Assembly: GCF_017433805.1 (NCBI RefSeq) | Contig: NZ_JAFRGN010000009.1 | Coordinates: 1 to 49,009 of the forward strand | DNA: 49,009 nucleotides | DNA from: Butyrivibrio sp. | GTDB lineage: Bacteria; Bacillota; Clostridia; Lachnospirales; Lachnospiraceae | Direction of reading: 5' to 3' | Shown here: in pieces, positions 1 to 49,009 of the stretch | Layout of the letters: every line of letters starts with the position of its first letter | Numbering within the stretch: position 1 is the stretch's first letter | Notes under the pieces: generated by a model | The model's input: only the letters and a program-made list of their open reading frames with translations | What the model was told of the DNA's origin: nothing | Database searches by the model: none | Made by a program: the position numbers and the translations under genes

Positions 1-72
1 AGGAGTCTGTTTACTACCATAAAGAATTAGTTTGATAAATTCCGGTTTTGTGAAGCACACGAGGTGATCTTA

Positions 73-504
73 ATGATAAGAAAAATGAAAGAGGAAGATT
101 TGCAACAGTGTGGAGCGATATATGCTAAGGCGTTCCCTATAGAGTATTGGGGGATTGATTGGAACCCTGATAATGCAAAAGAATATTTATTGGATTATTA
201 CGAGCAGAAAAGATTTGTGGGATATGTGTATGAAGAAGATGACGTGGTAATTGGATGTATATTTGCATTAAGTAAGATATCAGGAAGTAAAAAAGAAATA
301 TATATTAACGAAATGGCAGTTTTACCTGAAAGACAGGGCCAAGGTATTGGCAGGCAATTACTGAAGACACTATTAGATTATAGTAAGGAATCAGGATATG
401 CTGGAGTTGTCCTTTATACCAGTGAATATGCACCTGCTTCCAAATTCTATGAAAATAATGGTTTTAAACTGTCACAAGGAACTATCTGTATGTATTGTGA
501 GTAA
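73..504 (+). CDS. GNAT family N-acetyltransferase
   Basis: A 143-residue single-domain GNAT protein that would transfer an acetyl group from acetyl-CoA to an amine; the substrate cannot be told. The acetyl-CoA binding motif is visible as LPERQGQGIGRQLL around residue 85, preceded by the IYINEMAV strand and followed by the ASKFYENNGF helix-turn typical of the family C-terminus. ATG at 73 is preferred over the in-frame GTG at 64, because AGGTGA (62-67) sits at the right distance from 73 and overlaps the GTG. A REP-like element starts two bases behind the stop codon. No operon partner is visible. Confidence 0.88.
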   Translation: MIRKMKEEDLQQCGAIYAKAFPIEYWGIDWNPDNAKEYLLDYYEQKRFVGYVYEEDDVVIGCIFALSKISGSKKEIYINEMAVLPERQGQGIGRQLLKTLLDYSKESGYAGVVLYTSEYAPASKFYENNGFKLSQGTICMYCE

Positions 505-505
505 G

Positions 506-537
506 TGGACCAGGGGGACGGGGTTCCTGGCTCATTT
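506..537 (+). repeat. REP-like element, copy A (degenerate single unit)
   Basis: A GGACC start followed by a GGGGGACGGGG core and a degenerate right arm (CTGGCTC instead of GTGGTCC). It begins two bases after the stop codon of the GNAT gene. It is one of seven related loci between 0.5 and 15.1 kb. Confidence 0.75.
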
Positions 538-711
538 TGCAAAGGCTTGAATATTGAAGAGGATGCAATGAGGCAGTTTCTAAACAATTTATAAACATTG
601 AAAAATTAAGAAAATCTTTTAACTATAATTTAGGTTTCTTATTCATAATTCATTCCAACAACAAACAATTTTTCACTGATAAATGTTCAGGAATTACTAA
701 GGAGTCTAATT

Positions 712-2196
712 ATGAAAAGAAACGAGTTAAAAAAGATCTTATCTTTAGCAATAGTAACAATCATGTGCGTAACTGTCACAGCATGCGGACAGACAGCCAC
801 ATCAACCGAAGGAACTGACACTGTAGTTACACAGGAAAGTACAGTTGAAGAAAGCAGCAACCCTTCTGATGCACCTGAAAAGCCGGACGGTGAGGCGCCT
901 GATGGAGCACCTGGAAATAAACCGGATGGAGGAGCACCTGGAAATCCTCCCGAAGGTGGTGGCGGCTTCGGAGGCGGAAGCAGCAGTGCTGATATCGATT
1001 ATCAGGGAGCGGTAGAAGTAACTGGCTCAGATACTCAGGATGGAAAGACCTATGCCAGCACAACAGCAGATGAGAGCGCACTTCTGATCAGCACAAGTGA
1101 CGACGTAACCATCACCAATGCAACTGTTACCAAGACCGGTGATTCAGATGGTGGAGACAATTGTAACTTCTATGGCCTTAATGCAGCTGTTCTTGTAAAA
1201 GACGGATCTACAACCACTATTACAGGAGCAAACATTACTTCTGATGCTGACGGAGCCAACGGCGTATTCTCATATGGTGGAAATGGTGGAAAGAATGGCG
1301 CTGAGGGTGATGGTACAACAGTCATAATTTCAGACAGTACTATCACAACAACAGGTGATGGCTCAGGTGGCATCATGACAACCGGTGGCGGTGTTACAAA
1401 GGCATCAAACCTTACAGTTGAGACTAGCGGAAGATCTTCAGCAGCCATCAGAACTGACAGGGGTGGCGGCACAGTTACTGTAGATGGTGGAACATATACA
1501 ACAAACGGTCTTGGCTCTCCTGCTATCTATTCAACTGCAGACATCACAGTTTCTAATGCAACTCTTGTTTCCAATCTTTCAGAGGGAGTCTGCATTGAGG
1601 GTATCAATTCAATTACCCTTAATGACTGCGATATGACTGCCAATAATACTGATACCAACGGAAATGCAACCTTCTATGACACAATCATGATCTACCAGTC
1701 CATGTCAGGAGATGCAGACAGTGGTACATCGGTATTTACAATGAACGGTGGAACACTTACCAGCAAGAATGGCCATGTTTTCCACGTAACAAATACAACT
1801 GCTGTTATTAACCTGGATAATGTAAAGATTATTAATATGGATTCAGAGAATATCCTGCTTTCAGTTTGTGCTGATGGCTGGAATGGCGACACAAACACAG
1901 CTACACTTAATGCAACTAACCAGATCCTTGAGGGAACGATCCTTGTTGGAAGTGATTCACAGCTTACACTTAATCTTACTGACGGATCTAGCTTCACAGG
2001 CACAATAGGCGGAAACATCACTAATGCCAAGGGCGAAACAGTTTCCACAGAAGTAGGGACAGTAGCTGTTTCTATAGATAAGAGCAGCACCTGGACACTT
2101 ACAGCAGATACCTATATCTCATCATTTGATGGAGATATTTCTAGTGTCGATACTAATGGATATACACTTTACGTTAATGGAGTTGCTCTGAACTAA
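712..2196 (+). CDS. Beta-helix-like surface lipoprotein with Gly/Pro-rich linker
   Basis: A 494-residue exported lipoprotein. Residues 1-25 are a lipoprotein signal peptide ending in the lipobox VTAC, so Cys25 is the likely acylated residue. Residues about 50-95 are a low-complexity linker of Pro-Asp-Gly and Gly-Gly repeats. The rest is Thr/Ser/Asn/Gly-rich with recurring strand motifs (VTITNATV, TTITGANI, TVIISDSTI, ITVSNATL), which indicates a right-handed parallel beta-helix as in polysaccharide-binding or adhesin-like proteins. The start has AAGGAG seven bases upstream. A second lipoprotein with the same plan lies at 40985-42553. A role in carbohydrate binding is inferred and no catalytic motif was recognised. 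Confidence 0.78.
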   Translation: MKRNELKKILSLAIVTIMCVTVTACGQTATSTEGTDTVVTQESTVEESSNPSDAPEKPDGEAPDGAPGNKPDGGAPGNPPEGGGGFGGGSSSADIDYQGAVEVTGSDTQDGKTYASTTADESALLISTSDDVTITNATVTKTGDSDGGDNCNFYGLNAAVLVKDGSTTTITGANITSDADGANGVFSYGGNGGKNGAEGDGTTVIISDSTITTTGDGSGGIMTTGGGVTKASNLTVETSGRSSAAIRTDRGGGTVTVDGGTYTTNGLGSPAIYSTADITVSNATLVSNLSEGVCIEGINSITLNDCDMTANNTDTNGNATFYDTIMIYQSMSGDADSGTSVFTMNGGTLTSKNGHVFHVTNTTAVINLDNVKIINMDSENILLSVCADGWNGDTNTATLNATNQILEGTILVGSDSQLTLNLTDGSSFTGTIGGNITNAKGETVSTEVGTVAVSIDKSSTWTLTADTYISSFDGDISSVDTNGYTLYVNGVALN

Positions 2197-2229
2197 GACA
2201 ACAAAAGATATCGTAATATAAAAAGTTGT

Positions 2230-2287
2230 ACCGCTCATAATCAATATCAATTAAGTGTTGATTTTTGAATATGGGCGGTTTATTATA
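2230..2287 (+). terminator. Rho-independent terminator
   Basis: Arms 2230-2239 (ACCGCTCATA) and 2270-2279 (TATGGGCGGT) pair with one G-U, followed by a T-rich stretch. It ends the lipoprotein transcript. Confidence 0.75.
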
Positions 2288-2342
2288 GTGATATATATTG
2301 CACACAATTAGATAGCGATAAATGTAAAAGAGGATATAGGTA

Positions 2343-2744
2343 ATGGGAAGAGTAGAAGTTCGTTACTGTTCAAGAACTAAATTTGGAAACACAAGAAGAA
2401 TAGCGGAAGCAATAGCCGAAGGAGCTTCAGTAAATGCTGTAAGCATAGATGATGAGCCGAGACTGTCAGAAAAAGCGGATATTCTTTTTCTTGGAGGCGC
2501 CCCATACGCAAATATTATGGCACCAGAGCTCAGGCAGTATGCTGAGGAACTTGATCCTGATATGGTGGGAAAGATAGTTCTTTTTACCACATCAAACTGG
2601 TCTAGAAGAACAGTCATGGCATTGAAAAAGATTTTTAAAGAAAAAGGCATAACAGTTGCAGAGGATTATTTCTACGCACACATGCTTAATATTGACGGTA
2701 AGATTGAGGCAGCAAAACAGTTTGGCGCAGAGAATGGAGTATGA
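2343..2744 (+). CDS. Flavodoxin-like domain protein
   Basis: A 133-residue protein with the flavodoxin fold. The N-terminal strand is followed by SRTKFGNTRRIAEAI, which matches the FMN phosphate-binding loop (T/S-x-T-G-N-T type, here with K-F-G-N-T), and ADILFLGGAPYANIMAP in the middle resembles the second FMN loop. LFTTSNWSRR is the third strand and its loop. It probably carries FMN and takes part in electron transfer or quinone-type reduction in the cytoplasm, but the partner is unknown. It is flanked by terminators on both sides and so looks monocistronic. AGAGGATATAGG precedes the ATG. Confidence 0.82.
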   Translation: MGRVEVRYCSRTKFGNTRRIAEAIAEGASVNAVSIDDEPRLSEKADILFLGGAPYANIMAPELRQYAEELDPDMVGKIVLFTTSNWSRRTVMALKKIFKEKGITVAEDYFYAHMLNIDGKIEAAKQFGAENGV

Positions 2745-2752
2745 ACAGATAG

Positions 2753-2784
2753 AAACCCATAACCATAAGGTTGTGGGTTTTTAT
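2753..2784 (+). terminator. Rho-independent terminator
   Basis: AAACCCATAACC and GGTTGTGGGTTT form a 12-bp stem with one G-U around a four-base loop, followed by TTTATATA. Confidence 0.85.
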
Positions 2785-2821
2785 ATATGAAAATGCCAGC
2801 TAATCAGCTACAATAGTTAGT

Positions 2822-4141
2822 ATGACTAAAGGATCAATAACCAAAAATCTCATATTGTTTGCAATACCAGTGTTCTTCGGGCAGCTCCTTCAACAGCTCT
2901 ACAATGTAGTTGACTCCATTGTTGTTGGAAATGTCCTGGGAAAAGAGGCGCTGGCAGCAGTTAGTACAGCAGGAAGCCTTATCTTTTTGATGGTAGGCTT
3001 TATAAACGGCCTGTTCATGGGCAATAGCGTTATCATCGGTAAAAGATATGGCGCAGGAGACGATGAAGGAGTGGCGGTTGCAACCCACACAGGAATTGCC
3101 TTTGCCATCATCATGGGACTTGCGATGACTGTGTTTGGATATTTCTTTACTCCAACGATCCTGAGATGGATGGGAACTCCGGCGGATGTAATGCCAAGGT
3201 CTACCCTGTATTTCAAAATATATTTCCTGGGAGGCCTTGGTAATATTCTGTACAGTGCCTGTTGCGGCGTTTTCCAGGCTATGGGCGATTCCAAGAGACC
3301 CCTGTATTACCTGATCGTCAGCACAATTCTCAACACTGTATTAGATATTTCTTTTGTGAAGTTCCTGGGATTTGGAATCGGAGGAGCGGCTCTTGCCACC
3401 ATCATTGCACAGTTTGTAAGTGCAATCCTTGCATTTTCCAAGCTTACCAGAGTTGATGGACCACACAGAATCTACCTTAAGAAGCTGCGGATCCACGAAG
3501 CGACGCTTAAGAAAGAGCTGATGATAGGCTTCCCAACTGGAATTCAGAACAGCGTTATCGCGATTGGAAACGTGGTGGTACAGTCTAACATCAATGCCTT
3601 TGGCTCCGTTGCCATGGCTGGCTGTGGCAGTTATTTCAAGCTGGAAGGATTTGTCTTTTTACCTATTACCTGTATGTGCATGGCGCTCACTACCTTTGTA
3701 AGTCAGAACATGGGCGCTGGACAGATGGATAGGGTAAAAAAGGGATCTGTCATCGGAAGCTTTATCGGTGTAGCTTGTGCTGAAATAATCGGAGTGATAT
3801 GTTTTCTTTTTGCACCTATTTTTCTCAGGGTGTTTTCAAATGAAGCACAGGTTCTGATGGTTGGTGTGACACAGGCAAGGACGGAGAGCTTGTTCTATTG
3901 CCTCCTTGCCCTTAGCCACTGCCTTGCTGGAGTATACAGAGGTGCTGGTAAAACAACGGTTCCTATGATCGTTATGCTTTCAAGCTGGTGTCTTCTCAGA
4001 ATCACCTATATAACCATAATTGTGCGGATAATACCGGTCGTTAACGTGATATTCTGGGCATATCCACTTACATGGTCAGTAAGCTCTATTATTTTTGTAA
4101 TATACTATTTCAGAGGCAATTGGATGAAACTGGCGTACTGA
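2822..4141 (+). CDS. MATE family efflux transporter
   Basis: A 439-residue integral membrane protein with about twelve hydrophobic segments. The N-terminus (MTKGSITKNLILFAIP, then QLLQQLYNVVDSIVVGN) and the paired GAGQMDRVKKG / GAGKTTVPM elements of the two halves are typical of the MATE/NorM-DinF superfamily, which exports cationic drugs or metabolites in exchange for Na+ or H+. A second MATE gene follows after 31 bases, so the two are probably co-transcribed. No Shine-Dalgarno sequence precedes the ATG, and a TACAAT box ends only seven bases upstream, so a leaderless transcript is possible. The substrate is unknown. Confidence 0.92.
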   Translation: MTKGSITKNLILFAIPVFFGQLLQQLYNVVDSIVVGNVLGKEALAAVSTAGSLIFLMVGFINGLFMGNSVIIGKRYGAGDDEGVAVATHTGIAFAIIMGLAMTVFGYFFTPTILRWMGTPADVMPRSTLYFKIYFLGGLGNILYSACCGVFQAMGDSKRPLYYLIVSTILNTVLDISFVKFLGFGIGGAALATIIAQFVSAILAFSKLTRVDGPHRIYLKKLRIHEATLKKELMIGFPTGIQNSVIAIGNVVVQSNINAFGSVAMAGCGSYFKLEGFVFLPITCMCMALTTFVSQNMGAGQMDRVKKGSVIGSFIGVACAEIIGVICFLFAPIFLRVFSNEAQVLMVGVTQARTESLFYCLLALSHCLAGVYRGAGKTTVPMIVMLSSWCLLRITYITIIVRIIPVVNVIFWAYPLTWSVSSIIFVIYYFRGNWMKLAY

Positions 4142-4172
4142 TTTATACATGAAAAGAAATGGCGAATAAATT

Positions 4173-5519
4173 ATGAAATCTAATAAATCTGCAATTTTAA
4201 ATATGACCGAGGGAAATCCAGTTTCTCTTTTGATCCAATTCTCTATACCTATGCTTATAGGGAATTTGTTTCAGCAGCTGTACAACCTGGTGGATTCCAT
4301 TATTGTAGGTCAGTTTGTTGGCGCAGATGCCCTGGCGGCAATTGGAGCCACAGGATCCGTCACCTTCCTTTTTTTTGCCCTGTGTAACGGAATTGGTAGT
4401 GGCGGCGGAATCATAACTTCCCAGTTCTTTGGGAAAGGAAATGTGGGCGAGATAAAGAGCTGTATCGTAAATACAGGCTACATTATGCTGGTATTTCCGC
4501 TTGTTGTGGGAACCTGTGCATTCTTCCTGGCCGCTCCTACGCTGGCTCTTTTGGATACTCCTGATGAGATCATGAGAGATGCTGTGGTCTACATGCAGAT
4601 CATGTGCGTGGGCATAGTTTTCGTTTCACTCTATAACTATGCTTCATCAATGCTACGAGCTCTTGGGGATTCCAAGACTCCGCTGTATTTCCTTATCTTT
4701 TCCTGCATCCTGAACACAGTTCTTGACGTTCTCTTCGTGTGCGTGCTGCACATGAGCGTTGTGGGTGCAGGCATTGCCACAGTGATCTCGCAGTTCGTTT
4801 CAGGCATCAGCTGCCTCTTGTATGCAATTGCCAGAAATGAATATTTCCACATGGAAAAGAGCGATATGAAGTTTGACAGGCAGATTTCTGTTAAGATTTT
4901 GAAGCTTGGTATTCCGCTTTCTCTACAGTTTTCACTAATTGCTATTTCATGTATGGCGCTTCAGAAGGTTGTTAATTCCTATGGAAAAGTTGCAGTTGCT
5001 GCTTTCACTGCAACAAGCAGAATTGAGCAGATCATCCATCAGCCATACCAGACCCTTGGAGCAGCTCTTTCAACCTTTACAGGTCAGAACTACGGCGCCA
5101 ATAAGAAGGAGAGAATAACAGAGGGTTATCACAAGGGACTTCTTCTAATGGTAATATTCTCTGTCCTGATGCTGCCACTGATACAGCTCTTTGGCGAAGA
5201 AATCATTCGAATATTCGTCGAAGATGAAGAAGTTATACTAATGGGCGCCAAGGCTCTTAAGATAACCAGTCTGTTCTATGTAATGCTGGGAATTATCTAT
5301 GTTGTAAGAGGCGTTCTAAACGGCCTTGGAGATTCGTTCTTTGCGCTGTTTAACGGCATTGTGGAAGTTATAGGAAGATTCACTGTGCCTATTATGTTGA
5401 CCTCTATCACAGTGATCGGACTATGGGGTATCTGGTGGTCAGTGGGAATTGTCTGGGCAATAAGCGGTATCACTGCCTGGATGAGATATATATATTTCAA
5501 GAAAAAGATATGGCAATGA
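4173..5519 (+). CDS. MATE family efflux transporter
   Basis: A 448-residue MATE protein, paralogous to the gene just upstream (QLYNLVDSIIVGQFVGADALAAIG region) and to the one at 10172. It has about twelve membrane segments and the conserved ALGDSKTPLYF and GQNYGANKKERI motifs. The ribosome binding site is weak (GAAAAGAAATGG), so translation may be coupled to the upstream MATE gene, whose stop lies 31 bases away. Two adjacent MATE proteins could work separately or as a pair, but MATE proteins normally act as monomers. A REP-like unit starts two bases after the stop, followed by a six-unit palindrome array. Confidence 0.92.
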   Translation: MKSNKSAILNMTEGNPVSLLIQFSIPMLIGNLFQQLYNLVDSIIVGQFVGADALAAIGATGSVTFLFFALCNGIGSGGGIITSQFFGKGNVGEIKSCIVNTGYIMLVFPLVVGTCAFFLAAPTLALLDTPDEIMRDAVVYMQIMCVGIVFVSLYNYASSMLRALGDSKTPLYFLIFSCILNTVLDVLFVCVLHMSVVGAGIATVISQFVSGISCLLYAIARNEYFHMEKSDMKFDRQISVKILKLGIPLSLQFSLIAISCMALQKVVNSYGKVAVAAFTATSRIEQIIHQPYQTLGAALSTFTGQNYGANKKERITEGYHKGLLLMVIFSVLMLPLIQLFGEEIIRIFVEDEEVILMGAKALKITSLFYVMLGIIYVVRGVLNGLGDSFFALFNGIVEVIGRFTVPIMLTSITVIGLWGIWWSVGIVWAISGITAWMRYIYFKKKIWQ

Positions 5520-5521
5520 AA

Positions 5522-5555
5522 TGGTCCTAGGGGACGGGGTTAGTGGTCCATTTTT
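5522..5555 (+). repeat. REP-like element, copy B (single unit)
   Basis: TGGTCC...GGGGACGGGGTTAGTGG...TCCA with short terminal complementarity and a T run behind it. It lies two bases after the MATE stop codon, so it could also act as a terminator. Confidence 0.82.
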
Positions 5556-5566
5556 GTAGACCTGAT

Positions 5567-5869
5567 ACTGTTGAAATGTCGAATATAGAGATTTTCAACA
5601 GTCCAAAAGAGACCTATCAACCTGTTGAAAAAGCTAGATTATGAGAAAACAACAGTAATAAATTGGCTATTTAACCTGTTGAAAAGATGCTTTGTAGTGA
5701 TTTCAACAGTAAAAAACAGGTTGATAATACTGTTGGAATTAAAGATACTCGAATATCAACAGTAAAGATAGCAAGAAATGGCCTGTTGGAAAATGGATTT
5801 TGTGAATACCAACAGTAAAGATAGCAAGAAATGGCCTGTTGAAAAATTGGATTTTAGAATACCAACAGT
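5567..5869. repeat. Six-unit array of interspaced inverted repeats (CTGTTGAAA type)
   Basis: Six units of 35-36 bp start at 5567, 5621, 5675, 5729, 5782 and 5835, a period of 54 bp and then 53 bp. Each begins with (A/C)CTGTTG(A/G)AA and ends with its near-complement, ending in CAACAGT. The 15-16 bp interior differs between most units. The five spacers between units are all exactly 18 bp; three are unique and the last two are identical, so the array has grown by tandem duplication of a whole 53-bp period. Unit 5 has TTGG paired with CCAA where units 1 and 3 have TTGA with TCAA, a compensatory change. It fills most of the gap between the second MATE gene and a GNAT gene. This is not a CRISPR: only the arms are conserved, alternate arms are inverted, and no cas gene is near. 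Confidence 0.88.
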
Positions 5870-5941
5870 AAAACCGCATTTCAATTGTAATATTGACATG
5901 TTTTTGGCCCTACAATCATATACTTGGGAGATTGACGGTTA

Positions 5942-6388
5942 ATGGAAATATCAGTTATATCTTATGGTCATCCACTATGGGATGAAACTATTTCTTTTGC
6001 TGAGAACTGCTCATGGAAAGCCGGGCCATACCTGGCAAAGAGAATGAGAAATAACGAGTTCGAAGAAATTGAACGAGTAATCGTGGCAACGGAGAATGAT
6101 ATGCCTGTTGCGTACTGCACATTTTCTTTGAAAGATGAGCTACCTGAGACTTCGGAATATACTCCGTTTATAGGCTTTATGTTTGTAGATGAGAAATGCA
6201 GGGGCAAAAGAGTATCCGAAAAAATGATAGAAGTTGCTTCGGAGTATGCTAAGAGTATCGGCTACGAAACAATATATATCCTGAGCGGCGAAGTAGGTCT
6301 TTACGAGAAATATGGCTTTGAAAAAATAGGTGATGAAGAAACTGTATATGGCACAGTAGATCAGTTGTTTCAAAAGAAATTGATCTAG
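5942..6388 (+). CDS. GNAT family N-acetyltransferase
   Basis: A 148-residue GNAT protein. The middle strand (TPFIGFMFVDEKCRGKRVSE) contains the CRGKRV variant of the R/Q-x-x-G-x-G/A acetyl-CoA loop, followed by the helix KMIEVASEYAKSIGY and the terminal GLYEKYGFEKIG motif. The substrate is unknown. It follows the palindrome array, and a TTGACA/TATACT-like pair near 5893-5924 may be its promoter, though the spacing is long. The ATG follows GGGAGATTGACGGTTA, with GGGAG as the likely ribosome binding site. Confidence 0.85.
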   Translation: MEISVISYGHPLWDETISFAENCSWKAGPYLAKRMRNNEFEEIERVIVATENDMPVAYCTFSLKDELPETSEYTPFIGFMFVDEKCRGKRVSEKMIEVASEYAKSIGYETIYILSGEVGLYEKYGFEKIGDEETVYGTVDQLFQKKLI

Positions 6389-6415
6389 CGTAGGGGATTA
6401 AGCAGGGGAATTCAT

Positions 6416-6475
6416 ATGAACAAAGAATGGTCGGATAAAAACAAACTGTGTCAGACAGAGAAAAAGCGAGGATAG
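6416..6475 (+). pseudogene. Small ORF, probable N-terminal remnant of a DinB-like gene
   Basis: ATG 6416 with CAGGGGAA upstream encodes 19 residues beginning MNKEWSDKNK and stops at 6475, four bases before the MmcQ-MGMT start. The opening resembles the first residues of Lachnospiraceae DinB-like proteins as I recall them, so it may be the stub of a deleted gene. It could also be a leader peptide coupled to the next gene. The assignment is weak. Confidence 0.35.
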
Positions 6476-6479
6476 TCTT

Positions 6480-7103
6480 ATGAGAACAAGAGAAGAAGCG
6501 CTAAAATACGGTCTGTCTTTTCCGGGAACCTATCAGGAGGCTCCATTTCATGATCAGAACTGGCAGCTTGTCAGGGTAAAAAAATCCAAGAAAGCCTTTT
6601 TATGGACTTATGAAAAAGATGGCTTCATCAATTTGAATCTCAAGGTGGACCCTGAGTGGCGAGACCTCTGGAGAAAGACGTATACAGCCGTAATTCCTGC
6701 ATATCATCAGAATAAAGAGCACTGGAACACAGTTATCCTGGATGGTTCAATCCCTGACGATGTCATAAAAAGAATGATCGCAGAGAGCTACGACCTTGTC
6801 ACAGATTCACCTACAAAAAGAATTTATGAAGCAGTAAAGAAAATTCCAAAAGGAAAAGTTGCCACCTATGCTGACGTTGCAGAGATGGCCGGTGATAGGA
6901 AAATGGCAAGAGCTGTTGGCAATGCCCTTCACAAAAATCCAGATCCAAGTACCATTCCCTGCCACCGCGTTGTCAATTCAAAGGGAGAACTTGCAGGTGA
7001 ATACGCCTTTGGCGGAGCCTGGAAGCAGGCACAGATATTGGAGAGCGAAGGCGTCGAAGTTTTCGAGGGCAAGGTTAATCTGGATAAATATAGAATTAAA
7101 TAA
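6480..7103 (+). CDS. MmcQ/YjbR domain fused to methylated-DNA-cysteine methyltransferase-like domain
   Basis: A 207-residue two-domain protein. Residues 1-105 are an MmcQ/YjbR-like (DUF419, CyaY-like fold) domain, recognised from LSFPGTYQEAPF, the RVKKSKKAF strand and WNTVILDGSIPDDVIKRMI. Residues 113-200 are the C-terminal domain of O6-alkylguanine-DNA alkyltransferase: IYEAVKKIPKGKVATYADVAE, RAVGNAL with the Arg finger region, and PCHRVV carrying the acceptor Cys161. It would repair O6-alkylguanine by transferring the alkyl group to Cys161, or act as an alkyltransferase-like sensor. The MmcQ part may help bind DNA, which is inference. The ATG follows GCGAGGAT at normal distance. Confidence 0.87.
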   Translation: MRTREEALKYGLSFPGTYQEAPFHDQNWQLVRVKKSKKAFLWTYEKDGFINLNLKVDPEWRDLWRKTYTAVIPAYHQNKEHWNTVILDGSIPDDVIKRMIAESYDLVTDSPTKRIYEAVKKIPKGKVATYADVAEMAGDRKMARAVGNALHKNPDPSTIPCHRVVNSKGELAGEYAFGGAWKQAQILESEGVEVFEGKVNLDKYRIK

Positions 7104-7128
7104 ATGTTTGGAAAATGAGGAGTAAGTT

Positions 7129-8781
7129 TTGAAAAAGTTAAAGAAAATTGCGATATTCATTCTGGCTATGTTGGGAGTTCTTTTTATAATCCTGATGCTG
7201 ATGCCGGAGGATGATGAACTTTCCGATGGCGAAGAGGGAGCTGTCGTACAGACGGAGACCAATACAGTTATTCAGGATAATAATCAAAGCCAGTCTCTGA
7301 GCGAGGTATTCACTGTTGATGTGGGTACAGATGCTAAATCTGCAACAATTATGGTTTATATGAACGGTTCTGACCTTGAATCAGAGAGCGGAGAAGCCAC
7401 AGCTGATATAGCAGAGATGTTGGAATCCGGTATTGGTAAAAATGTTAACGTTATAATTCAGACCATGGGAACCAAGAATTGGCAGGACTATGGGATCAGA
7501 TCTGATACAGCCCAGACCTACAAGATAGAGGATGGTCAGCTAGTTCTTGTACGTGACAATCTGGGACAGCTGGATACAACTTCTAAGGATACCCTTTCTG
7601 AGTTCATCAGTTTTTGTAAAACAAATTACAGCGCTGACAGATATCTTTTGCTATTCTGGGATCACGGTGGTGGCCCTGTTTATGGCTTTGGCTATGATGA
7701 ATGGCAACCAGAAGAATACAGCCTTAACATTGCTGAGATGGCAGCAGCTTTTGCTGAGAACAAGGATATAAGATTCGACATCATCGGAATGGATTGCTGT
7801 ATCATGGCCAATCTGGAGACCTGCTATGCTCTTGCTCCATATTGCAAGTATGCACTATTGTCAGAGGACTTCGAGTCAGGACTTGGCTGGAGCTACACAG
7901 AATGGATGAAGACTTTCGAGGAAAATCCTGGAATATCAGCACCACTTCTTGGTAAAAAAATAGTTGATGACATTATCAAAGATAACGAAGAAGCCTTCAT
8001 GGGCGATTCTGCCTGCATAGCTCTTTTTAATGAGTCAACAGCGAGCAATCTTTTTACCGCATGGAAAGCGTATGCTTATAAAAATGAGGATGCGCTCTTA
8101 AATAAAAACTACAGCAAAATGCATAAGGCAAAGGGCCGCGCCAAGTCTAGCTTCTGGAGTTACTGGGGGCTTGATGAAAGTGATGTTACTTTGTCCGACT
8201 ATTACATTAGTGACATTCTCGCTCTGGTTGAAGGAATAGACAATAGCAGCGATGAAGCCAAGAACCTTATGTCAGCCCTTAAGGCAGCTGTCACCTACTA
8301 TGGACATACTTCGGATAAAAACGAGCTCACAGGAATGTCCGTATCACTGCCCTATGGAGACTCGTATTTCTATGAGAAGCTCAAGGATGTGTATAAAGAC
8401 ATCGATTTTGATGAGGAATATATTGCCTGGCTTGGGAATTTTGTTTCTGCAGAAAGCTATGATGACTATTACAATTACGATAGTTTCGAGGATAACTGGA
8501 ATGGTTGGGGCGACTACGAGAATGAGTACGGAGGCAATATAAGTAGCGGATGTGGTGAGTACTGCTACGACTATGACACCGGGGATTACTACGGGCACGA
8601 AGAGGAAAGTGCTGAAGATAACTGGATATACGACTACGAAGAAGAAATCTGGTACATGTATGAAAACGGCACACTCTACCTATACGACGAAGAATCCAAT
8701 CTTATCTTCTACTATGATGAGGATGAGGACAAGATGTACTACTACGATGAAGACCGAGATGACTGGTACTTGGCTGAATAA
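7129..8781 (+). CDS. Clostripain-family (C11) cysteine peptidase, membrane-anchored, with Tyr/acidic tail
   Basis: A 550-residue protein starting at TTG 7129, with GAGGAG six bases upstream. Residues 1-25 form one hydrophobic segment (signal or membrane anchor), followed by an acidic linker. The peptidase C11 core shows the catalytic His in LLLFWDHGGGP and the catalytic Cys in DIIGMDCCIMANLET, as in clostripain. Peptidases of this family cut after Arg or Lys and often self-process. The last 110 residues are very rich in Tyr, Asp, Glu and Trp (EEIWYMYENGTLYLYDEE), with a CxxxC pair (CGEYC), and match no module I recognise. The protein is probably on the cell surface; the tail may bind calcium or cell-wall polymers. 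Confidence 0.88.
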   Translation: MKKLKKIAIFILAMLGVLFIILMLMPEDDELSDGEEGAVVQTETNTVIQDNNQSQSLSEVFTVDVGTDAKSATIMVYMNGSDLESESGEATADIAEMLESGIGKNVNVIIQTMGTKNWQDYGIRSDTAQTYKIEDGQLVLVRDNLGQLDTTSKDTLSEFISFCKTNYSADRYLLLFWDHGGGPVYGFGYDEWQPEEYSLNIAEMAAAFAENKDIRFDIIGMDCCIMANLETCYALAPYCKYALLSEDFESGLGWSYTEWMKTFEENPGISAPLLGKKIVDDIIKDNEEAFMGDSACIALFNESTASNLFTAWKAYAYKNEDALLNKNYSKMHKAKGRAKSSFWSYWGLDESDVTLSDYYISDILALVEGIDNSSDEAKNLMSALKAAVTYYGHTSDKNELTGMSVSLPYGDSYFYEKLKDVYKDIDFDEEYIAWLGNFVSAESYDDYYNYDSFEDNWNGWGDYENEYGGNISSGCGEYCYDYDTGDYYGHEEESAEDNWIYDYEEEIWYMYENGTLYLYDEESNLIFYYDEDEDKMYYYDEDRDDWYLAE

Positions 8782-8788
8782 GCAATTT

Positions 8789-8820
8789 TGGACCTGGGGG
8801 ACGGGGTTAGTGGTCCATTT
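8789..8820 (+). repeat. REP-like element, copy C (single unit)
   Basis: GGACC, GGGGGACGGGGTTAGTGG and TCCATTTTT, eight bases behind the peptidase stop codon. Confidence 0.82.
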
Positions 8821-8910
8821 TTCTCAAGAACAATTATAAACAAAGAGTAGATTGTAGCAGCAAAAACTGTAGTGTACTATTTTAATAGAGCATTCGAAGG
8901 AGGAAACTAT

Positions 8911-8972
8911 ATGAAAAGATATGTAATCGCTCAGTAATCTGGGCTTAAAATACTGAATAATTAAGCTCAGAT
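8911..8972 (+). other. Eight-codon micro-ORF followed by hairpin (leader-like)
   Basis: A perfect AGGAGG (8898-8903) lies seven bases before ATG 8911, which opens an ORF of only eight codons (MKRYVIAQ, stop at 8937). An 11-bp stem with one G-U follows at once (arms 8938-8948 and 8962-8972). The next gene begins at 8998 with its own AGGAGGA. It could be a leader peptide with a regulatory hairpin, or the stub of a deleted gene. There is no T run, so it is not a plain terminator. Confidence 0.5.
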
Positions 8973-8997
8973 GAATCCAACAAGGTAGGAGGATTTG

Positions 8998-9306
8998 ATG
9001 AGCTATTTAAAAGCAGAAGATATTCTGCCAAAAGAATTAATAGAAGCAATTCAGCAGTATGTTAACGGAACAAACATTTATATCCCAAGCATTGATAAAA
9101 AGGACTGGGGAAGCCGAACGTGTTCGAAAGAATATTATGAACTCAGGAATCGTGATATCCATTCGCAGTACATGGATGGGATGCCAGTAAATGAACTGGC
9201 AGATAAATACTCCCTTTCAGAGAAAACGATATACAAGATATTGAGTAAATCACGTGTTTGTGCGGCTAACGATACTGACGAGTCTTTGGCTAAAAAGTAT
9301 TGCTGA
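8998..9306 (+). CDS. CD3324 family (Mor-like helix-turn-helix) protein
   Basis: A 102-residue DNA-binding-type protein. The order of motifs fits the CD3324 family of Firmicutes: AEDILPKELIEAIQQYVNG, then YIPSIDKKDWG, then RNRDIHSQYMDG, and a helix-turn-helix in MPVNELADKYSLSEKTIYKIL. These proteins resemble the DNA-binding half of the Mu Mor activator and probably regulate transcription; targets are unknown. ATG 8998 is used because AGGAGGA ends just upstream; the preceding TTG is adjacent and less likely. The C-terminal twenty residues are beyond the usual family end. Confidence 0.8.
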   Translation: MSYLKAEDILPKELIEAIQQYVNGTNIYIPSIDKKDWGSRTCSKEYYELRNRDIHSQYMDGMPVNELADKYSLSEKTIYKILSKSRVCAANDTDESLAKKYC

Positions 9307-9354
9307 TGAACCTTTTTGTATCCTATTGTCTGTTGAAAAGGAGACAAGAGAGTA

Positions 9355-9867
9355 ATGATAATAGAGACTACAAGATTAGAGATAAAAGACTTCATACTGG
9401 ATATGGCATATGATGTGCACAAGAACTCGCTGGATGAGGACAACAGAAGGTTTGTGCCTGACGAGGTTTTCGAGACAGAGGAAGATGCCAAAGAGACAAT
9501 TGAATTTCTGATGTCACAATATGGCTCTACTGAAGGCCCTTTGGTTCATCCGGTTTTTAGAAAAGAGGACAACATGAACCTTGGTTATGTCCAGATGGTG
9601 CCCATAGATGATGGCAAATGGGAGATTGGATATCACATAGCAAAAGAATTTACGGGGAAAGGCTATGCAACGGAGGCTGTGACAGCTTTTTTACCAGTTA
9701 TGGCTGATACCGTAGGCACCTCAGAAGTGTATGGCATTTGCCTCAGTGAGAACATGGCATCCAAGCATGTCCTTAATAAGTGCGGCTTTGAAGCAATCTT
9801 TGAGGGCACTGGTGACTATCAGGGAGAGAAAAGAGAAATCTATAAGAGCGTTTGGAAAAAGGCTTAA
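9355..9867 (+). CDS. GNAT family N-acetyltransferase (RimJ/RimL type)
   Basis: A 170-residue GNAT of the ribosomal-protein acetyltransferase class: N-terminal TTRLEIKDF, central WEIGYHIAKEFTGKGYATEAV holding the acetyl-CoA loop, and SKHVLNKCGFEAIFEGTG near the end. The RimJ/RimL type also includes acetyltransferases for antibiotics and peptides, so the substrate is open. AAGGAGA precedes the ATG at good distance. It is followed by a gene remnant. Confidence 0.9.
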   Translation: MIIETTRLEIKDFILDMAYDVHKNSLDEDNRRFVPDEVFETEEDAKETIEFLMSQYGSTEGPLVHPVFRKEDNMNLGYVQMVPIDDGKWEIGYHIAKEFTGKGYATEAVTAFLPVMADTVGTSEVYGICLSENMASKHVLNKCGFEAIFEGTGDYQGEKREIYKSVWKKA

Positions 9868-9878
9868 TGGGAGTATAA

Positions 9879-9996
9879 ATGGAGGAACAGTTTTTTTATC
9901 ATGTAATATCGGATGTTCCCAAGCACGGTCGAGATACTGGCTGATGGGGACATTGAGTTTGTTGAGATCGTAAAAGAAATAAATGCTAATATCTAA
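9879..9996 (+). pseudogene. Remnant of a small cytosolic protein gene with internal deletion
   Basis: ATG 9879 opens MEEQFFYHVISDVPKHGR, which runs into a stop at 9944. One frame over, the sequence continues as ILADGDIEFVEIVKEINANI with a stop at 9996, which looks like the natural C-terminus of the same kind of protein. The start (YHV...) reminds me of DUF2441-type proteins, but this is not certain. Most of the gene seems deleted, with a frameshift at the junction. Confidence 0.55.
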
Positions 9997-10022
9997 TATT
10001 GATTATTATTCACCATGATGGG

Positions 10023-10058
10023 AATGCCCGCAGATTAATTCTGTGGGCATTGTTTTTT
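10023..10058 (+). terminator. Rho-independent terminator
   Basis: AATGCCCGCAGA and TCTGTGGGCATT form a 12-bp stem with one G-U, followed by TGTTTTTT. Confidence 0.88.
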
Positions 10059-10086
10059 GAACTGCTTTAAGGTACGATACAAAAAT

Positions 10087-10150
10087 AGACCTAGGGGACG
10101 GGGATATAGGACCAAAAAAATGGACCACGAACCCCGTCCCCCTAGTCCAT
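10087..10150. repeat. REP-like element, copy D (inverted pair)
   Basis: Two REP-like units face each other across an A run: the first has GGGGACGGGGATATAGGACC and the second ACGAACCCCGTCCCCC. Together they form a long palindrome. It lies just upstream of the MATE ribosome binding site. Confidence 0.88.
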
Positions 10151-10171
10151 TTTGGAAAAGGAAGTAGTTTT

Positions 10172-11518
10172 ATGAGCAAGTCTTCAGTTAAGGATATGAC
10201 GGAAGGGTCCATAATCGGCCAGATTATAATGTTCTCGCTTCCGCTTATGCTGGGCAATATTTTTCAGATGCTGTATAACACGGTTGATTCTATCGTGGTT
10301 GGTAATTTCGTTGGAAAAGAAGCGTTGGCAGCAGTTGGTTCGACAACTATGATCATAAATATGCTGGTGTTCTTTTTTAACGGATTTTCAATTGGTGCGG
10401 GAGTTTTGATCTCAAGATATTTTGGAGGAAAAGACCTAAAGGGACTCCACAGGGCTATAGAAACAACTATCGCAACGACCTTTGTTTTCTGCGTCATTTT
10501 TACCATAATTGGTGTGCTTGGGGTTAAGCCCATGCTAGAATTCATGGACACACCGGCGGACGTTTTTGAAGATGCCACCACATATCTTCGTATATATTTC
10601 ATGGGCTTTTCGGGACTTCTCATCTATAACATGGGAAGCGGAATCCTGCGTGCAGTGGGAGATACCAGGCGCCCTCTGATGTTTCTTATTTTGACAAGTA
10701 TCATTAATACTGTGTTGGACCTTGTTCTGGTAATTGGCTTTAAGATGGGAATTGCAGGTGTTGCAACAGCTACCATTATTTCCCAGATGATATCTGCGGT
10801 TCTGATTCTTTATCTTTTGACCAGTACCAATGATATCTATAAGTTCGATTGGAACGATATGGGAATAGATCAGGAAATTCTGAAGATGATCTTTGCGGTG
10901 GGACTTCCAGCGGGCATTCAATCCGTTATCACTGCCTTTTCAAATGTGTTTGTTCAGTCTTATATCAATCACTTCGGCTCAAGCTGCATGGCAGGCTGGA
11001 GCTGCTACAATAAACTGGATGCTTTCATTCTGCTACCTATGTCCAGCATGGCCATGGCTGCAACAACATTTGTTAGCCAGAATGTTGGAGCCCATAAGAT
11101 GAAGAGGGCGGATGATGGTACAAGGATAACTGTAACCGCAGCAACCGGCATTACCTTTGTCATCGCAGTATTCCTATATTTCTTTTCATCAACTGCTGTC
11201 AGGATGTTCTCATCAGATCCTTCAGTAATAGAGTATGGAAGCCTGTTTATCCGCACAAATGTCTTTTTCCTGTTGGCTAACTGCATTAACCACACACTTG
11301 CTGGAGCACTGAGAGGACGCGGTGATTCACGAGGACCGATGATCATTATGATCATGAATTTCGTTGTGGTCAGGCAGATATATCTTTTTGTAATTACCCA
11401 TTATGTCGTTAACACCCCTAAGTGGGTAGGTTTCGGCTATCCTGTAGGCTGGGTATGCTGCTGTATAACGGAGGTTATTTACTACAACCTTAAGCATAGG
11501 AAAGTGAACGTAATGTGA
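10172..11518 (+). CDS. MATE family efflux transporter
   Basis: A 448-residue MATE exporter, third in this window and similar to the pair at 2822 and 4173 (MTEGSIIGQIIMFSLPLMLG, QMLYNTVDSIVVGNFVG). About twelve membrane segments, with VGDTRRPLMF and VGAHKMKRADDG at the equivalent positions of the two halves. It probably exports small cationic compounds using Na+ or H+. It is flanked on both sides by REP-like elements (copy D upstream, copy E three bases after the stop). AAAGGAAG precedes the ATG. Confidence 0.92.
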   Translation: MSKSSVKDMTEGSIIGQIIMFSLPLMLGNIFQMLYNTVDSIVVGNFVGKEALAAVGSTTMIINMLVFFFNGFSIGAGVLISRYFGGKDLKGLHRAIETTIATTFVFCVIFTIIGVLGVKPMLEFMDTPADVFEDATTYLRIYFMGFSGLLIYNMGSGILRAVGDTRRPLMFLILTSIINTVLDLVLVIGFKMGIAGVATATIISQMISAVLILYLLTSTNDIYKFDWNDMGIDQEILKMIFAVGLPAGIQSVITAFSNVFVQSYINHFGSSCMAGWSCYNKLDAFILLPMSSMAMAATTFVSQNVGAHKMKRADDGTRITVTAATGITFVIAVFLYFFSSTAVRMFSSDPSVIEYGSLFIRTNVFFLLANCINHTLAGALRGRGDSRGPMIIMIMNFVVVRQIYLFVITHYVVNTPKWVGFGYPVGWVCCCITEVIYYNLKHRKVNVM

Positions 11519-11521
11519 AAA

Positions 11522-11550
11522 TGGACCACTAACCCCGTCCCCTAGGACCA
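11522..11550 (-). repeat. REP-like element, copy E (single unit, inverted)
   Basis: The same element read from the other strand (TGGACCACTAACCCCGTCCC), starting three bases behind the MATE stop codon. Confidence 0.82.
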
Positions 11551-11615
11551 AAACAGACCCACAAAAAATAAACGCAAAAAGTCAAGAAACCTCCAAACGT
11601 AAATGGTATAAATAT

Positions 11616-11632
11616 CTTATCGGACCGATAAG
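11616..11632. promoter_or_regulatory. Candidate operator, perfect 8-bp palindrome
   Basis: CTTATCGG-A-CCGATAAG, 26 bases before the GTG start of the AraC-GGDEF gene and next to a TATAAATAT box. Its position suggests a repressor or autoregulatory site. The binding protein is unknown. Confidence 0.5.
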
Positions 11633-11658
11633 TAACCAAAACAAACAGGAGCTTAAGA

Positions 11659-12471
11659 GTGGTAGACAGTGTAGAAGTACTCATGAACGTGCTTGAGTAT
11701 ATTGAAGAGAATATAGCAGGCGAACTGTCTGTGGAAGATGTTTCCAGAAACTGTGGAATCTCTTTGTCCTGGCTGCAGAAGCGTTTCAAGTATGCGTTCC
11801 ACATGACTGTGAAGGAATACATACTCAGGCGGAGATTTACCTGCGCCGCCAGAGATCTGCTCACGACGGATGAGAGCATTCTCGATATAGCCCTCAAGTA
11901 CGGATATTCTAACCACGAGTCTTTTACCAGAGGCTTTCAGCAGGTCTGGATGATCACACCTAACGAATATCGCAAAGAGAGGCACTTCTCAGGTCACACT
12001 CCTAAGCTTTCAGCTCTTTTACTGAACAATTTGGAGGACGATAACATGAGTAGAATGAAATATGACCTTACAGAATTATATGACGTGTTAAAAGAACGCA
12101 AAGATAATGCGTATGTTTGTGCTGACATAAAGCACCTTATGTGGATCAACGATAATATCGGACACAAGGCTGGAGATGCAGCTATTTTGGAAGCAATGCG
12201 AAGAATTGATGCAGCTTGCAGTGACGACGACATCTTTTTGCGAATCGGCGGAGATGAGTTTGTAGTTTTCACAGGCAGCAGTGATCCAGCTCATGCAGAG
12301 GAAATTGCTGCAAAAGTGAGAGATTGCCATGATACAATTACAGTAGATGTAAAAGAGGTTACTGTCGAAGTTCTTGCGGGAGCTTTTGTAGGATTTCCAG
12401 GAAGAGTTGACGCCAAGAATGTATTTGATGAGATATCCAGAAAGATTGATGAAGTACACAATAATTCTTGA
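11659..12471 (+). CDS. AraC-type HTH fused to GGDEF (diguanylate cyclase) domain
   Basis: A 270-residue protein starting at GTG 11659 with AGGAG upstream. Residues 8-108 are a full AraC/XylS DNA-binding domain: two helix-turn-helix motifs (LSVEDVSRNCGISLSWLQKRF and ILDIALKYGYSNHESFTRGF) and the TPNEYRK end. Residues about 135-265 are a short GGDEF domain with Asp156 in ADIKHLMWIND, the GHKAGD loop and an intact RIGGDEF (GGDEF at 197-201), so c-di-GMP synthesis is possible. No RxxD inhibitory site is seen at the usual position. AraC-type domains usually carry a cupin or other sensor, so this pairing is unusual. It may couple c-di-GMP signalling to transcription. Confidence 0.85.
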   Translation: MVDSVEVLMNVLEYIEENIAGELSVEDVSRNCGISLSWLQKRFKYAFHMTVKEYILRRRFTCAARDLLTTDESILDIALKYGYSNHESFTRGFQQVWMITPNEYRKERHFSGHTPKLSALLLNNLEDDNMSRMKYDLTELYDVLKERKDNAYVCADIKHLMWINDNIGHKAGDAAILEAMRRIDAACSDDDIFLRIGGDEFVVFTGSSDPAHAEEIAAKVRDCHDTITVDVKEVTVEVLAGAFVGFPGRVDAKNVFDEISRKIDEVHNNS

Positions 12472-12504
12472 CACGAATAGTCAAAAAGGGGAGGCAGAAA
12501 AGAT

Positions 12505-13293
12505 ATGGATAACTTTGTTGATGAGAGAGACTATAAACTGTTAGACGGGGATAGGTACACCTTCTTTGTGCTTCGAAGGATTCTCGGGCAGGAATGCGCA
12601 CTTATAGCATCTGATCACGAAAGACTCATCATCTGCCATTCCAAGAATCCTTATCCAGTGTGGGTATGGACACCTGATGATGCGGACGAAGCTGAGCTTG
12701 AAAGAGCTTATCAGGAGCTTCAGAAGAATTCATTTATAGATGGTGAGCATACCTTCAACCTCAAATATGAGCTTGCGAATTTCATCATAAAAAGAGCTGC
12801 AGAAGAGGGAAAAGAGCTGTCTATCACAATGAACATGATGGCTTATGACTGTCCAGCTCCAATAGAACCAGGTCATGCAGAGGGTAAACTTCGTAAGTGT
12901 ACTGATGAGGATTACACAACACTCGTTGATTTCATAGATGGTTTTCATGTTGATACAGGCGTTGATGTTCAGAGTAGAGACGTATACAAAGAACAGGCTC
13001 GCAGAAATATAGAAGATGGCAGAACTTATTTGTGGCAGGATGCAGCTGGTAAAATTGTTGCCTGTTGCAAATATAACCCTAATGATTCCATGGCAGGTAT
13101 CAATTTAGTTTACACACTTCCAGAGGAGCGTAGAAAGCACTATGCTGAAAACCTTGTTTATCAGGTAACAAAGCTTGCGGCAGATGAAGGTCTTTTACCA
13201 ATGCTCTATACAAATGCGGACTACGTGGCGTCTAATGAGTGCTACAAGAAGATTGGATATATATTAAGAGGAAGCCTCTGTACTATAGGTTGA
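12505..13293 (+). CDS. Two-part GNAT-type acetyltransferase
   Basis: A 262-residue protein. The C-terminal half (from about residue 128) is a GNAT domain: LRKCTDEDYTTLVDFI, GKIVACCKYNP, AGINLVYTLPEERRKHYAENLV as the acetyl-CoA loop, and ASNECYKKIGYILRG at the end. The N-terminal 125 residues resemble the degenerate first half found in tandem GNAT proteins of Firmicutes. The substrate is unknown. GGGGAGG precedes the ATG. A strong terminator follows. It may be co-transcribed with the AraC-GGDEF gene 33 bases upstream. Confidence 0.82.
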   Translation: MDNFVDERDYKLLDGDRYTFFVLRRILGQECALIASDHERLIICHSKNPYPVWVWTPDDADEAELERAYQELQKNSFIDGEHTFNLKYELANFIIKRAAEEGKELSITMNMMAYDCPAPIEPGHAEGKLRKCTDEDYTTLVDFIDGFHVDTGVDVQSRDVYKEQARRNIEDGRTYLWQDAAGKIVACCKYNPNDSMAGINLVYTLPEERRKHYAENLVYQVTKLAADEGLLPMLYTNADYVASNECYKKIGYILRGSLCTIG

Positions 13294-13323
13294 AAAAAGC
13301 TCCGGTTTTTCCGGAGCTTTTAT
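13293..13323 (+). terminator. Rho-independent terminator
   Basis: AAAAGCTCCGG, a five-T loop and CCGGAGCTTTT. It is symmetric enough to work on both strands between the convergent GNAT and thrS genes. Confidence 0.9.
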
Positions 13324-13328
13324 ATTGT

Positions 13329-13391
13329 TGGACCAGGGGGACGGGGTTGGTGGTCCAAAAAATGGACCACTAACCCCGTCCCCTAGGACCA
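13329..13391. repeat. REP-like element, copy F (inverted pair)
   Basis: Two facing units joined by AAAAAA give a nearly perfect 27-bp stem. The right end touches the thrS stop codon (minus strand, 13392-13394). Confidence 0.9.
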
Positions 13392-14630
13392 TTACTTTAG
13401 CTTAGAAACCCTATCCTGCACAAGCTTAACGAATTCTTCAACCTGCATCTGGCCCATGTCCTGAGCACCCTCTGCGCCGTCGCGGTCTCTAACAGCAATT
13501 GAGTGATTTTCCATTTCCTTATCTCCAAGAATAATCATATAAGGAACTCTGTCCATTCTGGCTTCGCGAATCTTGTAGCCGAGCTTTTCATCATGGAGAT
13601 CAACCTCAACGCGGATGTTATTAGCCTTGAGGAGTTTCTCTATTTCTTTTGCATATTCCACATGTCTGTCTGAAACTGGCAGAATCTTGACCTGAACAGG
13701 AGATAGCCAAGCTGGGAACTTGCCTGCGTAGTGCTCAATCAGGATTCCCATAAAGCGGTCGATGGAGCCAAAGACAACTCTGTGGAGCATGATGGGGCGG
13801 TGCTTCTGGCCATCCTCACCGATGTAATCCAGATCAAAGCGCATAGGAAGCTGGAAATCAAGCTGGATTGTTCCGCACTGCCATGTTCTTCCGAGGCTGT
13901 CTTTAACATGGAAATCAAGCTTGGGGCCATAGAAGGCGCCATCACCTTCATTGATGGCATAAGGCTTACCAATGCCTTCAACTGCGGCCTTGAGGGAGTT
14001 GATAGCAAGCTCCCAATCCTCGTCGCTTCCGATGGAGTTCTCTGGCCTTGTGGATAGTTCAATCTCATATGAGAAGCCAAATACAGAGTACACCTCGTCA
14101 ATCAGCTTCATAACACCCTGAATCTCAGATAACACCTGATCCTCACGCATGAAGATATGGGCATCATCCTGTGTGAAGCATCTTGCGCGCATCAGACCAT
14201 GGAGTGTACCAGACAGCTCCGCTCTGTGCACGATTCCAAGCTCGCCCATCCTGATTGGGAATTCCTTGTAGGAATGAGGCTTAGACTTGTAAACCAGCAT
14301 TCCGCCAGGGCAGTTCATTGGCTTGATTGCGTAGTCTCTGTCATCTACGCTTGTTGTATACATGTTGTCCTTGTAATGATCCCAGTGGCCTGACTTCTCC
14401 CAAAGAGACCTTGAGAGCATTATAGGTGTCGAGATCTCAACATAATCTTCGCGCTGGTGGACACGTCTCCAGTAATCAATGAGAAGGTTCTTGAGAATAA
14501 GCCCCTTAGGGAGATAGAAGGGGAAGCCCTGTCCCTCATCCATTAGTAAAAAGAGCTCCAGCTCTTTTCCCAGTTCTCTGTGGTCCCTGTCGTTTACAAG
14601 AACCTGATTTTCCATTTGCATTTCGTTCAT
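13392..14630 (-). CDS. thrS: Threonyl-tRNA synthetase, short form without TGS and editing domains
   Basis: A 412-residue class II synthetase that charges tRNA-Thr with threonine. It has the catalytic core (motif 2 region RMGELGIVHRAELSGTLHGL, CFTQDDAHIF, zinc ligand Cys in MNCPGG, motif 3 region GSIDRFMGILIEHY) and the C-terminal anticodon-binding domain (VQVKILPVSDRHVEYA). The N-terminal TGS and second additional (editing) domains of the usual ThrRS of about 640 residues are missing. The start has AAAGGAG upstream, and the T-box lies directly before it, so the gene is not cut by a frameshift. A full-length ThrRS is probably encoded elsewhere; this copy may be a starvation-induced or inhibitor-tolerant version. 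Confidence 0.93.
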   Translation of the reverse strand: MNEMQMENQVLVNDRDHRELGKELELFLLMDEGQGFPFYLPKGLILKNLLIDYWRRVHQREDYVEISTPIMLSRSLWEKSGHWDHYKDNMYTTSVDDRDYAIKPMNCPGGMLVYKSKPHSYKEFPIRMGELGIVHRAELSGTLHGLMRARCFTQDDAHIFMREDQVLSEIQGVMKLIDEVYSVFGFSYEIELSTRPENSIGSDEDWELAINSLKAAVEGIGKPYAINEGDGAFYGPKLDFHVKDSLGRTWQCGTIQLDFQLPMRFDLDYIGEDGQKHRPIMLHRVVFGSIDRFMGILIEHYAGKFPAWLSPVQVKILPVSDRHVEYAKEIEKLLKANNIRVEVDLHDEKLGYKIREARMDRVPYMIILGDKEMENHSIAVRDRDGAEGAQDMGQMQVEEFVKLVQDRVSKLK

Positions 14631-14680
14631 AATGTGTTGCTCCTTTCGCAGAAAAAAGTGTTTGTATGCAACAACATAAG

Positions 14681-14945
14681 AAAAGCACCCATAAGACCAC
14701 TACAAATGATCTTAAGGGTGCAATATGCACGGTTCCACCTTAACTTTTCACTTCAGATTCTGACAAATCCTATCCTTTAACGCAGGCATACGGTAACACT
14801 TACTATTGTTGGGCGTTACAGCTCTGGAATGGTTTTCATTCGTTATCCTCATAAGTGACTTCCACCTTGTGCCACTCTCTCTGGATGATTCATCGCGAAC
14901 TACTCTTTCCGTCAATGCTTTTCTTATGTTATTGAAGCGATTGTA
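14681..14945 (-). ncRNA. T-box riboswitch (tRNA-Thr sensing) upstream of thrS
   Basis: Read on the minus strand, the leader contains the T-box sequence TAAGGTGGAACCGTGC (around 14727-14742). It is followed by the terminator stem GCACCCTTAAGATCA / TGGTCTTATGGGTGC and TTTT (14681-14721). Upstream lie the GA-rich Stem I parts expected of a T-box (GAGAGAGTGGCAC near 14870). Uncharged tRNA-Thr would stabilise the antiterminator and switch on thrS. The 5' boundary is approximate. Confidence 0.92.
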
Positions 14946-15050
14946 GCAAAACAGAATTTTTGTGTCAATGATTTTTGTAAATTTATTTTTTTGAATATTA
15001 CTATCAGACAAGATGAGATATATGTTATTATAGTCAGAAAATATGTGAAT

Positions 15051-15112
15051 GAACCTAGGGGACGGGGTTCATGGTCCAAAAAATGGACCACTAACCCCGT
15101 CCCCTAGGTCCA
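15051..15112. repeat. REP-like element, copy G (inverted pair)
   Basis: Two facing units joined by an A run, like copies D and F. This is the last copy seen in the window, upstream of the T-box transcript start. Confidence 0.9.
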
Positions 15113-15153
15113 AAATTGCACGATAGGGGGAGAAAAGATGATTAGGCGGTCAG

Positions 15154-15229
15154 CACGATGTGGGGCACTTCGACATCGCACTGGCTCTGGCGGAGTATGT
15201 ATCGTGTGTTGAGGGAGCGGCATTTTGAA
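15154..15229 (+). pseudogene. C-terminal fragment of an unknown gene
   Basis: An open stretch from about 15152 reads HDVGHFDIALALAEYVS and stops at 15229, without a usable start codon or ribosome binding site in frame. It is more GC-rich than its surroundings and reads like the tail of a real protein. The parent family was not recognised. The remaining 80 bases up to 15309 show only an A/T-rich upstream region of the next gene. Confidence 0.35.
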
Positions 15230-15309
15230 AAGAGCCCGTGGAAACAGAACTATTGATTTAGTTACTTTTTTTAAAAAATAGCATTGTAGTGAAGATGGGA
15301 GAGACTTGT

Positions 15310-15978
15310 ATGCAAACAGATCACAGACCGAGTCTGAGAGACTTTGACATATATGAATATGGCGACAAAGCGGCGCAGATAGTACTGTTGCAGGCTATCG
15401 ACAAGCACAGTCTTGATTCAATGGAAAAAGAAATAGAGCTGATCCGTGAAGCTACGGGAAAAGAGTTCCTTCTTGCTGCCTTTGTGGTAAATGATTGGAA
15501 CAAGGACCTCTCTCCATGGCCTGCGCCTGCTGTGTTTGGAAATGAGGATTTTGGGGACGGGGCAGCAGACTTGCTGGCTGTGATGCAGGAATACTGTGAG
15601 AATATGGGCTCCAGAACCTTCATTCTTGGTGGCTATTCCCTTGCAGGCCTTTATTCGTTATGGTCAGTGTACCAGACAGATATCTTCCAGGGCGTGGCAG
15701 CAGTATCACCGTCCATGTGGTTTCCAGAATTTGATAACTACATGAATGATAACAAGATCCAGTGTTCAAACGTATACCTAAGTCTTGGAGATAAAGAGGA
15801 GAAGACCAAGAACAAGGTAATGGCGACTGTGGGAGACAAAATGCGAGAAGCCCACAAACTGCTTCACGACCAAGACATCAACTGCACACTAGAGTGGAAT
15901 GAAGGTAACCACTTCAGAGATCCTGATAAAAGGACAGCAAATGGATTTGCTTGGATAATAAATAGAATGGGGAACTAA
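15310..15978 (+). CDS. Alpha/beta hydrolase (esterase-like)
   Basis: A 222-residue cytoplasmic hydrolase. GGYSLAGLYSLW holds the nucleophile elbow (G-x-S-x-A/G), VSPSMWFPEF follows as in esterase D-like and enterochelin-esterase-like proteins, and EGNHFRDP near the end supplies the catalytic His. LSLGDKEEKTKN probably holds the acid. ATG 15310 is chosen because GGGAGAG (15298-15304) lies before it; in-frame GTG 15289 and ATG 15295 lack a ribosome binding site. It is followed after one base by the PLC-phosphatase gene and is surely co-transcribed with it. The substrate is unknown. Confidence 0.85.
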   Translation: MQTDHRPSLRDFDIYEYGDKAAQIVLLQAIDKHSLDSMEKEIELIREATGKEFLLAAFVVNDWNKDLSPWPAPAVFGNEDFGDGAADLLAVMQEYCENMGSRTFILGGYSLAGLYSLWSVYQTDIFQGVAAVSPSMWFPEFDNYMNDNKIQCSNVYLSLGDKEEKTKNKVMATVGDKMREAHKLLHDQDINCTLEWNEGNHFRDPDKRTANGFAWIINRMGN

Positions 15979-15979
15979 C

Positions 15980-17293
15980 ATGGCATCAAGTATTATGCAT
16001 CTTGCGGTAACTAGCGAACTTGCCAAAAGACACATTTTCAAAGACTTAGATAGACTTAAATTCGGGGCAGTTCTTCCGGATGCAGGGGAGAATAAGAAAG
16101 GACACATTGGCAAAAAAGTCTGCGGAAATAACAAACATGTTTACAACTTTGAGTTCTATAGAGAAAAGTATGGGGAGCTGATGAAGAGCGATGATCTCTA
16201 TCTGGGCTATTATCTTCATCTTGTACAGGACATTGTCTACAGGCATTTTGTCTATGACAAGCATCACTGGAATCCATTGATTCCGGGGAATGTGGAGAAG
16301 CTTCACAAGGATTATTCAATCTTGAATTCCTACGTAGTAGATAAATACAAGCTTACAAATGACCTCAAGAAGCCAGATAACTTCGATAAAGAAGCCATCA
16401 ATGACATCTGCTTCTTTAATACGGACTGGCTCATAGACTCAATGAACCAGTACTTCGTCAAAGCAGAAGATGACGATATTTTCTTTTTCACCAAGGAGAT
16501 GGCAGATGAATTCATTGCAGAAGCAGTAGAGGCGTGCCTAAAAGAACTGGCCGCCCTGGAAAAAGGCGAAGGCATGATTAACAGCTACGATGTAGCCTGG
16601 GCATCAAGACCTTATTCTCTTCTTGAGACTACCCTCAACACCAGAGAACTTGGAGATTATCGCATAGAGGGCACAGATAAATATACTCAGAACGGTAGGA
16701 TCTTCAGGAGCGACGTAGCCAACTATCCATCAGAAAAAGACATAGCATTCCTGCGAAACACAGGCATAACCACCATCATCGATACCAGATCTCCAGAGGA
16801 AAAAGAGCGAAGACCTCACGGCTTAAAAGACGTGGAAGGCTTTTTCTATCACGACATTCCAATTGAGGAAGGAAGTGGAATTCCTGAAAGTGTAGAGGCG
16901 GTTCCAGATAGCTATGTAGGGATAGCGCGCGCAGACAACATCGGCAAGGTTTTCCAAACAATGGCAGATGCTCCTAAGGGCATAATGTATAACTGCTCGG
17001 CAGGTAAGGACAGATCCGGAACCATAACAGCACTAATAATGTGGCTCTGCGGTGTTAGCAAAAAGGACATAGTCTTTGACTACATGAGAACCAAGGATAA
17101 CAATAAGGAACGCTTTGAGCAGATACATGCAAACTTCCCTGAAATTGACATGAACATCGTCATCCCTAATGAGAACAACATGATCAGATTCTTGCAGATG
17201 ATGGAGGACAGATACGGAGTAGCCGAGAACTACTTCACAGCAATCGGAATAGACACAGAAACTCAGCAGAAGCTCAAAAACAAACTTCTATAA
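15980..17293 (+). CDS. Zn-dependent phospholipase C-like domain fused to tyrosine-protein phosphatase
   Basis: A 437-residue two-domain protein. Residues 1-200 resemble the zinc-dependent phospholipase C / nuclease P1-like alpha-helical fold (MASSIMHLAVTSELAKR, with His at 7, 80 and 89 among the possible metal ligands). Residues 215-437 form a LipA/Siw14-like protein tyrosine phosphatase: NGRIFRSDVANYPSEKDI, ITTIIDTRSPEE and the C-x5-R loop CSAGKDRSG with Cys339 and Arg345, followed by the Y-M-R-T-K-D-N-N helix. The phosphatase part would dephosphorylate Tyr or a phosphoinositide-like substrate. No signal peptide is present. It starts one base behind the esterase-like gene. I know this pairing only as uncommon. 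Confidence 0.82.
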   Translation: MASSIMHLAVTSELAKRHIFKDLDRLKFGAVLPDAGENKKGHIGKKVCGNNKHVYNFEFYREKYGELMKSDDLYLGYYLHLVQDIVYRHFVYDKHHWNPLIPGNVEKLHKDYSILNSYVVDKYKLTNDLKKPDNFDKEAINDICFFNTDWLIDSMNQYFVKAEDDDIFFFTKEMADEFIAEAVEACLKELAALEKGEGMINSYDVAWASRPYSLLETTLNTRELGDYRIEGTDKYTQNGRIFRSDVANYPSEKDIAFLRNTGITTIIDTRSPEEKERRPHGLKDVEGFFYHDIPIEEGSGIPESVEAVPDSYVGIARADNIGKVFQTMADAPKGIMYNCSAGKDRSGTITALIMWLCGVSKKDIVFDYMRTKDNNKERFEQIHANFPEIDMNIVIPNENNMIRFLQMMEDRYGVAENYFTAIGIDTETQQKLKNKLL

Positions 17294-17349
17294 CCATCTG
17301 AACAACAGACAACGCAGACACAACAGACAATGCAGATACGGAGGAATAT

Positions 17350-17934
17350 ATGGAGAAGTTTTATTTCGAGGTACCAGGCCCTGACAGAAAGGACGATGCT
17401 ATAGCCTATATAAATGAGTTTTACGAATACGATTCAGATATTAACGGAAGCGGCGGACTCCACAAATTTCTTGATAACTACGAGGGATGGCTGGATAAGC
17501 TCGATGAATATGCAAACAGACAGCCAAGCGAGGACGGCGTTCCAGCAAGAACTTTTTTCCTTGTAAGAGAGAACGACAAGAGGATAGTCGGAATGTGCAA
17601 TATCCGCCTTGCCCTCAACGAGAGACTGCGTAACTACGGCGGAAACATCGGCTATTCCATAAGGCCAACAGAAAGAGGTAAGGGCTACAACAACTTTAAC
17701 CTCTACCTGGCTCTCAAAGTCTGCGACGAGCATGGAATCGACGAAGTTCTTCTTGATGCAGACCTTGATAATCCTGCATCCTGGAAGACAATGGAATATT
17801 TTGGCGGTAAAAGAATCAGAGAATACTTTGATGACAAAGAAGATATGTGCATGACTGTCGATTACACAATCGATGTAAAGAAGGCCTTGGCTGACCATAA
17901 GGATTTTGAGGACCAAACCATAAAAAACATATAA
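17350..17934 (+). CDS. GNAT family N-acetyltransferase
   Basis: A 194-residue GNAT of the type with a long N-terminal segment. FFLVRENDKRIVGMCNIRLALN and GGNIGYSIRPTERGKGYNNFNLYL contain the acetyl-CoA loop (R-G-K-G-Y), and LDADLDNPASWKTMEYFGGKRIREY is the usual C-terminal part. The gene lies 56 bases behind the phosphatase fusion, with GGAGGAA before the ATG, and may be the third gene of that operon. The substrate is unknown. Confidence 0.88.
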   Translation: MEKFYFEVPGPDRKDDAIAYINEFYEYDSDINGSGGLHKFLDNYEGWLDKLDEYANRQPSEDGVPARTFFLVRENDKRIVGMCNIRLALNERLRNYGGNIGYSIRPTERGKGYNNFNLYLALKVCDEHGIDEVLLDADLDNPASWKTMEYFGGKRIREYFDDKEDMCMTVDYTIDVKKALADHKDFEDQTIKNI

Positions 17935-17960
17935 ACAGAGAGAAATATTTGTAAAATCGA

Positions 17961-17988
17961 TTGAAATAGGTTTTCTTTATAGTATTAT
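17961..17988 (+). promoter_or_regulatory. Candidate sigma-A promoter
   Basis: TTGAAA (17961-17966), a 16-bp gap and TATTAT (17983-17988), placed 47 bases before the nuclease start. Confidence 0.5.
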
Positions 17989-18034
17989 GATGTTGGAGTT
18001 ATAGGCACTGGTATCGCTTATAGAGGTAGATATT

Positions 18035-19000
18035 ATGAGTCTTTTTAATAAATATGACTACAACAAGCATAAGAATAGAGAGAACCTGTTTCTTTTTTGT
18101 GCGTTTATTCTTATACCAATTTACATAGGCTTATGCTTTCTTCTTTTCCTGAATAAGAGGGATGTAGTTGCCGTTACCATGGACTACAAAGGCAAGGCAT
18201 CTATAGTTCTCGATAACAATCAACCGGGATTTACTGAGGAAGAGATTACGGATGTTTCTTTTGAGGAATATGGCAAGCTCGATGAGCTTGGAAGATGCAC
18301 TCCAGCATTTGCCTGTGTTGGCGCAGATCTGATGCCTACAGAAGATCGCAGTAGTATTGGTGAAGTTATTCCAACAGGCTGGGTGCAGAACAGGTATCCC
18401 GGAGTTGTGGACTCTGAGCCACCATTTATCTATAACAGGTGCCATCTTATAGCCTATAAACTGACAGGCGAAAATGCTAACTCACAGAACCTTATAACAG
18501 GCACTAGATACATGAATGTTGAAGGAATGTTGCCTTATGAGGATATTGTAGCTGACTATATAAAAGCAACGGGCAATCACGTTATGTACAGGGTTACACC
18601 TGTATTTGAAGAGAATAATCTCCTGTGCAGAGGCGTTCAGATGGAAGCCTATTCTGTTGAGGATAATGGCGAGGGAGTCTGCTTTAACGTATTCTGCTTT
18701 AATGTTCAGCCAGGAATCGACATAACCTATTCAGATGGCAGCAATGTACTTGGAGCCGGCATGGAGGCTGCCGAAGACGCTACAGTAGGAAATATCACGA
18801 CAGAGAAGTTTGCATTTCACACAGACGAAGAGCTTCTACAGAACGTGGATTATGTCGTAAACAGGAATACCTTGAAGTTCCATTACATATACTGCGAAAG
18901 CGTTGATGAAATCTACGAAACCAATAAGATATATTACAAAGGTTCAAGAGAAGAGCTTATTGAGCAGGGCTATGTACCATGTAAGCGCTGCAATCCGTGA
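18035..19000 (+). CDS. Membrane-anchored DNA/RNA non-specific endonuclease with C-terminal Cys motif
   Basis: A 321-residue protein. Residues 20-40 are one membrane segment, so the rest is outside the cell. The central part fits the EndA/NucA-like nuclease family: RYPGVVDSEPPFIYNRCHLIAYKLTG holds the catalytic His (N-R-C-H instead of D-R-G-H), and NSQNLITGTRYMN contains the metal-binding Asn. The last 55 residues (NTLKFHY, NKIYYKGSREELIEQGYVPCKRCN) form the small Ada-like or SH3-like tail seen in some Gram-positive secreted nucleases, ending in CxxC. It may take part in DNA uptake or in using extracellular DNA. AGAGGTAG precedes the ATG. Confidence 0.85.
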   Translation: MSLFNKYDYNKHKNRENLFLFCAFILIPIYIGLCFLLFLNKRDVVAVTMDYKGKASIVLDNNQPGFTEEEITDVSFEEYGKLDELGRCTPAFACVGADLMPTEDRSSIGEVIPTGWVQNRYPGVVDSEPPFIYNRCHLIAYKLTGENANSQNLITGTRYMNVEGMLPYEDIVADYIKATGNHVMYRVTPVFEENNLLCRGVQMEAYSVEDNGEGVCFNVFCFNVQPGIDITYSDGSNVLGAGMEAAEDATVGNITTEKFAFHTDEELLQNVDYVVNRNTLKFHYIYCESVDEIYETNKIYYKGSREELIEQGYVPCKRCNP

Positions 19001-19087
19001 TTTACACTTCTCATTGACACACGGCTTAACTTGAAGTAGCATTCTTTATAGATTACTCATGGATCGTCAGGTGGAAGGAGGAGAGCA

Positions 19088-19405
19088 ATGCGCGATAACA
19101 GCCAGTCTAATGGAATTACGCGTAATGTGATCGCAGTACTTATGTGTGCTGCGCTTTACTTTAGTGTTCTCTTTTCCGCCTTTTTTATTGTTAACGAATA
19201 TCACCATGACTGCGTGGGCGAGGAATGTCCTATCTGTCAGTGCATAGCAGAGTGCGAAGCCTTTGTTAATCAGATCAGCTCCGGACTTATCATTGTGTTT
19301 ATTGCGCTTCTGACCCTTGCCATAGCTGCAGATTCTTACAGGATGTTCGTAAGTCTTTTTTCTGCTAACACTCTTGTTACGCAGAAGGTGCGTCTAAATA
19401 ATTAA
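19088..19405 (+). CDS. Small two-TM membrane protein with Cys/His-rich loop
   Basis: A 105-residue protein with membrane segments at about 13-35 and 67-85. The loop between them reads EYHHDCVGEECPICQC and continues to IAEC, a likely metal-binding site. In related Firmicutes such proteins sit next to zinc ABC transporters (from memory, not checked), and here the remains of exactly such an operon follow. It may have been the accessory or sensor protein of that lost transporter. AAGGAGGAG precedes the ATG. The function is unproven. Confidence 0.7.
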   Translation: MRDNSQSNGITRNVIAVLMCAALYFSVLFSAFFIVNEYHHDCVGEECPICQCIAECEAFVNQISSGLIIVFIALLTLAIAADSYRMFVSLFSANTLVTQKVRLNN

Positions 19406-19471
19406 ATTTCTCATTTATTCTTTTTTGAATTCCTGTTTACTAACTTAATATTGCAAAATTTGGAGGAAATT

Positions 19472-19697
19472 ATGAGAAAAATATTTTCTCTTATTTTGGT
19501 TGCACTCATGCTTGTGGGTGTTCTTTCTGCGTGCGGAAATTATTGCACCTGCAAGAGCTCTTTGTGCTACCAGAAAACTGCTCCTTTTGGATGAGCCTGT
19601 GGCTGGCCTTGACCCAAAGGTCACCACAGAAATGTATGAGGTGATAAAAGAGCTTAATCAAAAAGGAATAGCAACATATAAATTGCTAACAATGTAG
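19472..19697 (+). pseudogene. Collapsed zinc-type ABC transporter operon (binding-protein signal peptide joined to ATPase fragment)
   Basis: TGGAGGA and ATG 19472 open a perfect lipoprotein signal peptide (MRKIFSLILVALMLVGVLSACG), as in metal-binding lipoproteins. After about 22 codons the sequence jumps into the middle of an ABC ATPase in another frame: ARALCATRKLLLLDEPVAGLDPK (Walker B and D-loop), MYEVIKELNQKGIAT, then a stop at 19697. The first frame ends at 19594. One deletion has removed most of the binding protein and the first half of the ATPase, and a second has removed the rest, including the permease. The RALCATRKLLLLDEP version fits ZnuC/AdcC-type ATPases. No product is expected beyond a 40-residue lipopeptide. 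Confidence 0.8.
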
Positions 19698-19725
19698 TTG
19701 CGCAAAATATAAAATATGATATAAT
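19698..19725 (+). promoter_or_regulatory. Candidate sigma-A promoter for the radical SAM gene
   Basis: TTGCGC (19698-19703), a 16-bp gap and a perfect TATAAT (19720-19725), 28 bases before the gene. Confidence 0.6.
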
Positions 19726-19752
19726 CCTTTCAGAAAGAGAGGATTTTTTGAG

Positions 19753-20841
19753 ATGGAAAAAGAATTCAACATTCAAGAATATATGACTCATGGAGTTGAG
19801 AGAGTTGTTTCTGATGCGATCAAGGCAACGCTCAAGAATCCTAAGGAAAGTGCTTATATGGCCAAGTTTGCCCTTGCAACTAAGACTGCATCCAAGAAGA
19901 GAGCCAAGCTTGAAGCAGAGGGAGAGCACATTCCTCCATTTTTGATTGCCAGTATTACAAGTAGCTGTAATCTTCACTGTGCAGGCTGCTATTCCAGATG
20001 CAACAATGCCACAGAGGATACAGAGCCTGTAAGTCAGCTCACCGATGAGGATTGGCTCAGAGTCTTTGACGAGGCAGATGAGCTTGGAGTTAGCTTTATT
20101 CTTCTTGCAGGTGGTGAGCCACTTCTTAGAAAAGGCGTTATCGAGGCAGCTGGTAAGAAGAAGGATATTCTTTTCCCAATATTCACTAATGGAACATATA
20201 TGGCTGACAAGTACTTCGATCTCTTTGATCAGAACAGAAATCTTGTGCCTATCATGAGTATTGAGGGTGAAAAGGAAGCTACTGATAATAGACGCGGCGA
20301 AGGCGTTTATGACAAGCTTGTTTCCAACATGGATGAGCTCTACAAGCGCGGCCTTATCTATGGCGCTTCAGTTACTGTTACAACAGAGAATATCAAAGAG
20401 GTTTCTTCTGAGGACTTCATTGGTAAGCTTTCATCCAAAGGCTGCAAGGCTGTAATCTTCGTTGAATTCGTTCCAGTTACTGATGATTCAACACATCTGG
20501 CACCTGGCGATGAGGATAGAGAGTACCTTAAGGGCGAGATAGCAAGACTTCGTAAGGAGCACCCTGAGATGGTATTTGTTTCTTTCCCTGGTGATGAGAA
20601 GAGTTCAGGCGGATGCATTGCAGCAGGAAGAGGATTCTTTCACATCAACTCCCATGGCGGAGCTGAGCCATGCCCATTCTCACCATATTCAGACATCAAT
20701 GTAAAAGATACATCACTACGTGAAGCTATGAATTCCAAGCTTTTCAAGGCGCTTCAGGCTGAGGGCGTACTCATCGAAGATCACGCAGGCGGATGTGTTC
20801 TGTATGAGAAGAGAAAAGAAGTTGAAGCTCTTTTGTCATAA
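19753..20841 (+). CDS. Radical SAM protein with SPASM-like C-terminus
   Basis: A 362-residue protein. SITSSCNLHCAGCYSRC has the C-x3-C-x2-C cluster that binds the 4Fe-4S cofactor for cleaving S-adenosylmethionine, followed by ILLAGGEPLL, the usual second motif. The C-terminal half has further Cys residues (GGCIAAGRG, AEPCPFSPYSD, AGGCVLYEKR) as in SPASM-type auxiliary cluster proteins. The substrate is unknown and no peptide precursor gene is visible next to it. It has its own promoter and ends at a bidirectional terminator. An alternative is a heme- or cofactor-maturation enzyme of the same superfamily. Confidence 0.88.
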   Translation: MEKEFNIQEYMTHGVERVVSDAIKATLKNPKESAYMAKFALATKTASKKRAKLEAEGEHIPPFLIASITSSCNLHCAGCYSRCNNATEDTEPVSQLTDEDWLRVFDEADELGVSFILLAGGEPLLRKGVIEAAGKKKDILFPIFTNGTYMADKYFDLFDQNRNLVPIMSIEGEKEATDNRRGEGVYDKLVSNMDELYKRGLIYGASVTVTTENIKEVSSEDFIGKLSSKGCKAVIFVEFVPVTDDSTHLAPGDEDREYLKGEIARLRKEHPEMVFVSFPGDEKSSGGCIAAGRGFFHINSHGGAEPCPFSPYSDINVKDTSLREAMNSKLFKALQAEGVLIEDHAGGCVLYEKRKEVEALLS

Positions 20842-20861
20842 TATATTGTAAAGAAATTAAG

Positions 20862-20897
20862 AAAAGGTGATCACCTCTGCTGAAGTGATCACCTTTT
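20862..20897. terminator. Bidirectional terminator
   Basis: AAAAGGTGATCAC and GTGATCACCTTTTT pair over 12-13 bp around a ten-base loop, between the convergent radical SAM and SGNH genes. Confidence 0.9.
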
Positions 20898-20899
20898 TA

Positions 20900-23800
20900 T
20901 TATCTTCTGACTGATTTTACTGGTGCGGTATTAGTGACTGTTACAAGATAATCACCGCCCTGCCCCATGGCAAATACTGCATTTCCAATATCAATAATTT
21001 TGAAGCTGCCGCAATAATCAAGCTGGTTACGGGATGTGTTCAGCCTGTAGAGATTTGCGTATTTTCCCGCATTCTCTTTTCCTAATGCCACATGCAGATT
21101 GACAGTGCATGGGAATGCGCCGGTGTTCTTGATTGAAAGCTGCTTGGATGCAATCGCCTTCTTCTCAGCTATAAGAACGGAAGAGATAGCCTTTGGATTG
21201 CTGTTTAGAGAAAGATCAATCCTAGTGCTTGCTGCAATCTTTGGCATTTTGATATCTGTTCCTGTTATGCTAAGAGCTATGCCGCCGATACTGTGAATGG
21301 CAAGAGTAGTATTCTTACCCTTCAACATGCTAAGGACAGAAGCTGGAATGATAGTTTCCTTAGGCGAATTAATATTTAATGTGCCTGTAAGATCTAAGCG
21401 TTCCAGGCGACTTACAACAACAGGCCATGTGATGGCACCAGCTACAGCTGGTGTGCGGTTAGGAGCGATAGCTACTACCGGAGCCTGACTGGAATCTGAG
21501 GAGGTATCACCTGATGAACTCTGATTCTGTACGCTGTAGTCTCTGTTATCTGATGAAGCTGGCGTGTTGCTTTCTGAATTTGAAGGTGTCTCCTGAGAAG
21601 TTGATCCCTGAGCTGGTGTCTCCTGTGATGGCTGACTAGGAGCATCTTCGCTAGGTGTATCTTCAGAAGGAGTTTCTGGCTCTGCTGGTGCTCCCTCAGC
21701 GTAGGCTGTTGCTTCGTAGAAGCCGGTTTTGTTAGTTACAGTGTTGAGCATTGTCGCATAATCAAGGCCTGTTCTAAAGAAGAAAGTTACGGCAGTTGCC
21801 TCGTCTATTGTGAAGCTTCCGCTCAGAGAGCCTTCATTACCGTCGATAACGTTGTTCCAGGTATATGTTCCTGGTTCGATGAAAGCAGTTGCCATGTAGG
21901 CGTTTCTTGCAGTCTGGAGCATAGGAGATGCTACGACTGTATCACCATTTCTAAGTGAAAGCTCTACCTGAGCTGTTCCGATAGCCTTTTCATAGACTTC
22001 GCCATTTGCCAGCTTAAAGCTTGTAACTCCATCGCTGATAGAATCAAACACGTCTTTAGTTACTGAGTTTGCCCATACTAAGATAGAACCTGAGCCTTCG
22101 CCACCTGGAATGGTAGTCTTTTTGTTATCTGAAGGAATTTCTCCGTTACTCCATACTCTGTCGAAATTCACCTTGTACTGATAGGTTATTGATGTGGTAG
22201 GAAGTGTGAAATCAAGGGTTCTTGCGAAAACACCACCGCCGATATATTCGATGGTTGAAAGAGGATTGGCCTGATCCCATCCGCCGAACTCCTTAAACTC
22301 TTCAACACCGTTTCTGTTAAAGAAATTTCCTGTCCAGTTAGCAACCTTTTTGATGTCCTGAACTGGATTTCCATTTGAATCCTCGTGCTCATCCTGGCTG
22401 GTGAAAACGGTATTATTCAGTGCAAAGTAGCGGATAATGATGTTCTGGCTGGAGGAGCTTTCTCTTATGCTGCCTGTATAAATCTCCTCGCCGTTCAGGG
22501 TAATAGAGTAAGTAGTAACTCCGCCAGCAAAGGTTGCTGTTGTCTCGTACATTCCCTGTTCAAAGAGACTCATGTTGTAAGATGTATCACCAACTCTAAC
22601 CTGTAAATAGTCACCAGGTGCAGCAATGGTTGATGGCTGAGGTTTTTCTGAAGGCTCCTCGGAAGGTTTCTCAATTGGCTCCTCAGAAGGCTCTTCGATA
22701 GGTTCCTCAATTGGTTCTTCGGAAGGCTCTTCTGATGGATCAGGCTCAGAACCATTTGCCACTTCAAGCTCATACATACTTGCATATGTGCTGTTTATCT
22801 TAGTTACATGGATACGTACATAGCGGAAGCTTGATTCCTGGAAAAAGATTGTCTGGGCGCCTGCAGCGCTGCTGCTTCCAGTAGCTATTTCTGTGTATCC
22901 GTTTTCTGGATCATTACTTCCTTCGATGATATATTCTGTGTTGTAGGAATCTGCATAATCCCCAGTTCCACCCCAGTACAGGTTGACATGGTTAAAGGTC
23001 TTGGCGCTTCCAAGATCAACTGCGAACCAAGGATCTGGATCTTCCTGATGCAGAACGATGAAGGAAGTATAGCTTCCGTCTGTAAGGTTGCCTACGTTTC
23101 TGGCACCTATTCCAGCGCTGCTTCCTCTTGCGTTAGATGAAGCCATACCCTGCTTTTGAAGTGCAAGGTTTGTACCTGGCTCAAGGCCTCGATCTGTAAG
23201 ATCAGGCACGTTGTTTAAATCTCTGTAGATGTTTGCATAAGTATGAGCCTTCTGCTCGATTAAGTTTACTGTAGCTGTATCGTAGTTAACACGATTGTTT
23301 CTATAATCTGAGCTCTCTACCAGAGACTTTACTACTTCAGCATCAGCCTCTGAGAACTGTAAAACAGACTGCTCAGAACCAAGAATGGCATAGAAGATCG
23401 AGCTTGCAGAAATAAGTGAAGCCAGGTCATTGCCATGTACATTGTCACCTGAACGATACCAGTGCTTACCCTCATTGAAATACAGATCATAGTAAGCTTC
23501 ACCACTTGGAGCTAAAAGAGCTCCGTTGTCTTTAGCAACTGCTACATAGGCATCGGTGAAGCTTGTCTGCATGGAACTGAATACATCCTCGTTAGCCCAT
23601 GGCATATACAGAACAAGCTGAGGATGGTTTGGAGCTTCATCAATCCATGGTTTAAATGCACCAACACCCTGTCTTAATAAAGACTCGTTAAAACCTGAGG
23701 ATTTCTCCTGCAGGACTACATAATCATAATTACCTTCAATAATGGCAGCTCTTGTACTTGCTGCCAGAATATCAGCCTGATCAAATAATGATGCACCCAT

Positions 23801-24064
23801 CTGAGTTCTGGTGTCTATTGTTGCATCAATAGAGACGTAGGCTAATAGCTGTTCAAGCTTACTCGCCACGTTGTTGTATCTGGTAAGGCTGTTTCCAACC
23901 ATAAGGATACGCATCGAATTGTCTGTTGTTTCCTCGACTTCAGGCTGTTCAATCAATGCTTCAGACTCCGATTCCGTAGCTATAGCCTGAACGGGTAGTA
24001 GGCTGGTACTAAGGAAAAGAGCCATCATCACAGCGATAAACGCCCTAAAAAAACCTTTTTTCAT
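20900..24064 (-). CDS. Secreted SGNH hydrolase with F5/8-type carbohydrate-binding and pullulanase-like modules
   Basis: A 1054-residue exported multi-domain protein (start at ATG 24064 with GGAAGGAG upstream; ATG 24106 has no ribosome binding site). In order: signal peptide, ending near VQAIATES; an SGNH/GDSL-type esterase domain (MRILMVGNSLTRYN with the nucleophile Ser, and SGDNVHGNDLA with the Asp-x-x-His pair); an F5/8 type C (CBM32-like) domain (GTNLALQKQG to MYELEVANG); a Pro-Glu-rich linker of PSEEP/PIEEP repeats; a beta module that resembles the X25/pullulanase N-terminal type (SITYQYKVNFDRVW); a Ser/Thr/Pro-rich linker; and a C-terminal beta module. It probably removes acyl groups from plant polysaccharides. 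No sortase signal or SLH domain was found. It is divergent from a LysR gene that may control it. Confidence 0.83.
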   Translation of the reverse strand: MKKGFFRAFIAVMMALFLSTSLLPVQAIATESESEALIEQPEVEETTDNSMRILMVGNSLTRYNNVASKLEQLLAYVSIDATIDTRTQMGASLFDQADILAASTRAAIIEGNYDYVVLQEKSSGFNESLLRQGVGAFKPWIDEAPNHPQLVLYMPWANEDVFSSMQTSFTDAYVAVAKDNGALLAPSGEAYYDLYFNEGKHWYRSGDNVHGNDLASLISASSIFYAILGSEQSVLQFSEADAEVVKSLVESSDYRNNRVNYDTATVNLIEQKAHTYANIYRDLNNVPDLTDRGLEPGTNLALQKQGMASSNARGSSAGIGARNVGNLTDGSYTSFIVLHQEDPDPWFAVDLGSAKTFNHVNLYWGGTGDYADSYNTEYIIEGSNDPENGYTEIATGSSSAAGAQTIFFQESSFRYVRIHVTKINSTYASMYELEVANGSEPDPSEEPSEEPIEEPIEEPSEEPIEKPSEEPSEKPQPSTIAAPGDYLQVRVGDTSYNMSLFEQGMYETTATFAGGVTTYSITLNGEEIYTGSIRESSSSQNIIIRYFALNNTVFTSQDEHEDSNGNPVQDIKKVANWTGNFFNRNGVEEFKEFGGWDQANPLSTIEYIGGGVFARTLDFTLPTTSITYQYKVNFDRVWSNGEIPSDNKKTTIPGGEGSGSILVWANSVTKDVFDSISDGVTSFKLANGEVYEKAIGTAQVELSLRNGDTVVASPMLQTARNAYMATAFIEPGTYTWNNVIDGNEGSLSGSFTIDEATAVTFFFRTGLDYATMLNTVTNKTGFYEATAYAEGAPAEPETPSEDTPSEDAPSQPSQETPAQGSTSQETPSNSESNTPASSDNRDYSVQNQSSSGDTSSDSSQAPVVAIAPNRTPAVAGAITWPVVVSRLERLDLTGTLNINSPKETIIPASVLSMLKGKNTTLAIHSIGGIALSITGTDIKMPKIAASTRIDLSLNSNPKAISSVLIAEKKAIASKQLSIKNTGAFPCTVNLHVALGKENAGKYANLYRLNTSRNQLDYCGSFKIIDIGNAVFAMGQGGDYLVTVTNTAPVKSVRR

Positions 24065-24210
24065 ACTCTGTAATTTCTCCTTCCATCTGATTACGCGCGC
24101 AAACATATATCAAATATGCACTAATTATAGATAGACGAAATCTTGAATAACATAATCAGATTCTATATGATGATATATACTGGAAGATATATGGGAGAGG
24201 TATGGATGCC

Positions 24211-25062
24211 ATGGAATTGTTACAGCTTCGTTATTTTCGCACTGCAGCTATGCTAGAGAACTTCACAAAGGCCGCTGAGTATCACCAGATTCCTCAGTCT
24301 GCCATCAGTAAGACAGTTAAGAATCTGGAACGTGAACTTGGATGTGAGCTCTTTTCCCGAAATGGAAAAAAGATAGTTCTGAACGATAACGGAAAAATGT
24401 TTCTGGAAAAGGTAGATATCGCTCTAAAGAGCTTAGATAGCGGCGTCGAGGAACTAAAGGGACATAAGCTTAGTGTTATAAGTATAAAGGTATTCAGTGG
24501 AATCCACTTCGTTTCTAAGATGATAAGCGAATTCGAAAAAGAATATCGAAATATTAAGGTTATCAACTATCATGGCCAGGGTGATGCTCTTATGAATCAG
24601 GATGAGGACTTTGTTTTCTTCCAGCTCCCGATTGACGAGGGAAGCTATGATAGTAGGTTTCTGATGAAGGATGAGCTAAAGATAGCTATTTCCAAGAGTA
24701 ATCCGCTGTCTTCCAGAAAAAAGCTGAATTTAGAGGAATTAAAAAGCGAGAAGTTTGTGTCTTATGGTGACGGAAATCAGCTAAGGCAGATGACTGAAGA
24801 GCTCTGCCAGGAAAAGGGCTTTAAGCCAAATATCATTTTTGAAGCAGCGAGCTTTGATGCCTTGCGCTCCATGGTGGAGGCTGGTGTTGGAATTTCATTG
24901 GTACCTGAGATGTCATGGTCGCTGGAAAAGACGGATCATGTATCCCTTGTGCCGATTACCACGCACCCCTACAGGAGTCTTGTGATTGCCTGGAAAAAAG
25001 ATAAGGCTCTCACCCATGAACAAAAGCTGTTTCTGGACTATGTTTGTAAGTGGTTTAGTTAA
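24211..25062 (+). CDS. LysR family transcriptional regulator
   Basis: A 283-residue regulator. The N-terminal winged helix (MELLQLRYFRTAAMLENFTKAAEY, SAISKTVKNLERELGCELFSRNGKKIVL) is textbook LysR, followed by an effector-binding domain with VEAGVGISLVPEM near the end. ATG 24211 is chosen over ATG 24202 because GGGAGAGG lies right against the latter and at good distance from the former. It faces away from the secreted SGNH protein across a 146-bp gap, as many LysR genes face their target. The inducer is unknown. A bidirectional terminator follows. Confidence 0.92.
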   Translation: MELLQLRYFRTAAMLENFTKAAEYHQIPQSAISKTVKNLERELGCELFSRNGKKIVLNDNGKMFLEKVDIALKSLDSGVEELKGHKLSVISIKVFSGIHFVSKMISEFEKEYRNIKVINYHGQGDALMNQDEDFVFFQLPIDEGSYDSRFLMKDELKIAISKSNPLSSRKKLNLEELKSEKFVSYGDGNQLRQMTEELCQEKGFKPNIIFEAASFDALRSMVEAGVGISLVPEMSWSLEKTDHVSLVPITTHPYRSLVIAWKKDKALTHEQKLFLDYVCKWFS

Positions 25063-25067
25063 AAAAG

Positions 25068-25106
25068 AGGCCTCACATTATCTTTAAAAGATGATGTGAA
25101 GCCTTG
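25068..25106. terminator. Bidirectional terminator
   Basis: GAGGCCTCACATTATC and GATGATGTGAAGCCTT pair with two wobbles around TTTAAAA, between convergent genes. Confidence 0.8.
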
Positions 25107-25122
25107 TTTAATTTATCCATAT

Positions 25123-25344
25123 TTAGTTGTCTGCCTTCACTGGAAGGAGTCTGAGTCCGCCTGTTCCAAAGAACATTGAGTTTCTGATCATTCCGATGCG
25201 GTATAAGCTCAGAACGTAGAACATTGAATACATGATAGTCATAATCCCGAATGCTCTGATCAGCTCCTCAACTGTTGGAGGATATCCGTATCTCCTTGTA
25301 AAGTTTCCTACGTATTCTGCAATTTCTGCTTCTAGTCTACCCAT
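25123..25344 (-). CDS. Small unknown protein (73 aa)
   Basis: The first half (AEIAEYVGNFTRRYGYPPTVEELIRAFGI) looks like a short helical domain similar to the start of LexA-type winged helices. Residues 35-52 are hydrophobic (MTIMYSMFYVLSLYRIGM). AAGGGACGG lies before the ATG. It sits between a terminator and a 260-bp gap and matches no family I know. The reading frame has no overlap with another gene, which supports it. A membrane-associated small regulator is possible but unproven. Confidence 0.55.
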   Translation of the reverse strand: MGRLEAEIAEYVGNFTRRYGYPPTVEELIRAFGIMTIMYSMFYVLSLYRIGMIRNSMFFGTGGLRLLPVKADN

Positions 25345-25605
25345 ATTATTAACCGTCCCTTATGCATGCGTCTCTTTGGATATTTGGACGCTTTTAATTA
25401 GTCTAGTCCAAGAATATGTCCTAAATTTGTAGAAGTTATAAAATAATTATAAAATGATTGCTCGCAATTTTTATTTCGCAAAATTGGAGAATTACGGACT
25501 TCAGAGACACAGATGATGTTATGTATTTGGGAAATATTTCTGACTACAATATATTCAAGAAGATTCGAAACAGAAACATTCTAATGATCAAGAAGGAGGG
25601 TGCCG

Positions 25606-25806
25606 ATGAACAAATTCTTACAGGGAATGCTGTTTGCGCTTCTTTTGGTATATGTGGTTTCACCAGTGGATTTCGTTCCCGGACCTGTTGACGATATCCT
25701 GGCAATAATCTTATACGCAGCAGCAAACAGAAATAAGTTTTTACCCAAGAAAGATTACGGTAATGAACAGATCGAAGTAATCGATGTGGATGGAAAAGAG
25801 ATTTGA
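25606..25806 (+). CDS. YkvA-like DUF1232 small membrane protein
   Basis: A 66-residue protein with the DUF1232 signature YVVSPVDFVPGPVDDILAIILYAAANR, which forms a helical hairpin at the membrane. The preceding helix is hydrophobic (LQGMLFALLLV). AGGAGGG lies right before ATG 25606, which is therefore preferred over the GTG at 25600. It may be co-transcribed with the PspC gene 38 bases downstream. The molecular role of DUF1232 is not established. The 261-bp gap upstream shows no clear gene. Confidence 0.85.
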   Translation: MNKFLQGMLFALLLVYVVSPVDFVPGPVDDILAIILYAAANRNKFLPKKDYGNEQIEVIDVDGKEI

Positions 25807-25841
25807 GCTTTTGTGATTGATTTATTTGGAGGAAAGTTGTT

Positions 25842-26051
25842 ATGAGTAAGAAATTGTACAGAAGTAATGATAGAAAAGTTTTTGGTGTGTGTGGCGGAAT
25901 CGCAGAATATTTTGATATTGATCCTACGATCGTAAGACTTATCTGGATCATCATGACATGTTCAGGCGGAAGCGGAGCAATCCTTTATCTCATAGCTGCA
26001 CTTCTTATGGATAACAAGCCTGATTACGTGAGCAGATACGAGAATCAGTAA
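25842..26051 (+). CDS. PspC domain protein
   Basis: A 69-residue stand-alone PspC domain: KLYRSNDRKVFGVCGGIAEYF, DPTIVRLIWIIMTC and a final membrane helix SGGSGAILYLIAALLMDN. In enterobacteria PspC is a membrane protein of the phage-shock (envelope stress) response; in Firmicutes such short copies are common and their role is less clear. GGAGGAAAG precedes the ATG. It forms a pair with the DUF1232 gene upstream, both small membrane proteins, and ends at a terminator. Confidence 0.9.
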   Translation: MSKKLYRSNDRKVFGVCGGIAEYFDIDPTIVRLIWIIMTCSGGSGAILYLIAALLMDNKPDYVSRYENQ

Positions 26052-26117
26052 TTACATTGCTATCAGCAGCTACTTGCTGATCACATAGATTGGAATAGCC
26101 TCAAAAACCCCTTGAAG

Positions 26118-26153
26118 AGAGCATATGATTGAAATAAATCGTATGCTCTTTTT
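26118..26153 (+). terminator. Rho-independent terminator
   Basis: AGAGCATATGATT and AATCGTATGCTCT pair with one wobble, followed by a T run. It ends the DUF1232-PspC transcript. The rest of the gap to 26376 holds no convincing gene. Confidence 0.88.
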
Positions 26154-26376
26154 CTGTTCATTGGACATGTTTTCAATTTGTGACGTGGGATAAAGAGGGG
26201 TGAGCATTGATGTGATAGCAAGTTTTGCAATGTATGCAACAAACGAGGCAATTCCATTACATAAGCCGGAAGGATAAAGTGATACTGTAATCAAAAAGCA
26301 TGCGAGAATTACATTTTTGAGCAATATGGAAGATTACTGATTACAGAAAATTTAAGATAGAAGGAGATTACAAACT

Positions 26377-27453
26377 ATGGAAATGACACTTCGCTGGTAC
26401 GGCAAAGAGTACGACACAGTTAAATTATGGCAGATCAGACAGATTCCTGGCGTTAAGAGCGTTATCACAACTCTTTACAACAAGCAGGCGGGAGAGCTCT
26501 GGACACAGGATGAGATCAAGGCTCTCAAGGCTGACGTCGCAGCAGAGGATATGAAGATTGCAGGTATCGAGTCTGTTAATGTATCTGACGCAATCAAGGC
26601 AGCTACAGCTGAGCGCGATGAGCACATTCAGAACTACATCGATACACTTGAGAACCTCGGTAAAGAGGACATCCACATGGTATGCTACAACTTCATGCCT
26701 GTATTCGACTGGACCAGAACAGAGCTTGCAAGAAAAAGAGCTGACGGCTCAACAGTACTTGCTTACACACAGGAAGCAGTAGATGCTATTCAGCCTGAGA
26801 AGATGTTTGAGTCACTTGCTGGTGATACAAACGGCTCAGTTATGCCAGGCTGGGAGCCAGAGAGAATGGCTCACGTAAAAGAGCTCTTTGAACTCTACAA
26901 GGGTATCGACGAGGACAAGCTCTTTGAGAACATTGTTTATTTCCTTAAGGCAATTATGCCAGTTTGTAATAAATATGATATCAAGATGGCTATTCATCCA
27001 GATGATCCAGCATGGTCAGTATTCGGCCTTCCTAGAATCATCAACAATGAAAAGAATATCCTCAAGCTGATGAAGGCTGTTGATGATGTGCACAACGGTG
27101 TTACCTTCTGCTCAGGTTCTTACGGCACAAGCCTTGAGAACGACCTTCCACACATGATCAGAGCGCTTGAGGGCAGAATTCACTTTGCACATGTTCGTAA
27201 CCTTAAGTTCATTTCTCCTACAAACTTCGAGGAGTCAGCTCATCTCTCTTCTGATGGAACCTTCGATATGTACGAGATCGTTAAGGCTCTCTACGAGACA
27301 GGCTTTGATGGACCTATCCGTCCTGACCACGGCAGAATGATCTGGGGCGAAGTAGCAATGCCAGGTTACGGTCTCTATGACAGAGCTCTTGGCGCTACAT
27401 ACCTCAACGGACTATGGGAAGCAGTTGAGAAGAGCCACCAGCGCGGAGTTTGA
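26377..27453 (+). CDS. uxuA: Mannonate dehydratase
   Basis: A 358-residue enzyme that dehydrates D-mannonate to 2-keto-3-deoxygluconate in the glucuronate branch of hexuronate breakdown. The start MEMTLRWYGKEYDTVKLWQIRQIPG, the metal-site regions MAIHPDDPAWSVFGLPR and FCSGSYG, FAHVRNLKF, and PDHGRMIWGE near the end are typical of UxuA. The length fits the family. It is followed 28 bases later by uxuB. AAGGAGATTAC precedes the ATG. No regulator operator was seen directly before it. The enzyme uses Fe2+ or Mn2+ in known members. Confidence 0.95.
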   Translation: MEMTLRWYGKEYDTVKLWQIRQIPGVKSVITTLYNKQAGELWTQDEIKALKADVAAEDMKIAGIESVNVSDAIKAATAERDEHIQNYIDTLENLGKEDIHMVCYNFMPVFDWTRTELARKRADGSTVLAYTQEAVDAIQPEKMFESLAGDTNGSVMPGWEPERMAHVKELFELYKGIDEDKLFENIVYFLKAIMPVCNKYDIKMAIHPDDPAWSVFGLPRIINNEKNILKLMKAVDDVHNGVTFCSGSYGTSLENDLPHMIRALEGRIHFAHVRNLKFISPTNFEESAHLSSDGTFDMYEIVKALYETGFDGPIRPDHGRMIWGEVAMPGYGLYDRALGATYLNGLWEAVEKSHQRGV

Positions 27454-27481
27454 TAAGTGAATAAAAGATGGGGATAAGAAA

Positions 27482-29098
27482 ATGAAACTGAATTTTGATA
27501 GTGTAAAAAACGACAATTCCTGGAAGGAGAAGGGCTATTACATCCCTTCTTTTGACAGAGAGAAGATGGTAGCTGAAACCGTTGCTAATCCAGAGTGGGT
27601 ACACTTTGGTGCTGGTAATATCTTCAGAGCATTTCAGGCTAATCTTTCACAGAGAATGCTTGAGAAAGGACTTACAACAAGAGGTCTCACTGTAGTAGAA
27701 GGCTATGACTACGAGATCATCGAGAAGATGTACAGACCTCACGATAATCTTTCTATCCTTGTAACTCTCAAGGCTGACGGTAATGTTGAGAAGACAATCG
27801 TTGAGAGTATCGCTGAGTCCTGCGTTCTGGATTCTAACAATGACAAAGAGTTTGCTCGTCTTAAGGATATCTTTTCCGCTGATTCTCTTAAGCTTGCAAC
27901 CTTCACAATTACTGAGAAGGGCTACAGCCTTGTAAATGGTGCTGGTGAGACTCTTCCAGCAGTTGCTGCTGATCTTGAGAACGGACCTGAGAAGCCACAG
28001 AGCTATATTGGTAAAGTTGCAGCACTTCTCTATGCAAGATTTGTAGCAGGTGAGAAGAAGATTGCCATGGTCAGCACAGATAACTGCTCACACAATGGTG
28101 ACAAGCTCTACGCTGCTATGCATGCTTTTGCCAAGGCTTGGACAGAGAATGGCAAGGCAGAGGCTGGATTCCTTGCATATGTAGAGGATGACAGCAAGGT
28201 ATCATTCCCATGGTCAATGATCGACAAGATCACACCAAGACCAGATGATTCTGTTAACGAAATCCTCAAGAAGGATGGAGTTGAGGAACTTGAGCCAGTT
28301 GTAACTTCCATGAAGACATGGGTTGCTCCTTTCGTTAACGCTGAGGAGAGCGAGTACCTTGTAATCGAGGATAAGTTCCCTAATGGCAGACCTGCTCTTG
28401 AGAAGGTTGGCGTTATCTTTACTGAGAAAGAGACAGTTGATAAGGTTGAGCGCATGAAGGTGTGCACTTGCCTTAATCCACTTCACACAGCACTTGCTGT
28501 ATATGGCTGCATTCTTGGCTTTACCAAGATCTCAGATGAGATGAAGGACGAGACACTTGTTAAGCTGGTAAAAGAGATCGGTTATACAGAGGGACTTCCT
28601 GTAGTAACTGATCCCGGTGTTATCAAGCCTCAGGAATTCATCGACACAGTTGTTAATGTCAGAATCCCTAACGTATTCATGCCAGATACACCACAGCGTA
28701 TTGCCTGCGACACATCACAGAAATTGCCAATCAGATTTGGTGAGACAATCAAGGCTTACGCAGCATCAGATAAGCTTGATGTTCAGAATCTCAAGTTCAT
28801 TCCTATGGTTCATGCCGGATGGCTTCGTTACCTCATGGGAGTAGATGATAATGGTCAGACCTTTGAGCCTAGCCCGGATCCACTTCTTGAGAAGGCTCAG
28901 GGCTTCGTACAAGACATTAAGCTTGGTGAGACAGATGAGGCCAAGGTTAAGGCGGCAGTTCTTCCACTTCTCAAGGATGCTACTATCTTTGGAGTTGATC
29001 TCGAAGAAGTTGGTCTGTCAGACAGAGTGGTTGGTTACTTCATGGAACTTCTTGCAGGAACTGGCGCTATCAGAAAGACACTGGAGAAGTATCTGTAA
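27482..29098 (+). CDS. uxuB: D-mannonate oxidoreductase (fructuronate reductase), mannitol dehydrogenase family
   Basis: A 538-residue NAD-dependent polyol dehydrogenase that reduces D-fructuronate to D-mannonate. VHFGAGNIFRAFQANL is the dinucleotide-binding start, MVSTDNCSHNGDKL and KVCTCLNPLHTALAVYGCILG are family landmarks around the active site, and VHAGWLRYLMGVDDNG lies in the C-terminal domain. Being paired with uxuA makes the fructuronate reductase assignment much more likely than mannitol dehydrogenase. The RBS is weak-looking (GATGGGGATAAGAA). It ends at a strong terminator. Confidence 0.92.
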   Translation: MKLNFDSVKNDNSWKEKGYYIPSFDREKMVAETVANPEWVHFGAGNIFRAFQANLSQRMLEKGLTTRGLTVVEGYDYEIIEKMYRPHDNLSILVTLKADGNVEKTIVESIAESCVLDSNNDKEFARLKDIFSADSLKLATFTITEKGYSLVNGAGETLPAVAADLENGPEKPQSYIGKVAALLYARFVAGEKKIAMVSTDNCSHNGDKLYAAMHAFAKAWTENGKAEAGFLAYVEDDSKVSFPWSMIDKITPRPDDSVNEILKKDGVEELEPVVTSMKTWVAPFVNAEESEYLVIEDKFPNGRPALEKVGVIFTEKETVDKVERMKVCTCLNPLHTALAVYGCILGFTKISDEMKDETLVKLVKEIGYTEGLPVVTDPGVIKPQEFIDTVVNVRIPNVFMPDTPQRIACDTSQKLPIRFGETIKAYAASDKLDVQNLKFIPMVHAGWLRYLMGVDDNGQTFEPSPDPLLEKAQGFVQDIKLGETDEAKVKAAVLPLLKDATIFGVDLEEVGLSDRVVGYFMELLAGTGAIRKTLEKYL

Positions 29099-29154
29099 TA
29101 GAAAATGTGTGTTGCGTAAACATCATACGATATTTCAATACTGTGCAAACATTT

Positions 29155-29190
29155 GAAAAGCTCTGCATCACCCGATGCAGAGCTTTTCTA
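29155..29190 (+). terminator. Rho-independent terminator
   Basis: A 15-bp perfect stem, GAAAAGCTCTGCATC and GATGCAGAGCTTTTC, ends the uxuAB transcript. Confidence 0.92.
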
Positions 29191-29308
29191 TAGGAGTATG
29201 TAAACTTGGAATAGAAATCAAATCAAAATATTGGATAACAATTAATCACTACACCATAATATAGTATCATGAATGTGGTCTTTCAAATCTTAAAAAACTA
29301 TTAAATAA

Positions 29309-30322
29309 TCACTCGTAGAGGTTTTTGACGGATTGGCGTTCGGCAACGCGGATGGGTTGACGTTCGTCGGCTACGAGGATGCACTTGTCGGTTATCATTT
29401 TGAAAAGGTATTCACTGGCTTTGCGAGCCTTCCACTCGAAGTCCTGGGCAACTGATGTGAGCTTGGGTGACATGAATTCACAGTCAGGAAGGTTATCAAA
29501 ACCTATGACTGACATGTCGTAGGGAACGCGAAGTCCGCACTGTTTGAGACCTTCAATTACGCCAAAGGCAACGATGTCTGACATACATGCGATGGCGGTG
29601 TAGTCGCCTCCACCAAAAGCTATGTCTTGCCCAATCTGCACTGCACTGTGGTATGTGGATTCTGTGTAATAAATGTTTCCGTTTTTGAATGGGATGCCGG
29701 CTTCCCTGCAGGCATCTGTGAAGCCTTTGTAGCGCTCTCTGATAACACCCTCTGAGGCGATATCAGGAGATACAAGGGCAAGCTTGGTGTGACCCTTTCC
29801 GATGAGGTATCTGGCAGACAGATAACCTCCGCGGTAGTCTTCGATTCCAATGTTTACGATTTCTTCACCAGGAGCATAGGTATCCAGGAAAACTATAGGG
29901 ATATCTATAAGGCTCTTGATCTCAGGCACCTCGTCTTTATATATACCAAGGAAAAAAGCTCCATCTACATTCCAGGAGGATAGAAGAGGAACAATCTCTC
30001 TTGGATCACCTACGCATCTGAGCATCAGGTAATAGTCATTAGCTCTGATGTAACGTTCCAGAGCTGCAATGATATGCGCATTGTATGGATTGGCAAAAAA
30101 GTCCTCATCCTTCCCAAGGTATGGGACAACCAGTCCGATGAGGCGACTCTCTTTTTTGACAAGAGATCTTGCCATAACGTTAGGCTTATAACCTGTCTCT
30201 TTTATGATGCTCTCAATCTTGGCCTTGGTCTCGTCAGAAACCTTGGACAGTTTGCCGTTTAATACATTGGAAACTGTTGCGGTACTGACGCCGGCCCTCT
30301 GTGCTATCTCTCTAATATTCAC
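29309..30322 (-). CDS. LacI family transcriptional regulator of the maltodextrin-type locus
   Basis: A 337-residue repressor. The N-terminal HTH and hinge (NIREIAQRAGVSTATVSNVLNG, then YKPNVMARSLV) are classic, followed by a periplasmic-binding-protein-like sugar domain (FLGIYKDEVPE, VIGFDNLPDC). GTG 30322 is chosen, because AGGAG lies eight bases before it, while GTG 30331 overlaps that site. The gene is divergent from the sugar ABC operon, and two matching operators lie in the shared region, one just before its own start. So it probably controls both itself and the operon, released by a maltodextrin-like sugar. Confidence 0.92.
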   Translation of the reverse strand: MNIREIAQRAGVSTATVSNVLNGKLSKVSDETKAKIESIIKETGYKPNVMARSLVKKESRLIGLVVPYLGKDEDFFANPYNAHIIAALERYIRANDYYLMLRCVGDPREIVPLLSSWNVDGAFFLGIYKDEVPEIKSLIDIPIVFLDTYAPGEEIVNIGIEDYRGGYLSARYLIGKGHTKLALVSPDIASEGVIRERYKGFTDACREAGIPFKNGNIYYTESTYHSAVQIGQDIAFGGGDYTAIACMSDIVAFGVIEGLKQCGLRVPYDMSVIGFDNLPDCEFMSPKLTSVAQDFEWKARKASEYLFKMITDKCILVADERQPIRVAERQSVKNLYE

Positions 30323-30340
30323 TGTGTTCACTCCTACTTG

Positions 30341-30354
30341 GTAAAGCGGTTAAC
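30341..30354. promoter_or_regulatory. LacI-type operator 1
   Basis: GTAAAGCGGTTAAC, close to a GTTAAxCGxTTAAC palindrome with the central CG typical of LacI proteins. It lies 19 bases upstream of the regulator's own start. It does not fit the CcpA cre consensus in its outer bases. Confidence 0.7.
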
Positions 30355-30503
30355 TTAAGGATTACTATACATTTGCGCAAGTCTTAATGTCAAGTGGTTA
30401 TCTGTTTACCATGTCAACTATCAAATTGTCCTAAAAAATTGTGTGCATTATATCTCTTTGAACTCCCCTATTTATCTAAAAAATGGAAAATGTTTCTGAA
30501 CGG

Positions 30504-30532
30504 TTGACCGTATCATCCTGACCCATTATAGT
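30504..30532 (+). promoter_or_regulatory. Sigma-A promoter of the sugar ABC operon
   Basis: TTGACC (30504-30509), a 17-bp gap and TATAGT (30527-30532). The start of transcription should fall near 30539, inside operator 2. Confidence 0.78.
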
Positions 30533-30536
30533 CTTG

Positions 30537-30550
30537 GTAAACCGATTAAC
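30537..30550. promoter_or_regulatory. LacI-type operator 2
   Basis: GTAAACCGATTAAC matches operator 1 at 12 of 14 positions and covers the expected transcription start, a classic place for repression. Confidence 0.78.
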
Positions 30551-30579
30551 GTAAACATGTTCAAAGGAGGATTACAAAA

Positions 30580-31881
30580 ATGAAATTGAAGAAAATTGGA
30601 GCCTTAGCAATGACTGCCATGCTGGGTGCATCTGTACTTACAGGCTGCGGTGGGGAGAACGCAGGATCTGCCAGTGCAGCACAGGGAACTGATTCCAAGA
30701 CAACTACAACAGCTACTGATACAGCAGCAACTCAGACAGAGACTCAGAAGGTAGAGCTCAAGATCTGGGTTCCTGAAGAGGAAGTAGATATTACAGATGA
30801 GATGGTAAAGAAGTTCGACGCTGCACATGATGAATTTGATATTACTTATGAAATTGCAGTTGTTGGTATCGACGAGGCGCCACAGGCACTTGAGACAGAC
30901 GCTGATACAGCAGCTGATATCTTCTATACACCATCAGGCGGAGTTGGCGATCTTGCAGGCAAGGGACTTCTTCTTCCTATCACCAAGGATTTCGATACTC
31001 TTGTAGCAGACCTTCCAGAAAGTGCTATCAATGCAGTAACAATCGATGGACTTACATATGCTGTTCCTTTCTCGCCTAATACATTCTTTATGTATTACAA
31101 CACAGATCTTTTCACAGCAGATGAGGTTAAGAGCCTTGACACAATGCTTGCTAAGGATCTTGGAGATGGAATGTGGAACTTCAGTACACAGCTTACAAAC
31201 TCATGGTATTCAGAGATGTTCTTCCTTGGAAATGGCTGCACACTTTTTGGAGCAGATGGAACTGATGAGAAGGATTGTACATTTAACAATGCAAACGGAC
31301 TTGCATCTGGTCAGTACATGATCGACCTTGCAGCTAATCCTAAGTATCTTGAGGATGCAGACGGTGTAGGCGGAAATGCTTTCAAGGAAGGAAAGCTCGG
31401 CGCTGTAACAAGCGGAGCATGGAGCGCACCTGAGTTCAGAGAAGCTCTTGGCGACAAGGTTGCTGCAGTAGCTCTTCCAGTTGCTAACATCGGAGGAAAA
31501 GACGTACAGCTTTCAAACTTCGTTGATTTCAAGACAATCACAGTTAAGTCAAATACACAGTATCCACTCTGCGCTCAGCAGCTTGCAGTTTACATGGCTA
31601 GCCCAGAGAGCTGCCTTACAAGATACAACAAGCAGGGCGATGTTCCTGTACTTAAGTCTCTTTCAGAGAGTGCTGAGATCGCAAATGATATCGTAGCCAG
31701 CGCACTTAACGACCAGGCTGCAAACGCAACAAACCAGCCAAGTATTCCTAAGATGGGTGACTACTGGGATCCTATGAAGGCTTTTGGAACAAGCGTATAC
31801 AACGGAGAGGTTTCATCAGCTAACCTTCAGAGCCAGCTCGATGCACTTGCAGATAGCATCACAAGTTCACTTACAAACTGA
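30580..31881 (+). CDS. Sugar ABC transporter substrate-binding lipoprotein (maltodextrin type)
   Basis: A 433-residue lipoprotein with signal peptide and lipobox LTGC (Cys near 23), then a Ser/Thr/Ala-rich spacer and a type I sugar-binding domain of the MalE class: VELKIWVPEEE, TPSGGVGDLAGKGLLLPI, YAVPFSPNTFFMYYNTDLF. It would catch oligosaccharides outside the cell and hand them to the two permeases that follow. AAAGGAGGA precedes the ATG. The nearby GH13 and GH31 enzymes argue for maltodextrins. It is probably made in more copies than the permeases, because a strong hairpin follows directly. Confidence 0.92.
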   Translation: MKLKKIGALAMTAMLGASVLTGCGGENAGSASAAQGTDSKTTTTATDTAATQTETQKVELKIWVPEEEVDITDEMVKKFDAAHDEFDITYEIAVVGIDEAPQALETDADTAADIFYTPSGGVGDLAGKGLLLPITKDFDTLVADLPESAINAVTIDGLTYAVPFSPNTFFMYYNTDLFTADEVKSLDTMLAKDLGDGMWNFSTQLTNSWYSEMFFLGNGCTLFGADGTDEKDCTFNNANGLASGQYMIDLAANPKYLEDADGVGGNAFKEGKLGAVTSGAWSAPEFREALGDKVAAVALPVANIGGKDVQLSNFVDFKTITVKSNTQYPLCAQQLAVYMASPESCLTRYNKQGDVPVLKSLSESAEIANDIVASALNDQAANATNQPSIPKMGDYWDPMKAFGTSVYNGEVSSANLQSQLDALADSITSSLTN

Positions 31882-31889
31882 TTTAATTT

Positions 31890-31949
31890 GGCAACAGGGC
31901 TTTGATTTGCATATGTTTATCGACTTAGCATATCAAAGCCCTCGTTGCC
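31890..31949 (+). promoter_or_regulatory. Intercistronic hairpin between binding protein and permease genes
   Basis: GGCAACAGGGCTTTGAT pairs with ATCAAAGCCCTCGTTGCC, with further pairing inside. No T run follows, so it is more likely an mRNA stabiliser or processing site that raises binding-protein mRNA than a terminator. Confidence 0.75.
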
Positions 31950-31979
31950 TATATACTTCTATGACTGAGGTAGGAAACA

Positions 31980-33341
31980 ATGAAGGTAATTAACAAAAAC
32001 AGGAATTTAATAACGACGTTTACTAAGGGAGATATTTTTTCGAGACTTTCTTATATTGTTATGGGATTAGCGAATATAAGAAATGGTCAGGTGATAAAGG
32101 GCTTGATTTTTCTTATGATAGAGGTTGCTTATTTCATGTTTATGCTCCTGACAGGAAGACACAACCTGCACATGATGAGGACTCTGGGAGAGAATACTCA
32201 GGGTATGGCCTACAATGAGGCGCTTGGAATTTATGAGGTGACCAAGGGAGATAACTCAATGTTGATCCTGTTGGCAGGTGTGGTAACCCTTGTTATCACA
32301 GGACTCTTCATTGCTTTATGGCTCTTTTCCATATATTCAGGTGAGAGGGCAAGGCAGACAAGAGAACTTGGGAAAAGACCTGCATCCTTCCTTGAGGATG
32401 TGAAGAGCCTTGCAAATGAGAACGTACACTTTCTCTTTTTATCAGTGCCTGTTATCGGGCTTTCTACATTTACAGTAATGCCGCTTATTTACATGATCCT
32501 TATGGCTTTTACCAACTACGATCAGGATCATCAGCCGCCGGGAAATCTCTTTACCTGGGTTGGCATCAAGAACTTTTTTACACTGTTATCAACAGGAGAC
32601 AGACTCGCAAATACCTTCTGGCCTGTGCTTGGATGGACACTTATTTGGGGCTTTGCCGCAACATTTTCCTGCTACTTTGGCGGGATGATATTAGCTATGA
32701 TAATCAATTCCAAGGGAATTAAATATAAAAAATTCTGGAGAACTGTTTTTGTAATCACAATGGCGATTCCTGCCTTTATTTCACTCAGAGTTGTGGCGAC
32801 AATGCTGGGAGAGAGAGGAATTCTCAACGTACTTCTTCAGCAGTGGGGCTTTACTGCAAGTGCGCTGCCATTTTTGTCTAACGTGACATGGGCCAGAGTT
32901 TCAGTTATTGTTGTCAATTTCTGGATTGGTGTACCTGTCACAATGCTCATGGTATCAGGTATTCTTATGAATATTCCTGCAGAGCTTTATGAAAGTGCCA
33001 AGATTGACGGAGCAGGTCCTGTACTTGCATTTTTGAAGATAACATTCCCCTACATGTGGTTTGTTACAACACCATACCTGATTTCCAACCTTATTGGTAA
33101 CTTCAATAACTTTAACGTTATTTATTTCCTTACAGCAGGCCAGCCTCTTACACTTGATTATTTCAAGGGTGCAGGCAAGACGGATCTTCTTGTTACCTGG
33201 CTGTACAAGCTGACCAAGGATAGTAACGATTATAACCTTGCAGCAACTATAGGTATTATCATCTTTGTTATTTCAGCAACCTTTACTTTGATCTCCTTCT
33301 CAAGGTCGGCTGCTATGAAGAATGAGGAGGGATTCCAATAA
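31980..33341 (+). CDS. Sugar ABC transporter permease (MalF type)
   Basis: A 453-residue permease with about eight membrane segments. The EAA loop that contacts the ATPase is visible as ELYESAKIDGAGPVLAFLKITFP. An extra N-terminal region (residues 1-135, two membrane helices) precedes the core, as in the larger MalF-like permeases of Firmicutes. It overlaps the next gene by one base (TAATG), so both are translated together. No ATPase gene is present in the cluster, so a shared MsmX/MalK-type ATPase must be supplied from elsewhere, which is inference. Confidence 0.93.
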   Translation: MKVINKNRNLITTFTKGDIFSRLSYIVMGLANIRNGQVIKGLIFLMIEVAYFMFMLLTGRHNLHMMRTLGENTQGMAYNEALGIYEVTKGDNSMLILLAGVVTLVITGLFIALWLFSIYSGERARQTRELGKRPASFLEDVKSLANENVHFLFLSVPVIGLSTFTVMPLIYMILMAFTNYDQDHQPPGNLFTWVGIKNFFTLLSTGDRLANTFWPVLGWTLIWGFAATFSCYFGGMILAMIINSKGIKYKKFWRTVFVITMAIPAFISLRVVATMLGERGILNVLLQQWGFTASALPFLSNVTWARVSVIVVNFWIGVPVTMLMVSGILMNIPAELYESAKIDGAGPVLAFLKITFPYMWFVTTPYLISNLIGNFNNFNVIYFLTAGQPLTLDYFKGAGKTDLLVTWLYKLTKDSNDYNLAATIGIIIFVISATFTLISFSRSAAMKNEEGFQ

Positions 33342-34612
33342 TGGGAAACTTTCGTAAAACGGTAATAGGACTTAATCTTAAAAACCATTTGAAGGCTGTA
33401 ATAGTGGCGCTGGTGGCATTTGTGGCTCTTTTCCTTCCATATATGAATCTGGAGGAGGGTAAAAGATCTGTCGTGGGCGTGGCACTTGAGCTCCTTGGAG
33501 GAAGCAGTGCTTCTAAAGCGTATGTGTTTATTTATGGCACCATAGTATTTACGTTTGTGGCGGCAGTTATGGCTGTTGTATCTGTGTTTAAGACAAATGA
33601 AAAGGTGATGAAATGCTGGCAGGTACTTCAGGCGCTTGCGACCATTTTTTCAGGACTTCTCATGTTCTCAACAAGAACTATAGCTAAGGCATCTGGACTT
33701 TCAAATAACTTCCTCAACAAGGACTTGTCTTTTGGCTACTGGATATTATTTGTGGGCTCACTTGTGACACTGGTGCTGGTTATGAGCGTTACCAAGACAA
33801 ATGTGGGTTACATTGCCCTTACAGTACTGGGCGTTATATGGCTGTTCCCTATTCTGTGGATCGTTCTTACTGCCTTCAGAGCAGAACAGGGCTACTATGT
33901 AGGCTATTTCATTCCTAAGGGATTTACTTTTGATAACTTCATAAATCTTTTCACCAACAACAGCGTACTTCCGTTTGCGAGATGGTGGTGCAACACTCTC
34001 ATTGTTGCGTTATGCAGCTGCGTTATCAATACGCTGATCGTGCTGATGACTTCTTATGTTCTTAGTAGAACCAGATTTGCAGGACGTAAGGCTTTTATGA
34101 ACATCCTCATGATCATTGGTATGTTCCCTGGCTTCATGTCACTTATCGCTGTCTATAACATCCTTAAGGGTATCGGACTTAATCAGTCACTTCTCGCTCT
34201 TATCGTTGTTGGAGCAGCTGGTGCTGCCATGGGATATCACGTTAGTAAGGGATTTTTTGATACTATTCCCAAGGCAATTGACGAAGCGGCTATCATTGAT
34301 GGCGCTTCAAGACTTCAGATCTTTTTACATGTAACACTGCCTCTTTCTAAGTCCATTATTGTGTACACAGTACTTGGAAGCTTCCTGGGAGCATGGTCAG
34401 ACTACATCTTCCCAAGTATGCTCTTTGGTGACAAGCAGAGCTCCTATACTGTGGCAGTAGGTCTTTACTGGCTTACAGACTTTAAGAGAATCGATACATA
34501 CTATACACAGTTTGCGGCTGGTGCTGTGATCGTTGCGCTTCCTATTGTCATTTTGTTTGTATGGCTGCAGAGATTCTATGTTGAGGGACTTTCCGGATCC
34601 GTGAAGGGATAA
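33341..34612 (+). CDS. Sugar ABC transporter permease (MalG type)
   Basis: A 423-residue permease, longer than typical MalG (about 280) because of an N-terminal block of four membrane helices (residues 1-160) before the usual core. The EAA loop reads AIDEAAIIDGASRLQIFLHVTLP, followed by the last helices and FVEGLSGSVKG, a typical MalG ending. The start codon overlaps the stop of the malF-like gene, with AGGAGGGA upstream. It pairs with that permease. Confidence 0.93.
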   Translation: MGNFRKTVIGLNLKNHLKAVIVALVAFVALFLPYMNLEEGKRSVVGVALELLGGSSASKAYVFIYGTIVFTFVAAVMAVVSVFKTNEKVMKCWQVLQALATIFSGLLMFSTRTIAKASGLSNNFLNKDLSFGYWILFVGSLVTLVLVMSVTKTNVGYIALTVLGVIWLFPILWIVLTAFRAEQGYYVGYFIPKGFTFDNFINLFTNNSVLPFARWWCNTLIVALCSCVINTLIVLMTSYVLSRTRFAGRKAFMNILMIIGMFPGFMSLIAVYNILKGIGLNQSLLALIVVGAAGAAMGYHVSKGFFDTIPKAIDEAAIIDGASRLQIFLHVTLPLSKSIIVYTVLGSFLGAWSDYIFPSMLFGDKQSSYTVAVGLYWLTDFKRIDTYYTQFAAGAVIVALPIVILFVWLQRFYVEGLSGSVKG

Positions 34613-34709
34613 AGACATTAAGACAGGTATGATTTGGTTCATATAGATATGGAATTCATAGAAATATATTGATATATGAATGCTAGTGGATGGTTTTGAG
34701 GAGTTAAGC

Positions 34710-36488
34710 ATGGATTGGTTGGATAGTTTATATAGCGATGGAACGCGTGGATTTGTAAGTAATCAGACTCCGGAGCATGGTGAGAGGGTTAGAATCTCAA
34801 TGAGGGTTTTAAAAGACTCGCCGATAGAGAAGGTGTTTTTAAGACGTATAAGTAATGGAGCAGAGCAGTATATAGAGATGGAAAAAGACGACGATAGGTC
34901 TTTTGCCGGACTCTGGTATTATAGCGCAGAGACAGTTATGAACGAACCGAGGCTGTCATATTACTTTGTGATAGTGAGCGGGAATGTGATCTACTTCTAT
35001 ACTCAGGCAGGGATAACCACCTATGTGCCTGATGAAGCCCATAACTTTGTTCTGATGTCTGATTATGTTCAGCCAGAATGGGTAAAGGGTGCGGTATACT
35101 ATCAGATCTTTCCGACCAGTTTCAAGGATCATTCTTTATATGGAGTTATAGAGAAGATTCCGTATCTGAAGGAGCTGGGAGTTACTGCAGTTTACTTAAA
35201 TCCTATATTCACTGCGCCAAGTGAGCACAAGTACGACTGTGCTGATTACTTCCACGTGGACGAGAGCCTTGGTGGAGATGAGGCTCTGGTGGCACTTAGC
35301 AGGGCGCTCCATGAAAATGGACTTAAGTTGATCCTGGACATCTCCATAAATCACACTGGAATTGAACACAGCTGGGTTAAGGATAGAAGTGATTTTTATG
35401 TAAAAGATACTGATGGCTCTATTAAGGGCTGGGCTGGCTATAAGGGACTTCCTGTGCTGGATTATCGCAAGGATGAAGTCAGGGAGATTGTATATAGAGG
35501 CAAGGACTCTGTGATCAGAAAGTGGCTCCGCCCACCGTATAATGCTGATGGCTGGCGCTTTGATGTGGCTGATGTCTGGGGCAGAAATGATGATGTGCAG
35601 CTTGCGGATGAACTGTGGAAAGAGCTGTGCCAGGCAATCAGAGAAGAAAAGAAAGATGCCATGATAATAGGTGAGCACTGGGGAGACTGCACAGAGTATC
35701 TCCAGGGTGATCGGTGGAATGCGCCCATGAACTATTTTGGCTTTGGAAGGATTGCCAGACAGTTTGCGGGGCTTGGAGATCTTTTCCTTGAGAGAAATGA
35801 GATTCTAAGGGCTGTTCCATATGAGATGACTGCTCAGGATGTAGTTAACAGGACTAATGAGTATTATGCAAAACTCCCACAGACTATTGCAGACTGCAAC
35901 ATGAATCTTTTTGATTCACATGATGTATCAAGAGCCCACAATAATCCTGAAATAGATCAGGACAAGTGGCAAGGCATGGTGATCATGCAGTTTCTTTGGA
36001 CGGGAATTCCATGTATATATTATGGCGATGAGCTTGAAATCGATGGTTATATAGAGCATGACTCAGGTTTCAGGTACAAGATGCCATGGGAGGAAGAGGA
36101 GATGCGCAAAAGGGGAGAGCATTTCCGAACCTATCAGAAGCTTAACTGGTTACGCAGTAATGAGCCTGCATTTTCCGAGGGGGGAAGAAAAGTTTTATTT
36201 GCTGATGGAAAAATAATTGTCGTAGCCAGATTTATGGGTGATAATATATATATTGGAACCGTTTCCATGGAAGATACAGACAGGGTTATCACGATTCCGG
36301 TGGGATACGTCGGGGCAGTAGAGCCGGAGAATTGTGATGCTGATATATACAGGAAAGATACTTCTGGATATGAGAGTGGTGTAGATGAATTAGGTAGCTC
36401 TTTTACCGGAAGAAAGATAGATGATGGAATGTATGAGCTGGTGGTACCTGCGAAGGCTTCGTATGTTATCAAGATGAGTTCTCCATGA
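34710..36488 (+). CDS. GH13 alpha-glycosidase (neopullulanase / maltogenic amylase-like)
   Basis: A 592-residue cytoplasmic enzyme for alpha-1,4/1,6-glucans. It has an N-terminal beta domain (residues 1-115) and a GH13 barrel with the four conserved regions: LILDISINHTG, GWRFDVADV with the nucleophile Asp, MIIGEHWGD with the acid/base Glu, and NLFDSHDVSR with the third Asp. YYQIFPTSFKD opens the barrel. ATG 34710 is used because GAGGAG lies seven bases before it, unlike ATG 34680. No signal peptide: it degrades imported maltodextrins. Confidence 0.92.
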   Translation: MDWLDSLYSDGTRGFVSNQTPEHGERVRISMRVLKDSPIEKVFLRRISNGAEQYIEMEKDDDRSFAGLWYYSAETVMNEPRLSYYFVIVSGNVIYFYTQAGITTYVPDEAHNFVLMSDYVQPEWVKGAVYYQIFPTSFKDHSLYGVIEKIPYLKELGVTAVYLNPIFTAPSEHKYDCADYFHVDESLGGDEALVALSRALHENGLKLILDISINHTGIEHSWVKDRSDFYVKDTDGSIKGWAGYKGLPVLDYRKDEVREIVYRGKDSVIRKWLRPPYNADGWRFDVADVWGRNDDVQLADELWKELCQAIREEKKDAMIIGEHWGDCTEYLQGDRWNAPMNYFGFGRIARQFAGLGDLFLERNEILRAVPYEMTAQDVVNRTNEYYAKLPQTIADCNMNLFDSHDVSRAHNNPEIDQDKWQGMVIMQFLWTGIPCIYYGDELEIDGYIEHDSGFRYKMPWEEEEMRKRGEHFRTYQKLNWLRSNEPAFSEGGRKVLFADGKIIVVARFMGDNIYIGTVSMEDTDRVITIPVGYVGAVEPENCDADIYRKDTSGYESGVDELGSSFTGRKIDDGMYELVVPAKASYVIKMSSP

Positions 36489-36514
36489 AAACGGAGATGA
36501 GGAGGCAGAATTAG

Positions 36515-39043
36515 TTGAGTAATATAGTTAAGGGTGATAAATATCGTATCTCTGTGCTGACTGACAGGCTGATACGTCTTGAATATAGCGATGAAGGCAG
36601 GTTTGAGGACAGGCCTAGCTTTGCGTTTATCAATAGAAATGGTGCTACATGTACTGCAGGAAGTGCAGATGGCGATAGATGTCAGGCAGATACTGGACAG
36701 GACGGCACTATGGTTCGGGTTGATGACAGGGAAGACAGTCTTGTGATTGAGACAGCAGCTCTTTTGCTGACCTATGACAAAAAGGAATTCTCATCCTATG
36801 GGCTTACGATAAAGCTCAAGGAAAATGGCGTTGTCTGGAACTATGGTGACAGCTACACCGACTGGAGTAATTTGGGCGGAACAGCCAGAACTCTTGATGA
36901 TGCGGATGGTCGAGTAAGGCTTGAGAAGGGCATTTTTGGCAGAGATGGCTATGCGGCTATTGACGACAGCAAAACTCCTGTTATTGAAGATGGTGAGTTT
37001 GTTAATAGGCAGGAAGGCGCAGTTGACGTTTACTTTTTTGGCTATGGAAAGGACTACTACGGAGGGCTTCGCGATTTCTGCAAGATAAGTGGCAGGATGC
37101 CCATGATTCCCAGATATGCCCTTGGTAACTGGTGGAGCAGATATTATAAGTATACAGAAGATTCTTACATGGACGTGGTGGAGCATTTTGCCAAGGAGGG
37201 GATTCCTCTTTCTGTTGCTGTTATCGATATGGACTGGCATCTGACTGAGATCGATCCTAAATATGGCTCAGGCTGGACAGGATTTACCTGGAATGAGGAG
37301 TTTTTCCCTGATTATAAGAGATTCCTTAAAAAGCTTCATGACAATAATCTTGCTGTTACCCTTAACCTTCATCCAGCTGATGGAATCAGACCTTTCGAGG
37401 CTATGTATGATGACATGGCAAAGGAGATGGGGCTGAGTGAATGTGAAAGTGGGGCAGATAAGATAGCATGTGATGGTGAAAATGGGGAAGATAAGAAAGC
37501 TGGTGAAGGTGAAAGTGGTCATGATGATGTGACAGCTAATGAAAGCAAGAAATGCCATGATTTGAAGCCTGCTATCGAATTTGATTTTGGCGACAAGCAG
37601 TTTAGAGATGCATATTTTGATGTTGTAATGCACCCTTACGAAGAAGACGGCGTGGATTTCTGGTGGATAGATTGGCAGCAGGGAACTGGCAAGAAGTGTG
37701 GTGATGTGGATCCGCTTCTTTTGCTCAATCATTATCACTACGAGGATCAGGAAAAGAGAAATCTTCGTCCTATGATCTTTTCTAGATATGCAGGTGTTGG
37801 AAGCCATAGATATCCTGTGGGCTTTTCAGGAGATTCACATGTAACCTGGAAGTCTCTTGAATTCCAGCCATATTTTACCAGTACAGCCAGCAATATTGCT
37901 TACAACAACTGGAGCCACGATATAGGCGGACACATGCTGGGAGATAAGAATCTGGATCGTCTTATCAGATGGATAGAGTACGGAGTTTTTTCTCCTATAA
38001 TGAGAATCCATAGTAGCTGTAGCCCATTCTTTAACAAGGAACCATGGCTTCTGGATGAACCATACAGGAGCATTGTAGGCAAGTTCATGCGACTTCGCCA
38101 TCAGCTTATTCCATATCTTTATACTGAGAATCACAGAGCCTATGCGGAGTGTAAACCTCTTGTAAGGCCGATGTACTATGACTATTCAGATTGTGCTGAG
38201 ACTTATGAAGTTGGTAATGAGTACAAGTTTGGCGAGAATCTGATCGTCAGTGCTGTTACAAGTCCTGATGATGAGGAGCTTAGACTTGGGGCTACCAGAG
38301 CAGTAATCCCTGCTGGCAGATGGTATGACATTTTTAATGGACTCATTTATCAGAGTGAGAGCGGACAGGTTAAGAAGCTTTATAGAAAGCTTTTGGAGCT
38401 TCCAGTTCTTTTACCAGCTGGCGGAATTGTGCCAATGGCTTGTGGCGGGCTGGATGAGGATAATAGAATTGGTGATGACAAGGTTTCTGGTGGAAAAACT
38501 AGAAATGGAAACATCAATGATACTGGTAATCCTGCGGCACTCCATGTTCTGATTGGCGGAGGCGCTGATGGTGAGTACACAATGTACGAGGATGACGGCA
38601 TCAGCATGAACTTCGAGCAGGGTGCTTTTGTAAATACCAAGTTTGAAGTTAAGTATGATGAAGCTGCCAAGAGGATGGTTATCACTGTTAATCCTGCAGA
38701 GGGTGATGTAACACTCATTCCGGCTAAGAGAAGCTTTGAGTTTGAGGTTTATGGTATTAAGGCCGAACAAGGAGTTTGTGGAGATAAATCAGTAATAGTC
38801 AAGACTTCATCTGTTAATACTGGTGAGAAATTGACTATTGAGCTTACTGGTGTTGAGCTTCTGGAAAATGACTACAAGCAGATTGTCTTCGAGATTCTGG
38901 ACAGAGCTTGGATCAAGACTATCCACAAGGATATGATCTATGACAAGCTTCAAAAGCTTGATAAAGCTGAGTTTACAAATTGGATTCAGGGCGCAGATGT
39001 ATCTGAGAATCTTAAGAGTGCTATTAATGAGATACTGCTGTGA
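36515..39043 (+). CDS. GH31 alpha-glucosidase with hydrophilic insertions
   Basis: An 842-residue cytoplasmic enzyme starting at TTG 36515, with GAGGAGG upstream. The catalytic nucleophile lies in FWWIDWQQG and the acid/base Asp in GFSGDSHVTW, with YNNWSHDIGGHMLG after it, as in GH31. It releases glucose from the non-reducing end of maltodextrins or related sugars. Three acidic, Gly-rich, low-complexity insertions interrupt the normal fold: residues about 45-65, 305-350 (rich in G-E-N-G-E-D and G-E-G-E-S-G) and 645-675. They are in frame and leave the catalytic regions intact. The last 100 residues are an additional C-terminal part. Confidence 0.9.
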   Translation: MSNIVKGDKYRISVLTDRLIRLEYSDEGRFEDRPSFAFINRNGATCTAGSADGDRCQADTGQDGTMVRVDDREDSLVIETAALLLTYDKKEFSSYGLTIKLKENGVVWNYGDSYTDWSNLGGTARTLDDADGRVRLEKGIFGRDGYAAIDDSKTPVIEDGEFVNRQEGAVDVYFFGYGKDYYGGLRDFCKISGRMPMIPRYALGNWWSRYYKYTEDSYMDVVEHFAKEGIPLSVAVIDMDWHLTEIDPKYGSGWTGFTWNEEFFPDYKRFLKKLHDNNLAVTLNLHPADGIRPFEAMYDDMAKEMGLSECESGADKIACDGENGEDKKAGEGESGHDDVTANESKKCHDLKPAIEFDFGDKQFRDAYFDVVMHPYEEDGVDFWWIDWQQGTGKKCGDVDPLLLLNHYHYEDQEKRNLRPMIFSRYAGVGSHRYPVGFSGDSHVTWKSLEFQPYFTSTASNIAYNNWSHDIGGHMLGDKNLDRLIRWIEYGVFSPIMRIHSSCSPFFNKEPWLLDEPYRSIVGKFMRLRHQLIPYLYTENHRAYAECKPLVRPMYYDYSDCAETYEVGNEYKFGENLIVSAVTSPDDEELRLGATRAVIPAGRWYDIFNGLIYQSESGQVKKLYRKLLELPVLLPAGGIVPMACGGLDEDNRIGDDKVSGGKTRNGNINDTGNPAALHVLIGGGADGEYTMYEDDGISMNFEQGAFVNTKFEVKYDEAAKRMVITVNPAEGDVTLIPAKRSFEFEVYGIKAEQGVCGDKSVIVKTSSVNTGEKLTIELTGVELLENDYKQIVFEILDRAWIKTIHKDMIYDKLQKLDKAEFTNWIQGADVSENLKSAINEILL

Positions 39044-39124
39044 AGAGGCAGAACTGGAGAATATGGAGTTACTATAATAATTTGTTATATAAGTAAGAGA
39101 AAATAGAAGTCTGGTGAGTTATAG

Positions 39125-39155
39125 GAGCTGGTCGCATACGCGGCTGGCTCTTTTT
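39125..39155 (+). terminator. Rho-independent terminator
   Basis: GAGCTGGTCGC and GCGGCTGGCTC pair over 11 bp with wobbles around ATAC, followed by TTTTT. It ends the sugar operon. Confidence 0.82.
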
Positions 39156-39236
39156 ACGTTAGAAGATTGATTTCATGATGTTTTATATGTATGGTTAATA
39201 AAGAACATGAAGATTGCGACTGAGTGAGGCTTAAGA

Positions 39237-40247
39237 ATGATAGATAAGAAAGTCGGAAGCATGATTATCAATTTGTTTGCTCGAGGGGATCTGGGACAGA
39301 TTGCAACTCCTATAACTCCAGTGTCTGGCGGCTTTATGCATAGAATGTACCGCGTTGATACCACAAACAAATCATACGCAGTAAAACACTTGAATCCAGT
39401 AATCATGCAGCGCCAGGGGGCAAAAGACAATTACAAAAGAGCGGAAGCTCTTGAGAAAAAGCTTGAAGAAGCTGGAATACCAATAGTTCCTGCAATAACC
39501 ATTGATGGTGCCAAAATGCAGGAATGCCAGGGTGAATTCTTCTACATATTTGATTGGAAAGAAGGCAAGATTACTGATTGGAACAACATAACAGCTGAGC
39601 AGTGCTGGTTTGCTGGAGAAATACAGGGAAAGATACATGCAATAGAACCAAGGAAGATAGTACGAACTGGCGAGATGTCTCTTAGCAATATCGACTTTGG
39701 AAAATATATTAGAGAAGCTGAAAACAAAAATCGTGATATCTTTTTATGCCTTAAGGAAAATGAGAATCTGCTAAACTATGCTCAGGGGCAGCTGAATAGG
39801 GCGAGACAAGCACTTCCGGATATTGAATGTATTGTTGATGAAGACATGGATCCCAAGAATGTTATGTGGGATAATGGCAAGCCTTTTGTTATTGATCTGG
39901 AGTGTCTTGATTATGGAAATCCGATTTCCAGCGCAGTACAGCTTTCTCTTCAGTGGGCGGGAATTACGACCTGCAGCCTTGATCTTGCTAAGCACAGAGC
40001 CTTTTGGGAAGGGTATCTGGCTGAGTATGACTGTGGCTTTAGTGATTATGATAAAACCTTCGGAGTTGCCTATACCTGGATAGAATGGCTTGAATACAAT
40101 ATCTCTCGCACTCTTGGAAACTGCCAGGATGAGGCAGAGCGACAGATGGGCATAAATGAAGTTAAGAATACTGTGGCAAGAATTGCTTATATTCGAGAAA
40201 TGGAAGATGAGATTAAGCATAACATGAATTTGCTGTCATTGATGTGA
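39237..40247 (+). CDS. Aminoglycoside phosphotransferase-like (APH/choline kinase fold) protein
   Basis: A 336-residue kinase-fold protein. SGGFMHRMYRVDTTNKSYAVKHLNP is the ATP-binding lobe with the Lys, VDEDMDPKNVMWD corresponds to the catalytic H-x-D-x-x-x-x-N loop but has Glu in place of His, and FVIDLECLDYGNP is the Mg-binding Asp region. It may phosphorylate an antibiotic, choline, a sugar or another small hydroxyl compound; none is indicated by the context. No strong ribosome binding site is seen (GAGGCTTAAGA). The gene lies between the sugar operon and an acylphosphatase gene. Confidence 0.82.
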   Translation: MIDKKVGSMIINLFARGDLGQIATPITPVSGGFMHRMYRVDTTNKSYAVKHLNPVIMQRQGAKDNYKRAEALEKKLEEAGIPIVPAITIDGAKMQECQGEFFYIFDWKEGKITDWNNITAEQCWFAGEIQGKIHAIEPRKIVRTGEMSLSNIDFGKYIREAENKNRDIFLCLKENENLLNYAQGQLNRARQALPDIECIVDEDMDPKNVMWDNGKPFVIDLECLDYGNPISSAVQLSLQWAGITTCSLDLAKHRAFWEGYLAEYDCGFSDYDKTFGVAYTWIEWLEYNISRTLGNCQDEAERQMGINEVKNTVARIAYIREMEDEIKHNMNLLSLM

Positions 40248-40304
40248 GAAGATAGTTCTTTTGATAATGTATGTGAGTTCAATGCAGTAATGAGTGGAGC
40301 TATT

Positions 40305-40577
40305 ATGGAGAAAAGATATAGACTTAGATTTTACGGTACTGTGCAGGGCGTGGGATTCAGATTCACAGCATCCCATACAGCTAATATGTATAGGCTTACC
40401 GGTTATGTGAAAAATGAATATGATGGCTCTGTTACCTGCGAGGTTCAGGGAAGGCAGGAAGATATTGAGCAGTTTATTGCAGCTATTTATCGAGGGAGAT
40501 TTATTGAGGTTGATAGAATTGATAAGACTCAGCTTGAAGTTGATGATGCTGAGAGAAGTTTTGAAGTAAGGCATTAG
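40305..40577 (+). CDS. acyP: Acylphosphatase
   Basis: A 90-residue enzyme that splits acyl phosphates. It has the two catalytic residues of the family, Arg in GTVQGVGFRFT and Asn in GYVKNEYDGS. ATG 40305 is chosen because GGAGC stands six bases before it; ATG 40290 has no ribosome binding site. The TAG stop codon is the beginning of the first repeat arm (TTAGCCG) of the following array, so the repeat has become part of the gene end. Confidence 0.93.
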   Translation: MEKRYRLRFYGTVQGVGFRFTASHTANMYRLTGYVKNEYDGSVTCEVQGRQEDIEQFIAAIYRGRFIEVDRIDKTQLEVDDAERSFEVRH

Positions 40578-40942
40578 CCGAAATCGTTGCTGTTGCTTTG
40601 TTTTCGGCTAATGATTTTTTGGGGCTTTTTGTTGGGGGTTAGCCGAAATTGAAATATTTGATTGATGCGGCTAATTCGATTTTGCCTTGGTAAGACAGTG
40701 ATTTAGCCGCAGAGCCAGTATATGAGGCTCTGCGGCTAATGTGTTATGAAGGTGAATGTAAAGAGCTTTAGCCGAAATATGTGAATTTAGACATATGCGG
40801 CTAGATGTACTCAAGTAAGCACAAGATATGTGTTAGCCGAAAACAATGAAAGCATGTACATGCGGCTAAAAGACATTCACAACATGCCCAAATTCCATTA
40901 GCCGCATCATATTAAATCGCTACTATTCGGCTAAAGCCGCAT
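40574..40942. repeat. Six-unit array of interspaced inverted repeats (TTAGCCG type)
   Basis: Units of 36-38 bp start at 40574, 40639, 40703, 40768, 40833 and 40898, a period of 65, 64, 65, 65 and 65 bp. Each begins with TTAGCCG (followed by AAA or CA) and ends with CGGCTAA or a one-base variant. Interiors differ from unit to unit. The spacers are 27, 28, 28, 28 and 28 bp and share no obvious sequence. Unit 3 has arms extended to a perfect 14-bp stem around a nine-base loop. A partial arm (AGCCGCAT) follows at 40935-40942. The array fills the gap between the convergent acylphosphatase and lipoprotein genes. The layout is the same as that of the array at 5567, with unrelated arm sequence. No cas gene or recombinase is near. 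Confidence 0.9.
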
Positions 40943-40984
40943 ACTAATCACAAAAGAATATCCACAAAAAGATCAACAAAATAA

Positions 40985-42553
40985 TCAATTCCCAGTCTTA
41001 TTACCAGGTCCACCCTGACCATTCTGGAAGTCTCCGGAAGGAGCCTGACCACTAGGCATCTCGCCAGATGGAGCCTCTCCATTAAAGCCCTCAGGTGGCT
41101 CGCCTGGGAAATCCCCAGATGGAGCTTCTCCATTGAAGCCTTCAGGTGGCTCACCAGGGAATTCTCCAGAGAATTCACCCGATGAAGCATCTCCATTACC
41201 CTGGAAACCGCCTTTTCCGCCAGGGCCACCATTACCGCCGCCGAAGCCACCGCCCATGCCACCAAAGGTCATGGACTCTGTGATATCAGTAACCTCTTCG
41301 CCATTAACGGTGATTGTACCGCCGTTGAATTCAGCATTTGTATCATAGTCAAAAGCAAACTGCGCGGTAATATCAATGTTTCCGCCATTCACAATAAGTG
41401 AACCGTTGGCATCAAGCGCATCTGTATCGCCGCTTGCCATCTCAATCGACAGATTTCCACCATTTATCTCAATTACTACATCATATGAAGTACTCTTGCT
41501 AGATGCATTTATTCCATCGTCAGTACCGTAGAGAGTGATATCACCACCATTTATCTGGATGAATGTACCTTCCAGGCACTCTGCAGCATTGATATCAATT
41601 GTTCCACCATCAATCATGAGGACAGTGGTGGCCTGAATGCCATCGCCATCTGCATCTATCGTCAAATTTCCGCCTGAGATATATACAAATCCAAGAGTCA
41701 GATCATCCGAATTCTCGCTGTGGAAGCCATCTTTTCCTGAGGTTATGGTAAAAGAGCCATCGCTGATCCTGATGGAATCCTTGGCTTCGACTGCATCCTC
41801 TGAGACGTTGATTACATAGGTTCCGCCTGTGAATTTGATGTCATCTTTTCCTGAAATACCGTTAGCTGTAGACTCGATAGTAAGCGTACCTACGCCATTT
41901 AACACGATGTCATCCTTGGAATAGATTACTGCATCAGTGTTCTCGTCTCCATCTGTGGTAAAAGAACCAGTGACCTTCAGAATATTCTCAGAATCAGTAG
42001 TTGTAACGAATACCTTGTCAGCTTCTTTTACATAGATTGCTGGAAAATCAGTATTTGTAATGCTCACACCGTCCAGAACCAGCTGAACTTTGGCTGAATC
42101 CGCTTCTACAATGATTGAAGTATCTGTTGCAGTTCCGCTGATCACATATACGCCCTCGGCCGAAATTGTGACATCCTCACCACTTGTAAGAGTGATGTAT
42201 TCAGCGTTTGTCAGGTCTGCTTCCTGCTCAAGATCCCTATCTGAGAACATATCTGATGTATCCAGAAGTCCTGTAGTTGCAGTACCATTATTTGTATAGG
42301 AACTACCTGATGTAGCTCCGCCAGGACCAGCAGGAGCGCCGTCTGTGCTCATATTCTCTGCCTTGTTGTTACTTCCTGAATCCTGATTTTCTGCCTGATT
42401 AGCATCTCCTTCAGCCTCAGTCTCAATACTTGTTTCTTCTCCTGTAAGAGAATCTACTGAACATCCAGCCATTGTAAGAGTTGCTGTTAAAAGAGCTATC
42501 ATTACAGCTATATTTCTTTTACCGATTATCTTTCCTAATAAATTATTCTTCAT
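40985..42553 (-). CDS. Cthe_2159-like beta-helix carbohydrate-binding lipoprotein with Gly/Pro repeats
   Basis: A 522-residue surface lipoprotein (start at ATG 42553 after GAGAGAAA). Signal peptide with lipobox TMAGC, then a Gln/Asn/Ser-rich spacer. The main part resembles the Cthe_2159-type right-handed beta-helix that binds pectic polysaccharide, with recurring FTGGTYVINVSEDAVEAKD, IRISDGSFTITSGKDG, VYISGGNLTIDADGDGI and INGGDITLYGTDDGIN steps. The last 90 residues are a Gly-rich stretch and tandem FPGEPPEGFNGEAPSG repeats, suited to the cell wall. It is similar in design to the protein at 712. Pectin or other glycan binding is inferred from the family. Confidence 0.85.
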   Translation of the reverse strand: MKNNLLGKIIGKRNIAVMIALLTATLTMAGCSVDSLTGEETSIETEAEGDANQAENQDSGSNNKAENMSTDGAPAGPGGATSGSSYTNNGTATTGLLDTSDMFSDRDLEQEADLTNAEYITLTSGEDVTISAEGVYVISGTATDTSIIVEADSAKVQLVLDGVSITNTDFPAIYVKEADKVFVTTTDSENILKVTGSFTTDGDENTDAVIYSKDDIVLNGVGTLTIESTANGISGKDDIKFTGGTYVINVSEDAVEAKDSIRISDGSFTITSGKDGFHSENSDDLTLGFVYISGGNLTIDADGDGIQATTVLMIDGGTIDINAAECLEGTFIQINGGDITLYGTDDGINASSKSTSYDVVIEINGGNLSIEMASGDTDALDANGSLIVNGGNIDITAQFAFDYDTNAEFNGGTITVNGEEVTDITESMTFGGMGGGFGGGNGGPGGKGGFQGNGDASSGEFSGEFPGEPPEGFNGEAPSGDFPGEPPEGFNGEAPSGEMPSGQAPSGDFQNGQGGPGNKTGN

Positions 42554-42752
42554 AATATTTCTCTCACTTTCATAAAACATTGAATATCATCAACCGATTT
42601 TTGGTATGACGTCATTATCAATGTCTAACCTAAATATAACTTAAAAAGAGTTTGACTAGCATGATATAATTTATGAAATTAAAGAAAAATGTGTTTGGAC
42701 TAGGAATATCCAATATTTTAAGAGCAGCATCAAAAAATTGGAGCACAGATTT

Positions 42753-43925
42753 ATGGGAAATATCAGAGAAAAAATAGACCAGATACTTGCTGAGGCTGAA
42801 GTGACAAGAGCCATTATCAGTAAGCCCTCATCCAAGTCATCTGAATATAAGAAGATTGACGTTCAGGCCAAAGGAAAAGCCTTCCAGATTTCCAAGTATA
42901 CGCAGAAGCAGGTCTTTCACGAAAATGTCGAGGCCAAAGAGCTGGCAAAGCGCATAGAGGAACTGACAAATGAGCTTTCCTTCAGACAGATCAATCTTTG
43001 GACAAATGAGCATGAATATAGTTTTCTTTTGTCTAAAAAGGGAGAACTTAGCGCAAAGAGGCGTGCTCTTAAGGCTGATGAGCAGGATCATATAAGGCAG
43101 CAGTCTTCTGATCATAACAGGCAAAAGAACTACATAATCAGCGAGGGACAGCAGGTTGCGCCACTTGTTGACATGGGAGTCTTCACCAAAGATGGCAAAG
43201 TTGTAAAGTCCATGTACGACAAATTCAGGCAGATCAACAGATTCCTGGAGATTCTGGATGATGAGATTGATTCAGCCAAGCTCGATCATCTGAATGTAAT
43301 TGATTTTGGTTGTGGAAAGAGCTACTTAACTTTCGTTGTTTATTATTATCTGACTGAAATCAAGGGCATCAAGGCCAACATTATCGGTCTTGACCTCAAG
43401 GCTGATGTTATCAAGAAGTGCAATCAGGCGGCTCAGAAGTATGGCTATGACAACCTTCGTTTTGAGCTGGGTGACATCAACGGCTATAAGGCGCCATTTG
43501 ATGTAGACATGGTTATCACGCTCCACGCCTGCGATACAGCAACAGACTACGCGCTTTACAACGCTATAGAGTGGAATGCAAGGATGATCTTTTCTGTGCC
43601 TTGCTGTCAGCATGAGCTCAATCAGAAGATACAGACTGACGACCTGACCATACTAACTAGATATGGAATTATAAAAGAGCGTTTTGCAGCCCTTGCTACA
43701 GATGCAATCAGAGGAAATCTCCTTGAGTACGCGGGTTACAAGACACAGCTTCTTGAGTTCGTGGATTTTGCACACACACCCAAGAACATACTTATCAGAG
43801 CTGTGAAAAGACCTATCGGCCCCAAGAACAGCAGAAACAAAGCGCTGGAAGAAGTTAATAAGCTGATGGAAGAATTCCATACAGACCAGACCTTGTATAA
43901 TCTTTTGGTAAAAGAGAATTCTTAA
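42753..43925 (+). CDS. SAM-dependent methyltransferase
   Basis: A 390-residue protein. The first 155 residues are helical and not recognised. Then comes a Rossmann methyltransferase: LNVIDFGCGKSYLTFVVYYYL is motif I, GLDLKADVIKKC motif II, and VDMVITLHACDTATDYAL with FSVPCCQHELNQ forms the active-site region of the Methyltransf_32-like group. The P-C-C-Q-H-E motif is typical of that family; the substrate (RNA or small molecule) is not established. ATG 42753 is preferred over TTG 42738, because GGAGC (42740-42744) lies before it. An extended -10 (TGATATAAT) ends at 42670. Confidence 0.83.
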   Translation: MGNIREKIDQILAEAEVTRAIISKPSSKSSEYKKIDVQAKGKAFQISKYTQKQVFHENVEAKELAKRIEELTNELSFRQINLWTNEHEYSFLLSKKGELSAKRRALKADEQDHIRQQSSDHNRQKNYIISEGQQVAPLVDMGVFTKDGKVVKSMYDKFRQINRFLEILDDEIDSAKLDHLNVIDFGCGKSYLTFVVYYYLTEIKGIKANIIGLDLKADVIKKCNQAAQKYGYDNLRFELGDINGYKAPFDVDMVITLHACDTATDYALYNAIEWNARMIFSVPCCQHELNQKIQTDDLTILTRYGIIKERFAALATDAIRGNLLEYAGYKTQLLEFVDFAHTPKNILIRAVKRPIGPKNSRNKALEEVNKLMEEFHTDQTLYNLLVKENS

Positions 43926-44015
43926 AATTATTTATAATTTAAAAATATATTTAACACAATTTTATAGTACAATAGTCAAGAAATGATTAATTCGGATAGC
44001 AGGAGGATAATCAAA

Positions 44016-44306
44016 ATGGGAGTAAACAGTATTGATGCAGAGGACGATCAGTTCGCGTACCGCTATGACACTCAGCTTTTGATTGATCGTAGAGATAAGG
44101 ACCTCGATGAGGACGAGATTTCAGATTATATCACAGAGAACTTTGAGGGCAATTCCCTTATTGCAGCTGGTGACGAGGATCTTGTTAAGATTCATTTCCA
44201 TACTAATGAGCCATGGAAAGTGCTTGAGTACTGCAATACAGTAGGCGAGATCTACGACATCGTTGTAGAAGACATGATCCGTCAGGCAAACGGATTACAG
44301 GGCTAA
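44016..44306 (+). CDS. Stand-alone FakA middle-domain-like protein
   Basis: A 96-residue protein corresponding to the middle domain of FakA (fatty acid kinase; older name DAK2-domain kinase). FAYRYDTQLLI takes the place of the G-Y-C-T-E-F-I-I strand, and AAGDEDLVKIHFHTNEPWKVLEYCNTVGEIYDIVVEDMIRQ follows the family closely. In FakA this domain contains a bound metal and joins the kinase domain to the FakB-binding end. Here the kinase and C-terminal domains are absent and no fakB is near. ATG 44016 with AGCAGGAGG upstream is much better than ATG 43983. The role is unknown. Confidence 0.8.
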   Translation: MGVNSIDAEDDQFAYRYDTQLLIDRRDKDLDEDEISDYITENFEGNSLIAAGDEDLVKIHFHTNEPWKVLEYCNTVGEIYDIVVEDMIRQANGLQG

Positions 44307-44326
44307 AACAGTAATAGGAGATTTGT

Positions 44327-45364
44327 ATGAAAAACGTAACCCTTGGCAGTACTGGCATTACAGTGCCTCAGAATGGCTTTGGCGCTCTTCCTATTCAGAG
44401 AGTGTCCTTGGACGAAGCAGTTAGAATCCTTCGCAAAGCCTATGATGGCGGAATGAGATTTTTTGACACTGCAAGAGCCTATAGCGACAGCGAAGAGAAG
44501 CTGGGCGCGGCTTTTGGAGATGGCTATGTAAAAAGAGAAGACATAATCATCACAACTAAGACAGCAGCCAAGACTCCTGAAGAGTTCTGGCAGCATCTTG
44601 AGACTTCTCTTGAGAAGCTCAAAACTACATATATTGATGTTTATCAGTTCCATCTCATGGGACAGTGCTGGAAACCTGGCGATGGCACAGGCATGTATGA
44701 GTGCATGTTAGAAGCCAAGGCTCAGGGCAAGATCAAGCACATCGGCGGAACAGCTCACAAGATCGGCGTTGCCAAGGAACTTGCTGAGTCAGGGCTCTAT
44801 GAGACTGTTCAGTATCCAATGAGCTACCTTGCTACAGACCAGGAGATAGAGCTTATTCACCTGTGCAACAAGAATAATGTTGGCTTCATTGGCATGAAGG
44901 GCCTTGCTGGCGGACTTATCACTAACTCCAAGGCTGCCATGGCTTTCATCAATCAGTTCGACGGCGCAGTTCCTATCTGGGGAATCCAGAGAGAATCTGA
45001 GCTTGATGAATGGCTTGCTTTCATGGATGAGACTCCTTCTATGGATGACGAGATCAAGGCATTTATCGATAGTGAGAGAAAAGAGCTTATGGGTGATTTC
45101 TGTCGTGGCTGCGGATATTGCATGCCTTGTACAGTAGGAATCCAGATAAATCAGTGCAATCGTATGACTCTTATGCTCAGACGTGCTCCTTCTGATTCAT
45201 GGCTCTCTGAGTACTGGCAGGCTGAGATGGGCAAGATCGACGAATGTATCGGCTGCGGCTTGTGCCTTTCCAAGTGCCCTTATGAGCTTAATATTCCAGC
45301 TCTTTTACGCAAGAACCTCGAGGACTACAGAGAAGTCCTTGCGGGAAATCGCAAAGTTAAATGA
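44327..45364 (+). CDS. Aldo/keto reductase with C-terminal ferredoxin domain
   Basis: A 345-residue oxidoreductase. The barrel has the family tetrad regions (RFFDTARAYSDSEEKLG with Asp and Tyr, IIITTKTA with Lys, VYQFHLMG with His). The C-terminus adds two 4Fe-4S-like Cys clusters: CRGCGYCMPC and CIGCGLCLSKCP, as in the many clostridial aldo/keto reductases linked to ferredoxin. It starts 20 bases behind the FakA-like gene (AGGAG upstream) and may be co-transcribed with it. The substrate is unknown. Confidence 0.92.
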   Translation: MKNVTLGSTGITVPQNGFGALPIQRVSLDEAVRILRKAYDGGMRFFDTARAYSDSEEKLGAAFGDGYVKREDIIITTKTAAKTPEEFWQHLETSLEKLKTTYIDVYQFHLMGQCWKPGDGTGMYECMLEAKAQGKIKHIGGTAHKIGVAKELAESGLYETVQYPMSYLATDQEIELIHLCNKNNVGFIGMKGLAGGLITNSKAAMAFINQFDGAVPIWGIQRESELDEWLAFMDETPSMDDEIKAFIDSERKELMGDFCRGCGYCMPCTVGIQINQCNRMTLMLRRAPSDSWLSEYWQAEMGKIDECIGCGLCLSKCPYELNIPALLRKNLEDYREVLAGNRKVK

Positions 45365-45377
45365 TATGAATATAAAA

Positions 45378-45415
45378 GAAAGACGATATGGCGGTGGTAG
45401 TCATATCGTCTTTTT
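45378..45415. terminator. Bidirectional terminator
   Basis: AAAGACGATATG and CATATCGTCTTT form a 12-bp stem, T run on the right side, between convergent genes. Confidence 0.9.
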
Positions 45416-45423
45416 GTGTTGTG

Positions 45424-46320
45424 TTAGCTCTGAGATATCTCATTTCTATATATGTTCTGATATTCCTTGGGTGACATCCCGTATTCCTTTTTAAATGCCT
45501 TGAAGAAACTGGAATAATCACGAAATCCAAATCGCTCATAAGTCGTCGTAATGCTGCCACCACTGATAATGGCGTTTCGGCATTCGGACAGTCTTTTCTT
45601 AATAATGTACTGATGAAGCGAGATTCCAAGCGTGTCCTTGAATAGGTGTGCGACATAATACTTGCTGACAAAAAACTGCGCCGCTACGTCATCAAGGCTC
45701 AGTGTATCCTCGAGATTACTTTCCACATAGGACAGGATGTTCTGGAAAAGAGTCAGCTCATCATTTCCGGAGTGTTGGTGGTCTTCGTCATAGATAATGC
45801 GGTTTATGGTCAGGATCAGGTCGCAGAGGCATAGATGCCTGAAAGCGTCTGAGGCATATTTTTCACCTGAGGTTTCTTCTAACAGACGCAGGAACTTGGA
45901 CTCAATCTGATGAAAAGCAGCCGGTGCCAGATGATAGATGTATTTCTTGAAGGCCTCCGCACGCTGCATAAGATACATATAATCAACGGACTCTTCCATG
46001 AGTCTGTTACAACAATCCTTGCTGATCCAAAAGACAAATCGTCTATAATATTCATCAGAGTCATGCATCAGCGCATGATGTGAAATCCCTGGGGGAACTA
46101 TCATCAGATCTCCCGGCGTCATTTTATATTGCAGCACATTTCCTCCTGCCTGCCTGATCTCCATGGTCACATTTCCCTGTAAAAAGAGATAGCACTCATA
46201 GTAATCGTGGGCATGAGGCGCCAGGGTTTTGAAGTCTTTATCCGAATAATAAAACACCTCAAAATCCGAAGAAAGCATGTACTGTCTGGAATTAAAGGAT
46301 GATCGAAGTTTGTTTTTCAT
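45424..46320 (-). CDS. AraC family regulator with cupin sensor domain
   Basis: A 298-residue regulator. The N-terminal cupin (LAPHAHDYYECYLFLQGNVTMEI, GDLMIVPPGISHHALM) senses a small ligand, probably a sugar. The C-terminal double HTH (LSLDDVAAQFFVSKYYVAHLFKDTLG and ITTTYERFGFRDYSSFFKAFKKEYGMSPKEYQ) binds DNA. The start at ATG 46320 is likely but has no good ribosome binding site; a TTG at 46356 is the alternative. It is divergent from the unknown membrane protein at 46411 and could regulate it or itself. Confidence 0.9.
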   Translation of the reverse strand: MKNKLRSSFNSRQYMLSSDFEVFYYSDKDFKTLAPHAHDYYECYLFLQGNVTMEIRQAGGNVLQYKMTPGDLMIVPPGISHHALMHDSDEYYRRFVFWISKDCCNRLMEESVDYMYLMQRAEAFKKYIYHLAPAAFHQIESKFLRLLEETSGEKYASDAFRHLCLCDLILTINRIIYDEDHQHSGNDELTLFQNILSYVESNLEDTLSLDDVAAQFFVSKYYVAHLFKDTLGISLHQYIIKKRLSECRNAIISGGSITTTYERFGFRDYSSFFKAFKKEYGMSPKEYQNIYRNEISQS

Positions 46321-46410
46321 ATAAATAATTATGGATAGCTGGTGCAACTTTTGCAATATGGCAAATGTGGTATAATTGATAAGAATTTTTTTTGAAGGGA
46401 AGAGATAGGT

Positions 46411-47451
46411 ATGATGAAATGTAAAATTGATAACCCAAAGGTCAGGAACGCGTACATGAGGAAATGGCTGGTGCTGCTTGTGGGGGTAGCGCTTATCGCA
46501 TCAGCACTTGCAATTATTCTTTACAGAGGCTTTGTGAACAACAAACTCAAGGACGAGAGTATTTCTTTTGCCCAGGCATATAACGAAGGGCGCCTTGACG
46601 AGAAAATGTACGTCAATGTCGAGATCACTGACGAGCCCTATGTGTTTGCGGCCGAGGGCGAAACCATTCACTACTACTACGTGAGTGACGAGAATGGTCT
46701 TTACATCATGAAGGCCACTAACGAGAAGTACAACGATTATATCAACTCAATCAATGAGAACGGCTACGCGAGAATTGTTGGAATCATCTCCGAGATGGAG
46801 CCTGAGTTAAAAGAGATGGCGATTGAAGCCTACAACGAAGGCATTGACGAGGCAGACCAGATTACCAGGGAGCAGTTCGATAACTACTTCCAGGATGTAG
46901 TTCTTTTTGCAAATGCTCCGCTTGAAAAAGGTGGTGCAGACTATGCGCTTATCTGCTTTTTCATGATCATGGGTGGCATTTTGATTGCCCTTTTGGGAGT
47001 TGTTTCTGTAACTAATTATTCAGGTACTCTTGGCAGAATGTCAGAGGTTGAGGCGATGCAGATAGCAGCTGAACTCGACGATGAGAGAACAGTCTACATC
47101 AAGAAGTGTCGCACTTACCTCACACCAAACTATATCGTGAGCCTTGGTACAGCCCTTGTAGTTATGCCATACGCTAATATCCGCTGGGCATACAGATTCA
47201 ACCAGAGCTACAACCTCATTCCATGCTACACCGACATTAAGCTCGTTGGTCTCAACTTCCAGAAAGTAAGTGCTGCTCAGATGTTTGGCTTTGTCTTCAA
47301 GAAAAAAGACGTAGTCAACCAGATTTTCTCTACAATCCAGCAGCATAATCCAACCACTGTATTTGGCTACACTCAGGAGCTCATCAATTATTTCGCTATG
47401 CTCCAGAAGCAGTACAGGCAGCAGGGCCAGCAGATGATTAAGGTGTCATAA
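46411..47451 (+). CDS. Two-TM membrane protein of unknown function
   Basis: A 346-residue protein with a membrane helix at about 18-40, an extracytoplasmic region of about 140 residues (VNVEITDEPYVFAAEGETIHYYYV), a second helix at about 180-205, and a cytoplasmic C-terminal part (AAELDDERTVYIKKCRTYLTPNYIVS ...) that resembles PH-like domains only loosely. It looks like a DUF6709-like family of Lachnospiraceae, but I am not sure. An extended -10 (TGGTATAAT, ending at 46376) lies before it, and GAAGGGAAGAG is the ribosome binding site. There are no operon partners. Confidence 0.7.
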   Translation: MMKCKIDNPKVRNAYMRKWLVLLVGVALIASALAIILYRGFVNNKLKDESISFAQAYNEGRLDEKMYVNVEITDEPYVFAAEGETIHYYYVSDENGLYIMKATNEKYNDYINSINENGYARIVGIISEMEPELKEMAIEAYNEGIDEADQITREQFDNYFQDVVLFANAPLEKGGADYALICFFMIMGGILIALLGVVSVTNYSGTLGRMSEVEAMQIAAELDDERTVYIKKCRTYLTPNYIVSLGTALVVMPYANIRWAYRFNQSYNLIPCYTDIKLVGLNFQKVSAAQMFGFVFKKKDVVNQIFSTIQQHNPTTVFGYTQELINYFAMLQKQYRQQGQQMIKVS

Positions 47452-47538
47452 AGATTATTTGAAGATTAGTATATGAGCTTAGCAAATGAATATCAACTAA
47501 TTCCAGATTAAATCGAATCAGATAGAAATGTGATGAAG

Positions 47539-47568
47539 ACGCAGATCAGAAATGGTTTGCGTTTTTTT
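47539..47568 (+). terminator. Rho-independent terminator
   Basis: ACGCAGATC and GGTTTGCGT pair with two wobbles, followed by seven T. Confidence 0.78.
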
Positions 47569-47599
47569 CTATGGGTATAATCGGGATACGGTTAATTGT

Positions 47600-47618
47600 T
47601 TAAGATTTTCTTAAGATT
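47600..47618 (+). promoter_or_regulatory. Candidate response-regulator binding site (direct repeats)
   Basis: TTAAGATT occurs twice with an 11-bp period, as expected of PhoB/OmpR-type regulators, and stands just upstream of the promoter at 47630. The regulator is not known. Confidence 0.45.
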
Positions 47619-47629
47619 GTACCACGTCT

Positions 47630-47659
47630 ATTTACAGGTCAAAAGAGCTGTGATATTCT
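47630..47659 (+). promoter_or_regulatory. Candidate sigma-A promoter
   Basis: TTTACA (47630-47635), an 18-bp gap and TATTCT (47654-47659). Transcription would start near 47666, at the candidate small RNA. Confidence 0.5.
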
Positions 47660-47665
47660 AATCAG

Positions 47666-47726
47666 GCTTGCTCATTCAGAGCAAACGATTCTGTTTTCGA
47701 CGCGTCAAATGCGTCAAGATTTTTTT
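47666..47726 (+). ncRNA. Candidate small RNA (or leader) of about 60 nt
   Basis: Two hairpins, TTGCTC-ATTCA-GAGCAA (47668-47684) and GACGC-GTCAAAT-GCGTC (47699-47715), followed by AAGA and a seven-T run. The promoter lies right before it. It ends before a short ORF (47729-47812, 27 codons, no ribosome binding site) that stops next to the ribosome binding site of the nuclease gene. It may be a free small RNA or a transcription-attenuating leader of that gene. Confidence 0.45.
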
Positions 47727-47826
47727 CCATGACAGAATTAAAAAATACCCAACCTAAGCTGGTAATAGCACAAAATCGCCTTGAAAGGGCAATAGCAAGA
47801 ATTTATAATTAAGGGAGGACAAGTGA

Positions 47827-48807
47827 TTGTCGAATAATACTGAACAGACATCGGAATCTAAAGTCAATATCAAGCATAAGGATAGGCTGTTTAACTTTAT
47901 TTTTGGTAGTGAAGAAAATAAGAAATGGACGCTGGCGCTTTATAATGCAGTTAATGGTTCGAACCATACGGATGAATCAGAGATAAGATTTAACACGCTG
48001 GGAAATATGCTCTATGTCAGCATGAAGAATGACACTTCATTTATTTTTTCTGCGACGCTTAATCTTTATGAGCATCAGTCTACTTATAATCCCAATATGC
48101 CACTTCGAATGATGCGGTACATTGGAAATATCTACTATGGATATATTGAAGAAAATGATTATAACCTTTTTGGAAGTGAACTTATAAAACTTCCAGTACC
48201 GAAACTTGTAGTATTCTATAATGGAAAAAAGGAAATGCCAGATGAAAGTATTTTGAGACTCAGTGATTCCTTTGAAGGAGAACTTCGGGATAAAGCAGAT
48301 ATTGAAGTCAGAGTAAGGATGCTCAATATTAACTATGACCACAATAAGGAACTTATGTTAGCCTGCAAACCTTTAAGAGAATATGCATGGTTTGTGGATA
48401 AGATAAGGAAAAATAGTGGTATGTTGGGATCGCTTGATGAAGCAGTTGGCAGGGCATGCAATGAGATGCCAGAGGATTATGAGATAAAACCATTTCTACG
48501 TATTCACATGGCGGAGGTTGTTGATATGTTAATGGCAGAAAGTCACGAAATCAATGCACTTAATCTTGTAGGACGAGCTGAGAGAAAGAAAGGACGAGAA
48601 GAAGGAAGAGAAGAAGGCTCTCTTCGTACTCTTGTCAAGCAAGTAATCCGTAAAATGAAAAAAGAAAAGACTGTAGATGAAATGATCGAGGATCTTGAAG
48701 AAGATAGAGAAACTATCGAACGTATCTATAAAACAGCTAAGCTATTTGCACCTGAATATGATGAGGATAAGATAGTTGAAGCGTTGTTAGAGTCGGATAA
48801 GCGGTGA
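47827..48807 (+). CDS. Rpn family / PD-(D/E)XK nuclease-like protein
   Basis: A 326-residue protein starting at TTG 47827 with GGGAGGAC upstream. The N-terminal part (KHKDRLFNFIFGSEENKKWTLALYNAV) and the middle (STYNPNMPLRMMRYIGNIYYGYI, LPVPKLVVFYNG) fit the Rpn / PD-(D/E)XK transposase-like nucleases that are very numerous in Lachnospiraceae. The nuclease core usually has E/D-x-Q-x; here NLYEHQSTYN shows E-x-Q. Residues 260-300 are charged (GREEGREEGS repeats) and probably coiled. It may cut DNA and promote recA-independent recombination. A terminator follows. Confidence 0.85.
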   Translation: MSNNTEQTSESKVNIKHKDRLFNFIFGSEENKKWTLALYNAVNGSNHTDESEIRFNTLGNMLYVSMKNDTSFIFSATLNLYEHQSTYNPNMPLRMMRYIGNIYYGYIEENDYNLFGSELIKLPVPKLVVFYNGKKEMPDESILRLSDSFEGELRDKADIEVRVRMLNINYDHNKELMLACKPLREYAWFVDKIRKNSGMLGSLDEAVGRACNEMPEDYEIKPFLRIHMAEVVDMLMAESHEINALNLVGRAERKKGREEGREEGSLRTLVKQVIRKMKKEKTVDEMIEDLEEDRETIERIYKTAKLFAPEYDEDKIVEALLESDKR

Positions 48808-48898
48808 TTGACATCAAAGATCCGGCTCAAATTGGATTAGAACAGGGAAAAGCTCTATGCTGATAGGCCAATGTCATTAAGTTAAGGGCGACGACAAT

Positions 48899-48938
48899 AA
48901 GACTCTTATACCAGAAATGGTATAGGGGTCTTTTTTTC
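48899..48938 (+). terminator. Rho-independent terminator
   Basis: AGACTCTTATACC and GGTATAGGGGTCT pair with G-U wobbles, followed by seven T. The last 70 bases of the window show nothing definite. Confidence 0.85.
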
Positions 48939-49009
48939 TGAAAAAACAGTTGACAGTAGGGCTGAAAAGTGTGGCCGCTTTCGCTACTGATTATATTTAG
49001 AGGTAGCGA

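Follow-up and report, generated by a model that had tools for sequence, protein, structure and literature searches.

Arrays A and B

The window, i.e. the complete 49,009-nucleotide stretch of Butyrivibrio sp. DNA analysed here, possesses two arrays of gapped inverted repeats (Table 1). Array A begins 48 bp beyond an ORF of the MatE family and is built from CTGTTG..CAACAG units with start-to-start steps of 54, 54, 54, 53 and 53 bp. Array B consists of TTAGCCG..CGGCTAA units with steps of 65, 64, 65, 65 and 65 bp. The six units per array given in the initial annotation are found in both (CTGTTG ×6, TTAGCCG ×6, the latter with one mismatched half-site); its unit length of 35-38 bp suits array B (36-38 bp) but not array A, which measures 33-34 bp by its core arms. 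According to arm-agnostic scanners A and B are the only arrays in the window, and Markov shuffles of the window (5 first-order, 100 third-order) contain none, unlike the similar hits in randomised sequence considered in the initial annotation. Both arrays are confirmed as real, above-chance features of the window.

Table 1. Positions of the repeat arrays and their units in the window
Feature	Position	Strand	Description
Array A	5568..5868	.	six units of gapped inverted repeats; arms (A)CTGTTGRAA, start-to-start steps 53-54 bp
Array A unit 1	5568..5601	.	
Array A unit 2	5622..5655	.	
Array A unit 3	5676..5709	.	
Array A unit 4	5730..5762	.	
Array A unit 5	5783..5815	.	
Array A unit 6	5836..5868	.	
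Array B	40574..40934	.	six units of gapped inverted repeats; arms TTAGCCG(C/A)A, start-to-start steps 64-65 bp
Array B unit 1	40574..40611	.	first arm includes the stop codon that ends acylphosphatase ORF 40290-40577
Array B unit 2	40639..40674	.	
Array B unit 3	40703..40739	.	
Array B unit 4	40768..40804	.	right arm with one mismatch (half-site 40798)
Array B unit 5	40833..40869	.	
Array B unit 6	40898..40934	.	

Distribution and geometry of the arrays

The genome from which the window derives has 10 places with TTAGCCG arms, 2 with CTGTTG arms and 3 with TTACCG arrays, and relatives contain about 30 arm families; further arrays thus exist, and the general class with many arm sequences, as suspected earlier from the two cases, is supported. 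TGACTAA reaches 16-30 unit hits each in the genomes G016, G035, G046 and G047. The reversed TGACTAA control pattern finds matches in 17 of 79 genomes, with 24 hits vs 138 for the true pattern, so single hits mean nothing. Two genomes have 11 (G008) and 7 (G004) unit hits without a matching protein; the units of G004 are near-copies of one another, perhaps another repeat. A TTAGCCG match on a viral contig and a locus from Prevotellaceae (L070) have the appearance of chance matches or of a different repeat.

The neighbours of 71 arrays, taken from the window's own genome and from 55 fetched loci (homologous loci counted apart, the probably unrelated L070 included), are co-directional in 33 cases, divergent in 15 and convergent in 14, with 9 arrays at a locus edge; ORFs were called mechanically, and array B is scored co-directional owing to a spurious ORF. 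The start at or near the 3' end of a gene, as annotated initially, is true for A and B but not as a general rule (33/71 co-directional), and this mixed orientation does not favour a general 3'-end element. At acylphosphatase loci of relatives, 26 of 29 other loci lack an array (some are cut by contig ends). The array of L190 directly follows the acylphosphatase gene but has CTGCTG arms, L209 possesses a CAGTGA array on the opposite side of the gene, and L215 only a low-complexity chain.

TGACTAA is the best-sampled family, with a unit length of 34 bp in 186 of 197 cases. Its 140 distinct neighbouring unit pairs are spaced only near whole helical turns, with gaps of 20 bp (1 pair), 29-30 (21), 38-41 (78), 49-50 (35), 61 (2) and 114-116 (3); none of the 140 falls at 31-37 or 42-48 bp, though the query allowed 29-51 evenly. 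Across 26 arm families the centre-to-centre periods are multiples of ~10.5 bp (R=0.72 for 72 distinct values, R=0.86 for 255 weighted), with TATCGCA off phase (70.5). Contrary to the initial annotation, the period is not fixed in other arrays, where it shifts by about one helical turn.

Hairpins or cruciforms, i.e. arrays selected as RNA 3' structures or as extruded DNA, would suit the inverted arms, the few units with extended stems (e.g. 40703-40739) and a partner nuclease domain resembling junction resolvases (see below), and the initial annotation had listed hairpin selection and mRNA 3'-end structures among its explanations. Arm position 8, however, shows no covariation in 29 distinct units (table 2,5/8,14, Fisher p=1), and compensatory changes, a feature of RNA hairpins and terminators, were found in neither of two arm families. 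Inner pairing is near chance in TTAGCCG (3.79 vs 3.54±0.22) and below it in 165 TGACTAA units (2.14 vs 2.41±0.10), no Rfam family matches the arrays at gathering score, and 10.5-bp steps have no meaning for RNA hairpins. These results speak against both explanations, and we consider hairpins or cruciforms very improbable. Phased binding sites for dimeric proteins, another proposal of the initial annotation, fit best: given the ~10.5-bp steps and the lack of hairpin covariation, the units look like double-stranded targets of a dimeric protein.

A candidate partner protein family

The candidate partner is a family of ~265-aa proteins with genes outside the window. It possesses no clear Pfam and no NCBIfam match (NCBIfam run on all 58 homologs). 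Its C-terminus matches the PADLOC profile PDC-S68 in 58/58 homologs, PDC-S69 and HEAT_CxxC_PDDEXK in 48/58 each and a PHROG Holliday-junction resolvase in 26/58, while the alignment to T7 endonuclease I is weak. E162, P192, D193, F194 and E208 are invariant in the 58 proteins and H209 nearly so; E162, D193, E208 and H209 may be akin to the EDxHD active site which, like PD-(D/E)XK, is a type used by homing endonucleases. The profile matches point to a nuclease domain of PD-(D/E)XK type at the C-terminus. The dN/dS ratios of 0.02-0.42 (11 pairs) show purifying selection on the gene, as far as sequence comparison tells.

Within the window's genus, 53 of 61 searched genomes encode a member of the family; in the order it occurs in 37/196 genomes and 17/99 sampled genera. 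Matches occur in 3 of 50,697 phage records, one of them covering 96% of the query, and in 10 of 72,556 plasmids over 25-49% of the query (C-terminal part); on 9 of these 10 plasmids the matching proteins are annotated as AAA ATPases or helicases. With these counts, a phage or plasmid origin was rejected. The neighbour gene of the homolog L131 was located in 15 relatives, and neither a homolog nor an array was detected beside it in any of them, but synteny is not kept.

At 32 of 59 loci the homolog gene has an array no more than 1.2 kb away, vs 3 of 77 windows of control DNA (Fisher 1e-11); the 32 include a weak GTCACA chain (L184), and the strict scanner detects none at the other 27. The linked arrays are upstream of the gene in 29 of 32 cases. 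Weak chains were also observed in control DNA (GCCTTCC at L043, GTAATA at L044), and a GTTTTA chain at L121 is a weak candidate. A TACCAAA array of four half-sites directly after the homolog gene of L043 may be genuine.

In a single genome (G031), arrays accompany five of seven homologs, and their arms are of five different kinds. Proteins with TGACTAA arrays form one clade (100/99) with those of the arms ATGCCTAA, ATGACTTT and TGTACCTTA. Of the 8 nearest loci retrieved with the protein only, five have TGACTAA arrays, one has a ATGCCTAA array and in two (L136, L143) the scanner detects none. In G035 and G047 the second copies of this clade (54-56% identical) are accompanied by arms of their own, CATGACC and ATGACTT, and beside the second copy in G016 no array was found. 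Among 61 genomes present in both searches, three or more TGACTAA units occur in 6 of the 9 that encode a protein with 54% identity or more to that of L109, vs 2 of the 52 that do not. Close relatives in the family thus show the same or similar arms, judged from these sequences; between families, arms and proteins correlate weakly (n=22, r=0.11, p=0.07, TGACTAA reduced to one row and arms assigned by eye).

The presumed cognate gene of array B is a broken copy adjoining another TTAGCCG array. Its two pieces match L123 best (52% and 66%), which has the arms TTTACCGCA, and the homologs with TTAGCCT arms (L158, L160) rank second to third for the N-terminal and third to fourth for the C-terminal piece. 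The arms of array B are nearly perfect, although this gene is broken. No cognate gene was found for array A; the CTGTTG sites near L121, L126 and L134 are unphased.

Comparison with known systems and proposed mechanism

CRISPR arrays are similar in their short constant parts and variable spacers of near-constant length. In contrast, the arms described here (6-9 bp) alternate in orientation, spacers fall into two classes and long direct repeats are absent. BIME arrays of Escherichia coli likewise consist of tandem inverted pairs of REPs in intergenic regions; their REPs are 29-37 nt stem-loops with variable linkers, compared to short arms at helical-turn steps here (PMC8266576). Homing endonucleases have a related catalytic motif class, are sometimes free-standing genes and are described as cleaving within a conserved gene that does not contain them (PMC6083498); here many short half-sites form private arrays, and no precise empty site was obtained.

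The closest likeness is to REPtrons, which have one nuclease-type gene per repeat family with cognate clusters beside it, copies elsewhere, inverted tandem doublets and co-evolving recognition (PMC3116915, PMC8266576). A nuclease-type gene with adjacent cognate repeats (32/59 loci), repeat copies scattered elsewhere in the genome (TTAGCCG, TTACCG, TGACTAA) and tandem inverted doublets are present here as well. As to one gene copy per repeat family, G031 has five arrays with five arms and the second clade copies of G035 and G047 have other arms, but the second copy in G016 has no array found. REPtrons rely on a single-strand endonuclease of the HUH (Y1) type, kin to IS200/IS605 transposases, and have a GTAG-type tag on an imperfect palindrome, whereas the domain here is of PD-(D/E)XK type and the logo of 71 TTAGCCG half-sites has no conserved tag before the core. 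REPs number hundreds or thousands per genome, compared to tens of units here, and the short arms, near-constant unit length and helical phasing are further differences. The arrays would work like a REPtron, but by domain and, in TTAGCCG, by tag they do not belong to the REPtrons.

We lean towards regarding the arrays as the DNA half of a protein-repeat system, in which a resident nuclease acts on its own repeats in a REPtron-like manner. The mechanism we infer, comprising binding, dimerisation, cleavage, dispersal and possibly a host benefit, would assign each arm family to one gene for a ~265-aa protein. The N-terminal ~130 aa, of unassigned fold, would be the DNA reader, and a dimer would hold both arms of a ~29-42 bp unit with an A/T-rich centre between them. 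Units at whole helical turns would place neighbouring dimers on one face, where they could cooperate. The nuclease may cut or nick inside units, with repair expanding or contracting arrays and occasionally seeding a new one, while binding would keep the arms constant as spacers drift.

Other functions were weighed against this system. The protein may be a DNA-binding regulator, its nuclease fold serving in binding or sensing and the arrays being phased operators of its own and other genes. The upstream position of gene-side arrays, the cooperative binding favoured by phased operators and the constraint on the gene agree with such a regulon, but 14 of 71 arrays lie between convergent genes (mechanical ORFs) and the invariance of the putative catalytic residues is unexpected for a pure repressor; we think it unlikely. 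Somewhat less likely still is defence, with the nuclease acting on invading DNA and host arrays holding, titrating or licensing it. Several diverged copies per genome, the matches of the C-terminal domain to candidate phage-defence proteins (PDC-S68, PDC-S69, HEAT_CxxC_PDDEXK) and those to plasmid-borne ATPases or helicases would fit, yet the matched defence proteins have only the nuclease domain in common. The few scattered sites without fixed gene orientation, a phasing suited to filaments or loops and the resolvase-like domain would also be compatible with anchor sites for chromosome organisation, with the protein forming bridges or loops in the DNA and its nuclease domain resolving junctions. 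This is improbable, as several diverged copies with separate arms per genome and patchy presence (37/196 genomes of the order) are unlike a basic housekeeping role.

With the resident nuclease acting on its own repeats as the preferred reading, the balance tips slightly towards an undescribed nuclease-repeat class, i.e. a PD-(D/E)XK-type family in orthogonal copies, each maintaining phased arrays of its own 6-9 bp word. The open-licence PMC literature, a partial view of what is in print, yielded no description of such a system, which does not establish its absence in print. The array beside a gene would predict the target of its protein. An unnamed family would thereby gain a concrete DNA partner and a readable code, and its members would form a naturally occurring collection of related DNA readers that differ in their words. 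The question of why resident nucleases accompany intergenic repeats could then be put to the test in a system without sequence relationship to RAYTs.

Spacers are at least 70% identical in 16 of 62 pairs within arrays and in 0 of 403 pairs between different TTAGCCG arrays. This likeness within but never between arrays points to growth by tandem amplification; array-to-array copying, needed for REPtron-like spread, is not visible in the 403 pairs. Differing unit numbers are evident in orthologous arrays, with 2 vs 5 intact units between flanks that are 91-99.5% identical.

Arrays in the window and in related genomes

The two window arrays of alternating short inverted arms claimed in the initial annotation were located by arm pattern and by arm-agnostic scanners, which found no third. 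Each consists of six units, i.e. two short inverted arms around a gap, as claimed; the proposed unit length of 35-38 bp stands for array B and not for array A (33-34 bp). Shuffled versions of the window (5 by first-order and 100 by third-order Markov model) gave no arrays with the same scanners. Array A is placed after a MatE ORF, and array B begins where an acylphosphatase ORF ends, its first arm taking in the stop codon. A cognate gene was sought for array A and none was found. Separate from the arrays, a REP-like palindrome, TGGACCACTAACCCCGTCCCCTAGGTCCA with its complement, is interspersed in the window, one copy standing just before array A.

Positions of arrays, repeats and other features
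Feature	Sequence	Position	Description
Array A	window	5568-5868	six CTGTTG..CAACAG units, 33-34 bp, steps 53-54
Array B	window	40574-40934	six TTAGCCG..CGGCTAA units, 36-38 bp, steps 64-65
REP-like palindromic element	window	5522-5550, 8791-8817, 10088-10149, 11518-11550, 13329-13391, 15050-15112	
Tandem repeat	window	41061-41162	51 bp period, within long minus-strand ORF, Cthe_2159-type carbohydrate-binding protein
Tandem repeat	window	22646-22732	12/36 bp, within long minus-strand ORF
T-box	window	14711-14924 (-)	leader; sole window match to Rfam at gathering score
Repeated TTAGCCG array	L017	5246-5498, 10257-10480	two copies, ~5 kb apart
Adjoining arrays	L078	1526-2112	GTACCTA or TGCCTAA beside TGACTAA
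Adjoining arrays	L099	4011-4613	GTACCTA or TGCCTAA beside TGACTAA
Direct repeat	L154	869-1227, 2479-2837	359 bp, 97% identity
Broken homolog gene	C57 (own genome)	177961-178604	282 bp from a TTAGCCG array other than array B

The genome-wide scan proposed initially did find further arrays: patterns run on the whole 3.45-Mb assembly, with the reversed pattern as control, located CTGTTG arms twice (control 0), TTAGCCG arms at 10 sites, from one half-site pair up to nine units (control 0), and three sites with TTACCG arrays, besides one lone unit (14 hits, control 3). Arm-agnostic scanning of 396 kb of this genome, in stretches chosen with prior knowledge of two TTACCG arrays inside, returned these two and nothing else. 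The TTAGCCG core is near-invariant (71 distinct half-sites) and the unit middle A/T-rich. From one TTAGCCG array to another the spacers show no relation: among 31 units from eight arrays, 0/403 pairs between arrays reach 70% identity (mean 0.44 vs 0.42 shuffled), compared with 16/62 pairs within arrays. The TTAGCCG outer pattern occurs in none of 60 other same-genus genomes.

A same-genus sample of 20 stretches (272 kb, six of them entirely N) yielded one clear new arm family, TGACTAA..TTAGTCA, and a possible one, TACCAAA, adjoining a gene of the protein family treated below (L043). The TGACTAA pattern gave 138 hits in 26 of 79 genus genomes, with 3-30 hits in 10 and one hit in 16. Such single hits are no more than the reversed pattern gives (17 genomes with 24 hits together and a maximum of 4 in any one). 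A two-unit pattern retrieved 55 loci from the species-genome collection, 53 labelled Butyrivibrio or Lachnospiraceae. Identical copies of proteins from the 55 loci turn up in same-genus genomes, so the window probably comes from a Butyrivibrio-type genus. In total some 30 arm families came to light, part of them from few units, which supports the suggested general class, with many arm sequences. Genomes G004 and G008 have 7 and 11 TGACTAA unit hits but lack a close relative of the TGACTAA-clade proteins; in G004 the listed units hardly differ among themselves and are perhaps another dispersed repeat. In two loci, TGACTAA arrays adjoin a second array.

Spacing and pairing of the units

Unit length in the TGACTAA family is 34 bp in 186/197 cases (55 loci). 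Gaps between neighbours (140 distinct pairs) are 20, 29-30, 38-41, 49-50 and 61 bp, with three at 114-116 bp, and none of 31-37 or 42-48 bp under a query permitting every length from 29 to 51. In own-genome loci L015 and L017 the outer-arm distance jumps within one array (34-35 or 24-25 bp), as do steps of the TTACCG arrays (63-64 or 74-75 bp); the fixed period initially described holds for arrays A and B and not for these. Centre-to-centre periods in 26 families are multiples of ~10.5 bp, with R=0.72 for 72 distinct values and R=0.86 weighted (N=255) in a set including two misread values of array family A (4 and 50); tandem copies are non-independent, so that testing on N would understate the p-value. 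TATCGCA is off phase (period 70.5), and TGCCTAA gave no period. Such spacing matches sites that share a single face of the DNA double helix, and of the explanations first offered phased binding sites for dimeric proteins fit best.

Selection for hairpins, also offered, is not supported. At the variable position 8 the two arms of a unit change independently of each other (29 distinct TTAGCCG units, Fisher p=1). Inner pairing exceeds chance neither in TTAGCCG units (3.79 vs 3.54±0.22) nor in 165 TGACTAA units (2.14 vs 2.41±0.10), which speaks strongly against hairpins. Rfam at gathering score matched neither array in the window.

A candidate partner protein

In 10/55 loci an ORF of ~265 aa, from a single protein family, sits next to the TGACTAA array or close by. 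NCBIfam has no match to any of 58 homologs, and the Pfam matches are weak and scattered (best E 0.0013, one member). In 58/58 homologs the C-terminal half matches the final ~130 aa of PDC-S68, a candidate defence protein; it also matches PDC-S69 in 48/58, HEAT_CxxC_PDDEXK in 48/58 and a phage Holliday-junction-resolvase family in 26/58; the alignment to T7 endonuclease I is weak (E 0.2), over RS-E and PDF. All 58 homologs share K160, E162, E179, P192, D193, F194, E208, G211, Y218 and E245. Six intact genes of the family and a broken one are present in the own genome; homologs occur in 53/61 genus genomes (1-9 matches each), 37/196 genomes and 17/99 genera of the order, and 10/299 genomes of a phylum sample. 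Four of these ten hold the same family at full length; the other six, outside the order, have partial matches, mostly within longer frames, beginning at residue 134 or later (five) or 75 (one). In plasmid hits H4-H13 the nuclease domain is also part of proteins with AAA ATPase or RecD-, RecQ- or UvrD-type helicase annotation; one of these records is unannotated. The gene is kept, as shown by dN/dS of 0.02-0.42 in eleven ortholog pairs. Upstream of the homolog gene in L125, L251 and L253 lie apparent tRNA genes (read by eye); mobile DNA commonly integrates at tRNA genes.

With the strict scanner, up to 1.2 kb either side of the gene, arrays were found at 4/7 own-genome, 20/30 genus and 8/22 other-genus loci. 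Among the loci are near-identical orthologs (e.g. L145-L148), some truncated where a contig ends, and one whose hit is weak (L184). As control, 77 windows of ordinary DNA from the genus gave three with an array, including the true G016 array. The array is upstream of the gene in 29/32 loci with an array, and on both sides in L154 and L172. In L154 a direct repeat brackets the nuclease-type gene, each copy containing an ATAGGAT array. Arrays stand at 5/7 homologs of genome G031, every one with different arms (TTAGCC, TACGTG, TACCTG, GACGTA, TGGTAT).

TGACTAA proteins fall into one well-supported clade with those of arms ATGCCTAA, ATGACTTT and TGTACCTTA; further shared clades join TACGGATAAG with ATAGGATAAG and GTATATA with CATATAA. 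Many TGACTAA-clade loci were fetched by their arrays, so that independent evidence comes from protein-fetched loci and second copies. The eight nearest protein-fetched loci have TGACTAA arrays in five, ATGCCTAA in one and none by scanner in two; second copies in G035 and G047 (54-56% identical) have arms CATGACC and ATGACTT. With arms assigned by eye, arm similarity tracks protein identity (32 proteins, r=0.59, p=0.0002), weakly so with a single TGACTAA row (n=22, r=0.11, p=0.07). The broken own-genome gene, the presumed partner of array B, was queried as two separate pieces and is nearest to L123 (TTTACCGCA); next come L158/L160 (TTAGCCT), L156, at which no array was found, and L163 (TCCGAC).

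Overall reading and array change

Taken together, the arrays are very probably phased binding sites with the protein family as their partner. That nuclease activity would drive array change and spread, as in a REPtron (a RAYT gene with its REP repeats), is tentative, and the statement combining sites, partner and nuclease-driven change is somewhat favoured. Arrays serving as a regulon seem unlikely, a role in defence is distinctly doubtful, and one in organising the chromosome very improbable. REPtrons are alike in kind in their organisation (PMC3116915, PMC8266576) but differ in enzyme type and repeat type; on these two points REPtron membership fails.

Orthologous arrays differ in intact units, two in L076 vs five in L103 (both labelled B. 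hungatei; flanks 91-99.5% identical) and two in L079 and L081 vs three in L080. Just after the acylphosphatase gene, the position of array B, an array occurs in 1/29 other loci scanned (L190, CTGCTG arms). Unit-number differences, gene constraint and the rarity of an array at this locus suggest tandem birth of arrays, then spacer drift with arms constrained. In L017 one unit sequence is identical in both copies of the TTAGCCG array, pointing to a local duplication.
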